From Cladopsammia gracilis (taxonomy: Eukaryota; Cnidaria; Anthozoa; Scleractinia; Dendrophylliidae), in NCBI GenBank assembly GCA_022457155.1, contig JAJGOT010000311.1, forward strand, positions 654,501 through 718,500: 64,000 nt of DNA, in the 5' to 3' direction. Of the stretch, positions 1-64,000 are shown piece after piece; position 1 is the stretch's first letter; the number at the start of each line of letters is the position of its first letter. Below the pieces are notes generated by a model, which was not told the DNA's origin, did no database searches, and saw only the letters and a list, made by a program, of their open reading frames with translations. Both the position numbers and the translations under genes were made by a program.

Positions 1-11
1 TATTTTTCAGA

Positions 12-12
12 C
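12..12. other. no separate feature (placeholder position, disregard)
   Basis: This single base carries no annotation. Confidence 0.
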
Positions 13-477
13 TCGCAACTTCCAAAAACCACTCGCATTTTGCGAGTTTGCGAGTGTTAAAAAAAAGGGAAACGCTGGAGCACCCCCAATAGCGCCTGGT
101 ACAGGCTAGCGTTTTCTCTCGCGGCTCGCTTTCATGAGAAGTCGCGAGAGAACGAAAGTATAAGAGAAAAGCCTCTGGCTCACGGGTTTGAACAAGCGAT
201 GTTTTGGAATAAAAGGTCTCCAGTAGGTATGAATACGGAGACTGAGACCGGGGATGTGTGCATATTTGCTGTGCTATTAACACGGTACAACATTTGCTTC
301 CAACTGTCGCGTACTCTGTAAGCTCTACACGCTGCAAAATCGTAACATCGTTCACTGTTACGATTGTCATGAGATTTTCAGCTCGGAGAACACAAACTCC
401 TTCCCCCCCCCCCCTCCGGTGACGGTGACAAGTGCTCCTGATACATTTTATGGTTTAAGGCAGGACTCCACCTTGTT

Positions 478-700
478 TTTCTCAAAGGATTTGTAAAATT
501 TATAGAAATAAGAAATATTGAAGATTTAGTGAAGTTTTAAAATTAGAATTTGTAGTTAATAATTAATAGACGGACACCCAGTTAGTGTGGGTATCAACTG
601 TCTGTCGGTGTTCCAAAAATCATTTTCTTTCTTCTATCCCTTCTTTAAACCTGTTAAATTTCATTAAAATTCAGGTAAAACCCCGCCTTAAAACCTCTTA
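478..700 (+). repeat. dispersed repeat, inverted copy at 49.8-50.0 kb
   Basis: The run containing AAATATTGAAGATTTAGTGA, the AATAATTAATAGACGGACAC block and the TTTCATTAAAATTCAGGTA block is found reverse-complemented at 49,788-49,990, in the same order but with small indels. Family unknown. Confidence 0.6.
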
Positions 701-1034
701 AAATTTCATTCAAGTTAGGTTGAGTCAGAAGCCCATCACCGGGCTCCTGGTTGAGTTCCACCTTAAACTGTATGCGGTTGTGATACCCCTTGGAGGAGTA
801 TGCAGTTTTACTTTGTAGCTTTCGCGGCGGCATGTTAGGGTTAAGACCCCCACCCCCCTCCACGCGCATACCTCATTTGTACGGGAATGTTCTACTTTTG
901 GAGAACCGGGGGCAATTTAATTGGGCCAGGAGAAAGATAAAACAGAAGAAATTGGTGCGTGCGAGAGCAGTTTTCTGAGCGGACCTATCATCCCGATTAT
1001 CTGCCCATAGGATGGGATTGCCCGAAATCTAGCT

Positions 1035-1140
1035 TGGTTGTGCACGGTCAAGGCCGAAAAACGCAAACTAAAACACCGAACAAAGAAATCTGTCAGGTTT
1101 CATAACCATTGCGCGTTATTAACTATGAGCAGTTGTATCG
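1035..1140 (+). repeat. fragment of a repeat also inside the 40.7/58.3-kb duplication
   Basis: A block beginning TGCACGGTCAAGGCCGAAAA and continuing through CAGGTTTCATAACCATT to TTAACTATGA matches the sequence interrupted by a palindrome at 58,718-59,360 and, in shortened form, at about 41,100-41,140. It is a third, shorter copy of that repeat. Confidence 0.5.
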
Positions 1141-1469
1141 CTTTGCTGTAGGGGAGATGTTTAAAGGCCCATTCACACGAACGATTTTTACACTGATTTC
1201 ATGGCGACGCAATATCGCGCGTGTGAACGGCCGGCGAATTTATTGCGATTTTTGTGAACTGGATCGACCTGCGATTTTTCCAGCGATTTATAAAAACAAT
1301 CAGTTTTGACAGCGGTTTTAAGCAAGACACATCGCGTAGTTGATCACCTTTGTTGCAAATTTCGTTGTAACAATTAGTGTAACAATGTGAAAACTCCGAC
1401 GCTGTAAAAGCCTGTTTATGAATTCAAACAGAAGCCGATAAGCTTCTGATTCAAATAAATTTTTTGTAT

Positions 1470-2720
1470 CCGTATACGGTATCTTGAGTTTACAGCATTC
1501 TTCATAAAACAGTTCAATAAGAAATAACATTCGAATGGGTTAGTATGGAGAATTTCTGTTTACAATTTGGATAAAAACATTTGTTAGGAAAAAACAATTT
1601 TCTGTTAGCAATCATGACCAGCTAATCTGTAGCAACTGTGCACATGTTGGTAAACACGTGACACATTAACTTTATTATTGGAATGGTGATCAGTATCTTA
1701 AATCTCCTCACAATATCAGTGTACGTGCAAGTACATAGATTATGCAAACTGAGAACGTGATCACCTTCAACATGAGTTGTCTGTGGAAACTGAATACAGA
1801 TTCACTGTAGTTATATGGCTATGTGAACTGTATTGACACCAGTAAGAAGAAGGTACATCAACATATTAATTTTGTTTTCGAGATTTTTAAAGGGGCTAAC
1901 TGATCATGAAGGCCTAAGTCCTGGTCTTAATATACGAATTCTCCATCCTGGTCTCTACAGATTGCTTATGGTATTTGCAGAAAATCTGTTGCTTCATCTT
2001 GAATATTCATGTTTCGTAATCAATTTTGTAATTCTCATGACCTGTATCCAAAATATGGTATTGTTACTGCTAGGAAAATCTCACACGACTTTCACCATTG
2101 AGTTGTTATTTTTTGGACAACATCACTTTTCAGCAGCAGTAAACTCCTGTAATCTCAACCATTCAAGCGAATAGAGAGTTGGGTTACCAATTATTTGATA
2201 TCCAGTATATAGAGCAAAAACTACTATAGTAGTATCTAAATGGAACAGGTTAATTTGGGAGATAGCACTCACAAGCTTCAAATGGAATTTATGTGAAACA
2301 ATGAAAATAAACTGAACACCACTGCATATTGTCCTGGAGCATGTCCACAACTGTACTTAATACATCATCCACTTTCAGACCAATTTTCCTTCTGACAAAA
2401 ATTAATGAAGATAGGTTGGGGGTGGGGGGAGGAGAAAGGGCCTGAGGATCGTTTGGTACCCAGTCAAAACCCAAAACTGACCAGTACCAGCTCCCATTTA
2501 TGTTATTTTAGGAAGACAGGGCACAAAGTACAAGTTAAATGGAAGAGACTGGGAACGAAAATGTCTCAACTTTAAATTTTGGGCTATTGCCAACAAGCAA
2601 CCCAACCTTTCCAGTCAAACCAGAAATTCCATCTCTCCCTCCCACATCGCTAAAATTTCAGTTTGCAGTGCATCCTCCCCCGAGCTTCGCGAGGTTCTGC
2701 GAGACACGTATTTCTAGTTC
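1470..2720 (+). repeat. 1.25-kb dispersed repeat, copy A
   Basis: Starts near GTATCTTGAGTTTACAGCAT and ends at GAGACACGTATTTCTAGT. A near-collinear second copy lies at 39,000-40,265 in the same orientation, and a 3'-part copy lies inverted at 51,252-51,900. Sharp shared ends in three unrelated settings suggest a non-autonomous mobile element. I see no terminal inverted repeats or coding capacity. The frames at 1,833-2,174 and 39,383-39,724 are just the same repeat read twice. Confidence 0.65.
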
Positions 2721-3021
2721 CATTGAAAGTGCATGCGGTCTCCTCGGCAAGGACCTTCGTATTGCTTCCCTCGCCGCTTCCTTGCGGTCTGTTCTCTTAA
2801 AATCTTCGCGTTTGTCCAGTAGAGACATTCATACTTTCCCCATTCGGTTATTAGAATCTCTTCTTCAACTTTCCATGTAGATTTTTTGGAAAACAATTTA
2901 CCACAGGCGTAGAGGGAGGGTCGGACACCGTATTGAGACTTATACAACGGAGTAACTGGTTAGCTTACGGACGCCTTTTCAAATCCCCGTGTTACCTCCC
3001 AGTCAAACTCTGTATTTACGC

Positions 3022-3118
3022 ATTCCCATAAGCGGACACTCTCTCGTAAGCGGACGCGGACACTTTTGAAACTGAAAATTAGATTTTTCTTTTTTTACGC
3101 TCTCTCGTAAGCGGACAC
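3022..3118 (+). repeat. TAAGCGGACAC short repeats
   Basis: The motif TAAGCGGACAC (or its GACGCGGACAC variant) occurs several times, twice preceded by CTCTCG. It abuts the left LTR of the gypsy element. Looks like the end of a decayed DNA transposon; not classified. Confidence 0.35.
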
Positions 3119-3267
3119 TGTAACGAGGTTGTGAGACAATGAACTTGAAAACGTGAAGAACACAACTCGTTTAATCGCGGACAACATGAGTTTTAACAGA
3201 ACTGAACGCAGGAGACCATCCGGGAACTTTACCCCGAGCAGGCCCCGGGAGCCTGGGACTAATAACA
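3119..3267 (-). repeat. 3' LTR of gypsy element
   Basis: About 149 bp, matching 7,745-7,881 with shared blocks such as GTGAGACAATGAACTTGAAA and CATCCGGGAACTTTACCCCG. It has an extra stretch of about 12 bp after TCGCGGACAACA that the other LTR lacks. In the element's sense it starts TGTTATTAGTCC. Confidence 0.85.
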
Positions 3268-3459
3268 TCCCATTCGTTACATCTTTTCTATTGTTTTAAC
3301 AAGACATAGAAAACAACAAACAAGCAGAAACGAAAGACGAAATCTAAAAATAGAATCTTGTCATAATAACTGACATAACATGGTAATTGAGTTCCAGAAT
3401 AGAAAACTGTACGAAATGTTCACTGTTCAGTTCTTCTGCATTCAGGGATGGCAAGCTCC

Positions 3460-4710
3460 CTATACAATGAAATCGTTGAAGCAGTTTGGTCTTTTAATTA
3501 TTCTTCTACTTCTGGTAGTAACAGGCACTGACTGGGAGACCGGTCTTGAAATCTCTGCTGTCACTGACGCATCGGGCATCTGCGGCGCCGGAGATTCAAT
3601 AGGCACCAACGGGGGTGTTGGGTTCGGGCTTGCTCCTTCTAATTGCACTGCATCATCTTCTGCGATGGGTTGGTATTTCTCGGGCACCTTGTAAAGATGG
3701 GAGCGGTTGCGGCGATAGACCCTTCCATCTTCCGTGCGGACCTTGTAGGATCGTACCGCCACTTGATACTCCACTTGAGCCTTAAACCATTTAGACCGAC
3801 CTGGCAGAGGTAGGACCCGTACCACATCCTCATTCTTTAACGGGTGTAACACCTTAGATCCTCTGTCATAGTAAACAGCTTGCTTGTGTTTCCTACTTTG
3901 CAATTTCTGTACCACACTAGGAACAACTTTTGGCTGAAGCAGCTGACCAGCCACGGGGAGTAAAGAGCGAGTCCTTCGAGAGAGAAGACGCTGTGCTGGG
4001 GAACTACCCATTCCCTCTGATGGTGTGTTTCTAAAATCCAGTAGAGACAGATGTGGATCATAAGCCGCATCTGCAGCTTTCTTCAAGATAGACTTTGCCG
4101 TCTTCACACTGTTGTCAGCTTTTCCATTGGACTGTGGATATCTAGGTGACGTTTTGATGTGCTCAAACTGAAAATCTTTTGCAAAGTTCTGAAATTCAGT
4201 ACAATCAAACTGCGGTCCATTGTCCGTAGTGAGTTTATCTGGTAGTCCATATCTTGCGAAATGAGACTTCAGCTTACCAATAATCTCTTTGGAGGTCTTG
4301 GAACCCAACACGTCCAGCTCAAAAAAGTTAGAATAGCGATCAGTGGTAACTAGGCAGTCAGTACCGTTGAGCTCAAAGAGGTCAGCCGAGATGCTTTGCC
4401 AGGGTCTTGTTGGTATTTCATGGCATACCAGAGGTTCCTTCTGTTGTGTTGGTTTGTAACTATTGCAGATGCTGCACCTTGGGATGAACTCTGGAATCTG
4501 CTTGTACATTCCTGGCCAGTAGAAAGCTTCCTTAGCCGTCCGCAGACAGCCCTGAATGCCCAGGTGGCTTGCATGTATTTTGTCTATAATATGCTGTCTC
4601 AAACCACGTGGCACCACGATTCTTTCACCCTTGAGCACAACACCATTCTGAACTGACAGTTCCTCCCTGAAGTTAAAATAATCATGCAAAGAGGGGGACA
4701 CAGACGCCAC
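3460..4710 (-). pseudogene. gypsy integrase region, truncated frame
   Basis: A 416-aa open frame. An HHCC zinc-binding region is visible (HASHLGIQGCL, then CSICNSYKPTQQ), followed by the integrase core with its first two catalytic aspartates in ISADLFEL and TTDNGPQF. At the third catalytic position, where the family has Glu after NGKA, this copy has Asp (SNGKADNSVK), a change expected to impair strand transfer. The C-terminal part resembles the SH3-like DNA-binding tail of gypsy integrases. The frame does not join the upstream RNase H frame: they overlap at 4,682-4,710 in different phases, which implies an indel. Part of one polyprotein in an intact element; no independent start is claimed. 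Confidence 0.88.
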
Positions 4711-5254
4711 ACTCTGGCCAGCCCTGCTTAATGACGGCGGTTAACAACTCAAGTTCTGCATCAGCTTCAGTAGCATCCTTTATTTCTGACAAAGTTACTT
4801 GACGAATTGGCACAAACTCTGCCATATTCACATACTCGGCCTCCACTTCGGTTGGTGACCTTGCGTCATTAACACTCCACACATCTTCTTTGATTTCTTC
4901 CTGCTGATTGGTTGAAGGCAGGTAAGCTCTGCTAAGTGGGTCTGCAATATGCATCTCGGTGCCCTTACGGTAAGCTACTTCTAAGTCAAACTTCTGTAAC
5001 CGCAACAGCATTCTTTGCAGTCTCTTCGGTGCACTCAGCAGGCTCTTCTTCATAATGGCTTCCAGGGGTTTGTGGTCAGTTTGGATAAAGACCTTTCTTC
5101 CGTAGACATAGCTCTCAAACCTCTCAACGCCGAAGACAATTGACAACAGTTCTTTCTCGATTTGGGCGTAGTTTACCTCACTGGCAGTGAGGGCTCTAGA
5201 AGCATAAGCCACTGGATGGCCATCTTGAAGTAAGCATGCTCCAAGACGCATCAC
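4682..5254 (-). pseudogene. gypsy RNase H region
   Basis: A 190-aa open frame with the RNase H signatures of Ty3/gypsy pol: LGACLLQDGHPVAYASRAL, the catalytic-Glu helix around QIEKELLSIVF, TDHKPLEAI, and the downstream linker ending in ADPLSRAYLP. It overlaps the reverse transcriptase frame at 5,196-5,254 in another phase, so a frameshift separates the QCDAS strand from the rest of RNase H. A second frameshift separates it from integrase. Confidence 0.88.
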
Positions 5255-7448
5255 ATTGAAGCACAGTCTTCTTGTGCGAATTAAAGAATATGAGCACTGG
5301 AGCTTGGGTTAAAACGTGCTTTACTTTCTCTAGGCACCTTCCATGGACTTCCTGCTCCCAGACAAATTCATTTTCCTTCTTGATTAGTTCTCTAAACGGC
5401 TTGACTAAGTCGGCTAGGCCAGGGGCAAACTTCTGCAGATAATTTACCATGCCAAGTATTCTCTGGACACCTTGCTTGTCTGTGGGGGTTGGCATGTCGC
5501 TAATGGCCCTCAGCTTACTTGGATCAGTGCCAAGACCCTCTGAAGATACTACGTGGCCCATGTAGGTAACTTCCTTCTGTCTGAACTGCATTTTATCCGC
5601 ATTCAACTTGATCCCTTTTTGCTGGCAGCGGGTGAGCACCTCTCTTAAATTGCGGTCATGGTCTTCAAGAGCTTCTTCATCTGTGTCCCCCAATCCAAAG
5701 ACAAGGATGTCATCTGCTATGACTTTCTGCCCTGGTAACCCTTCAAGCGCCACATCAATTCGCCTCTGAAATTCTCCTGGAGCAGGAGATAATCCAAATG
5801 GCATTCGCAGCCAGCGATATCTTCCCCAAGGTGTTCCAAACGTGGTTGCAAGACTGCTTTGCTCGTCTAACTGGATATGCCAGAAACCATTTTTGGCATC
5901 TAATAATGTGAACACGCGAGCCTTTGATAGCAGGGGAAGGACATCGTCTATTGTGGGCAGGGGATAATGGTTTCTGTGAAGAACTTGATTCAGTGGCTTT
6001 GGGTCAATACAAAGTCTAACTTTGCCATTCTTCTTTGTCGTCACTACAATTGCCGAGATCCACTCAGTGGGCGTATCAACCTTCTGAATCGCTCCAATGT
6101 TTGACAGCCGGTCCAATTCCTTTTTAAGCGGCTCTTTCAGGGCAACTGGTACTCGCCTAGTCGGCAGCTGAACTGGCTTTACATTCTTGTCAATCTCCAG
6201 ATGTAACTGTCCGTCCATTTTTCCTTCTCCTAAGAACACATCTTTGTACTGTAAAAGGAAATTTTCCTTTCTAGAAACTCCACTCTCAACAGCATTGCAG
6301 TCCATGGCAAGTATGTTCTGTTTGTTGATGGTCAGCAGTTGTAGGTGCTCACTCGCTCTCAGGCCAAGAATCGACTTGCACACACCAGAAACAATAAGGA
6401 ACTCGATGCTGTACTTTTTCTTGTTCTTTGGGTTCACTACCTTGAAATGTTTCTTGCCCAAGGATTTAACTTCTGACTGGTTGTACATAACCAGAGTCAC
6501 TGATGTGTTTTGCAGGTCATCCAGTCCATTCTCTCCATATAGGGCTTTCACTGTTTTATCAGCCATGATGTTCACAGTTGATCCACTATCCAGCTGGAAC
6601 TTCTCTTCCTTTCCATTGACAAGTAGGGTGGCAAAGACTTGGTTAGGGTTACCAGCTGAGGCAACAGCATTGAGCTGTTCTTCTACTTCAATCACTGCCA
6701 CGTACTCTTCATCTTCAGGTTCACACTCCATAGATAAGAACTTTTTGTTTGATTCTTGGCAGCAAGCAGCAAAATGGTTAGGCTTACCACAGTTCTTGCA
6801 CCAGTTTCCCCACGCAGGACAGTTCTTTTTAGCAAAGGGGTGCTGTTTGGCACAAAACTTGCAGACCATTCGTTGACCTGTTGACTCGTTGGGAGGCTTT
6901 AATTTGGTTGGTGGACTGGTCTTGCTTTTCCAAACAGGCGTCTTTTTCTCCTCTTTCACATAGCGGACATCTTCCTGATTCATGGCCTTAAGCTGTCGTG
7001 CTGAGGTCTCGGAAGATCTGCAGATATCTATACATTGACTTAAGGTAAGTTTACTTGTCTGTAAGAGTTTCTTGCGAGCTGAATTATCACTAATTCCAAC
7101 CACCATTCGATCACCGATAAGTGAGTCTGTCAGTGACCCATAATTACAAGTCTTGGCTAGTTTTCTCAGTGCTGTGACATAGGCATCAACGGATTCATTT
7201 GTCTCCTGGTCCCTGCGGTTGAAAACATACCTCTCATAAGTCTCATTGCATTCCCCAATGCAATATTTCTCCATTTTTGCGAGGATAATCTCTGGATCCT
7301 TTCTTTGGTCTTCAGTGTCGAATGCCATTGCATCGATAACATCCAATGCATCCGGGCCTATGCAGGTGAGCAAAGTCGCAGTTCTCCGTTCCTTGTTCCT
7401 GTTCGGATTTACCGAGTCTTTGAGTTGAGCAGCAATCTCATAGTTCGA
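5196..7448 (-). pseudogene. gypsy gag C-terminus, protease and reverse transcriptase
   Basis: Open from just after an in-frame TAG at 7,449-7,451 down to 5,196. In order: gag capsid-like region; two cysteine clusters, the second a CCHC zinc knuckle (CKNCGKPNHFAACC); an aspartic protease with DSG in place of the usual DTG (FQLDSGSTVNIM); then reverse transcriptase with LDAKNGFWHIQLDE, the MPFGLSPAPGEFQRRI block and IADDILVFG as the YxDD-equivalent motif. DSG and ADD variants are tolerated in known elements, so these alone do not show inactivity. The end reads out of frame after QCDAS. The upstream gag N-terminus is a separate entry. Confidence 0.9.
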
Positions 7449-7613
7449 CTACGCTCGGCTGAAGCGTTGCCACTTAACCGCGAGATTTCCACCGTTTAAG
7501 TCTAGCTTTTTCCGCAGCGGTATATTAACAGGCACAGTGATCACGGTGGGCTGAGTACTCGGCAGATTCTGAGCAGGAGTAGTGCTTTCTCCTTCACTTG
7601 GAGTTGTCGGCAT
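7449..7613 (-). pseudogene. gypsy gag N-terminus ended by nonsense codon
   Basis: Begins at the ATG at 7,611-7,613 (MPTTPSEGES), the first Met after the 5' LTR with gag-like low-complexity sequence following. It reads to KWQRFSRA and then meets TAG at 7,449-7,451. The same frame continues without further interruption into the gag/RT open frame, so this is a point nonsense mutation rather than a frameshift. The longer open frame reaching 7,994 runs through the LTR and is not gene-like there. Confidence 0.7.
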
Positions 7614-7726
7614 ATCGAGTTCGCCACGAGGACAGCACAGAACGATACTCAACAAAATCACAAAAATGGCTCCACAAAACCCACCAATTCCACTCCTGTC
7701 ACGACTAGGATCGGTAAGATTCAGTA

Positions 7727-7744
7727 CAGTTTCTTCTGACACCT
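7727..7744 (-). other. putative primer-binding site
   Basis: Immediately inside the 5' LTR the element reads AGGTGTCAGAAGAAACTG. The GGTGTCAGAAG core sits where a tRNA primer-binding site is expected and resembles those of other metazoan gypsy elements. The tRNA is not identified. Confidence 0.4.
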
Positions 7745-7881
7745 TGTAACGACGTTGTGAGACAATGAACTTGAAAGAACGTGAAGAACACAACTCGTTT
7801 AATCGCTGACAACAACTGAACGCGGGAGACCATCCGGGAACTTTACCCCGAGCAGGCCCCGGGAGCCTGGGACTAATCACA
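7745..7881 (-). repeat. 5' LTR of gypsy element
   Basis: About 137 bp, matching 3,119-3,267. In the element's sense it starts TGTGATTAGTCC and ends CGTTACA. No clear promoter motif is visible. Confidence 0.85.
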
Positions 7882-8150
7882 CCCGAATTCCCAATCCTGT
7901 TTAGATGGCAGTTCTGTTGTCCTGCTCCTGTGCATAGGATTTGAGAAATGAATAGCATGTTATAATTACGTTTTGGAGGAAACGGTTCTTGCATTTTGGG
8001 TTTAGCTGACTGTAAATTTTGACATAGTCAGTCTTGAACGCAAAAACACAACACCAGTTCAGATGTTCTGCTCCCGAGCATAAATTTGGAATGGCATGCT
8101 TGACCTCATTCGATCACTCACCGGTTTTCATTCAAATGGTTGATTGTGGA
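7882..8150 (+). repeat. dispersed repeat related to 54.2 and 56.3 kb
   Basis: From ACCCGAATTC through GTTGTCCTGCTCCTGTGCAT to CTCACCGGTTTTCATTCAAA this matches 54,206-54,480 closely and 56,285-56,500 more loosely. The gypsy element inserted at its left edge. Confidence 0.65.
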
Positions 8151-8164
8151 AAGACATTTGTAAG

Positions 8165-8315
8165 AGGGTGGCAAAGGGGTTTTACGTGACGCGTGATTGC
8201 CCCAAAATTAGCCGCGTGATGCGTGATTGTGCCCAAATTACCGCGTGATGCGTGAGCAGATAGCGCAACGTGATGCGTGATTCGCTATTCTAGAAGCGCC
8301 TGACGCGTGATTTAC
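8165..8315 (+). repeat. GCGTGAT short interspersed repeats
   Basis: The motif GCGTGAT (often CGTGATGCGTGATT) occurs about nine times in 150 bp with irregular spacing. A related cluster (GCATGCTCAGCGT repeated) follows at 8,583-8,635. No function assigned. Confidence 0.5.
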
Positions 8316-9840
8316 CTTTTATGAAACGTGAATGCTTTCGATAGTCTGTTCACAGACTTTTCCTTTTGAGCCGAGCGCGCGAGTGCGAGCGCGGAGTGCA
8401 GGGGCTCGTTCTCGCGCTCGTGGGGCGTCCCACTAGCAGAATTCAGGAAAAATCCCAGTGTTTTTCATACCTGCTCTTTTCCATTCACATCCGCATATCA
8501 CGTGATATTCTCCTGCCACTTCACATTCCTGTCACCTGCAGGTAGTCTGACATCCCGCCATGTTGTTTTTAACATGCAAATCCGCATGCTCAGCGTGTTT
8601 TCGCATGCTCAGCGTTTTTTCATGCTCAGTGTGATGTGGCACGCGTGATGCGGGTGACAAGTTGGTTCCAAGGTATGGAACTTGATATTGTGAACGGGTC
8701 GTGCAATCTAGCCCTATTTACGACTGCATTTTTGTAGTCGTTCTTAGTTTGCTACAAGCTACACCGCGCTAACGAGCCCCAACAGAGCGAAACAACTGTC
8801 GCGGTTGCTACTCTGCTTTATCGGTTTCTGTCGTATTGGTGTCTCGCAAAGTCCACTTTTTTACGTAGTCAGATCAGCCTCGCAGTTTGTCGGTTATGTT
8901 TGTTAATTGTTTTGCTATGGCTGATTAGGTCTTTTGTAGATCCTACGCATCATTTACAGCATTATCGTTTGCAGATTTGAGTTCTACGTTCAGCATTTTA
9001 GGCTTGATTGCACCGCTGTACACAAATATCGTTGACCGCAAGACAAGGGAAAAATAAAATATTCCGATGTTCCTATCGTACAATTGGCATAAAACAGACA
9101 CTTAATAGTTTTCTGATGTTTGACAAACTAAGGGAATTAGTTAGACTAGTTAAGACCAGTTAAGCATTGACTGGACATGCTTAAAGACAACTGTCCCATT
9201 CCCATTTCCACGTTTTTTTTCCCATTTCCAGTGAGCAAATCCCAGTCCCAGTGACTCAAATCCCATTTCCCAGGGCAAAAACAGGCCAATCCCAGTTCCA
9301 TTTTACCCCTTCAGGACCCTCATTGCTAAACGAAAGGAACGACCAATCATATCATACAAGAAAGGACCGCGTTCGTTAAAAGATATACTCGCGAGAGCAA
9401 AACTATAAAAACGGCTAAAACACGAACGTGGGCCGTCGCGACTAGGCCTGTCACACCCATTTTACACATAACATAACCTACTTGTAGGAATGACCTGTCA
9501 GCGGGGTAATTATTCCAACCAGCAAGTCTAATATGAAAATTTAGATTCATGAATTAACATGCATTTTTTGTGTCTACCGTCCATGCATGTAGCAGAGAGT
9601 TTTGAAAACCTAAAGTAGTAACAATAAAAGTTATTAGTCGTCACACCATTTCAACAAGTTAATAGATTTCTTCGACTGTCGGAGGTTCTCGTCATTTTGG
9701 CGTGATTTTTATCGCTTGACTTCTCAAGTGCGTACCGATTTTTTTCTCGCGAAGCGAGGGCCGAAGGCCCGAGCGTAGCGAGGTTAATAAATTTGTCGTC
9801 CCTCGGGTGCTGAGCTGCGTGAATTCGAGCAATATATTTA
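8316..9840. other. non-coding, low-complexity and repeat-derived
   Basis: No supported gene. There is a GC-rich imperfect palindrome around 8,370-8,430 (GAGCGCGCGAGTGCGAGCGC region), a run of CCCATTTCC/CCCAGT repeats at about 9,195-9,305, and a block at about 9,570-9,720 that also occurs at about 54,640-54,850. Confidence 0.5.
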
Positions 9841-9952
9841 ACTATTATAGCGCGAAAGCGCGCGTGATATCGCCTAATTCTTAGCCGACGAGGCCGTAGG
9901 CCGAGTCGGCTAAAATTAAGCGATATCACGCAAGCTTGGGCGCAATAATAGT
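9841..9952. repeat. short palindromic element
   Basis: Outer arms ACTATTATAGCGC and GCGCAATAATAGT, inner arms GCGTGATATCGC/GCGATATCACGC, and a central GC-rich palindrome (GCCGACGAGGCCGTAGGC). About 112 bp, able to fold into a long hairpin; typical of a small foldback MITE. Confidence 0.6.
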
Positions 9953-10273
9953 TTTATAATTCAACACATTGATAACAAAGCACAATTTGAAGAAAAAATA
10001 TCGAGGCCGGTCCGTCATTTTTGCATTCTCTTATCAAAATGCGAACTTTATCGCCATCGTTGGATATACGTCATGTAGACATAGCGTATATCGATAACTT
10101 TTTGACCATATTTGGGCAGTGTATCAATGTGTTGAATTATAAATATACATATATATATAATAAAACGTTTAAATGCAGAGGACCACTCAACACTACGATA
10201 AATAGTGGTAACTTACTTTCCGGATCTCCTTTATAAAGGGATGCGAGTACTAGACGTCACCCAAGGTGTAGAT

Positions 10274-10477
10274 AAACGTTTGAAATGCAAGGCTAGTACA
10301 ACGGAAATTAATGGCAGGTTTAATGGCCAATATTTCGACTAGTAGAACTAGTCTTCTACAGGGCCAGCTGTAGAAGACTGTAGCTGGCCCTGTAGAAGAC
10401 TAGTTCTACTAGTCGAAATATTGGCCATTAAACCTGCCATTAATTTCCGTTGTACTAGCCTTGCATTTCAAACGTTT
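10274..10477. repeat. perfect 96-bp inverted repeat with 12-nt loop
   Basis: Arms 10,274-10,369 and 10,382-10,477 are exact reverse complements over all 96 bases by my reading, separated by GTAGAAGACTGT. Less perfect A/T-rich inverted flanks (about 10,141-10,170 and 10,470-10,497) suggest the palindrome sits inside a slightly larger foldback element. It lies only about 100 bp outside the left terminal repeat of the KDZ element. Confidence 0.9.
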
Positions 10478-10578
10478 ATATATAATATATATATACTTGA
10501 TGGTGTCCGGCAGTTGCCTGGCAACAAAAATCGCGACCGCTGACAATGGCGTATTTATGTTTATTCATGGCGGCAGTG

Positions 10579-10669
10579 CACCCGATTCACTCGAATAGTA
10601 CTGGGTATCACCCGTAGAAATGATACCTAAATTACCGGGCATCACCCGCTGTAGTACGTACTATAGTAC
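10579..10669 (+). repeat. left terminal inverted repeat of KDZ element
   Basis: The inner part is strongest: AAATTACCGGGCATCACCCG followed by TGTAGTACGTACTATAGTAC. It pairs with the reverse complement of 38,156-38,198 with only about three differences in 42 bases. Similarity weakens outward (GGGT, then CACCCG..TTC..CGA), so the true edge could be 10,579 or 10,603. Confidence 0.65.
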
Positions 10670-13600
10670 CACTTGAAGTCAAGTAGAACAACATGGCGGC
10701 TAGAAAGGAGCTGCATGGCCGATAGCAACAGCTACAATAACCACCTCTGGAAGACTGTTTGAGTTTACTTTGAGCCCTTTTAATACGAAAGGATTTTCCT
10801 TCATGATTGGCCAGTGATCCTTATCTGCTTATTTACGCCCTTTACGTCAGAAACATCTCAAAGACACGGGTAGACCTTCATCACTCGTCAGGTGTTTCAG
10901 AGTTTGTAGTAAGTCTTAAGTTTAACTCTTATTTTTGGCTCTCTTTGACACTGCTTTTCGCAATTCTCATGTTTAAAAAAAATCCATAACATAACTCATA
11001 TAATCAAAGGAGTTTAGGAGGTTTAGTAATTAATTTAGCAGGTCGTGGTACTGTACCACCAAAGCAAGATCATGGGCCGCGGGTAAGTTAGTTTGTCTTT
11101 GTCTTGTCATTTCGCTATTAGCTAGCGATTGGCTGTGCTTCTTTTGTTTATGAACATAATAAACTTAATATTATTTTCCTAGACAAAGAAAACGTTTTAA
11201 GGCGGAAGTTAAAGTAAGGTATCACCACGATAATGATGTCCAAACGAAGAGGACAGAGCAGCTGGATGTCGGCGAGTGCAGTATCAACGTTGATGAACCG
11301 GTTCATGATCACGCTCTTGCAGCCTCTGACTTTGAATATTCAGATGAAGGTGATGAACCAGAAACGTCTACCACTCTTCATTATCGGAGGCTGCAAAGAG
11401 CAGAAGATGCGTGGTCAAAGTTGCGAGAGGGTGCACTTGCCACAACATTTGAAAAACAGAGTTCATTGTTTGGCAAGGAATGTTATTTCTGTCACTCGGA
11501 AGATGGAGTCTGTCGCTGCCTCGACTGTAGTTCGACGATTAGTTTTTGCGAGTCTTGCGCTATTTCGAACCACAGCCAGCATAATATTTTTCACCGTGTC
11601 GAAATTTTACGGGTAAGTAACGTTTTGTTTACAGTTGCATGCTTTACTGATCCGTGTGGAATTACCGTAAACAATACAGACAAGATCAAATTTTCCTGAA
11701 TATATCATCTTGGATAATTTCTCCTTTTCCTAAATGAGACAGGCAGTTCTTTATATAGTAAATTTAAAAGCCTGTGATGTTATGTACCAGTCAACCAATA
11801 ATAATTAGGTCCAGCAGTCTCCATCAACTGCACCACAATTAACTGTAATGTTTACATTGTACATGTACTTCTATTCACTGTACTCCCCAGCTAGCTGTAC
11901 AGTCATTTATCTACCCAGGGATTATAGTTTTGCATAATTGCCCATATTTAGCCTTCCCTGGAGGAATAATTCAATCATTTACTTATTTTATTTATTTATT
12001 TATTTATTTGTTTGTTTTATTTTTACTGTTGGTGTGATATCTTGACGATTTTACTGACCTAATAATATGTATGTTAATGTAAATAATGATGGCTTTACAT
12101 CGTGTTTTTACGTCACAAAATGTGTTCTAGCTGGATTATTTTTTTAAACTCTCATTTAGTTTTTCAGCAATAAAGAAAACAAATTAATGGCTACATTTGT
12201 ACATGTAACTTGCTCTGGGATGATCGAAGCTTACAAAAAATAAAGGTGGATGGCAGAGATATGATCTCAGTGCAGATGTTTATAGAATTATACTAAGAAG
12301 CAACACATTTCCATGTGCTTTTTAAACAGCTCTTTTGTCCCCACCTTGGGACCTGTTTTGTTCACTTTTTAATGGGGGTTAATTGGCCTTGGGGGAGGGG
12401 AAGTACACTTTTTGAATTGACTGATCAAGTCATGATCAACATGTCATATATATTAATGACTGCCTTTTTTTATATTAGGATGGAAACATTTATTTCCCCT
12501 TAGCAATACAACGAACCCTATTGCTACATGGTCATCAGTGCAGGAGTACTACCAGTAGCAATGTCCATTTGCGTGAAGTAATTGTTGTAGACTCAAGAGG
12601 TGAGATATGTCAGCTCAATCAGTAGACCATTTCTATTCATTGGTCCCTTTTAAACTAATTTCTTTGACTGTTTATTTTATTATACATGGAAGCTTACCGG
12701 TATTTCTTTAATAAATTCAAGGTTGTGGGTGCATAATACTGGCTGTGCATAAATAAATTCCTAAGGCAAAACTTAGCACAGAGTCTTGCTTCAAAAAGTT
12801 TTATATATTGGCCATTTGTAAAACAATTTTGCTGAAAATTAACAGAGATATTAAGGAATGATTGACATGCACTGGGATTGCTTTTTATATGATGGATCAT
12901 GATTAACGGCAATGCTATAAGGAGCTAAAGTGTAAAAGTAGTAAAACTTGATTTTGTCTAAGCTTACACCTCGAAAAAGAACATTACCCTGCTTGATTTT
13001 ACAAGCAAATGGTCACTGATCATAACCTGCACTTTTCTGTCATGACAAAAGTGGATTTTGTGTTTTAAAGTTTCATAGAACATTATTAGCATTAAAAGAG
13101 CAATAAAAGGTCATTATAAATTTAAATGTTTCATACATGTATTTATTCAAAGCCTTCTTTCTTCTCTTAGAAAGGCTTCTTAAAAAGTCTACTTTTGTCC
13201 TGACACACAACAGTACATTATAGTTTGTCACCATGTAGTGATAGGTCACGAAGTTCAATATGGATCTGTGCTGTATTCTTGGACACTGATTTTAATTTAT
13301 GGGTTTTGATTTTATGCATGAGGTTCGTGCAACATGGTTTAAATCATTTTGTAAGACACCTTCTGATATTACAGATTGCATATTCTGGGTATTGTCATTA
13401 TTAGTCGCTGCACTTTGTGTATAAAATTAATGCATACAGCTGAGCCTAATTAAGGTGTAACCTGTGACAGTAAGTGTCATTCTCTGACACAGAACACTCA
13501 CGAGTCAAAGACAAAAAAGCTATAGCAGCTTCCCATATTTCTGCTGACAAAAATTATTTCATGCCATGGATCGAGAACCCTTTGTTAAACTGTTTAGTTT

Positions 13601-15059
13601 TAACTGTCATATATCCTTTACCTCACATATTGTATGTATATAGAAATTAGTAAATGTTATTTTTTTATTGTCATTATTGTTTTGTAGGGTATCAAACTGA
13701 AGTGAAGGTACAGTTTTGCAATTGTGAACCTGACTTTTTGCGTCTGTTGCGTTTCAATCTTTGGGGTGCAACACCTACAAAGCCAGAGTTGGCATTTACT
13801 CTTGATTTGATGAAGCTACTGCACACCCTTAATCTTGAGTGCCAGGTTGCTGTTAAGGATTTCTCTGCTGCCCTACAGACCCTGACAGATGATGTTATCA
13901 TCTTTTCAGTAAGAGCAATTTAATTTATTTAAATATTCTTTCTGTATCATGTGGTAATCTTATATGCCTTTTATTGTATGCATGATTGAGATGTGAGAAG
14001 TGTTTTTTAGGCTGGTTGATATATTTCAATCTGATTCTTTAATTTCTAACTTGTAGGTTAAAATATTATCCAATTTTTCACTTCAATTTATGAGCTACTT
14101 TAATGTGTTAGATAGATAAACTTTATTATATTTAACCACTGGCAATTTGTCAGCTATTTACAGCTGATACACTGTACATCAAACTATATCTGCACAACTA
14201 TAACTTAATAACTATAAACTGTGTCATCTGGGTTTATAACAGCTTGTTTGTTCGTGGTTGATCCGTTATGACATGGTAATTTTTGTTTATGCGCGATCTG
14301 TGTCCAGCATGATTACTTATTGACTCAAGTTGAAGCTAAAGTAGACTGCAACAACCTCCTAAAAACTATCAGTAGGTGGAGGCCACCCCCTCTCTTTATT
14401 TTCATTGCCAAAAAATCCAGCCCAAAAGGTTGATGCCAGTGTTGTGTTTTGAGTGTAGTTAATTAACTATCAAAACACAACACTTAATTACCCTAGCATC
14501 TAGATTAAATCTTTTGAAAACAGACAAATAATTATAGTTATATATTTTGGTTTGTTTATAGAAACAAAGAAAGCTATATCCAGTGATCATAGATAGTCTG
14601 GAAGAATTTAGGTTTGTACTTTCTATTTTTTTCTCATAATTTTTGACAACTCCTTTCCTCATCCTTAAATAATAATTATTTGTTGTGTACTTATATATTC
14701 TCATTGCAGTAGTAAATTGAATGTGATGGTTTTGAGGATGAAGGTTGTAATCTATATATTCAAAGGGGACAGACCGCAAATAGCTGTTTTAATATTCCCA
14801 GCTGTTTAGAATTAAAAACAATACCTCAAATTTAGGATGATTCCCTCTCATTCTAACAATAAATCAGAAAATTCTTAATATATTCTATATCTTAAAAGCA
14901 AAAATGATGACTCCAATGAAACAAATTTTCTTAATATCATTAGATCTGCATTCAATTAAGAAAACTAATTTTTACTCTAATTTATTATAATAAACATTAT
15001 TGAAGATCATGATCTACAATTTCAATTCCAATTTCAATTTATAAAATGTTAATCTTGAC

Positions 15060-15575
15060 ACACAATGGATGAAAATGAGATCACACATATTAATCTTATG
15101 AAACAAAAGCATATTAATTCCTACTGGAAAAATGCTTTACGCAACTCAAAGAAATTAGAATTTTACAATATTTTTAAGGATCGATACATAATCTCCCATT
15201 ATCTAGATCATACAAGGAAATTAAATGAAAGGAAAACTCCAGTCAAATTTACGACAGGCAATCCAAAACTCATGATCGAGCTTGGTCGATATAATCAAAT
15301 CCCTTTGCCCTTAATGCCACATGTAATCAATAATGATATCTCTATATATTAACTTTCTCTTTCAATTCCCAAGATATACAACTTTAAGAAAGAAATACTT
15401 TAATCAAATCTACCAACACTTGCCAAATATTCAAAATACATCCTTAACAGAAAGTATCAAAGAATTGATGAACTCTTCCAATTATTTTGTTAATTTACTT
15501 TTAATGAAAATGATATCTGCGTGTTTTGTATTATGTGATAGCTTAATATTGTCAAATCAAAAAAATGTTATGTAA
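15060..15575 (+). pseudogene. LINE reverse-transcriptase 3' tail relic
   Basis: Lies in intron 5 of the transposase gene. The frame at 15,065-15,352 contains LEFYNIFKDRYIISHYLDH and then GNPKLMIELGRYNQIP. After a frameshift, the frame at 15,333-15,575 contains FPRYTTLRKKYF. This order matches the C-terminal tail of metazoan LINE polyproteins, where a zinc-knuckle CPxC...H...C segment ends in CPRY. The cysteines are mutated here (PLMPHV, QFPRY). It is dead sequence, unrelated to the host transposase. Confidence 0.6.
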
Positions 15576-16738
15576 TTATTTAATATTCCTTTACTGTCTT
15601 TTGTTGTTGTTAAAAAGTAAGCTTTTGCATACTGTAACTCAATATAGTCATGCAAATAAAGCTATTATTTACCCACAATATTCCCAGCATAATTATTTAT
15701 GTGTATGGGAGTATATATCTGAGCCATCAAAATTATCATTTCTTTTTACTCATTAATGGGAGTGCACTGGTTTTAATTACCATGCCTATGCAAATTATTT
15801 ATTGTTTGTTGTGGAGAGGTACAGTACGTGTAATGTACAGTTATCAATAGCACCTAGAAAACACTCAATACAACTGTCTGTAATTTTATAGAGGTGTGTA
15901 TAGTGGTTCTTTCTAGACATTGAAGTATACATTTATGATACACTGTAATTATATCATTTTCACCAGAATATATCGCCACAAATTGTCAACTCTTAAGTTT
16001 ACAACAAGTGCAAGTGACTTAAGTGATACCATTGAGTGTCCTGCTTGTCCCAAGGTATGTACATGTATAAGTAGATCATTTTAGACATATTGGGCTACTT
16101 GGCAACCTCATAGATAGATGTGTTGTGGTTCAATTTATATTTCTTTGGTTTGATTTTTGTTTTCCTTATTCTACATCCCGTGAACATTTACAAAATATCA
16201 GATATATTAGGAAAACAAAGATCAAACTGGTTTGAAAATTTTCAAACCAAAAAAAAAAAAAACAATTTCATGAACCACAACAGATACCTTGTAGATGCCA
16301 TTATTTTATTAGGTTAACTCGTTCATTATTAAACTGTCCTTCAACTGCCTGATAATCTATACTAGAAAAATGAAGCATGCAAGTGCATGTTGTATACATG
16401 CATGTACATACATGGCCACAGTGTACAACTAAAAGCTGGTTTCCATATTGGGAATGTCTTAAAAATTATGTCTTGAAATGGAACTCTACTTGTTATGATT
16501 AACATTGGTCATAGTGTTTTCATTTTTTTTTTCCTAGAATCAAGGTTCCCTACTTGAATCAATGGATGCCTTGTTTATTGGTCGCAAAAAGTCAGCAGGA
16601 AAAAGTGTGAGAAATCCTCTCTTTGGTACTGTCTTGTTTGATGATGACGCAAAAGTGGAGGAGTTTGTGCAGCAACATCCAACAACCAGTAGAGCAACTA
16701 CGGTTTGTAGATATATGCATGTATTCTAGTCGTACAGC

Positions 16739-16800
16739 TGTAACCTTGGACAAAACTAGTTGAGACAAACTGAAACTAGATAAATTTCCTGGGGTGGGGG
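16739..16800 (+). repeat. end fragment of the GGACAAAACTAGTTGAGACA MITE
   Basis: TAACCTTGGACAAAACTAGT and the following GAGACAAACTGAAA match the left end of the intact TA-flanked MITE at 28,802. Only one end is clear. Confidence 0.45.
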
Positions 16801-16854
16801 GCGGATACTTGATCAAAAAAATGATGGTATTTCATTGGTATTTATATAATAAAT

Positions 16855-16980
16855 AGAACATTACATGGTCGCTTGGAAATACGAAATTTCTCTTCTCGTG
16901 TTGAAAAATATTTCACTCCTTCGCTGCACTCATTCGTTTAATATTTTTGTATCTCCACACGGCCATGTAATATCCTCTAT
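16855..16980. repeat. imperfect palindromic MITE in intron 7
   Basis: ATTACATGGTCG... and ...CGGCCATGTAAT form the outer arms, with CGAAATTT/AAATATTTC-type inner complementarity. About 125 bp. Confidence 0.4.
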
Positions 16981-17620
16981 ATTACCCATCCATTACTGTG
17001 TTGCATGTTAATACACTCTATCTTGTTGATTAAATTTTATAGGCTTGTGCCGATTTTCTTGCTGGGGATGCCCTTCGTTCTAGATCAAGATATTCTGCCC
17101 TCAGTGAAACTGCCATATTTGGGAGAGCCTGTCGTCATGAGTTTCCCAAAAAATTTATTAATATGAAACATGGTGAAAGGTAAATCAAATTTAATACCCA
17201 GGTCCAGAAATTTCAATTATAGATTTATTTAAATTAGAATCTGACATTTGGCTGCTAATTATTCAGTAGATTTTTTTGTCATCAAGAATAAGTTATGATA
17301 ATTATTTTAATCAAATATACTGTAAGAATATGACATTTAATGATGTGCAAGACAAAAATATGATTGTTATGGTGAGTAGAACTACATAATTTTATCTTAT
17401 TCACTTGTTTAACGTTTTTTTATAACCACTGGTTGTTATAAATGTTTCATTTTTTTATTATTATTTAGACTTGCATATCCAGTTTGGATTTTAAACCATC
17501 TTTTGGATGAAATCAGTGATCAATCACCTGGTATAGATGTGTGTGTGCTATATGACATTGCTTGCCTCCTGGAAACTCATTTACAGGTAAATTGTTGTTA
17601 TCACATCATTTCTAAGTATG

Positions 17621-17813
17621 TGCAGTTCCAGAAAATATCCATACTCCCCCCATGGAAGGTTTTTTGTTTAGCACCCCCTGTCCCCCCAGGAAATTCCAGT
17701 TTAGCTTCATACTTTTTTTCTAAAATATTGGCTTTTAAGACCCCCGGCTCCCTAGGAATTTCCACTGACCTTCCATGGGGTAGGTATGGATTTTTTCTGG
17801 AACTACACAATGT
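17621..17813. repeat. MITE with 35-bp inverted repeats in intron 9
   Basis: GTGCAGTTCCAGAAAATATC ... CCATGGAAGG at the left, and CCTTCCATGG ... GATTTTTTCTGGAACT at the right. The internal sequence is pyrimidine-rich. No target duplication could be fixed. Confidence 0.65.
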
Positions 17814-20800
17814 TATTTTTGATAACAGTGTCTGTGCACTACCAGCTTTATATTCAAATATTTAATTTGGCTCACTAATTGATGTTCTAGGCCCAGGGAC
17901 AGCACCATATCTTACAGTCTGTAAAGTTTGCCATCCCCATTTTCCATAGCTATGGACACAAAGCAAAATGCCAGGTTTGCATTCTTCATTTTCAAAATAA
18001 TTTTATTGCTGTTTAGACATTAATTATTTTTATTGATATTCTTTTAGCCTAATTGCCATCTGGACACAATTATTGGTGGGCTCTGACTCTTCACTAACTA
18101 ATCATAGTTGCAGACTTGATTCTTGTTTCAACAATTGAAGGATTAAAAGCACAGTACAGTATGTGATTACAGTATGTGATTATTTTGGCCAAAATCTGTC
18201 AAAATGGCTCCAACATGCCCATTTTTTGCATGCACTGCAGATTTTATTTGTTTAATATTGATAAATTTATATTTATTATTCCTTCGCCTAAAGGGAAATT
18301 TCCTGACAATCTCACCAAAGAAATAGCTGTTGGTTCTAGCCATTTGCTGTGGTTAAAGCCAAAGAAATTAATCCTTTAGGCAAAAATTAATTACATCAGT
18401 AGAGACTTTAGTCATCACAGTTGCTATAATTGTCTCTTCAGAAATAATCTTTACATGACTGCACTAAAACATAATATGGAGAACCTGACAATAATATTCG
18501 GCCAATGATATGCTTTGTAAATTAAACTATGTGAAATGTGCTATGTCAGACACAGGGTCAGACAGCTACACACATTTTGTTTGAAAGAAATTTACAATTA
18601 ATTTTAGTGATTTCCTTTTTTTCTTTTCTTTTCTCTCTCAGTTGAATTAAATGTGGTACAACAGTAAAACACTGCTTTAATTGCATTGATTCAACTGTAT
18701 TTCTACAGAAGTTTTAAATACTTTTTGCTTTCCAGATTACATACAGTCCTAGGAGAGTTCCAGGTTTTGGTCTAACTGATGGTGAAGTGCTAGAGAGACT
18801 TTGGTCATTTTTAAGGAGATTTGGGAAAATGACCAAGGAGATGAGGCCAAACCACAGGGTGGATGTTCTGTCAGATGCTCTCTTGTTTTATGCCAGGAAA
18901 AAGTCTGCAAGCTTAGGTTCAGTATGCAGTTTTGTCAGGGCCATTTAACAGTAATTCTGGGTATTGTAGTGTTGGAAAGTTTTAGTTGAAACATTAAACA
19001 TTTTATTGTTTGTTCCCAAGAGAACTTGTCAATTCGTGTGTGCTACATGTATGAAAAACTACATCAAAATGTCTGTTTAATGTATTGCATAATTACTTAA
19101 CTCTTTTTTTGTTGGCTTCGGGTTACCATTTTTTGCAGTCTAATTAAGGAAATGTGATGGGTCTTTGGTTGTTTACTGTGTTAAATTGTTATCAATAGTA
19201 TGGTTAACAATTTAACATTAATAAAAGGTAATACTTGTCTTCACAAATGCAAAGAATTGTCACGTGCAAGTTTTATCCTTGGCAAGGGACTCATCAGAGC
19301 CTTTCTGATGCCTTAATCATCATACATGTTACATTTTGGTTTAAGCTGTTATATAATTTTCTTTCTTTTTTTCAATCAGGAAAACTATTGTCTGATCGCA
19401 TGAAGAGGGCAAACAGCACAATTAAAGACTCAGAGGAAGAATTGACAAAATTGTTGGATAGCCTTCCAGGTATTTATTACCTTAACTTTGAAGATCTACT
19501 CTTGACTACAACTGATGGTTGGTGCCCGTTTTGGTATTGGTGACTAAATGCTTCTGTGATTGTCAGTTTTGGTTTTTATAATTTAATACAAATTATGTAC
19601 TTTCGATCAGTGCAGTGCTTTATATGAACAATATTAATTTAGTTTCCAAAAAGATGTATTAGGAATGAATTTGTCCAGTTGGAAACTGGATATATTTATA
19701 TTGTAACTGAGTGAAAAATTAAATGATCATGCAAAAGTATTACATTATAATTGTTATTAGGATAGATGGTTTTTTACAATTAAATAGTAGTTGCTACAGT
19801 TCATAAATACCTTTATTGTAGCACCAGTTCGAAAGGAAGATGTTGCTGAATGGGCAAACCAGGAAGCAGAATGGACAGGAGGATTGGAAAACCCTGTCGA
19901 ACAACCCTCGTGGAAACATGGCTATGTAATCTACCTTAAAATGTTCTGTGAAATTCGCTCAAAGTGGGAAGAAGCATCCGACCCAGAAAAACTGCAACAG
20001 TTAAATGTACAGTTGAATAAGTATGTTTTGAGATTTGAGAATTTGCACTAAGTTTACTGCATTGTATTATCATGCTGTTTTCCTTTTTATTGCATTCTAT
20101 TGCATACTGTATAGACGAATCGTAAATTATTGCTGTATAATATGCATGTTAAATACCACAAAGCCAGTAAAGACCCAAAAGGGCTTATTTTTATTACATT
20201 TTTCTTGTATCTGCTCGAAGTCATAGCACCCACAAAATGCACCGTATTGCTTTTGGAGTTTGGGTGCTGTTTTCCTGAACTGAATTTCTCGTTATTTCTC
20301 TACCAATATGACATATTATTATAATAATCATTGAATAGATATTAAAATAAATACCTTTTTGTAGATTGGAAAGAGTTTTGGTGGATTTAGAAAGGAAAAA
20401 TGGTATCACTCAGCGTTGGACCACCACATGTGAGGAGTACCAGTTGGCCAGAGATGCTGCCAATGACAGGAGCAAAAAGCTAGCTTTGGTGAAACTGCAT
20501 GCGAAAGTTATTGAACGGTGGTTCTTGTTAAGCTTAAAGGCTAAATACGCAGGCAAGTATATCGCTTTTATTTACATAAAAATAATAAACCAAGATCTGA
20601 CAGTGGTGTCACTTCGCTGGATTGTTGCACGTGAGGAAAACGTTTTGGTGGCACAGCTGCAATTACTTGCGTGCCTCTTCCTTCTTACTATTCTCAGATT
20701 TTGATTGGGTCCAAACGGTCTTCACATATTTATTCTCGTTTCTTTTTGCCGATCGCTTTTTTACCTTTTAAGACTACTAAAAACCTTTCATGTGTTGTAT

Positions 20801-21523
20801 TATTCTAAAGGAAATTAAGAAATGCTTGTATAGAAGAGAAAAGAGAATAAGCAAATCACAAGTATAATTGATTTAAAAAAAAACTTGTTCATGAGCGTGA
20901 AGCAATCATTATAATTCCACTTTTGAATCGAGTCTTACTTTGCGTTCTTTATCACTAGAGCAGATTATTGAAACGAGTAGTAAAATCAAATTCATGAGTT
21001 CACTCTTGCCAAGTGCGCTTGACCGGCTCTGACTGTAAAACATTTATGCATTCATTATTGATATTGATAAATAAGTGAAGAATTGATCCTCGTACTTTGT
21101 TTCCAATTTAAACAATTGCAAGGCAGCCTAAACAAAAAAAAATGGCTTCAACGGAATGGCCAACAAAAATGTTGAACCGTGTGTCACTGCCTTTGGCGGA
21201 CTCGTCTATTTCATTTTTCTCCTGTTTCGTCTGTTTCAGCCATCGGGACTGACACTGAGTGATCGTTTTTTTTTTTATTCGACCATTTAAGACCACCCTA
21301 GATCACCCGAGATGTAAATAAAGATATTGATGAAGTGTTTTTCTTTGTTTTAGAGGGCCATGCACTTGCCAAACGGCTGTCCAAACAAATTTCACAAGCC
21401 GCGAAGAGTATGAAGACTGCTGTTGCTGAATTCAACAAACTTGAATGCAGCACTCGTTGGCCATTGCCCAGCTCCTTGGAGTTCGATGAAGTGAAGAACC
21501 CTGAAGCAGACCTCTGGCTGCGA

Positions 21524-21539
21524 GTGAATTCGTGAATTC
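21524..21539 (+). other. 8-bp tandem duplication breaking the transposase frame
   Basis: GTGAATTC occurs twice in a row. Counting one copy keeps the two flanking open frames in phase; two copies bring TGA in frame at 21,533-21,535. Either a slippage mutation or an excision footprint of an element with 8-bp target duplications. Confidence 0.8.
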
Positions 21540-22179
21540 GTCCACATCACCAGTCCCCATAACCATCCGAAGAAAAGCTGTTGACCTGTACAACTTGGTG
21601 GATCGGGCTAAAGAAGAAGTTACGTTACTTCAGAGTGAAATGAAGAACGTAATTGACCACTTCAACAGCCAGCACGCGATCTTTACTTCAGCATTGTCTG
21701 ATACTACGTCATATAGCATTTCCCTCGAGACCAAAGGAAGGGATGTTTATATTAAAATGAAGTTATTGTCTATAGAATCGCATCTCTTAGAGTTAAAAAC
21801 GTTATTTGAATCACATATTCATGAAATAACTCTTCCAAGCTTTGTATTTGACAGAGAAGATCTCCCATTAAACAACGATGCAGAAACGGAAGTGGACAAT
21901 GAAGCGGCATTTCTTAGCCTTCCTGAAAGAGATGATGCACAAGCCTGTGACAGTGATAGTGACAGTGATAGTGAATATGAAAACGAAATTGGAGTCACTG
22001 ACGATGCTGATAGTGCTTTTTTCAGTTTGACTGGAATGTGATAGTCTCTCTTTTAGTTCACAATAACATATTATAAGTATCTTGTGCACGAAGAAGCCCG
22101 ATGTTGTAAGCTTTGTCATTGGCTTTTCACCACTTCAATTTTTCGTCTTCCTATGATATTATATCTTATTATGGTGGTA

Positions 22180-22185
22180 AATAAA
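22180..22185 (+). terminator. polyadenylation signal AATAAA of the transposase gene
   Basis: AATAAA about 140 bp after the stop codon at 22,041, followed by T-rich sequence. Suitable position and spacing for the 3' end of the KDZ mRNA. Confidence 0.55.
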
Positions 22186-22607
22186 GTGAAAGTGAAAATT
22201 TTGCCCTTCTCGTCGTGTTTTTTTTAATCTCTTTTTACATTTTATGTATAAAAGTGCAATGATCCAGTATTTTCATATTTGTGTTTTGCATGGCGGTCAT
22301 GTCAGATGACAGAACAATGAAATTTTCATCTTTTAGAAATAAACCTCTTTGTGGAAATGATTTTCATTGTTTCTGTCATACAACATGGTCACCATGCAAA
22401 CTTTCAATTTTGTTAATTGTGTTTCTTATAATAACTCACGTAACTGTTGCTGTATATACTTTTCAGCAATAATTTGTACAAGCTATAATATTGCAGTAAG
22501 TACATTTCAGAAAATGCATTTCAGCACGACCACAATCATGACCCTAACTACTGGGGGTGGGGGGTTCGCTTGCATTTTTACCTTTCATAATGTCGCCATT
22601 ATGGTAC

Positions 22608-23077
22608 GGTTAACACTCGTTAACATCTCTCATACGGACCTTTCCTTTACACTTTAAGTTACATGAAGTAAAACCTTTTTCACACTTGGAGTAAAATTAG
22701 AAAAAAAGTTAAGTAAAGTGTATGCCTCGAACCCGAGTCGTTTGCTTCATAACTAATATCCTTATCCACTATACCAACGTGGATTAGCTGCCCGGAGATG
22801 TAATTTTTAACATATTTATAGAGTTACCCATAACAATAAATGAAAGCTAACTGTTTTCAAATCAGTGCTTAACCCTAAACACTGTAGATCAATGCTAAAC
22901 CCCAAAACGCTACTCTTTGCTTAGCCGTATCTCTGTTCTCTCAGTTCTCTGCCCAATAAAATGGGGTTCTGTTCTCGTGTACGTCAGTACTACGGAATAA
23001 CGATAAAAAATACTACGTTGTGTAAAACCTCATAAGGTGTCCAAGGTCCGTTTGAGAGATGTTAACGAGTGTTAACC
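22608..23077 (-). repeat. Mutator-like MITE with 9-bp target duplication, copy 1
   Basis: Terminal inverted repeats of about 35 bp (GGTTAACACTCGTTAACATC at the left edge, its reverse complement at the right) are flanked on both sides by TTATGGTAC (22,599-22,607 and 23,078-23,086). A 9-bp duplication with G-starting ends fits the MULE superfamily. It is 470 bp and inverted relative to copy 2 at 44.8 kb. It contains a tRNA-like segment. Confidence 0.8.
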
Positions 23078-23379
23078 TTATGGTACACGCAAATTGCAAT
23101 AATTGTACAAGTTTCCGGCATAATTGGCCCCAAGTTGAGTGAACTTAAGTTTGTTGTTATGCTGTATTGTGATGGCTTTCGAGTTGATTGGTTCGACCGA
23201 CAAATGGTAAGTGCACTTGAGTAAGTTGCTGCATTGCGGAATATATCACCTACTTTTGAATATCAAGTCAATATTAATATTTCTTCTAAAAATTGCTGAT
23301 ATTACTATGATAATAAGGACTTGATAAAGGGCACTGTGATACTGATTTTTTTTTTTTCGGTAGTTGTAGTATCAAATAT

Positions 23380-23620
23380 GATAATCTCGGAATATTTAAT
23401 AAAGGTCAAAATTGTTCCAGAGGACTGACTGATGGAGTGATCAGTATCATGAAAATCTAGGAATATTTAATGAAGGTAAAAATTGTTCTGGGTTTTTGAA
23501 TGATCTATCATGATAATCTCAGAATTTTTAATGAAGATAAAAATTGTTCTGGGTTTTTGAATGATCTATCATGATAATCTCAGAATTTTTAATGAAGATA
23601 AAAATTGTTTTGGAGGACTG
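23380..23620 (+). repeat. 61-bp tandem repeat, about four copies
   Basis: The unit includes TGATAATCTCAGAATTTTTA and AAAATTGTTCTGGGTTTTTG. The last two full copies are nearly identical, the first ones diverged. It sits just before the 112-bp array. Confidence 0.7.
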
Positions 23621-23699
23621 ATCTCAGGATAACCCTGCCCCAACCCGAATAATTATCCTACCAGGGCGTGCTTCGGACATGTTACCCAAAGTGACTACC

Positions 23700-26360
23700 A
23701 TTTAGGAAAAACGGGATCAACTTTAGGTATGGCTTGGGGTAAACCGTATATTTCTAGCGCAATAGTCGAATCTCCATTCATTTTTTCTGTGAAATGCATT
23801 TTTTTATTCTCATTTAGGAAAAACGGGATCAACTTTAGGTATGGCTTGGGGTAAACCTTATATTTCTAGCGCAATATATATAGTCGAATATCTATCCATT
23901 TTTTTCTGTGAAATGCATGTTTTTACCCTCATTTAGGAAAAACGGGATCAACTTTACCGAAGGCTTGGGGTAAACTGTATATTTGCAGCGCAATAGTCGA
24001 ATCTCGACCCCTTTTTTCTGTGAAATGCACGTTTTTATTCTCATTTAGGAAAAACGGGATCAACTTTAGGTATGGCTTGGGGTAAACCGCATATTTCTAG
24101 CGCAATAGTGGAATCTCCATCCCTTTTTTCTGTGAAATGCATTTTTTTTTTATTCTCATTCAGGAAAAACGGGATCAACTTTAGGTATGGCTTGGGGTAA
24201 ACCGTATACTTCTAGCGCAATAGTCGAATCTCGAACCCTTTTTTCTGTGAAATGCATGTTTTTACTCTCATTTAAGAAAAACGGGATCAACTTTAGCTAT
24301 GGCTTGGGGTAAACCTTATATTTCTAGCGCAATAGTCGAATCTCGAACCCTTTTTTTCTGTGAAATGCATGTTTTTACTCTCATTTAAGAAAAACGGGAT
24401 CAACTTAAGCTAAGGCTTGAGGTAAACTGTATATTTGCAGCGCAATAGTCGAATCTCGACCCCTTTTTTCTGTGAAATGCATGTTTTTATTCTCATTTAG
24501 GAAAAACGGGATCAACTTTAGGTATGGCTTGGGGTAAACCGTATATTTCTAGCGCAATAGTCGAATCTCGAACCCTTTTTTCTGTGAAATGCATGTTTTT
24601 ACTCTCATTTAAGAAAAACGGGATCAACTTTAGCTATGGCTTGGGGGAAACAGTATATCTCTAGCGGAATAGCCTAATCTCCACCCCTTTTTTCTGTGAA
24701 ATGCGTGTTTTTATTCTCATTTAGGGAAAACGGGATCAACTTTAGGTATGGCTTGTGGTAAACTGTATATTTCTAGCGCAATAGTCCAATCTCGACCCCC
24801 TTTTTCTGTGAAATGCATGTTTTTACTACCATTTAGGAAAAATGGGATCAACTTTAGGTATGGCTTGGGGTAAACCGCACATTTCTACCGCAATAGTGGA
24901 ATCTCCATCCGTTTTTTCTGTGAAATGCATGTTTTTATTCTTATTTAGGAAAAACGGGATCAACTTTAGGTATGGCTTGGGGTAAACCGCATATTTCTAG
25001 CGCAACAGTGGAATCTCCATCCCTTTTTTCTGTGAAATGCATTTTTATTCTCATTTAGGAAAAATGGGATCAACTTTAGGTATGGCTTGGGGTAAACCGC
25101 ATATTTCTAGCGCAACAGTGGAATCTCCATCCCTTTTTTCTGTGAAATGCATTTTTTTTATTCTCATTCAGGAAAAACGGGATCAACTTTAGGTATGGCT
25201 TGGGGTAAACCGTATATTTCTAGCGCAATATATATCGAAGATCTAACCCTTTTTTTCTGTGAAATGCATGTTTTTAGTCTCATTTAGGGAAAACGGGATC
25301 AACCTTAGCTAAGGCTTGGGGGAAACCGTATATTTGCAGCGCAATAGTCGAATCTCGACCCCTTTTTTCTGTGAAATGCATGTTTTTATTCTCATTTAGG
25401 AAAAACGGGATCAACTTTAGGTATGGCTTGGGGTAAACCGTATATTTCTAGCGCAATAGTCGAATCTCGAACCCTTTTTTCTGTGAAATGCATGTTTTTA
25501 CTCTCATTTAAGAAAAACGGGATCAACTTTAGCTATGGCTTGGGGGAAACAGTATATCTCTAGCGGAATAGCCTAATCTCCACCCCTTTTTTCTGTGAAA
25601 TGCATGTTTTATTCTCATTTAGGAAAAACGGGATCAACTTTAGGTATGTCTTGGGGTAAACCTTATATTTCTAGCGCAATGGTCGACTCTCCACCCCTTT
25701 TTTCTGTGAAATGCATGTTTTTACTACCATTTAGGAAAAATGGGATCAAGTTTAGGTATGGCTTGGGGTAAACCGCATATTTCTACCGCAATAGTGGAAT
25801 CTCCATCCGTTTTTTCTGTGAAATGCATGTTTTTATTCTTATTTAGGAAAAACGGCATCAACTTTAGGTATGGCTTGCGGTGAACCGTATATTTCTAGCG
25901 CAATAGTCCAATCTCGACCCCTTTTTTCCGTGAAATGCATGTTTTTACTACCATTTAGGAAAAATGGGATCAACTTTAGGTATGGCTTGGGGTAAACCGC
26001 ATATTTCTAGCGCAATAGTGGAATCTCCATCCCTTTTTTCTGTGAAATGCATTTTTTTATTCTCATTCAGGAAAAACGGGATCAACTTTAGGTATGGCTT
26101 GGGGCAAACCGTATATTTCTAGCGCAATATATATAGTCGAAGATCTAACCTTTTTTCTGTGAAATGCATGTTTTTAGTCTCATTTAGGAAAAACGGGATC
26201 AACTTTAGGTATGGCTTGGGGTAAACCGTATATTTCTAGCGCAATAGTTCAATCTCCACTCCTTTTTTTCTGTGAAATGCGTGTTTTTATTCTCATTTAG
26301 GGAAAACGAGATCGACTTTAGGTAAGGCTTGGGGTAAACCGTATATTTCTAGCGCAATAG
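23700..26360 (+). repeat. satellite array, about 112-bp unit, about 24 copies
   Basis: The unit contains GAAAAACGGGATCAACTTTA, GGCTTGGGGTAAACCGTATA, TTTCTAGCGCAATAGTCGAA and TTTTTTCTGTGAAATGCATG. Units vary by point changes and by an insertion of TATATA near GCGCAATA. Groups of units recur in similar order (for example around 24,480-24,700 and 25,380-25,600), suggesting block duplication. It lies between the 3' ends of the convergent KDZ and PHD genes. Confidence 0.9.
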
Positions 26361-26687
26361 AACGATAAATGGATAGAATTGGACTTATTGGTGAAAACTA
26401 TCGGTTGGGTCGATTCGAGAAGATGAATATTTTGGCCGGCGATTATTAGGACATTTCATCCGGTTGGGTTAATTGGACCAGTTGAAATGATTGGACTGGA
26501 AGCAGTCGAATCATTTTGGCCGGTTTGGCTATTTGAAATATCATACATCATCGCAGGACATGTTTAAAACCGAATACATTTGGAAGGAATCGGTCCGTTT
26601 GATATATTTAGCCATTTAGTATGTTGGGCCGTTTCAGATAGTTGGATTATCTTGATGGTTGGGCCACTGTAGTCTTTTGACCAATTT
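26361..26687. other. degenerate non-coding spacer
   Basis: Short diverged motifs of the type GGTTGGGT/TTGGCCGGTT/TGATTGGAC recur. Possibly the remains of another old tandem repeat. No gene seen. Confidence 0.35.
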
Positions 26688-26930
26688 GAGCTACAGTGAG
26701 TCCTGGACAAAACAACTTGGGACACTTAAAAAACACTATGGAATGACAAAATGTATCGCTTCATTTCCTGGGCTCTCCTCCCCCAATACAAAGTCGAGAC
26801 ATCGTGGCTTGGTTCAATGCATAAAAATCAACTTTGTATTTGGGGTGGGGAAGGGGGATGTGACAACAAAGACAATTTTCGGGGAAAATGTTTAGTGTCC
26901 CAACAATTTTGACCAAAATTATAGCTGAGT
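26688..26930 (+). repeat. diverged copy of the TA-flanked GGACAAAAC MITE
   Basis: GAGCTACAGTGAGTCCTGGACAAAACAACTTGGGACACTT at the left (two joined blocks) and AGTGTCCCAACAATTTTGAC at the right match the ends of the better-preserved copy at 28,802-29,084. Confidence 0.55.
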
Positions 26931-27118
26931 TATTCGGTGAGGTTAGGCCATTGGAGCCAAGGACATCGGAGCGGGCTTAGTCAACTGGACCATTTGGGCT
27001 ACTGAAGGCAGTCTGGTCATTTGTTTCAGTTGAGTCAGTTAAAAGTCTTATCTTTTTATGGATAAGACATTGCGATCAGATAGAACCGCTCCCTGGTTAG
27101 CTCATACTTGTCCAATAC

Positions 27119-27255
27119 TCTGACAAATTTATGCCGGCAGAGCATTGTGCTGTAATACATTGTGCTGTATTGTGCCGTTCTAGAATCTATTGTTAAACTA
27201 TTGTTATGGTCATATAACACAATACAATGCTCTGCATAAATTTGTCAGAGTTTTG
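27119..27255. repeat. palindromic MITE with 30-bp arms
   Basis: CTCTGACAAATTTATGC...AGAGCATTGT and ACAATGCTCTGCATAAATTT...GTCAGAG form the arms. It abuts the SINE to its right. Confidence 0.6.
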
Positions 27256-27700
27256 GAAAACCCTCGGTTTTGCTTAGTGGAATGAGCTCCAGTCTGCAGA
27301 GCGGGGGGCCTCGGGTTCAAATCCTGGCCGGACCACCAATGAGAGAATTTAAAAAACTGGTAAGATCATGCTACATGGCTGTGCTCAACACCTTTTCTCA
27401 ATACAGGTGATCGCGGCATTGGGCGGTGACGTTGAGCCGTTGGTCATGTCTTCTACACCCATCACAATTAATGATAGGGACGTTAAAGAACCCACTCACA
27501 CTCACTGTTCGAAGAAGAGTAGGGAACGCAATCCCTAGTGAAGTGGTATAACCTTTCCTTGGGTGGGGTGGAGGAGATTGAGCTGAGATGATTTCATGTG
27601 CTGACATCCGATCTCATTCTTCTAGTTAATTCTAATCAGCCTGTTATTCAGTTCTCTGAATGGCAAAAAGGCCGAACTGAAACGTATTAGTATTAGTAAT
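27256..27700 (+). mobile_element. tRNA-derived SINE
   Basis: A pol III A-box-like TTGCTTAGTGGAATGAG is followed about 35 bp later by a strong B box (GGGTTCAAATCC) continuing into TGGCCGGACCACC. A body containing GACGTTAAAGAACCC follows, a motif I associate with conserved SINE central domains in metazoans. The 3' end is a TTAGTATTAG short repeat. No target duplication identified because the left edge meets a MITE. Confidence 0.65.
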
Positions 27701-27834
27701 GGTAAAGACAAATTCATATCGTAACGGTTTATTGAAGCATGTGTAAAGAGTAGCTATTCATCTTTGACAAACATGTTCGGTTTTAATACTGAAAGATAAT
27801 ATACAATATATCTAACAAATATAGAAGGCCAAAC

Positions 27835-27990
27835 CATGTACATGTATTATATTGTCATAAACACGAGACGGGAATCTGAGAAAACGAGTGATATATGGAA
27901 AGCACGAGACGGAGACAAATGCATTCACCATTTCTCGAGTGTTTTCTAAGGGCCGTCATGTTTTATGACAATAATAAATGCCTTAACCTT
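27835..27990. repeat. imperfect palindrome, TCATAAAACATGAC family
   Basis: ATATTGTCATAAACACGAGA... and ...GGCCGTCATGTTTTATGACAATAA form the arms. Related copies occur at about 46,500-46,640 and, more loosely, at 43,400-43,570. Confidence 0.45.
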
Positions 27991-28160
27991 CTCTATTTGA
28001 TATATTATTTCGGATTTTCGCTATAAGGAAAATTAAAATGAAACGAGTTTTACGCCAACTTTACTTGATCTATACATTTTTTATATAGCTTACAAAAAAA
28101 TGTAACTACAGAATTAAACATGAAAAACTCTTTCTTCCCACTACAGTTTAAAAAATTGAC

Positions 28161-28460
28161 TTGACAAAAACTAACTCAAAACAAGAGCACTCGGTTTTTC
28201 GAAGGATTTTCGCTTTTAGGAAAACTAAAATCGATCGAGCCATAAACAAGAGCGTCGTGCAAACAGTTTTTCCTGATTTAGGAAAGGCTGGTATCCCTAC
28301 ACTATTTGACAGGCGTAAATCACACTATCTAGTAGTTTTAATTTATTTAATGATATTAAAACAAAAGAAGACCATAAGGCTCGCAGAACTATTACCGTCT
28401 AGGTCAGGTCATCACAGACAGCTAAGAAATAAGAGTCTTTGTAAAAACAGATCGATTTAA
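28161..28460 (+). pseudogene. possible LINE C-terminal relic
   Basis: A 99-aa open frame with AGIPTLFDRRKSHYLVVLIY and RLAELLPSRSGHHRQLR. The pattern resembles the extreme C-terminus of non-LTR retrotransposon polyproteins (a RRxxHY segment followed by LLPSRS..HHQLR). No upstream reverse transcriptase is present. It could also be chance. Confidence 0.35.
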
Positions 28461-28559
28461 GAACTCCTTTATTATTAGCCATAGCCGTATAAATTGATTA
28501 TTTATTTTTTATCTAGTTTTCATTGTAAATAATATTTATATTAGTTTTCATTGTCAATA

Positions 28560-28586
28560 ATATATATATATATATATATAATTATA
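28560..28586. repeat. TA microsatellite
   Basis: An uninterrupted run of TA dinucleotides in an AT-rich stretch. Confidence 0.8.
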
Positions 28587-28665
28587 TATAACTATTTTAA
28601 TAGCAAAACTGAGTGGATTGAAATCCTCATCTACTATAAAGTGCTCGATAGTAGAACTAGAGCGA

Positions 28666-29105
28666 TAATTAATTATAATGTAAAAGCTAGGTTATTTGAA
28701 CATCTACTGCAACTCTGAGTTTCAGGCTAAGTGTGAAGCATTGATGATTGCTTCACAAGAAGCATGAAACTCAAAGTTGCAGTAAATGTTCAAATAACCT
28801 ACAACCCCGGACAAAACTAGTTGAGACAAACTGAAATTACCCTTTCATTTTGGTATACTTCTGAGACAAATTTCCCACACCACAATATAAATATGCGCCC
28901 TCCCCCTCCCCCTCCTTCCAATGTTGTTTTGGGTATTACTGTATTTGAATCAGACAGTTTTTAGAACAAAACAACATTGCATGGGGGGTGGGGAGGGGGG
29001 ATTTCTTTATGTTTGTTGACGCGGGAATTGGGCGTAAAATTTAGAAATAGATGAAAAGTGTCGCAACAGTTTTGTCCGAGGTTGTAGCTTTTACATTACA
29101 ATTAA
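28666..29105. repeat. foldback element split by a nested MITE
   Basis: The left arm (AATTATAATGTAAAAGCTAG then GTTATTTGAACAT...CTGCAACTCTGAGTTTCA) is complemented by a right arm (TGAAACTCAAAGTTGCAGTA...GTTCAAATAACCT). That right arm resumes after the nested MITE as AGCTTTTACATTACAATT. The arms pair through the insertion point, so the palindrome came first. Confidence 0.75.
28802..29084 (+). repeat. 283-bp MITE with TA target duplication
   Basis: Ends CAACCCCGGACAAAACTAGT and CAACAGTTTTGTCCGAGGTTG, flanked by TA at 28,800-28,801 and 29,085-29,086. The TA duplication suggests the Tc1/mariner superfamily. Other copies at 16.74 and 26.69 kb. Confidence 0.75.
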
Positions 29106-29295
29106 ATATTTTCATATATATGTCATAGCGCATGCAATTTAGTCGATTTATCTATCTTTATCCATCTTTTATGCTCTGTACTCGGATTAGGCATAGCTTT
29201 TAACTCGATCAGAGCGCGGACAGCTTCCAATCATTTTTATATAAATCAGTTGAATATTGATAATATCGACGCCTTAAAAAAATTATTAATCAATC

Positions 29296-32200
29296 TCAGT
29301 CCGAATCACTCTCCTCATTATGATTAGTATCCTGATGATTTGTAGCGAATAAACGCTCCGCCGTTTGTCTTGAGCAGTCCTCTTTGATCATTGCCACAAA
29401 GATTATTGCCTAAAATGAAGAAGAAAACAGAACGAGAAACCAAAACGCATTCAGTAATTGCATGGTATGTAGTAGCATTGGTGTTACCTTTAGATGCAAC
29501 AAAGGCTGCCTTTAGTGATAAGTAAGTGTGTTAAAAGATAAAAATATAGAAATTAGATAGAAGCGTGAGCAGTCAGGTTGGTAGTTAGGTGGATAGGCAT
29601 GTAATTTAGGTTGCTAAGTATGCAGTGATTAAAGTGTAACTAACAATAAACGAAAGGGAAGCCGGACAGAAGGAGTAAGTAACTAACCTCAGGAACTAAT
29701 ACTGACAAAACATAGCTCATCATCTTGGTGTCAGTGCTTTTAAAATCTGGCCAAAACTCCGGTAGAAAAGACTTCACCTCATTAGTGAGTCTTCGGGTCT
29801 AAAAAAAGAAAAATAAGAAGTCAACAGAATAGAATAGACACGGAATTCACACTCGACACTAACTGATGCACCAACACGTCGACTAAGACTCCTGGTCATG
29901 CCCTTTGAGGTTTCATGACAGGCCTAAGGCTTACTTGCTTTACGATTTAAATCGGACGTTGTAGGTTTATATATCCGTGGTATATATTTTTCTTTTAATT
30001 CGCAACTAAAAACGTTTTAAACTCTACCCAAGAAGTTAGTGAAAATCCAGACAGTATATAAAACACAATGTTCCTTACCAGTCACCCACCTACCATTGAT
30101 GATGAAAAAAATGTACTGCAATCGCAACTCAGTTGCAGAACATCGGCCCGCTTATTCTGGTGGAAGAGGGCGTGCCTGGTGCTTGGGGTATTCCCGTATA
30201 GGATGTTCTTGAGGTGGTTCTAGAAATACATGACATAAAACAAAATATGAAATAATTAGCACAACTTTAAAACCATTACTCCAAATGAAAGGCAAATGTT
30301 ATTAAACACCATTTAGTGTTATCAATAATAACTGTTAACGATATGCGAAACGCGTTCGCTAATTACTTCCTTGGGTTTTACCTTTACATCTGACAGCTCT
30401 GGATGCTGTAAAAAAGACATTCGAGATGGGTAATTCCTGTTTAAAAAAACAAAAACAAAAAATGCCTCTACTTTATTTAAAGTAATAAAATGTCGATTGA
30501 TATGTGCGCTACGTGGAGAGGGGAGGGGAGCTAAATGTAGATGCAAATGATGTTTGCCGCGTAGATGACATTTGTGCTTTATCGAGTTTTTTTGAGCAAT
30601 TCCTTGATTCTTTTTTCTACAGCACCTAATGCTTTGACTTTCAACCATTTGAAGATTACAACATAAACAGTCATAGTATATTATGACTCTCTCGGTAAAA
30701 CAGCATCTACTAGGTACAAGTGCTGATAGCAAGGTTGCTAGCCTCAGAAAGTGTCGCGTTCAAAATATACATCGCGCAACAATACTGGCAAAACATTCAA
30801 AACTTCAATAATGAAAAAGTATAACAAACTTACGATGCATTCAGTTGCTTTTTCTTGCAACCACAATAATAATCTTCATCAGGAACTTCTGAATCGTCAC
30901 TTAACCCCACACACGAGTAGTGAAACCACTTTTTGCAGTCTTCACAGAAGATCCAATTATCAGTTTTCTTTTTTTTCCTCCTTGGCATTTCCTGGCAAAG
31001 AAATGCCTCGCACCGGTGATCATCTTTTTCTTTCTCGCTTATCTGACCTTGTTTTCGTTTTCGCGTAGGCCTGGTTCTTTTGGTTGATAGTGTGTTGGTT
31101 GGTGGTGTGATGGTGGTGTTGGTTGGTGGTGTGATGGTGGTGCTGGTTGGTGGTGTGATGGTGGTGCTGCTTGGTGGTGTGATGGTGGTGCTGGTTGGTG
31201 GTGTGATGGTGGTGTTTGTTGGTGGTGTGATGGTGTTGGTTGGTGGTGTGATGGTGGTGTTGGTTGGTGGTGTGATGGTGGTGCTAGTTGGTGGTGTGAT
31301 GGTGGTGCTGGTTGGTGGTGTGATGGTGGTGCTGGTTGGTGGTGTGATGGTGGTGTTGGTTGGTGGTGTGATGGTGGTGCTGCTTGGTGGTGTGATGGTG
31401 GTGTTGGTTGGTGGTGTGATGGTGGTGCTGGTTGGTGGTGTGATGGTGTTGGCTGCTGGTGTGATGGTGGTGCTGGTTGGTGGTGTGATGGTGGTGCTGC
31501 TTGGTGGTGTGATGGTGGTGTTGGTTGGTGGTGTGATGGTGGTGTTGGTTGCTGGTGTGATGGTGGTGTTGGTTGGTGGTGTGATGGTGGTGCTGGTTGG
31601 CGGTGTGATGGTGGTGCTGGTTGGCGGTGTGATGGTGGTGTTGGTTGCTGGTGTGATGGTGGTGCTGGTTGGTGGTGTGATGGTGGTGCTGGTTGGTGGT
31701 GTGATGGTGGTGTTGGTTGGTGGTGTGATGGTGGTGTTGGTTGGTGGTGTGATGGTGGTGTTGGTTGGTGGTGTGATGGTGGTGTTGGTTGGTGGTGTGA
31801 TGGTGGTGCTGGTTGGTGGTATGATGGCGGTGCTGGTTGGTGGTGTGATGGTGGGGCTGGTTGCTGGTGTGATGGTGGTGGTGGTATTAGAATAGGTGGA
31901 TGTAGTGATTGTGCTGATGGGTGTGTTTCTGTCAGTAAGCTTGAAAATTATGCTATTTTTAGCAGCAATAATTTTCTTAAGAGTGCTGACTCCATAAGAA
32001 GATGGATGTTTTAGTGGCAGCGAGTCCATGTTTTCCACCTGAATGTTGACTTTGTGCGTCTTGAGGTCATTGTATGGAACCCTCAGGCCACTTTTTCCGC
32101 AAGCTTCACCTGAAAAACATAAGTGGCACGACACATTTTCTCCTAGCATCCGTGCGGTCAACAAAAGCATTCAACAAAATACTACGTACTGACAAGGGTT

Positions 32201-33957
32201 CTTTATTTATTAAAGACTATTTAAAACTAGAACTGTATGTAGCTCATGATTGTATTAACGCGGATATGCTGTAATCGAGTTCAGAGGTGCTTAAAGCGAC
32301 CGAACTCAGTAAAGGTTGTTTCAATGAAATGTGCAGATAAAACTGTTCTCAGATTGAATTTATATTCCATGTAGGTTAAATATGTATCCAGTATTCAATC
32401 TACGTAAGATAACCCTAACCCAAACACAAAGCTAACCGTCACCCTGGCACAGTCACCCTGGCACAAATAAACACTGATGTAGCCAGTGGTGCGATAGTTA
32501 GTTTTAATTTGCCGGTGTTGGGGTTAGGGTTAGCTCACATCCGATTGAATACTGGGTACTTTTTTATCCTTCATGGAATATTGATTCAACCTGAAAACGG
32601 TTACCTGCAACACCAATTTCAAACATTAAAAGGGTCAATATGTCATAAGATTCATAAAGTACCCCTTGATAACGTTATCCGTTGGACGATATTGCCAAAT
32701 TCAGCGAGTTTTCAGCGCACATTGATGTGGCTGAATGATTTACAAAAAAACAATAGATTCATACAATATATAAATCAACTTACTGTATTTACTATTAAAC
32801 AGTTCTATCACTTGCCGACGTAATTCGTCTTTTTCAGTTCTGCTGCTTGACGTTGTCCTTTCTTCCCTCAGTGATCCTGACAAAAGTAAGGCGAGAAATG
32901 ATGAACACTTTGTCGGATAAGTGAACTGACATATCAAAAATTTTGAAATACCTTCACTATGACCATTGACAAACGAATAGAATTTAGGAGCTAGCCGGGA
33001 AGTTTCCACAAATTGAATAGCCCTCGGATGTCCAAATACATCCATATCCCCTTGACCGCTATCGCTAATGAAAAGGCATTTCACGCCTAAATCCTTAAGG
33101 TTTTCACACTGAAAAATACAAAGAGCAAGAACGGCGTCTCCGTTGTTTTAATTGTTATTGATGCATGACAGTGATTAGTTGTACGTCACATGACCGCTTT
33201 TCTGTAAAAAGTACTATACCTCGCGTTTTACATTCTTCAAAGTCCTCTTAATCAGCTCCTTGTCGCTTAGGACCACTTCGGAAAGTGCTCGCCTGTTGAA
33301 CTCCTTTCGTTCATCCTCGTGAAGTTCTTGCCACCTCTCTGCGAGGAAGCAATTGCGGTCTTTAAAATCTAGCTCTTTAACTTGCTCTGTAAAAAATATA
33401 ATATCAAATAAATATATATATTTTTATGCTGTATAAAAATTGTTTATCTTCTTTGCACAGATTTCGCCTCGCTTTTTGATTATTACAGACATTATGCTCA
33501 CTTAAAAATTGTTTATAAAACGTGCTCAACAAATTCAGTCGTTTTGATTGCTTTCATGGAAGACAGCTCCGCCAAAACGCGTGGAGGCTCGCGCGCGGGC
33601 ACCCACGCTTACGCCTCGTATTACCGAGCCGCTAGCACGAAATGCACCTACCGTCAATCGTAGCAATCTCTTTACAAAACAGATTAAAACCATTCAGATG
33701 TGACTTGTTTTTTCTGCGAATAAAATGAAAACATTAAGAGGGAGGTTACACCAAAATGTCGTTGCTGCCTGCACTCGGGCGTTTGCTATTTGCTTTACGC
33801 ATCGCCCAGAATGCAGCGACACTGATGCCTCTGATTTCACTTCTTTGGAAGAAAGAAAATCAGAGACCCAATCGGAGTACACGTCTGCGCGCAAGAAATC
33901 AGTAAAGAAAAAGCGCTGAAATAAAATAAAAAGTCATTACCTTGCAGACTTAGGCAT
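29296..33957 (-). CDS. HMG-box-like / PHD-finger protein, 10 exons, 725 aa (candidate transposon cargo)
   Basis: Exons: 33,941-33,957; 33,652-33,713; 33,220-33,386; 32,952-33,108; 32,784-32,876; 30,834-32,109; 30,382-30,436; 30,094-30,219; 29,688-29,798; 29,296-29,409. Every junction is GT-AG and all phases agree, giving 726 codons with no internal stop. Residues 1-70 resemble a short HMG box: a basic start ([20 protein letters not shown]), then [17 protein letters not shown] conserved-looking middle (residues 83-235, with [17 protein letters not shown] and [13 protein letters not shown]) is followed by about 33 in-frame ITPPTNTT octapeptides (239-507). A complete C4HC3 PHD finger follows (C532, C537, C554, C557, H562, C565, C581, C583), and then a hydrophobic-patterned C-terminus ([20 protein letters not shown]) ending in acidic residues. 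PHD fingers usually read histone H3 tails and HMG boxes bind DNA, so a nuclear chromatin role is likely. The full-length family is unknown to me. It lies inside the KDZ element, convergent with the transposase. Confidence 0.8.
31084..31890 (-). repeat. in-frame 24-bp coding minisatellite
   Basis: About 33 tandem copies of a 24-bp unit (minus-strand sense ACCACCAACACCACCATCAC-type) encode ITPPTNTT or ITPPTSTT in exon 6 of the PHD gene. A few units are 21 bp, so the frame is kept. The opposite strand is also open here purely as a by-product of the repeat. Confidence 0.9.
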
Positions 33958-34479
33958 AATTCCTCAGAAAAAACAGGAACTCTCAACACGAGGTTTGCTA
34001 TCCAGGAATGTCGGTAAATGGCCTCGTTGTCCAATGCCCTCTTGAACGCCAATATAGATAGTATGAAATATGTATCATATTACGCAAAAAGATGTCAAAA
34101 CGGCGTCTCGATTACTAGATCATTATCGCTGTCTTTAAAACTTACAAAATAGCTTTGTGTGACTGGTCATATTATATAAATGCTCATATGGCTAGTGCGG
34201 TAAATTATAAAGTAGAAAACCCACAAAATATTACCTGTCATTAAAAAAGGATCAAACTAAAATAAATCATGATCAAAAATGCCCAGAAACAAAAATGCTA
34301 AGACCATAAAGACACTAGCGTGCGCGCGTGGCAGGCTCCAGAAACGCAAGGGGAAAGGGAACAGAAGTTTGAGGTGACAGTTCGCGCGACATCTGTCATA
34401 GATACCCGGGTTAGATATGGCATTGTTTTCGGTTTCATACACATAAAAGTAGTCTGTTCAACCAAAAAAAGGTAAACAC

Positions 34480-37400
34480 TAACAAAGCGAATAAACGAAA
34501 AACCAATTGATTTTAAGCGGATTTAAAATTAAACTTTTGACTGAAATTCAACCGGCAAAAAATCACCCGTCCGTAAATGATCATATAGTACGCAACTAGA
34601 CCCAAATTATTTCCTTTTTGTGGCTTCTGAAAGCCAAACAGCGGCGAATAATGTTAATATTTCCGGTTCTTACATACGAATAAATCGAATAAACGAAAAA
34701 CGAATTTATTTCAGGGGCATTTAAAATGTCACGTTTGACTGAAATTCACCCGGCATAAAATCACCCGTCCGTATGATCATATAGTACACAACTCGACTTA
34801 AATTATTTTCTTTATGTGGCTTCTAGACGCCATTCAGCGGCCTATGATGTTGATATTTCATGTTCTTACGTACAAATGAATAGAATAAATGAAAAACGAA
34901 TTTATTTCAGGGGCATTTCAAATTTCACTTTTGACTAAAAGTTACCCGGCATAAAATCACCCGTCCGTATGATCATATAGTACACAACTCGACCTAAATT
35001 ATTTCCTTTTTGTGGTTTCTAGACGCCATTCAGCGGCCTATGATGTTGATATTTCAGGTTCTTACCTACGAATGAATAGAATAAATGAAAAACGAATTTA
35101 TTTCAGGGGCATTTAAAATGTCACGTTTGACTGAAATTCACCCGGCATAAAATCACCCGTCCGTATGATCATATAGTACACGACTCGACTTAAATTATTT
35201 TCTTTTTGTGGCTTTTAGACGCCATTCAGCGGCCTATGATGTTGATATTTCATGTTCTTACGTACAAATGAATAGAATAAATGAAAAACGAATTTATTTC
35301 AGGGGCATTTCAAATTTCACTTTTGACTAAAAGTTACCCGGCATAAAATCACCCGTCCGTATGATCATATAGTACACAACTCGACCTAAATTATTTCCTT
35401 TTTGTGGTTTCTAGACGCCATTCAGCGGCCTATGATGTTGATATTTCAGGTTCTTACCTACGAATGAATAGAATAAATGAAAAACGAATTTATTTCAGGG
35501 GCATTTAAAATGTCACGTTTGACTGAAATTCACCCGGCATAAAATCACCCGTCCGTATGATCATATAGTACACAACTCGACTTAAATTATTTTCTTTATG
35601 TGGCTTCTAGACGCCATTCAGCGGCCTATGATGTTGATATTTCATGTTCTTACGTACAAATGAATAGAATAAATGAAAAACGAATTTATTTCAGGGGCAT
35701 TTCAAATTTCACTTTTGACTAAAAGTTACCCGGCATAAAATCACCCGTCCGTATGATCATATAGTACACAACTCGACCTAAATTATTTCCTTTTTGTGGT
35801 TTCTAGACGCCATTCAGCGGCCTATGATGTTGATATTTCAGGTTCTTACCTACGAATGAATAGAATAAATGAAAAACGAATTTATTTCAGGGGCATTTAA
35901 AATGTCACGTTTGACTGAAATTCACCCGGCATAAAATCACACGTCCGTATGATCATATAGTACACGACTCGACCTAAATTATTTTCCTTTTGTGGCTTCT
36001 AGACGCCATTCAGCGGCCTATGATGTTGATATTTCAGGTTCTTACGTACAAATGAATAGAATAAACGAAAAACGAATTTATTTCAGGGGCATTTAAAATG
36101 TCACTTTTGACTAAAAGTCACCCGGCATAAAATCACCCGTCCGTATGATCATATAGTACACAACTCGACCTAAATTGTTTCCTTTTTGTGGCTTTCAGAC
36201 GCCATTCAGCGGCCTATGATGTTGATATTTCATGTTCTTACGTACAAATGAATAGAATAAATGAAAAACGAATTTATTTCAGGGGCATTTAAAATGTCAC
36301 GTTTGACTGAAATTCACCCGGCATAAAATCACCCGTCCGTATGATCATATAGTACACAACTCGACTTAAATTATTTTCTTTATGTGGCTTCTAGACGCCA
36401 TTCAGCGGCCTATGATGTTGATATTTCAGGTTCTTACCTACGAATGAATAGAATAAACGAAAAACGAATTTATTTCAGGGGCATTTAAAATGTCACGTTT
36501 GACTGAAATTCACCCGGCATAAAATCACCCGTCCGTATGATCATATAGTACACGACTCGACTTAAATTATTTTCTTTATGTGGCTTCTAGACGCCATTCA
36601 GCGGCCTATGATGTTGATATTTCATGTTCTTACGTACGAATGAATAGAATAAACGAAAAACGAATTTATTTCAGGGGCATTTAAAATGTCACTTTTGACT
36701 AAAAGTCACCCGGCATAAAATCACCCGTCCGTATGATCATATAGTACACAACTCGACTTAAATTGTTTCCTTTTTGTGGTTTCTAGACGCCATTCAGCGG
36801 CCTATGATGTTGATATTTCAGGTTCTTACCTACGAATGAATAGAATAAATGAAAAACGAATTTATTTCAGGGGCATTTAAAATGTCACGTTTGACTGAAA
36901 TTCACCCGGCATAAAATCACCCGTCCGTATGATCATATAGTACACGACTCGACCTAAATTATTTTCTTTTTGTGGCTTCTAGACGCCATTCAGCGGCCTA
37001 TGATGTTGATATTTCAGGTTCTTACGTACGGATAAATCGAACTGATCGAATAAACGAAAAACGAATTTAATTCAGGGGCATCTAAAATGTCACTTTTGAC
37101 TGAAATTCACCCGGCATAAAATCACCCGTCCGTATGATCATATAGTACACGACTTGACCTAAATTATTTTCTTTTTGTGGCTTCTAGACGCCATTCAGCG
37201 GCCTATGATGTTGATATTTCATGTTCTTACGTACGAATGAATAGAATAAACGAAAAACGAATTTAATTCAGGGGCATTTAAAATTTCACTTTTGACTAAA
37301 TTCACCCGGCATAAAATCACCCGTCTGTATGATCATATAGTACACAACTCGACCTAAATTATTTTCTTTTTGTGGTTTCTAGACGCCATTCAGCGGCCTA

Positions 37401-38115
37401 TGATGTTGATATTTCAGGTTCTTACGTACGAATGAATAGAATAAACGAAAAACGAATTTATTTCAGGGGCATTTAAAATGTCACGTTTGACTGAAATTCA
37501 CCCGGCATAAAATCACCCGTCCGTATGATCATATAGTACACGACTCGACCCAAATTATTTTCTTTTTGTGGCTTCTAGACGCCATTCAGCGGCCTATGAT
37601 GTTGATATTTCAGGTTCTTACGTACGAATGAATAGAATAAACGAAAACCGAATTTATTTCAGGGGCATTTAAAATGTCACGTTTGACTGAAATTCACCCG
37701 GCATAAAATCACCCGTCCGTATGATCATATAGTACACGACTCGACCCAAATTATTTTCTTTTTGTGGCTTCTAGACGCCATTCAGCGGCCTATGATGTTG
37801 ATATTTCAGGTTCTTACCTACGAATGAATAGAATAAACGAAAAACGAATTTATTTCGGGTGGATTTAAAATGTCACTTTTGACTGAAATTCACCCGGCAT
37901 AAAATCACCCGTATGTATTATCATATAGTACGCAACTCGACCTAAATTATTTCCTTTTGTGGCTTCTAGACGCCATTCAGCGGCCTACGATGTTGACATT
38001 TCAGGTTCTTACGTACGAATGAACGGAATAAACGAAAAAAAAATTATTTCAGGCGCATTTAAAATTTCACTTTTGGCTGAAATTCACCCAGCATAAAATC
38101 ACCCGTCCGTATGAT
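34480..38115 (+). repeat. 196-bp satellite array with dimeric higher-order structure
   Basis: About 18 units. The marker GTATGATCAT recurs at 34,771, 34,967, 35,163, 35,359, 35,555 and 35,751, an exact 196-bp period. Between about 34.72 and 35.9 kb two variants alternate: one with GTCACGTTTGACTGAAATTC and the other with CACTTTTGACTAAAAGTTAC. This gives a 392-bp higher-order repeat. Later units are mixtures. Each unit contains CACCCGGCATAAAATCACCC followed by GTCCGTATGATCATATAGTA, which resembles the KDZ terminal repeat. The array fills the space between the PHD gene and the right terminal repeat. Confidence 0.92.
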
Positions 38116-38155
38116 CATATGGTTGTGTGACATCATGCAATGTGTTATGGGTAGC

Positions 38156-38245
38156 GTACTATAGTACGTACTACAACGGGTGATGCCCGCGTAATTTGGT
38201 GCATTTTCAGCGGCCGTCACCCATAGGAGTCGCAAGAACCGGGTG
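38156..38245 (-). repeat. right terminal inverted repeat of KDZ element
   Basis: On the minus strand: AAATTACGCGGGCATCACCC then GTTGTAGTACGTACTATAGT, matching the left repeat. Outward similarity is weaker. The end may lie at 38,222 or near 38,245. Confidence 0.65.
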
Positions 38246-38248
38246 GGC

Positions 38249-38790
38249 AGTGGCGTGCCTTACTCATAGTGTCCATAGTCTGTGAAAAAATGTTTACTCT
38301 CAATGAAACACAACCAATTTCTGATGCAAATGAGAAAGAACAGCAAAGACAACGCTGGATTCCACAAGTGGCTGGAAATATTAACCACCGAAACCCCGCT
38401 GAACGGTGACTTGAAATTCAGCGCGATCGCGATCGAGCAAAACGAAGAGACAACCAGAGCATAGATTACAAAGACTTCGAACAGCCTAGGCACATCGTTT
38501 GACTAGATTCAAACGCCTTGACAAAATGCCACCATTAGAATTCTGAACGAAACCGATCAGGAGAGGCGACACCGACTGGACTGACTGGAAGTGTTGGACA
38601 AAATGATTCTGTTTGTAGACGCAACGAGAGGCGGCAAGAATTACACGATCAACTAAATACTCCTGACGAATATCTTTCATACCTGATACGGTAGGGAAAA
38701 GCAAACACTGATTACAGCAAAGGCTCAGAGAAGAAGAGCGATTAAGAAATGTTCAGCTGAAGAAATGTAGCTCAAATCACCGGCTAAACT
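38249..38790 (+). pseudogene. arginine-rich coding relic, possibly from another transposon
   Basis: From an ATG at 38,292 the plus strand reads MFTLNETQPISDANEKEQQR, and beyond one stop it carries LEIQRDRDRAKRRDNQ-like text and NERRQELHDQLNTPDEY-like text, broken by further stops. Arg/Glu-rich R-x-R repeats like these precede helicase domains in some Helitron-like and PIF1-like proteins, but nothing diagnostic survives. CAGTGGCG at 38,249 resembles a hAT-type end. Treat as an unidentified relic. Confidence 0.3.
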
Positions 38791-38999
38791 ACTGAGAGGA
38801 TAATCAAACACTGAAAAATAATTCTCTATTTGATGTTTATTGATATTCTCACTAACGTCACTAAGGAACTTTTTAAATGATCAAAACTACAGATAAATGA
38901 TCAAAACTACAGATCACACAGATGGAAATTATTTCCCAAATATACAACATCTACATGATGTAGCATTGTTTGTGAATGAAACAATGACCGAGTTTTATA

Positions 39000-40265
39000 C
39001 GTATACAGTATCTTGAGTTTACAGCATTCTTCTTAAAATAGTTCAATAAGAAATAACATTCGAATGGTTTGGTAAGAAAAATTTCTGTTTACAATTTGGA
39101 TAAAAACATTTTGTTAGGAAAAAACAATTTTCTGTTAGCAATCATGACCAGCTAATGTCAATATGTAGCAACTGTATACTTGTAGCTAAACACATGACAC
39201 ATCAACGTTACTGCTTCACATTTATTATTGGAACGGCGATCAGTATCTTAAATCTCCTCACAATATCAGTGTACGAGCAAGTACATAGATTATACAAATT
39301 GAGAACCTGATCACCTTCAACATAAGTTGTCTGTGGAAATTGAATACAAATTCACTGTAGTTATATCGCTATGTGAACTGCATTGACACCAGTAAGAAGA
39401 ATGTACATCAACAAATTAATTTTGATTTCAAGATTTTTAAAGGTGCTAACTGGTTATGAAGGCCTAAGTCCTGGTCTTAACCTACAAATTCGCCATCCAC
39501 GTCTCTATACATTGCTTATGGTATTTGCAGAGAATCTGTTGCTTCATATTGAATATTCATGTTTTGTAATCAATTTTGTAATTCCCATGACCTGTATCCA
39601 AAATATAGTATTATTACTGCTGGGAGAATCTCATGCCACTTTCACCATTGAGTTGTTATGTTTTGGACAACATCACTTTTCAGCAGAAGTAACCTCCTGT
39701 GATCTCAACCATTCAAATGAATAAAGAATTGCATTACCAATTGTTTGATTCCCAGTATATACAACAAAAACTATAGCAGTATGTAAAGGGAACAGGAGAT
39801 AGCACTAGCTCACAAGTTTCAAAAATGGAATTTAATTGAGACAATCAAAATAAACAGAACACCGCTGCATATTGTCCTGGATCCATGTCCCACAACAGTA
39901 CTTAATACATCCACTTTCAGACCAATTTTCCTTCTGACAAAAATTAATGAAGATGGCTGGGGGGAGGGGGGGGGGGGGGGGGGGCAGTCCCATGGCAGTT
40001 ACAGCGACCCACAGCTCAAAACCCAACACTGACCAACACCAGCTCCCATTTACTTTATTTTAGGAAGACAGGGCACAAAATACAAGTTAAATTGAAGAGA
40101 CTGAGAACGAAAATGTCTCAACTTTAAATGCGGTCATTGCCAGCAAGCAACCCAACCTCTCCATTTCAATCAGAAATTCTATCTCTCCCTCCCACATCGC
40201 TAAAATTTTGCAGTGCATCCTCCCCCGAGCTTCGCGAGATTCTGCGAGACACGTATTTCTAGTTA
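39000..40265 (+). repeat. 1.25-kb dispersed repeat, copy B
   Basis: Collinear with copy A at 1,470-2,720 and ends at the same GAGACACGTATTTCTAGT. It includes a long G-run at 39,960-39,984 where copy A has a shorter G-rich patch. Confidence 0.7.
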
Positions 40266-41216
40266 TGTCTATTATCAGTCAAGAAAGTGTCCTCTGAAAG
40301 GTTCCAGTGTTTGACTTCGAGTTCTAGCAGATGGAAGACACAGGGTTCACACAGCAGGACACCACGCTTCATTCGGCGAAGGTAAAAGGCAGCATGGCAT
40401 GCGGCATGACTTGAGGAATGGCACAATTAGTCGAAATGAATTAAAATGGTATAAATTAACTGAAAAGCATATCCTTTTCCCCGCCACTTTAATAGAGCAG
40501 TCGCAGTTTTCTTAAATTTGCGGGTTGAACAACAACAATAACAACAATGCAATAATAGAATCGCTTGACTGTGGGTGTCGATTTTTGCGGGTGGGGGGGG
40601 GGGGGGGGGGCGGGAAGTTTGGGCAATTTCTTCTGAGTATGAATTTTTTTTTCGGCACTATTTGCAAGAATTTTTTTACCAAAATGCCTGATTTTTTTTT
40701 CACGTGCTTTCTTGTGCACGATTTTTTTTCTCTCAAATTTCGTCTGCACGAATTTTTTTTGGTAATTACCCACCCCCCCCCCCCCCCCCTCACAGAAATT
40801 AAATGGTCCGTCCCTTAAGTTATAAAGCAGGAACAAAGCAAAGAAGAAACATACAACAAACATTTACGTTTAATCGTGCAAAAGCTCTACTATAGATAAA
40901 CGAAGCCATAGTTAATCGAGGTATTGGTTATGAAACCTTGCAGACTTCAATGGCGATAACAGAGGAGCTACAATTTATGTTGAACTGTATTTGACCGTGT
41001 AGATTTTTTGTTTTTTGATCGCACTTATGACTGAATGACTTCAGGGTAACATTTTTATTGGTCATTTTCTCGAAGAAAAGTTCAAAATCTATTGTGCTGT
41101 GCGCTCATAACCATTGTGCTTACACTGTGTTGTTAACTATGACGAAATTGAACAGCATTACTTTAAACCTTTGTGATGAATGATTCAAAATCAACAATAA
41201 CTATAAACACTCGTCC

Positions 41217-41556
41217 GATATATCTCCCCGGGGGGAGGGGGGGGGGGGGAATTCCATATAAAAATGACGGGGGTGCTCGTCGGAATTTTCGAAAAACACC
41301 CTAAAAGGTACCAGAATCTCGTTTGATGGGTGTCACTCAAAAGAAGTTTTACCCCTAAGAGGTACCAATTCAAACAACACATCTCATTTTTCTGTCATAT
41401 TTGTTTGGCTCAATACGCTAAAAGGTGCCGCGATAATTCTAAGCATGGTCATTTTAGATTTCAGTACCCTAAGCGGTACCAATCTACAAATTTTGACCCC
41501 TAAAAGGTAAGACGAGCACCCCCGTCATTTTTATATGGGAGTCCCCCCGGATATAT
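41217..41556. repeat. MITE with about 50-bp inverted repeats
   Basis: GATATATCTCC plus a G-run and CATATAAAAATGACGGGGGT...GCTCGTC at the left. The right end is its reverse complement, ending GTCCCCCCGGATATATCC. The internal sequence repeats CCTAA(A/G)AGGTACC. A paralogous copy lies at 59,436-59,768. Confidence 0.7.
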
Positions 41557-42009
41557 CCCAGGAGCTGTTTCTGGTGTGTTTCTTTCACTGCTGTTGGTTA
41601 TTCCCCTGCACTGAAATCACATTAATATTTTTGTTTATCCGTGTTACATAAGGTCCCTCTGTTTTTTTCTTTTGTGACACCAAGCCACTCTGTTTTTCTT
41701 TTTTAACACATGTTACGCCTTTGACCCCAGTTTAGTTATTGTCACACTGTTTGCTACTTGCTATTTCTCACATCAACAAATTAAAAGGTCTGAAATTAAT
41801 CTAATTAGCCCTCCTATAAATGGTTTGAAACGCTAAAAATATTAAAAAGAAAGAAAATAATTCAAAGAAATTAAGCTAGAGCGGTTTTCAAATGACTTTC
41901 ACAAAAACCAAAACAAAAATCAATATATGGCCATTCACAACAAATACAAACAACACCTTAATTCTCAGTAAAATCCTGCAGCCAGTTCCAAGCGCCAGAA
42001 AACGCTTCG

Positions 42010-42124
42010 CCTGCGTAGCAGGCGCATGAAAATAAATATGGGCGCAACAAAGAACGGGGTGCGCGAGGCGTGCCTCGTTCTTTCTTGCGCCCATATTGTT
42101 TTCATGCGCCTGCTACGCAGGCTA
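42010..42124. repeat. hairpin retained in proximal copy only
   Basis: GCCTGCGTAGCAGGCGCATG...ATATGGGCGCAA is complemented by TTGCGCCCATATT...CATGCGCCTGCTACGCAGGC. In the distal copy (60,217-60,290) the right arm is missing. Confidence 0.65.
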
Positions 42125-42969
42125 GAAAACGCGCATTAACATGTTTCGATGCTTCTTATTTGTTGGAATAGTATGTCTGAATTCGTCGGGAATTTTAGTT
42201 TGAATTCGCGGCGGTTGCTAGAAAAAAGAGGAATAGGGAGTTTTCCAACGCGCGATAAGCGCAAGGGAAGGAGAGGCTACATCTGTGGTCCGGGCTCTCT
42301 GCAACCGCGCTCGAATCCTCCCTCTCCCTGCTCTTTCTAGATCCTGTCGCGCATGTTAAATTTTTGGCGGCGTTATGCCGCCTATATCTTGACATCCTTG
42401 CAGATCCGCCATTTTTGTGAAATTAGACCCCACAATGTATTGTGGGATACTATTCATCCTTCCTCTGCCCTGTTTCAAACCGAAATAAGATCTTAGCCTG
42501 GAAACATGTCTCCACTTTTAGACCAAAACGACAAAATTCTCTACCCAGTTTCAGATAGTAGGCAAAATAAGTTCTATTTCAAAGGAAAATGGTCAAAATC
42601 TATACCATATTTCAAATCAAACCGGCTCACCAACATTATCCTTTGGAACGGCATATACGGAGATAGTTAAGAGTTGAACTATTAGACTCTTGAGGGAGGT
42701 GTGGGGTGGGAGAATTGGGGGGGGGGGGGGGGGGTGTTGGAATCTCGTCTGTGCTCGAAATTTCTTCTCAAGACCTCAAGTGCCATCAAGTGGTGCTTTT
42801 AAAGCTGCAGGATACTTGTTTTCAAAATCACCCATCTCCCAGCCCTCAGAAATCTAATGGTTCGAACCTAAATAGGGGAGTAACGCCATCAACTGCGAGT
42901 AAGCACCCTTACTTTTGACAGTCAATCGAAAACCGCTCTGCTTTATACTTGACGTATGCCAGTCGACTT

Positions 42970-45900
42970 CTAATACAATGAAATGGCAGCAAACAACATT
43001 GACAAAAACAGGCCAGCGGTTATGCTGACAGCGGATGCGCCCCCTGTAGGGGTTGGAGTGGAACCTGCAGTCGTCCCCCCAGTTTGGAAGCTAGCCTTGA
43101 CTTTTCGGTCGTAGAGGTCCTGCACTGGACGGAAATTGTCCACAAGCGGTGAACCGTCGTCTGTCTTGAGACTGCGCAGAAGGTCAATCTAAAAAGAGAA
43201 ACCACAGTGAGCGGTGGTTAAGTGATAACGAATTCATAGGTAATTGCTACACGGAAAACGTTTCTAAAGCGCGAGTAATCCGTTGATTGAACTTTATAAA
43301 ATCCTTAAGGAAATGCGCGCTCTATGATTGGTTAAACCGAGTTCATTATAACTCGATAAAGCACGCGCGTGACGTAAGGTTCATTATAACCGTTTATATT
43401 TTATAAAAGAAATAAAAAACTTGTTCCTCGTGCATTGTTGAGTTATATAAGCACTTGGGAATTTTTAAGAACACTCGAGAAGTGCGAGCACTTCCCACGT
43501 GTTCTTAAAAATTCCCGCGTGCTTATATAACTCAATAATGCACTCGGCGCGTTTTTTATTTCTTTTAATAATTAATGAAGCACACAGCTTGACTCGTAGC
43601 CTTTGCTTCACGCGGAAGCAAAAGAAACAGGAGACGTCTCTGCGCGCGCAGGCAGGCTACTTGACTCGAGGTAAACTGCCGGCTTTTTTGCTTTGACACA
43701 GGATCAAACAGGCCTGAAGCTGAGCGGAAGACATTTTTTAGAATCAAGCGAATTGTGTTTCGTCAGTTCATGGTGTGGCTTTTGACCAGATTGGTCAGTC
43801 ATTGTCGAGACTAAAAAAAATCAAAGGGCTCTAAGAGCCATCTCATGAATACGAAACAACGTAAGGTTAAGTCCACAGATCAGTTTTAATTTTCCATACT
43901 GAGTTTGAAGTCAAAGAATTGAAGAGTAAAACAGATTTAAGGTGGCTCCCAACAGTTTCCATATATGTTACTATAGCAACAGTATAACGTTTTAAAAACA
44001 CCCTTAATGTTAGCTTTAAGTGTTAATAATTTTAACTAAAAAATGACTCGGTGAACCCCAATTTTTATTGTTGGATTTTGATGAGTAGGATAAGATGCAA
44101 CTTTTGGCAAAGTTTAAAAAAATTCTGTAGGTGGGGTTTTGAGCCACCTTAAATTTTCGAAAATTTAAGGTGGCTCTGAACCCCACCTATAAAATTTTCT
44201 TAAACTTTGCCAAAAGTTGCAACTTATCCTACTGATCAAAATTCAACAATAAAAAATGGGGTTCACCGAGTCATTTTTTAGTTATTAACACTTAAAGCTA
44301 ACCTTATGGGTGTTTTCAGCACGTTATACTGTTGCTATAGTAACATATTGTGTCACAAAAATGATAACAACGTGTTCACCAATCATTGGGCATTCGTTTG
44401 ATATCATGATTGTAGCATCAACTGATAAAGAGTGGTTTTAATGAACCATCAAAATCTAAGTCTTGGAAAGTGCTGGAAACTGTTGGGAGTCACCTTAAAA
44501 CGACCAAAACATCTCAGCGTGACATAAATATGCATTGTGTGCAACGGGACTGTCAAGACAACTGGATGACCTCATAACACAGGGGAATTAAAAAAGGTTT
44601 ACTACAGCAATCATCTTTTAACACGTAATACACTGGGGAATTAAAAAAAAAATTACGATGATGAAACGATTTAAAATTTGCTTATCTGTCCCCGTATACT
44701 ATATCTCGTTCAATACTTCGCGTATTCACGAGAAAAAAATGATCTATTGTAGTCAGTTGTAGTCCATTAGCCTTTATCACGGTTAACACTCGTTTCCATC
44801 TCTCAAACTGACCTTGGACACTTTATACACAACGTTCTGTACTGACGTACACGAGAACAGAACCCCATTTATTGGGCAGAGAACCCGGAGAACCAAGAGA
44901 ACAGAGCTCCGGTTAAGCAAAGAGTAGCTTTTTGGGGTTTAGCATTGATCCACAGTGTTTAGGGTTAAGTACTGATTTGAAAACGGTTAGCTTTCATTTA
45001 TTGTTATGGGTAACTCTATACATATGTTAAAAATTACATATCCCGGAAGCTAGTCCACGTTGGTACAGTGGATAAGGGTATTAGTTATGAAGCGAACGAC
45101 TCGGGTTCGAGGCATACGCATTCTGATCTTTTTTTTCTAATTTTACTCGAAAGTGTGAAATAGGTTTTACTTCATGTAACTTAAGTAATGGTCCTAGTAA
45201 GAACTAGGCAACCCAACGGCAAGGAATGCAGAAAGGTGTTACTTGTGATATTGTTGAAACCGTCCGCCTCATTGGCTAAAACATGAAAATCTACTATCAC
45301 TTCATCAGGTAGCGCATTTATTTCTCTCTAGTTTACTTGTTGATTCCCTTTTAGTGAAAACTATTCTAAGTTTTAATGCAGCAAAATTTCTATGTGGGAA
45401 ACATGGAAAATTAGAAGCCTTTCTTGGCCACTGTTTTGGAGTCTCATGATTGGATAAAATCTTGTAACACAAAAGAAATATCGCTTTAAAATAAAGTTTC
45501 AGTACATTTTATTTCAAAAACGTGTTGTCCATAGGTTGATGTATTGTCAGTAAGAAAATCTAAATGATCTTATGTGGGGAAAGCGAAATGCCGCAGAACA
45601 ATAGAGGATTGCCTAGTTCTTACACGCATTGTTACTTAAAGTGAAAAGGAAAGGTCAGTTTGAGATATGGAAACGAGTGTTTACCCTTTATCACGCCCCG
45701 CCATTTTGTATAAAAAGAAAAGATTTACGCCGCAAAGCCTCGCAGTGAAAAAGTTGAAAACGAGGTTAGGCGGGCAAAAACAATGCCTTTTTTTCCGGGG
45801 AGTCAACATGACCGTCGCGTGATAAAGGCCTATTCCCTGTAGTCGTTTATTGCTAATATGCTGTCGGTAAGATACTTGTTACTATACCTGATCCTGTGAT

Positions 45901-48900
45901 ATTTTGACGGTATTATTGAAAACTGTCCAGATGACAGCTTCGTTGCACTTGGGAGTGGTTAAAGAACCGCTGTACCGGAAGTACTTCGTCTTGTCCGCAG
46001 GCAATAGGTTGTTCAAATTAAAGGCCCGTATGTACGTCTTATTGTCTGTGGAAATAGATCAGAAAACAGAAAATCGATGAAGAACAACGATAACTCTAGA
46101 AAGACTGTACAAATCCCAAACATGGAACTACGTATATAATTTACAAATCAAAGGATCCTATGAGCCGACTCGTGAATGGAAACAATCTTCGGACCCTCCC
46201 CTCACCTACGCGTTTTGCTCCACCTAACCCCCCCCTCCACCCCCTCCGTCCAACTCCCCACACTGCCTTCCCTCCAACACCGTCTCCATGGGTAAGGCTG
46301 TTGACCATTACCTAATGCATTTGGAACGGGCAAAATATATGCACAAGCCTTCTGCACTGGTCAGCGGAATTACCAAGCAAAGTTAACAGCCGATAGATGG
46401 AAGGAAGGAAAGAAGGAGTAAAAATTTGCATATTTGTCCCCGTCTGCTATAACTTGTTCAACGCTTCGCGTATTTACGAGTTGAAAAGGATAGCCAAATT
46501 ATATTGTCATAAAACATGACGGAAGTTTGAGAACACGAGAGAAACGCAGAGGGTCTCAGGTGCTTCTTCAAGCACTTCTGTCGTGTTTTTAAAAAATCTC
46601 ACGTGCTTGTAAAAACTCAACAATGCACTCGGCCACGTTTACTATTCCCTTATTAAGTCATGGCTTTTCAACCAATCAGAGCGCACTTCCAATCTTAATT
46701 ATCTTAACCATAATGTCGCGATCGCTAACTCGAACTCATCTTATTGATAAGTCGGGGCCGACTTTAAGAGGCGTGTAATATGGCAACCAGGGTATCGAAT
46801 ACTCAAACTCTTGATAAGCTTACTTTTTTTTTGCTTTGAGAGTTCAAGTTATCGGGCTTGTACTGTATTGCAATTCAACCCTAAACTACTAGTTGGGCCA
46901 GAAAGATGAATGTCTAAAGTCAAACAGGGAATACTTACCCTTGAAAAAATTTTCGGCATCTTGCAAAAACGAAAATGCTGCATTGTTGTTGCCTTCCACC
47001 TGGAACGAAAGAAAAGGAAAACAAAACATTTTGCGTTATGAACTTATGAGAAGCTATTACAGAGGGGATTAGGGCGACGAAAACGTTGAGGTCCCCAACG
47101 TCGATTGTTTCCTAGCCTGCAAGCAAGCTCTCGAGCTCGGGCTCGGGGTTTGGGGGGAAGGGGAGGGGGTGGGGGTGGAAAGGCCTCCCCCTCCCCCTAC
47201 CCCTGAGTCCGTGAGCTTGCTCGCGGGCTAACTGTTTCCCTCTTTTCATTTTTCGGACGTCATGGCGTAAAGGATTGGGCGTCTTTCTATTCGTGTCAAA
47301 AACAGACGCCTGCCATAAAAAATGTAAAATTAAAACGTTATCGATGCTTACGGTCTCTATTGTTCATATCGGGAACTGTCGATCAAATAACGGTCTTTTA
47401 AGCTCGTTCCTCCCGTTATGCTTTCCTTTTGTAAATGGGATTGTTACTGGCGATTAACTCAGTTACGGCAACCTTAGCGAAATCTATCTTTCCAATCTTC
47501 AGAGTTCAGTAAAACGTTTACCGTCACTGCCCCCATGGGGTGGGAGTAATCCTTTATATGACCCATACGGGGAGACGCCCTTGGGCCAAGTATGGTTTAT
47601 GGCCTCTTTGCCCTGAGGGTATATAATTTTACGTGAGTCGATCCTAAACAGGGCCTGTCGTTAAATATGATACCTTATAACATGACACTTAAATTTAGCG
47701 AATTTAGCGATTTTTCTAAAAATCGCTTAATTAAAATGCACCAAAATTAAGTGTCGCTAAATTTAAATCGTCGCTAAAATATGAAATTCCGCCATCTGGT
47801 CAGTTTCACGCAATCATGCTGTTTGACGGTCGATTATGACGTTTATCAGATGTCTCGTACACAGTGAAAGGAGCATTGACTTTGTGTGAAAATTTAAATG
47901 AGTGAGGACAGCATTAAGATATGACATTACAATTGTAGAACGTTGTATGATTTTGTTTTTATCACATTAAAGTGATTTAAATGAAGCTATTGATGTTTAT
48001 GATTTTATCACATAAATGTTCTAGTTCTAGTTTTGAATAAATTCGCCAAAGTTTCAGTTCGTGAAATCGCGAAAATTAAGTGACTCATGTTCCTAAATTT
48101 ACGAAAAATCGCTAAATTAAAGTGCCACTAAATATGGATTTTTCAAAATCGCTAAATTAACGTGTCGCCAAAATTTCATGCAATAAGGTATTTAGTAATT
48201 CGAGATCGGAGACGTTTGCTTAATTGCAATTGCCAATACGACACTTTAAATTAGTGTAAACAGGAGCCCATTGATGGGCTCCTGGTGTAAAACAAAAGAG
48301 TGTATATTTTGTCCTTTGTCCCAAACAGGGTCTTAAAACAAAGGGTTTTGCCCTACACAGCCAGGAATAGTATTTTAGGTTTCCTGTTTTGTCCTAAACA
48401 GGGTCAGGTTTCAAACCCTCAGCGAACCCTCCCCCCATACCCACCATACCCCCCATACCCCCCCCCCCCATACATCTCCCCCTCGTCCGCGCCCGGGCGT
48501 CACTCAGATCGTGGTGTGACCGGTTCTGTAGACTGATTGGTCAGTTACGGTCACTTTCGATTATTCATCGTTAGTCAAATATAATCAGTTGAAATCAACG
48601 TTACCTCAATTAAGACACCAAGAACGGCGAGACCATCGTCGTGGCCAGCTGCTACGGATAGGTTGGCATATTTGGAGTTGTAACTGACAAAGTGCAACTG
48701 TAAAAAAAACAAAAACAAAACAAGAAAAAATGTAAAAAAACAGGCAATATGTTTCTAACAATCGAGGTTTTAGATCAAATCACAAGGTACGGCCATTCAA
48801 ATATATTCTGAAGTACTTTCCTGAGGTATAAATAAATTATCCATGGTGGAAATTTCATACCATTTGTGACGTGCGTGATGTTCCAAGACAAAATGTTACG

Positions 48901-51900
48901 TGACAATTACAAAAATTAAATATCCGGGGAGATAAAAGATTGTGCATGTGATGGACAAGAATAGAATGTGTGACAAACCAAACAATCTCACTAACTCACC
49001 TCAGCAGCATATTGTTTTCCGTTTATCTTGTGCTCCGATCCCACCGTGTTACTTGATCCCCAGTGAAGGTGGAACTGAAGGGTTTTGTAAACACCACTGA
49101 GACCTCCTTCACTTACACTGTACTCTCCATCCGAGACTGTAACTTTAAGGGCGTGGCCATTGTTCGTAACAGTGAAATTGATGTTTGGTGCTTTGTCGTA
49201 ATTCGTGAGTGTGAACTCACCCAAGGTTTTGTCATAAGTTGCTTGAGCGCTCTCAATGTTGATTGGGGATTGCTTCTTCCCCGTCTCGCACATCCCTCCC
49301 CAATTAGCAGGGCCTGGAACGAACAGAAATTAAAGGAAAGTATCAGACCTCAGTATTGTCAGGTCATCAGGTTATGAACAATTCAAAACATAGGTACGCA
49401 AAGCGTACGTGAAGATATTTGCACTAGTAACGCTTAGTTTAACAGAGCATTAATTTTCTTCTGTAGCCTGCTATTTTACGGCACGCGTGAAAATCGCCTC
49501 TCTAGACTGCTAGCCTGCTTAAATTTTTTTTGAAACTCCTCTTCTTCGTTTTGCTACTGCGACTCGATCGATGTCACCGCTCCCAGCTTCTAAATTCCAC
49601 TTAATTTAAAGCGAACAAATATTCTTCAGGCCTTTTTTTTTCTTATTTTGAAGTCTTGCAACGTGGGTTTTTATTCCGGTAATGGGACATTGCGCCTTGT
49701 AATCAGTGCGTGGCGTAAACAAAAGACGCCATTTTCTTAAACGTGTTCGAGTGACAAACCTTTCCCCGCCCCTACGAAAACTGTTAAGGCGGGGCTCTAC
49801 CTGAATTTTAATGAAATTTTAAGAGGTTTTAAGAAGGGATAGGAGAAAGAAAATGATTTTTGGTTGCTAGTGGACTAACTTGGTGTCCGTCTATTAATAA
49901 TTTACTACAAATTCTAATTTTAAAACTTCACTAAATCTTCAATATTTTTTATTTCTCTAAATTTTACCAATCCTTTCAGAAAAACTATTTCCTTCCCCAA
50001 ATACCCAAAAATCACCCCAAAATTTACAAAACATCCCACAACATAGATTCATGTAATGAGCGAAGGGTTTTTGGATTGCTTGAAACGTGAACGAGATATT
50101 TCCATTAAAGCCATGTTAAGTGGCGGAAACAAGGCATTCAGGTAGAGCCCCTTCTTAAGTAGGCGGAAAATGTAACTTTTTCCTCTCCCAGTAAAATAAC
50201 TCTTCGTATCTTTCAGGAACATTAACCAGTTAAGTTTATCTCGCCTCGATAAGTGCCGATAACAGTTATAGTGATTTTCTATGTGAGATTTATTTACGAT
50301 AAACAGAAAGTGATTCTTCAGAAATGAAGAAATTTCAAGATCACACATTACCCTACCCCAGTCGGGAATTTCATTACCGCACCCATGTAAGTACTTTTGG
50401 TCTAATACGGTCCAAGAACGAAAGAACCAACGAAAAACGATAGCATTAGAAGATATTTGCATATATTATGCAAATATCTTCAAAAACATAAGCGGGACGA
50501 AGACTTAAAAACTAGATCAGACAAGGCTGCAAGTTCCTTTCGCCCACCCCCTCTCAACTTTTTTGTGGAGTCCGGTACCACACGGTAAGCGGCCGCCATC
50601 TTGAAGTGGACGTAAAAAAAAAAACTAGCCTGCTCCGAGACCAAGAACTTTCTTGCAGGCAACACCTCAAATTTTGTACAGAAAAAGACCGGCCTAAAGA
50701 CCTAGGTTGTTTTTCCAGCTGGAAACCAGTTCGTCCACAGTTTTTGTAAATGGATCAGATTTGTCGTGTTCCATTGCTGTAATTAACTCGAGACACTGGA
50801 ATCGGGTTAAAGTTTGCGCAAGGCTTCTCACATTTCTGTTTGGAAATATTTGGAATACGTTTCAAGAAATCCCGCTTATTCTTAAAAAACAGTCGCCTGA
50901 GTGGGCGAACCAATAGACTTAACCATTAAACCGAAAGTAAAGCTAAACTGAAACCTTACCATGGTCGCCAGTCGCATTATAGTTCCATTCGGACTCTAGC
51001 AAAGACAAAAGAAGACATAACAAGAATGGTTACCAGCATATTCAACTTTTCCTGCGTAACAGGCGCTTCTAAGGTGGGCCAGCTTACATATTGTTCGCCA
51101 TTCGAGCAAAAGTGCGTATTACGCAGGCTACAATAGTCCAACAGATCATCTAATACACAAGTAAGCTCGATTTTCGGGCGTCCAATTTTTATAAGATTTT
51201 AACCTCCTTCGCACGGACGTACAAAACGCACGGCGTGTGATCCAGATACGTCAGTACTAGAAATACGTGTCTCCCAGAACCTCGCAAAGCTCGGGGGAGG
51301 ATGCACTGCAAAATTTTAGCGATGTGGGAGGGAGAGATGGAAATTCTGATTTAAATGGAGAGGTTGGGTTGCTTGCTTTCGTTCCCAGTCTGTTCCATTT
51401 AATTTGTACTTAGAGGCCTGTCTTCCTAAAATAAAATAAATAGAGGCTGGTGCTGGTCCGTTTTGGGTTTTGAGCTGTGGGTCGCTGTAACTGCTATGGG
51501 ACTGGGTATCAAACGATCCTCAGTTCCTTCGTCTCCCCCCCCCCCACCTCCACCCACCTATCTTCATTAATTTTTGTCAGAAGGAAAATTCAGGTCTGAA
51601 AGTGGATGTATCAAGTACTGTTGTGAACATGGGTCTAGGACAATATGCGGTGGTGTTTTGTTTATTTTGATTGTCTCAGTTAAATTCCATTTTTGAAGCT
51701 TGTGAGTGCTATCTCCCAAATTAGAGTGATTTTACTTCATCTGTGAAATAGTTAGTAGAATAGTACGCACTATTAGACTATAATTCCATTGTTTCCTTTT
51801 GTTTAATTTGGACTATCACAAACTAATTGTTAGATAGTGTTTCACAGATGAAGTAAAATCACTCTGACCTGTTCCCTTTAGATACTGCTATAGTTTTGTT

Positions 51901-52690
51901 CTTCCAATTTTTATAAGATTTTAATCTCCTTCTCACGGACGTACAAAACGCACGGCGTGTAATCCAGATACGTACTATCAAGAACTTCCAACTGAAGACA
52001 TATATGAGCTATTATTATTTTTTAGTAAATATATAAAAAAACGAATATAGCACAAGAGAGCACTGCCAAATTGCTTTCGTCTTAATAGTTACCAGGATGG
52101 TCACACGCTAGGGTTTCGTTATCTGTCTTTTACAGCATAAAAAAAAACAGTACCACGTAAACAAGCAGGTTTTTGCGCATACAGAGCTATTATTTTAAAG
52201 AAATGAGCAGGCCAGAGTCCTTTATCAAGGACTTTGTCAGAATGTAGCTCTCCCCGGCGCTAAATTTCTTCGCGAATCCATTTTTGAAACATTCCAGAAA
52301 AGCTCTCCTGTGTTGTTTAAAATTGGTCTGGTTTGTATTCAAGTAAAATTCGGATCACATTCTTCACGGCAGTATGGTCTTCAGTTTCAGTAAAAATTAC
52401 CAAGAAAGGTAATAATTAAGGGCTGGTTTCCACTAGCGCATAAGCATAAGCACAAGCCAACATACGCAGACTCAGTAACATGTTGATCATTAGTGCCTAT
52501 TGTTCTGTTTTGTTCAAACAATTGGAACTAATGAATAACACGTTACTGAGTCTGCGTATGTTGGCTTGTGCTTATGCTTATGCGCTAGTGGAAACCAGCC
52601 TAATGGAAAGGTATACATACCACCGCTACTGAAGACAAACGATGCGCAGTTGACAAACAGAAACAAGGCCAGTAGAAAAGGTCCCATCAT
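42970..52690 (-). CDS. alpha-carbonic anhydrase, secreted and probably GPI-anchored (gene 1)
   Basis: Exons: 52,621-52,690; 50,960-50,995; 49,000-49,313; 48,605-48,697; 46,939-46,999; 45,888-46,045; 42,970-43,188. All GT-AG, phases consistent, 951 nt, 316 aa. It catalyses reversible CO2 hydration. A signal peptide (MMGPFLLALFLFVNCASF) leads to the alpha-CA domain: QSPINI, the proton-shuttle His at residue 89 (NNGH), zinc ligands H117, H119 (QFHLHWG) and H142 (ELHFV), and Thr221 in GSLTTP. Cys44 and Cys225 sit where extracellular forms carry a disulphide. The C-terminus (residues 285-316) is small-residue-rich then hydrophobic (ITAGLFLSMLFAAI), fitting a GPI signal. The first ATG of two is taken as start. 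A second copy lies 17.6 kb to the right. In cnidarians such enzymes serve calcification or symbiont carbon supply; that role is inferred here. Confidence 0.93.
43290..43570. repeat. foldback element private to the proximal duplicate
   Basis: TGAGTTATATAAGCAC...GGGAATTTTTAAGAACAC is complemented by GTGTTCTTAAAAATTCCC...GTGCTTATATAACTCA. The whole 280-bp block is absent at the matching place in the distal duplicate (about 61,440), so it inserted after the duplication or was lost from the other copy. Confidence 0.6.
43939..44496. repeat. 558-bp palindromic element private to the proximal duplicate
   Basis: Ends AAGGTGGCTCCCAACAGTTT and its complement at 44,475-44,496. The arms are nearly complementary over about 200 bp, meeting at TTTTCGAAAATTT (about 44,156). 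The GAGCCACCTTAAATTT terminal motif is also repeated in the centre, as if two copies lie head to head. The distal duplicate has an uninterrupted site at about 61,795-61,805. TA is the likely target duplication. Confidence 0.75.
44650..44740 (+). repeat. single copy of the 64-bp intronic unit
   Basis: One unit of the sequence amplified at 62.2-63.35 kb (CTGTCCCCGTATACTATATC then TCGTTCAATACTTCGCGTAT), in the same intron of gene 1. A diverged unit also lies at about 46,425-46,490. Confidence 0.75.
45045..45120 (+). other. tRNA-like segment with A and B boxes inside the MITE
   Basis: TTGGTACAGTGGATAAGGGT resembles a pol III A box and GGGTTCGAGGC a B box, about 32 bp apart, as in a tRNA. The reverse complement occurs in copy 1 at about 22,720-22,795. 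The acceptor and T stems do not pair convincingly, so this is a tRNA relic or SINE head captured in the MITE, not a functional tRNA gene. Confidence 0.5.
45185..45635. repeat. 451-bp nested element at a TTAA site
   Basis: Bounded by TTAA at 45,181-45,184 and 45,636-45,639. The ends share GTAA and then GTAAGAACTAGGCAA in inverted orientation, with divergence between the two blocks. TTAA target choice suggests a piggyBac-type non-autonomous element. Copy 1 of the host MITE has no such insert. Confidence 0.7.
46495..46660. repeat. palindromic MITE fragment in carbonic anhydrase intron 5
   Basis: ATATTGTCATAAAACATGAC at the left; internal CAGGTGCTTCTTCAAGCACTT and a partial right arm. Related to 27,835-27,990. 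Confidence 0.45.
47672..48192. repeat. MITE with CTAAATTTAGCGA-type inverted ends in intron 4
   Basis: TACCTTATAACATGACACTT...AATTTAGCGA at the left and the complement of TACCTTATTGCATGAAATTT...AATTTAGCGAT at the right. The interior is AT-rich with further AAATCGCTAAATT repeats. About 520 bp. Confidence 0.6.
49788..49990 (-). repeat. inverted copy of the repeat at 478-700
   Basis: Begins GGCGGGGCTCTACCTGAATT and continues through AGAAAGAAAATGATTTTTGG and TCTATTAATAATTTACTACA. It is the reverse complement of the left-end repeat and lies in intron 2 of carbonic anhydrase gene 1. Confidence 0.6.
51181..51250 (+). repeat. 70-bp direct repeat, left member
   Basis: TCCAATTTTTATAAGATTTT and CACGGACGTACAAAACGCAC are shared with 51,903-51,972, with about three mismatches in 70. 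Together they bracket repeat copy C. Confidence 0.85.
51252..51900 (-). repeat. 1.25-kb dispersed repeat, inverted partial copy C
   Basis: Reverse complement of the 3' half of copies A and B, starting at the shared ACTAGAAATACGTGTCTC edge. It stops at the position equivalent to about 2,215 of copy A. It is interrupted by a palindromic MITE at 51,723-51,865 and lies in intron 1 of the carbonic anhydrase gene. Confidence 0.7.
51723..51865. repeat. 143-bp palindromic MITE inside repeat copy C
   Basis: AGAGTGATTTTACTTCATCT at the left and its complement at the right. The host repeat in copies A and B is uninterrupted here (CCCAAATTAACCTG), which fixes the insertion point. TA is the likely target duplication, with one side mutated. 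Confidence 0.8.
51903..51972 (+). repeat. 70-bp direct repeat, right member
   Basis: Partner of 51,181-51,250. Much longer than any ordinary target-site duplication. Confidence 0.85.
52420..52600. repeat. PIF/Harbinger-like MITE next to carbonic anhydrase exon 1
   Basis: GGGCTGGTTTCCACTAGCGC starts about 57-bp inverted repeats, and TAA flanks both ends (52,417-52,419 and 52,601-52,603). A 3-bp TAA duplication with GGGC ends is typical of PIF/Harbinger. It sits in intron 1, about 20 bp past the exon 1 splice donor. Confidence 0.75.
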
Positions 52691-52699
52691 TGCTCTATT

Positions 52700-53330
52700 C
52701 CAGCGGAAAAAAAATAAAAAACACGACATTCAGACGGTAAACGAAATGGAAACAACATAAGAATTGCTATAGAAATATGATTTAAATGTGCTGACAGCTG
52801 TTCTGTGAAAGTTAAATATTATTTGATCACCCAACTTTATTTTACCGCACTCCAAATTGGAACGTGCGGCAGTGTTTTATTAAAGAAATAAATGAAAGGG
52901 GGAAGGGGAAGTAATTTCAAATAAGATTACCAAGGATACAGCTAATATAATAAATATATTCGCGACATTCAGTCTCCGTTTCTTGTCGGGAGCCACACAA
53001 GGGAATGGTAAAGCCGGTAAAGAAATACATTCTCATTTGACAGGTTTTGCCGCAGTGCAATGAATTATGAATGTCAGCTTGATCGTTGTATTATCTTTTC
53101 TTTTATCTTTTCTTTTATCTTTCCTAGACATTTTCATTACGAAGTAAAGAAAGCGTTTTATACACTTTTTAAATACTATGATATTGCGAACTGCAGGCGC
53201 AGAAATTGAGTCATGTGACTTTACGGTTTGACAACAGTTTCCCACTGAAAAATTGATGAAAACAAGCTCGCGAGACTGGAGCGAGCGAACTAGCCGAGGG
53301 GAAACTGGGAAACTGTCGAATAAAAACGAA
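52700..53330. other. 5' flank of carbonic anhydrase gene 1, no gene seen
   Basis: Presumed promoter and 5' UTR side of the gene. No TATA box could be assigned. A TCTTTTCTTTTATCTTTTCT run lies at about 53,095-53,120. Confidence 0.4.
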
Positions 53331-53339
53331 TAACCAAAG

Positions 53340-56300
53340 AGAATTTTAATATTTCATAGCTTTAAAAGACTTAAAACAGCCAGCGTAACCTGCGTGTGCG
53401 ACAGCATGAATCGCGAGCAACGAGCGCGGAACGCGTGGAAGAGAAAAAAAACACGTCGCAAATTAGCATGACTTTTGAGATAGTGTTTCTTCGTCATGGA
53501 TTAGGATCCAAGTCGTTTTGAGACTGTTCTCGGCAATTATTTTAAGCTCCTTAAAGTTTGTTGCGTGTTTATAGCTTGTGTCTCGGAGCTAGGCCGATCT
53601 CCGTTTTTTAATTTCATAATGACGTATGGGTGGCTGGCTGCTAGTTTTGTAATGTGTTTGATTCCTTCCATTTTATTGCTTCAACGATGCAGACGTCTGA
53701 GATCCAAAAGCATGCATTTCTTGGTAGTTTCTTGGTGTTGCGGATGGTGTGATCACCAAATGACGTAAAACAAAAGATTCAAAAGACACTTAACAATACC
53801 CACACCACAACACAAAAGCTAACCAACAATGGATTCCGCAACACCAAGAAACACCCCATTTCTTCGATCAAATTGTCGTTAAAAATTCACGTTTCTTCCG
53901 GATGAAGTACCGATCAAATTAAATGAGTATGTTTGAACTTCGATCAATTCAATTACTTACTCTTATTAACATTCAACTGAATGATCGATCCTGATGTTTC
54001 CAGAACGAGATACGTGCACAAACAAAATAATTTGCCTCAAGTCTTTCTCTTAATACCAACAAAGATAAAGTATTTTTACAATGTCAGATTAGAGGCAGTG
54101 GCTCCTTTTTAGACCAGCGGGTCTTTGTTTACTGTTGGTCTTCGTTTTAGCCCAGTGAGTCTGCGTTTTAGACCAGCAGGTCTTCGGTCTTTGTTCTTGA
54201 CACACCCGAATTCTTAATCCTGTTAAGAAGGCAGTTCTGTTGTCCTGCTCCTGTGCATAGGATTTGAGAAATGAATAGCATGTTATAATTTCCTTTTTGG
54301 AGGAAACGGTTCTTGCATTTTGGGTTTAGCTGACTGTAAATTTTGAACGCAAAAATCTTGAATGTAAATGTAAATCTTGAACGCAAAACATAACACCAGT
54401 TCAGATATCCTGCTCCCGAGCATAAATTTGGAATGGCATGCTTGACCTCATTCGACCACTCACCGGTTTTCATTCAAATGTTTGATTGTGGCGGAAAGAC
54501 ATTTGTAAGACGTTCGCTCGAAAATAGGTCTTATAACATTTATTAATAACACTTGGCTAGTAGGTAGTATCCGTACAGCAGAAACGTCCTAAATATTTTC
54601 CTATGACGCAAAAAACGTTCTCTTCCTTTCATCGGCATTTTTTGTGTCTACTGTTCATACGAGAAGGTTCACAAAAATTTGCATACTTTATAACCCAGAG
54701 TACTCAGTCATTTTATTCAATGCCTAAAAGTTATTATCGCTTATTAGTCGTCACACCATTTCAACAAGTTGAAAGATTTCTTCGACTGTCGGAGGTTCTC
54801 GTCATTTTTACGTGATTTTTGTCGCCTGACTACTGTGCGTGCCGATTTTTCTATGTCTCTTATCAGTCAAGAAAGTGTCGTCTGAAATGTTAAGTATTTA
54901 ACTTCGAGTTCTAGCGGATGGAAGACACAGAGAATCAAAGCGTTCACACAGCACGACACCACGCTTCATTCGGTGAAGGTACCTCTGTAGACTAGCACAC
55001 CTCATCCGTCAACAAACTTGTACAGGTACAAAGCGACTTTTACCGTCGAGTTAAAAATGTCACGTAAAGCTAAAAATAAAACAATGACATAATCCGATCT
55101 TTCTACGAAGCTAGTCTCAGGTGAATTACGAAGTTGTTCCAAAGAGTAACGGAAACACACGATAATTTACCGAGGTCGATTACGGAATGATCCCCAAAAT
55201 GTCTAAAATCATACCTCTGAACAACTTAGAATATCAGGTTACTTGATACTTAAAAAGAGGTGGCAAATTAGCATAACATGTAAGACAGTGTTTCTTCGTC
55301 ACGGATAAAGATCCAAGTCAAGTCTTTTTTAAGCTGTCGAATAAACATGACCAGCCAAAGATAATTATTTTAGGGTTTTAAAACAGCTAGCGTAACCTAC
55401 GTAGTAGGCGCGTTTGTGGTGCGACAGCGTGAGTTGCAGCTTATTTCGGACAACCAGCAAGGAAGAGAACTGAAAACAAATCACAAATTGGCATGACTTC
55501 TGAGATAGCGTTTCTTTGTCACAGATAATTAAAGAACCAAGATCCAATGGTTTCTTGCAATTACTTTCAGCTCCTTTAAGTTTGTTGTGTGTTTATAACT
55601 TACTGTTTTGTGAAGTGTTTGATACTTATATGTCAATGTTTGGGCGCGTATACCAAAACAGACGAAAAGCTTCCAAAAGTCACTGTATGACCGGTGAAGC
55701 ATTCGAGGCTCTTAACAAACTTTTGGGCTAAGAACATCGTAAACTTCCTAAAATCTAGTTTAAAAAGTTGTGGCTCTCCCCAAAATAGCGATTAAAAACT
55801 CGTGACCCTTCTTCCAAACAAATCTATCACAAACTACAGCGATGCAAAACTGAAGCAAACTATAACGTCCAGATATTTGGAACGGTTATTGATTGTTTAA
55901 AATATTTTGGCTTCAACGATACAGGTGTTTGAGATCGAAAAGCCTGTATCCGTTTTTTCGATCGAATCGGGGTTACAAATTATTTTCGATAACGTACGAT
56001 CAAATTTTAAATGAGTACAGTTATTAAAACTTCGATCAATTCATTTACTTACCAGTCTTATTAACTTTCAACTGGATGATCAATCCCGATGTTTGCAGAA
56101 CTGGGCGTACTCAGTTGCACAGACAAAATAATTACCCGGCTTTTATGATTTTTAGGAAACGAGGTCCTTAACTTGACATCTCTGTCAACACGCCGTCAAC
56201 AAAGATAAATTATTTTAACACTGGATGTCAGATAAGAGAAAGCCGAATTCTAAAGGAATTGTGTATAATTAGTGATGCCTCAATGGCAGTTATGTTGTCC

Positions 56301-57560
56301 TTCTCCTGCGCATAGGAATCGAGAAATAAATAAAATGTTATAATTACTTTTTGGAGAAAACGGATTATCGCGTTTTGGGTTTAGCTGACTGTGAATTTTG
56401 ATTCACGGCTATTTCAGTGTTGGGTGCAAGACGAGACACATTCCCAGTTCTGATGTTCTGCTCCCGGGCATAAATTTGGAATGGCATGTTATAATTACGT
56501 TTAATTTCATGGAAGCGGATTTATGGATAACGGAACCGAGCATGAGGTTGGAATGGAATGCTCTAATTACCTTTTGATGAAATTCGCTTCTATTTTTAAA
56601 GTGTCTGTGAAGTGAAATTTTGTTTGCGCTTTCTTTTTACAGTTTATTATGTCCTTATACCGAAATGGCAAAAGCAATTTGCTTGAAGAATTTACAAATC
56701 ATTTTTTAGCGGTCTAAAGAGGCTAAAATTGATCAAAAGGTGTCCCGGAGACTGGGGACGACTTTACCTAAAAATGACGTCACAAAGGGTTGGTAATATT
56801 TGTTTACATCGCCAAAAGGAAGATTTTAGTGAAAGATAGCCGCGTTTATTTTTGCGCTCGCTTTCACTCCCACTGTATCTGAGATTCCGGAAAACATATC
56901 CATCGATTTAGATCAGAATCGATAAGTTAAGATGTCAACAGGGACGTAGATAAAGCCAAACGGAGCCTTGGATAAAGCCAAAAGCTCGCTCGAAGCAAGA
57001 TGGCGATCGAAGGTTCGGGATTGATTTTCTCCTGTGTATAAGGGCAAAGCTGTAGAATACCTAGCCACTTATTTGCAAGTCGTTGAATATGAGTGGTTTC
57101 TTTTGTTTTCAAAAGCCTCCTTCTAGAAAACGTTTAGGGATATGTTAATAAGTGGCCTGGTATTCTTAAATCGTTCTAGACAGTGTCTTTTCGTCAGGAA
57201 TAAAGATCCAAGTCTTTTTGAAACTGTTGAATAAAAGCGAACAACCAATGATAATTATTTTAGGGTTTTAAAACAGCCAGCGTAACCTTCGAAGCGCGGA
57301 CAGCGTAAACCGCGGACAACGCCGGAGGCCAGGGTGGAAGGCGAGGAAGAGATAAAACACATCGCAAATTAGCATGACTTTTGAGATAGTGTTTCTTCGT
57401 CACGGACAAATCCAAGTATTTTTAAGACTTTCAAATAATGGTTTCTTGCAGTTATTTTCAGCTTCTTAAAGTTTGTTGTATGTTGATAACTTGTGTCTCG
57501 TCCTGCACCAGAGCATGAGGTCGGAGTGGCACTGGTTATAATTACTTTTTGATGGAAACG
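53340..57560 (+). repeat. locally repeated block, three copies about 2 kb apart
   Basis: A block beginning near AAAACAGCCAGCGTAACC and containing AAATTAGCATGACTTTTGAG and GTTTCTTCGTCA occurs at 53,365-53,600, 55,375-55,620 and 57,265-57,490. The downstream sequence (TGTTGTCCTGCTCCTGTGCA, then CTCCCGAGCATAAATTTGGA) recurs at 54,235-54,450 and 56,290-56,490. The pattern implies tandem duplication of a unit of about 2 kb, now diverged. No coding capacity is convincing. Confidence 0.6.
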
Positions 57561-57689
57561 GATTGTATATTTGATTGTAGCGATGGCGGCTACATTGCAA
57601 TTTGATTTTACAGCGGAGCTCTCGCGGGTCGAAGGCCCGCTCGCGGAGCCGGCCATACTCATCATGCCCGTCATTTTTCATGGTCATGG

Positions 57690-57830
57690 CTAGCGGAATG
57701 TTTCGCGGGCGCGACGTCGTGCAGGTTTAGACCGCGGGTTTGACGTCGTGCAAGGTTTAGATCGCGGGCGACATCGCGGGCGTGACGTCGCGTAGGGCTA
57801 GATCGCGGGCGCGTATGACGCCCCCTAAGC
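57690..57830 (-). repeat. GC-rich GACGTCG repeats
   Basis: GCGGGCGCGACGTCGTGCAG and three or four variants (TTTAGAnCGCGGG between them) in 140 bp. Each GACGTC is a CRE-like palindrome. The arginine-rich frame on the minus strand is a by-product. Confidence 0.6.
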
Positions 57831-58740
57831 ATGCGTGTACGACGTCGCAAGTGCTTCAATTTTTTTAAAACCGTAGTTTCATCTTATCAGGTCTTATCGG
57901 AGTAATAACACACATTTAAAATATTCAAAATGGAAAGAGAAAGCTTAAAAATACTCAGAAGCCGCTTTATAGAAAAAGAAGAGCTTTATTATATAAAGGG
58001 ATAAAATCTTGCTTCGAGGAACTTCATACTTTTATCAAGGCGGGGCGATATTTCTTCTTCGGAAGTCAGAACCGAAGGAGCGGAGTTTTAAAGAATTTTC
58101 AAGCAGCCGAGGGACTTAACGGTAAAAGAAATTACATTTTTCTATGGGAATTTATGTTGATATCAATTTGTGGTTGACTTTTTCTTTGTGTTCTCATTAG
58201 GTTTGGATAAATGTTTATAAAACGTGCTCAAATTCAGTCGGATTGACATCTTGAATTTCGCCATGTGCTCAGCCAGACAGCTCCTCAGGGGTTGAATTTT
58301 TTTTTACGTACTTTCATGTGCACGATTTTTTATTCTCTTAAATTTCTTCTGCAGGAATTTTTTTTTGTAATTGCCCAACCCCCCCCCCTCCCCCCACAAA
58401 AATGAAATGGTCCGTCCCTTAAGTCATAAAGCAGGAACAAAGCAAAGAAGAAACATGCAACAAACAGTGGCACACCACTTTTTACGTTTAATCGTGCAAA
58501 AGCTCTACTATAGATAAACGAAGCCATAGTTAATCGAGGTAGTGGTTATGAAACCTTGCAGACTTCAATGGCGATAACAGAGGAGCTACAATTTATATTG
58601 AACTGTACTTGACCGTGTACATTTTTTGTTTTTGATCACACTTCTGACTGAATAACTTCAGGGCAACATTTCTATTGGTCAGTTTCTCGAACAAAAGTTT
58701 AAAATATATTGTGCTGTGCACGGTCAAGGCTGAAAAGCAT

Positions 58741-59289
58741 TAAAGTGTATATGACAGTGACTTTTTTATTTGCTTGATCGAATCTACATGATGTCCTGAT
58801 AAGAAAATGGAAACAAATTTTTCGATATCGATTTTCCTTCTCCGCGTTTTAGCCGTCTAAACACGTGAAATTTCACTTCTGGTGTGTTACAAAATCGCGC
58901 AAGAAGAAAGACTGGAAATAGTCCGCTGTGACGTCAATACGGGAATGCCAGTGTCGCGGTTTCTCTGTTCCTCCGTTTTTTGGTGCGTGTTGCTACAACC
59001 ATAGACAACGCACCTTGATAGAACCATGTTTCTTCCTCAGGGCGCACCAAAAAATGTGAGGAACCAAGAAACCTCGACACTGGCATTCCTGTATTGACGT
59101 CACAGAGGACTATTTCCAATCTTTCTTCTTGCGGGGTTTTGTAACACACCGGAAGTGAAATTTCACGTGTTTAGACGGTTAGGCCGCGGAGAAGGAAAAT
59201 CGACATCGAAATTTTTTTTCTATTTTCTTATCAGGACATCATGTAGATTCGATCAAGCAAATAAAAAAATCACTGTCATATACACTTTA
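58741..59289. repeat. 549-bp palindromic element private to the distal duplicate
   Basis: TAAAGTGTATATGACAGTGA...GATCGAATCTACATGATGTC at the left, and its complement ending TCACTGTCATATACACTTTA at the right. The arms pair over most of the length, with a centre near 59,010-59,030. The proximal duplicate is not interrupted by it. Confidence 0.8.
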
Positions 59290-59435
59290 ACAAAAACATC
59301 GAATAAAGACATTTCTCAGGTTTCGTAACCATTGTGCTTACACTGTGTTGTTAACTATGACGAAATTGAACAGCATTACTTTAAACCTTTGTGATGAATG
59401 ATTCAAAATCAACAATAACTATAAACACTCGTCCG

Positions 59436-59768
59436 ATATATCTCCCGGAGGGGGGGGGGGGGGGGGAGATTCCATATAAACATGACGGGGTGCTCGTCGG
59501 AAATGTTCGAAAAACACCCTAAAAGGTACCAGAATCTCGTTTCATGGGTATCACTCAAAACCCCTAAGAGGTACCAATCCAAAACAACCCATCGCATTTT
59601 TCTGTCATATTTGTTTGGCTTAATACACTAAAGGGTGCCGCGATAATTCTAACCATGGTCATTTTAGATTTCAGCACCCTAAGCGGTACCAATCTACAAA
59701 TTTTGACCCCTTAAAGGTAAGACGAGCACCCCCGTCATTTTTATATGGGAGTCCCCCCCGGATATATC
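59436..59768. repeat. MITE, paralogue of 41,217-41,556
   Basis: Same ends and interior, so it was present before the duplication. Confidence 0.65.
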
Positions 59769-61107
59769 CAAGGAGCTGTTTCTAGTGTGTTTCTTTCACT
59801 GCTGTTGGTTATTCCCCGGCACTGAAATCACATTAATAGTTTTGCTTATCCGTGTTACAATAAGGTCCCTCTGTTTTTTTCTCGTGACACCAAGCCACTC
59901 TGTTTTTCTTTTTTAACATATATTACGTCTTTGACCCCAGTTTAACTATTGTCACACTGTTTGCTACTTGCTATTTCTCACATCAACAAATTAAAAGGTC
60001 TGAAATTAATCTAATTAGCCCTCCTATAAATGGTTTGAAACGCTAAAAATATTAAAAAGAAAGAAAATAATTCAAAGAAATTAAGCTAGAGCGGTTTTCA
60101 AATGACTTTCACAAAACCAAAACAAAAATCAATATATGGCCATTCACAACAAATACAAAGAACACCTTAACTCTCGGTAAAATCCTGCAACCAGTTCCAA
60201 GCGCCAGAAAACGCTTAGCCTGCGTAGCAGGCGCATGAAAATAAATATGGGCGCAACAAAGAACGGGGCGCACGATAGAGACACGCCTAGAAAACGCACA
60301 TTAACGTGTTTCGATGCTTCCTGTTGGTTGGAATAGTATGTCTGAATTCGTCGGGAATTTTAGTTTGAATTCACGGCGGTTGCTAGAAAGAAGAGGAATA
60401 GGGAGTTTTCCAACGCGCGACAACCGCAAGGGAAGGAGAGGCTACATCTGTGGTCCTGGCTCTCTGCGCCCCCGCTCGAATCCTCCCTCTCCCTGCTCTT
60501 TCTAGATCCTGTCGCGCATGTTAAATTTTGTGCGGGGTTATGCCGCCTATATCTTGACATTCTTGCAGATCCGCCATTTTTGTGAAATTAGACCCCACAA
60601 TGTATTGTGGGATACTATTCATCCTTCCTCTGCCCTATTTCAAACCGAAATAAGATCTTAGCCTGGAAACATGTCTCCACTTTTAGACCAAAACGACAAA
60701 ATTCTCTACCCAGTTTCAGATAGTAGGCAAAATAAGTTTCAAACCAAAATGGTCAAAATCTATACCATATTACAAATCAAACTGGCTCGCCAACGTTATC
60801 CTTTGGAACGGCATATACGGAGATAGTTAAGAGGTGAACTATTAGACTCCTGAGGGGGGGTGGGGGGGGGGGGTGATCTTGTCTGTGTTCCAATTTTTTT
60901 TCTCAGTGTCTCAAGTGCCATCAAGTGGTGCTTTTACAGTTGCAGGATACTTGTTTTCAAAATCACTAATTCCCAGCCCCTCAGAAATCTAATGGTTCGA
61001 CCCTAAATAGGGGAGTAACGCCATTAACTGCGAGTAAGCACCCTTACTTCTGACAGTCAATCGAAAACCGCTCTGCTTTATACTTGACGTATGTCAGTCG
61101 ACTTCTT

Positions 61108-63741
61108 TCACAATAAAATGGCGGCAAACAACATTGACAAAAACAGGCCAGCAGTTATGCTGACAGCGGATGCGCCCTCTGTAGGGACTGGAGGGGAACC
61201 TGCAGTCGTCCCTGTAGTAGTTTGTTCACCGACCAGGAAGCTAGCCTTGACTTTTCGGTCGTTGAGGTCCTGCACCGGACGGAAATTGTTCACAAGCGGT
61301 GAACCGCCTTCTTTCTTGAGACTGCGCAGAAGTTCAATCTAAAAAGAGAAACCACAGTGAGCGGTGGTTAATTGATAGCGAATTCATAGGTAATTGCTTC
61401 CCGGAAAACGCTTCTAAAGCGCGAGTAATCCATTTATTGGACTATAATTAATGAAGCACACAGCTTGACGCGAAAGCAAACGAAACAGGAGACGTCTCTG
61501 CGCGCGCAGGCAGGCTACTTGACTCGAGTTAAACTGCCGACTTCTTTGCTTTGACACAGGATCAAACAGGCCTGAAACTGAGCGGAAGACATTTTTTTTA
61601 GAATAAAGCGAATTGTGTTTCGTCAGTTCATGGTGTGGCTTTTGACCAGATTGGTCAGTCATTGTCAAGACTAAAAAAATCAAAGGGCTCTAAGAGCGAT
61701 CTCGTGAATACGAAACAACGTAAGGTTAAGTGCACAGATCGGTTTTAATTTTCCATATTAAGTTTGAAATCAAAGAATTGAAGAGTAAAACAGATTTTAA
61801 AGAACCAAAATATCCGAGCGTGATATAAATATGCATTGTGTGAAACGAGACTGTCGAGACAACTGGATGACGTAATAGAGAGATTAAGCTTCGCGCATAT
61901 TTCTCCCGCGAACGGCAGGGATGCAACTTTTGCTGTCTGGCGTTTGCCGTTTCTACGTGAAAGTGAGTAGTTTCGCGTTTGTCATGAACATGTGAATTAT
62001 TTTTTAATTTTCTAGTGGATTTATTTAACGATTCGAGGAAAAGTAAAGATAATCAATTACTGCAAGCTGGCGTTTGCCGTTTGCAGTTGACTTTGCCTAT
62101 TAACACAGGGGAATTAAAAAAGGTTTACTACAGCAATCATCTTTTAACACGTAATACACTGGGGAATTAATAAAAATTATAGATGATGGAACGAGTGAAA
62201 ATTTGCATATCTGTCCCTGTATACTATATCTCGTTTAACGCTTTGTGTATTCGCGAGATAAAAAATTTGCATATCTGTTCCTGTATACAATATCTCGTTC
62301 AACGCTTTGTGTATTCGCGAGAGAAAAAAAATTTGCATATCTGTCCCTGTATACTATATCTCGTTTAACGCTTTGTGTATTCGCGAGATAAAAAAATTTG
62401 CATATCTGTTCCTGTATACAATATCTCGTCCAACGCTTCGTGTATTCATGAGAGAAAAAAATTGCATATCTGTCCCTGTAAACTATATCTCGTTCAACGC
62501 TTTGTGTATTCGCGAGACAAAAAAATTCGCATATCTGTCCCTGTATACTATATCTCGTTCAACGCTTTGTGTATTCGCGAGATAAAAAATTTGCATATCT
62601 GTCCCCATATACTATATCTCGTTTAACGCTTTGTGTATTCGCGAGATAAAAAATTTGCATATCTGTTCCTGTATACAATATCTCGTTCAACGCTTTGTGT
62701 ATTCGCGAGAGAAAAAATTTGCATATCTGTCCCTGTATACTATATCTCGTTTAACGCTTTGTGTATTCGCGAGATAAAAAATTTGCATATCTGTTCCTGT
62801 ATACAATATCTCGTCCAACGCTTCGTGTATTCACGAGAGAAAAAATTTGCATATCTGTCCCTGTATACTATATCTCGTTCAACGCTTTGTGTATTCACGA
62901 GACAAAAAATTTGCATATCTGTCCCTGTATACTATATCTCGTTCAACGCTTCGTGTATTCACGAGATAAAAAAATTTGCATATCTGTCCCTGTATACTAT
63001 ATCTCGTTCAACGCTTCGCGTGTTCACGAGATAGAAAATTTGCATATCTGTCCCTGTATACTATATCTCGCTCAAAGCTTCGTGTATTCACGAGATAGAA
63101 AATTTGCATATCTGCCCCTGTATGCTATATCCCGCTCAACGCTTCGTGTATTCACGATAAAAAATTTGCATATCTGTCCCTGCATGCTATATCTCGCTCA
63201 ACGCTTCGTGTATTCACGAGATAAAAAATTTACATATCTGTTCCTGTATACTATATCTCGCTCAACGCTTCATGTATTGATGATAAAAAATTTGCATATC
63301 TGTTCCTGTATACTATATCTCGTTCAACACTTCGCGTATTCACGAGATGAAAATGATCTAGTCAGTTTAGTCCATATGCCTTTATCACGACCCGCCATTT
63401 TGTATAGAAACAAAAGATTTACGCCGCTAAGCCTCGCAGTGAAAAAGTTGAAAACGAGGTTAGGCGGGCAAAAACAAAGCATTTTATTCTCCGGGGAGTC
63501 AACATGGCCGCCGCGTGATAAAGGGCTATTCCTTTTAGTCGTTTATTGCTAATATGTTATCGGTAAGATACTTGTTACTATACCTGATACTGTGATATTT
63601 TGACGGTATTATTGAAAACTGTCCAGGTGACAGCCTCGTTGCAAGCGGGAGTGGTCAGCGAACCGCTGTATCGGAAGTAATTCTTCTTGTCCGCAGGCAA
63701 TAGGTTGATTAACGGGAAGGGCGATATTACTGACGTATTAC
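61108..63741 (-). CDS. alpha-carbonic anhydrase gene 2, last two exons (partial)
   Basis: Exons at 63,584-63,741 (158 nt, same length as gene 1 exon 6) and 61,108-61,338 (231 nt, 77 codons with TGA). The penultimate exon carries LLPADKKNYFRYSGSLTTPA with the active-site Thr and the disulphide Cys. The last exon carries RPVQDLNDRKVKASF and then a Thr/Gly/Pro-rich linker and hydrophobic tail (SITAGLFLSMLFAAILL), again a likely GPI signal. The linker is longer than in gene 1 and the residues before NLLPADK differ (GNTSVISPFPLI). Upstream exons with the zinc ligands must lie beyond 64,000, so activity cannot be judged. Splice sites are intact and no stop interrupts, so it looks like a live paralogue. 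Confidence 0.88.
62190..63350 (+). repeat. 64-bp intronic minisatellite, about 18 copies
   Basis: The unit contains ATTTGCATATCTGTCCCTGT, ATACTATATCTCGTTCAACG and CTTTGTGTATTCGCGAGA. Early units alternate TGTTCCTGTATACAATATC with TGTCCCTGTATACTATATC, and later units diverge (CTCGCTCAACGCTTCG). The long plus-strand frames here (up to 263 aa) only reflect the repeat. The array is in the last intron of carbonic anhydrase gene 2, while gene 1 has one unit. Confidence 0.9.
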
Positions 63742-64000
63742 CTGTGGAAATAGAGCAGAAAACAGAAAATCGATGAAGAACAGCGATAACTCTAGAAAGA
63801 ATGTACAAATCCCAAACATGGAACGCCGTATATAATTTACAAATCAAAGGCTCCTACGAGCCAACTCGTGAATGGAAACAACCTTCGGTCCCTCCCCTCA
63901 TCTACGCGTTTTGCTCCACCTAACCCCCTCCCCGCCAACTCCACCCCTTACGTCCAACTCCCCACCCTCCCCTCCCTCCAATACCGTCTCTAGGGGTAAG

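Follow-up and report, generated by a model that had tools for sequence, protein, structure and literature searches.

The locus considered here raises the question of whether a long interval bounded by inverted sequences is a single mobile element and, if so, how that element selects the sites into which it inserts. The window analysed is a 64,000-bp stretch of the coral Cladopsammia gracilis (assembly GCA_022457155.1, contig JAJGOT010000311.1, positions 654,501 to 718,500), to which all coordinates refer. A preliminary description had placed inverted repeats at 10,579-10,669 and 38,156-38,245 and had read everything between them as one element. The repeats are real: local alignment of the left terminal inverted repeat (10579..10669, + strand) with the right one (38156..38245, - strand) gave a score of 76, compared with a maximum of 30 among 300 shuffles. 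The inner portion of the ends (query 51-91) is 95% matched, while the outer portions are similar only loosely. The termini of the 27,667-bp interval (10579..38245, no strand assigned) read CACCCG...CGGGTG in inverted orientation, and exact 7-bp copies of GGCAGTG flank them at 10572..10578 and 38246..38252, as expected for a target-site duplication.

Searching the same genome with both ends identified 20 left-type ends, as well as 17 right-end rows, 12 of which were identical over the outer 100 bp. Precise pairs of ends were found on 12 contigs of the assembly, with a spacing of 13.3-29.5 kb. An exact 7-bp duplication surrounds nine of the 12 pairs (three have no exact one), and all nine end at 7 bp, with none extending to 8. 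Nor are the ends a repeat unrelated to KDZ genes, as a genome scan placed a KDZ match within nine of the 12 pairs, and a tenth, C439, contains transposase exons that fall under the threshold of the KDZ scan. Two further full-length copies resemble the window copy in having both genes and the two satellites. The sister copy C964 differs from the window copy at 30 of 20,306 aligned non-satellite columns (about 0.15%), yet its flanks fail to match and its duplication is a different one; the low divergence between sister copies indicates recent movement. The host repeats that served as targets also exist as uninserted copies, and at these paralogous empty sites the sequence is continuous through the junction. 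It could be argued from the loose similarity of the outer parts of the ends that they are a chance inverted repeat or an unrelated dispersed one, and that the interval is not a unit; the shuffle scores, the paired ends on 12 contigs, the nine exact duplications, the sister copies and the uninserted sites refute this, and its probability is negligible. The interval at 10579-38245 is a single KDZ DNA transposon. Shorter derivatives with internal deletions also retain paired ends and duplications (C1430, C1400 and C1354), and these would have been moved in trans.

The transposase gene was correctly anticipated just inside the left end; its modelled start lies 0.49 kb in. Gene 1 (11072..22041, + strand) comprises 15 exons in the gene model: 11072-11082, 11183-11612, 12479-12599, 13688-13908, 14562-14611, 15967-16054, 16538-16702, 17043-17179, 17469-17586, 17891-17974, 18736-18916, 19380-19469, 19822-20020, 20365-20552 (with a GC donor) and 21354-22041. 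In the window copy a one-base frameshift interrupts the final exon; a sister copy has an unbroken frame that encodes 923 aa. A CxC2 cysteine cluster (12527..13893, + strand, spanning two exons; 59.6 bits, cut-off 27) precedes a KDZ domain (PF18758; 16553..18879, + strand, spanning five exons; 137.9 bits, cut-off 26.6). Having this domain and the CxC cluster before it, and moving as a unit whose ends are defined and flanked by a duplication, the element belongs to the KDZ superfamily. An excision footprint was considered for the tandem GTGAATTC within the final exon of gene 1 and dropped, as C964 and C439 also have it.

The second gene, said to face inward from the right side, was modelled from 33712, where its 5' end is incomplete, to 29296 on the - strand, using a gene model and homologues. 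Its exons are 33712-33652 (5' incomplete), 33386-33220, 33108-32952, 32876-32784, 32109-30834, 30436-30382, 30219-30094, 29798-29688 and 29409-29296, encoding an accessory protein of 719 aa without the missing N-terminus. It contains, all on the - strand, an HMG-box-like segment (33274..33697, two exons) that in the window copy scores 17.6 bits, below the Pfam cut-off of 25.4; a GTF2I (TFII-I) repeat (31937..32823, two exons; 57.4 bits, cut-off 27; E 1.9e-15); and, by domain search, a PHD finger (30863..30997). When the GTF2I repeat was compared with solved structures, 10 of 12 rows were TFII-I family members. TFII-I family proteins have several GTF2I repeats each; a Pfam scan of gene 2, with its incomplete N-terminus, found a single stretch. 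A 24-bp minisatellite lies in frame (31081..31885, - strand) and encodes a Thr/Pro-rich linker. It differs in length in C439, where the gene 2 frame is kept. From these domains, binding to both DNA and chromatin is predicted for the product of gene 2.

It might be supposed that the element acquired gene 2 from its host as a passenger that plays no part in transposition. The deleted copies move without carrying it, and its two copies in C964 and C439 differ by five non-synonymous and two synonymous changes, with no clear purifying selection. Nevertheless, its frame is open in all three full copies although the minisatellite changes, and the pairing with KDZ recurs. GTF2I sequence was found at four places in the genome scan, all of them beside KDZ sequence and none apart from it. 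One of the four belongs to a second coral KDZ family: its aligned part shows only 32% identity, its two ends agree at all 100 bp, and it has a 7-bp duplication of its own. A tblastn search with gene 2 of the first family gave no usable match to gene 2 of C1168, which was located through its reading frames. The same pairing is seen in amphioxus (Branchiostoma lanceolatum), at a locus with a predicted KDZ protein and a KDZ-GTF2I-chromo isoform; a homeodomain-like part such as that of amphioxus was not found in gene 2 on inspection by eye. A mere passenger is therefore very unlikely.

The two satellites of the preliminary description lie outside the coding exons. The central non-coding repeats (23445..26360, no strand), delimited by a repeat finder, consist of a 61-bp unit (23445-23613) and a 112-bp satellite repeated 23.6 times (23699-26360). 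The 112-bp arrays are present in all three full copies, whereas in three deleted ones the repeat finder listed none. A 196-bp satellite repeated 18.5 times (34489..38120, no strand) adjoins the right end. The idea that it is an amplified left end was unsupported, as 36 of the 500 shuffles also reached its score of 21; the comparison's strong match on the right side was the satellite's own edge. The conservation of CACCCG within the satellite, ranking 30 and 66 among 191 six-base windows, is not unusual.

The flanks of the copies bear on how sites are selected. In the window, the host DNA contains the word CCGCTGA at a distance of 42 bp beyond the left end (10537..10543, + strand), and it is present in uninserted host copies too. 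With at most one mismatch, it lies 27-47 bp beyond the left end at 15 of 17 distinct sites (11 exact), always in one orientation, compared with a background of 3.8% of 345 windows, an association beyond chance. The word was first spotted by eye in flanks that were later counted, with two sites held out; both held-out left flanks carry it. The two left flanks without it are those of C964 and C1430. Of 14 right flanks, none has the word in that orientation and three have it on the other strand. The word is also found within the element, inside the right end (38207..38213, - strand, 32 bp from the terminus) and in the 196-bp satellite, where it stands 17 times as TCAGCGG; in the target it faces the junction, but in the right end it faces away from the terminus. 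The deleted copies C1430, C1400 and C1354 retain four, one and four exact words, respectively; having lost most of them yet having duplications, they indicate that the satellite's copies of the word are unnecessary for mobility. CATGG was discarded as a target motif, being near a junction at five of 18 sites, and small RNA genes, the targets of Dada transposons, were discarded as well, with no Rfam family match in the 17 end loci. CCGCTGA likely guides the choice of insertion site, and from the flanking sequences insertion appears to be both motif-guided and oriented.

We consider it probable that this transposon, with its 7-bp duplications, moves by cut-and-paste using its own transposase, and that the GTF2I/PHD protein, with its predicted binding to DNA and chromatin, aids site choice. 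The transposase would cut at the CACCCG/CGGGTG ends, and an element-encoded DNA-binding protein would read CCGCTGA in target DNA as well as in the right end and the 196-bp satellite; our guess is that gene 2, and not a host factor or the transposase, supplies this reader. Bound to the word, the protein would then position the complex for joining of the left end at a distance of about 38 bp. Alternatively, the integration complex may be attracted to CCGCTGA sites by open chromatin or by a DNA-binding protein of the host, with no element protein reading the word. The loose spacing of 27-47 bp resembles tethering to host factors, and the second family lacks CCGCTGA in its inverted repeat and flanks (at one site), but a host factor would not require the word to be in the right end and at 17 satellite places as well, and we find this explanation rather unlikely. 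A stronger contender, to which we give a little short of even chances, is that gene 2 keeps the element expressed, through anti-silencing or transcriptional activation, and that the transposase itself produces the preference for CCGCTGA. In fungi, KDZ elements include TET/JBP genes, whose proposed role is escape from silencing (PMC12730594), and the recognised parts of gene 2 fit chromatin work; deleted copies without gene 2 still have duplications, though they may have used gene 2 in trans. The HMG and GTF2I parts, on the other hand, suggest contact with DNA, in keeping with the preferred role in site choice.

The duplication, the gene 2 product, the second family and the target word go beyond the preliminary description. 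This recently moved animal KDZ family is legible from end to end: the termini, the length of the duplication, the gene that accompanies the transposase, the derivatives with deletions, and a target signature that is strong and oriented. It provides a testable model of KDZ site choice. TFII-I transcription factors are associated with the Williams-Beuren region (PMC3493543). The partner gene places their repeat in a coral transposon, making a transposon origin of TFII-I a testable question. A far-reaching proposal would have three parts: KDZ elements whose accessory gene encodes HMG and GTF2I parts would form an old animal lineage, dating back at least to the cnidarian-chordate split; their accessory protein would recognise a single word both in the element's right end and in the target, fixing place and orientation; and the vertebrate TFII-I family would derive by recruitment from an element of this kind. 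Taken together, these three parts are unlikely all to be correct. A literature search, with most subscription papers outside its reach, returned no paper with both "GTF2I" and "KDZ", none combining "KDZ", "coral" and "transposon", and nothing useful on the origin of TFII-I.

Among known systems, compared by description, the closest are the fungal Kyakuja families, which, according to PMC12730594, have a KDZ transposase, 7-bp duplications, 5'-CA..TG-3' termini and a chromatin-acting gene beside the transposase. Both coral families share the duplication length and the termini. They differ in having inverted ends (about 90 bp here, 100 identical bp in the second family), whereas the fungal elements are described there without inverted repeats and with TET/JBP in place of the HMG-like/GTF2I/PHD gene. 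Zisupton, as presented in the same text, combines a KDZ transposase with terminal inverted repeats, but makes 8-bp rather than 7-bp duplications. In the Dada transposons, too, ends and target have a short word in common, which in the authors' view guides insertion (PMC3706591); they belong to another superfamily and use fixed sites inside small RNA genes, whereas the coral element lies with its left end 27-47 bp from its word. The repeat of gene 2 matches solved repeats of the TFII-I family (GTF2I, GTF2IRD1, GTF2IRD2), but it occurs once and belongs to a mobile element, where HMG-like and PHD parts accompany it. In mammals, the C-terminal part of GTF2IRD2 is a captured hAT (Charlie8-like) transposase, of a superfamily other than KDZ (PMC10641963). 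In the predicted B. lanceolatum proteins P0037 and P0046, a KDZ transposase is likewise followed by an HMG-like and GTF2I stretch; there, the accessory part is fused to the transposase in a predicted isoform and ends in a chromodomain, rather than the PHD finger of the coral protein.

The two inverted ends claimed in the preliminary description for the KDZ element at positions 10579-38245 are real: the left end aligned locally to the reverse-complemented right end with a score of 76, as against 30 or less in 300 shuffles. The termini read CACCCG...CGGGTG, and directly outside both lies an exact 7-bp repeat, GGCAGTG (10572-10578 and 38246-38252), which that description did not mention; from end to end the element measures 27,667 bp. 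The two satellites it had reported were recovered by a tandem repeat search (112 bp, 23.6 copies; 196 bp, 18.5 copies), together with a 24-bp minisatellite. A shared host repeat flanks the element (10499-10578 and from 38246), and just beyond the left end (10300-10451) lies a perfect inverted repeat with 70-nt arms around a 12-nt spacer. Also to the left, several pieces of Gypsy-type LTR retrotransposon gag-pol-like frames were recognised by eye on the minus strand (3460-8027); on the other side, a 64-bp satellite of 18 copies (62198-63353) overlaps a long open frame.

Copies were sought across the 878-Mb assembly containing the window contig (C953). The left end as query gave 37 matching rows, which a hand count divides into 20 of left type, 16 of right type and one stray, and the search with the end sequences, as proposed in the preliminary description, placed both precise ends on 12 contigs at a spacing of 13.3-29.5 kb; contigs C297, C1219 and C681, with one damaged end each, were excluded from this count. 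An exact 7-bp duplication flanks nine of the 12 pairs (not C1319, C728 and C232), its sequence differing from pair to pair and in no case (0/9) extending to 8 bp. Nine of the 12 also enclose a KDZ match, the exceptions being C439, C1319 and C1113. Full-length sister copies on C964 and C439 contain both genes and both satellites. With satellites excluded and main alignment rows summed, 30 mismatches and 60 gap columns separate C964 from the window copy across 20,306 aligned columns, and 231 mismatches separate C439 from it across 19,820. The target-site duplications of these three copies differ, and the window's outer flanks were unmatched in the 300-bp flank of C964 or of C439. C964 or C953 has moved recently, since the two are nearly identical outside the satellites despite different duplications and unmatched flanks. 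Further KDZ matches, on C43, C121, C1134, C260, C263, C389 and C1270, cover a different part of the domain, in a single frame, and point to other KDZ families.

Empty paralogous sites, a second proposed check, were found for the flanks of both C964 and the window copy. Of 40 rows matching the joined 400-bp flank of C964, 38 read straight across the junction with no element there, 25 of these starting at base 1 or 2 and ending at 400, and the remaining two are C964's own halves; the duplicated heptamer is single in both uninserted copies inspected. For the window copy, the joined flank matched in 42 rows, and 41 of them span the junction, beginning at about base 89-108 and ending at 396-400. 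Four uninserted copies of this site were aligned and all are continuous, but a variable stretch exactly at the junction hides the duplication.

Three of the shorter copies (C1430, C1400 and C1354) were read through in full; they have large internal deletions in common, and neither gene 2 nor a large part of gene 1 is left in them. Their remaining sequence is mostly 85-96% identical to that of the window. Across 12 of 17 right-end rows, C1430 and C1400 included, the outermost 100 bp of this end show 100% identity, as expected if selection for mobility keeps the ends. A central stretch common to the three deleted copies, with a reverse-transcriptase-like frame (by eye) in C1430, is apparently a LINE piece inserted before their spread. 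The C1319 element is inverted relative to C1337 in host sequence of the same type, with extra junction bases and no clean duplication; it could be an excised copy re-joined the other way round.

The word CCGCTGA was first spotted by eye in the aligned flanks, upstream of many left ends. Occurrences with no more than one mismatch were counted over the final 60 bp of distinct flanks, after C37a and C37b (flanks akin to those of C1337) and C1319 (an inverted copy in host sequence like that of C1337) were dropped. Left flanks carry it on the element's strand in 13 of 15 cases and on the other strand in one, right flanks in none and three of 14, respectively; among background 60-bp windows the same-strand rate is 3.8% (n = 345) for the left side and 6.5% (n = 277) for the right. 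Both held-out flanks, C1219 and C681, contain the exact word, at distances that are approximate owing to their damaged left ends. Overall, the word is found at 15 of 17 sites (11 exact), 27-47 bp from the element (mean 38), and is missing at C964 and C1430. In a collapsed set, counting the host repeat of C953, C1003 and C232 once and omitting the held-out two, it occurs in 11 of 13 (binomial P ~2e-14) and exactly in seven of 13 (P ~1e-14), both values being uncorrected for the word's having been spotted in these data; it is also the most shared 7-mer of that set, and 300 random-window sets reached five at most. At the window site the word is host DNA, because uninserted copies carry CCGCTGA. 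The C953, C1003 and C232 insertions lie within ~15 bp of each other in copies of a single, highly abundant host repeat carrying the word.

The complement, TCAGCGG, occurs 20 times in the window: 17 times in the 196-bp satellite, once in the right end, 32 bp from the terminus, and twice outside the element (9498 and 46361); CCGCTGA occurs twice, as the target word and at 38396. The satellite consensus also contains two copies of the terminal hexamer CACCCG, a number reached by 3 of 5000 shuffles, with conservation that is not unusual. Exact TCAGCGG is present four, one and four times in C1430, C1400 and C1354, which counts against a need for the satellite array.

Gene 1, the transposase gene, has 15 exons with phase-consistent junctions and one GC donor, and its product combines a CxC2 cluster (59.6 bits) with a KDZ domain (137.9 bits). 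In the window copy the reading frame is broken by a single base in the final exon; that of C964 is intact and gives a 923-aa protein, and C439 has lost part of exon 11 including its acceptor. The top relatives are the protein P0001 (923 aa, 62% identical) and one from Desmophyllum pertusum (58% identity across 73% of the query), with others among the 63 matches in soft corals, sponges, amphioxus, fish and molluscs. The transposase genes of C964 and C439 differ by 11 synonymous and 7 non-synonymous changes in 902 codons (573 and 2133 sites; damaged exon-11 codons of C439 omitted), consistent with purifying selection.

The inward-facing second gene of the preliminary description was borne out as nine exons on the strand opposite gene 1, encoding 719 aa with an incomplete N-terminus; the frame is unbroken in each of the three full copies, the C439 version being 749 aa long. 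With the minisatellite part removed, Pfam reports a GTF2I repeat (57.4 bits, cut-off 27) and a PHD finger (30.9, cut-off 24); an HMG box (17.6) and a PWWP3A/B C-terminal domain (19.4) score below threshold. TFII-I family repeats make up 10 of 12 rows when the repeat is compared with solved structures (best 2dn4_A, E 4.3e-10). Two synonymous and five non-synonymous differences separate C964 and C439 in 428 codons (minisatellite excluded), counts that give no clear sign of constraint. Homologues are P0064 (Orbicella faveolata), P0067 (Montipora capricornis) and P0065 (Acropora cervicornis, partial), the PHD finger being above cut-off in P0064 and below it in P0067 (21.3 vs 24). P0064 carries the name of the kinase dyrk2, perhaps due to a Ser/Thr-rich linker. 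Judged by the closest relatives of the encoded proteins, the host is probably a stony coral.

A genome-wide, exon-level scan for GTF2I (11 candidates scored) found four places, three of which are the full-length copies in the window, C964 and C439. At the fourth, on C1168, a KDZ exon lies 13.6-13.7 kb away on the opposite strand. The right side there reads CGGGTG followed by ATGGTGG, and a search of the left side for ATGGTGG and CACCCG found both, adjacent. This second-family element spans 485347-510102, with ends identical in their first 100 bp and ATGGTGG on both sides; the target word is absent from its inverted repeat and from 80 bp of either flank. Its accessory gene, pieced together by eye from reading frames, has an HMG box (25.7, cut-off 25.4) and a GTF2I repeat (54 bits) and is 32% identical to gene 2 over the aligned part; tblastn with gene 2 gave no usable match to it. 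The gene (504247-505212, minus) continues for ~165 aa without a Pfam match in place of the PHD finger, and a far exon (509951-509682, minus) is homeodomain-like by eye, with no homeodomain reported by Pfam. In Branchiostoma lanceolatum, predicted proteins P0037 and P0046 have their first 625 residues in common; P0037 (listed isoform X2) is a plain KDZ protein, and P0046 (X1) is predicted to run on into an HMG-like, GTF2I and chromodomain stretch, the only GTF2I label among the 63 KDZ matches. In P0066 of B. belcheri this stretch stands alone, with GTF2I just below cut-off (26.2 vs 27). The C1168 element and the amphioxus proteins, the latter as predicted gene models, argue that the GTF2I-KDZ pairing is not confined to the window; no paper in the literature searched had the two together.

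The first family inserts as a unit with a 7-bp duplication, has near-identical copies at different sites as well as deleted ones, and is associated with an oriented word. DNA transposons generally bind and pair their ends, excise and join in a staggered manner, giving a duplication of fixed length. Here, a transposase complex would pair the ends, excise, and join with a stagger that fixes the duplication at 7 bp, and we infer that a CCGCTGA-binding protein of the element may tether the complex to targets and set its orientation. The gene 2 product would be the first candidate for this reader, because its recognisable parts are of DNA- or chromatin-type; the transposase CxC cluster or a host protein could read the word instead. 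The main rival for gene 2, that it acts against silencing, could hold as well; such a role was proposed for TET/JBP of fungal KDZ elements (PMC12730594).

Kyakuja (Kojima 2025) has 7-bp duplications and CA..TG termini without inverted repeats (PMC12730594); both present families share the first two features but, unlike it, have long inverted repeats. Their 7-bp duplication also differs from the 8 bp of Zisupton (PMC12730594). On these descriptions alone the present families fit neither fully, because 7 bp and CA..TG are combined with long inverted repeats. In Dada elements, a short word is common to ends and target, as in the first family (PMC3706591).
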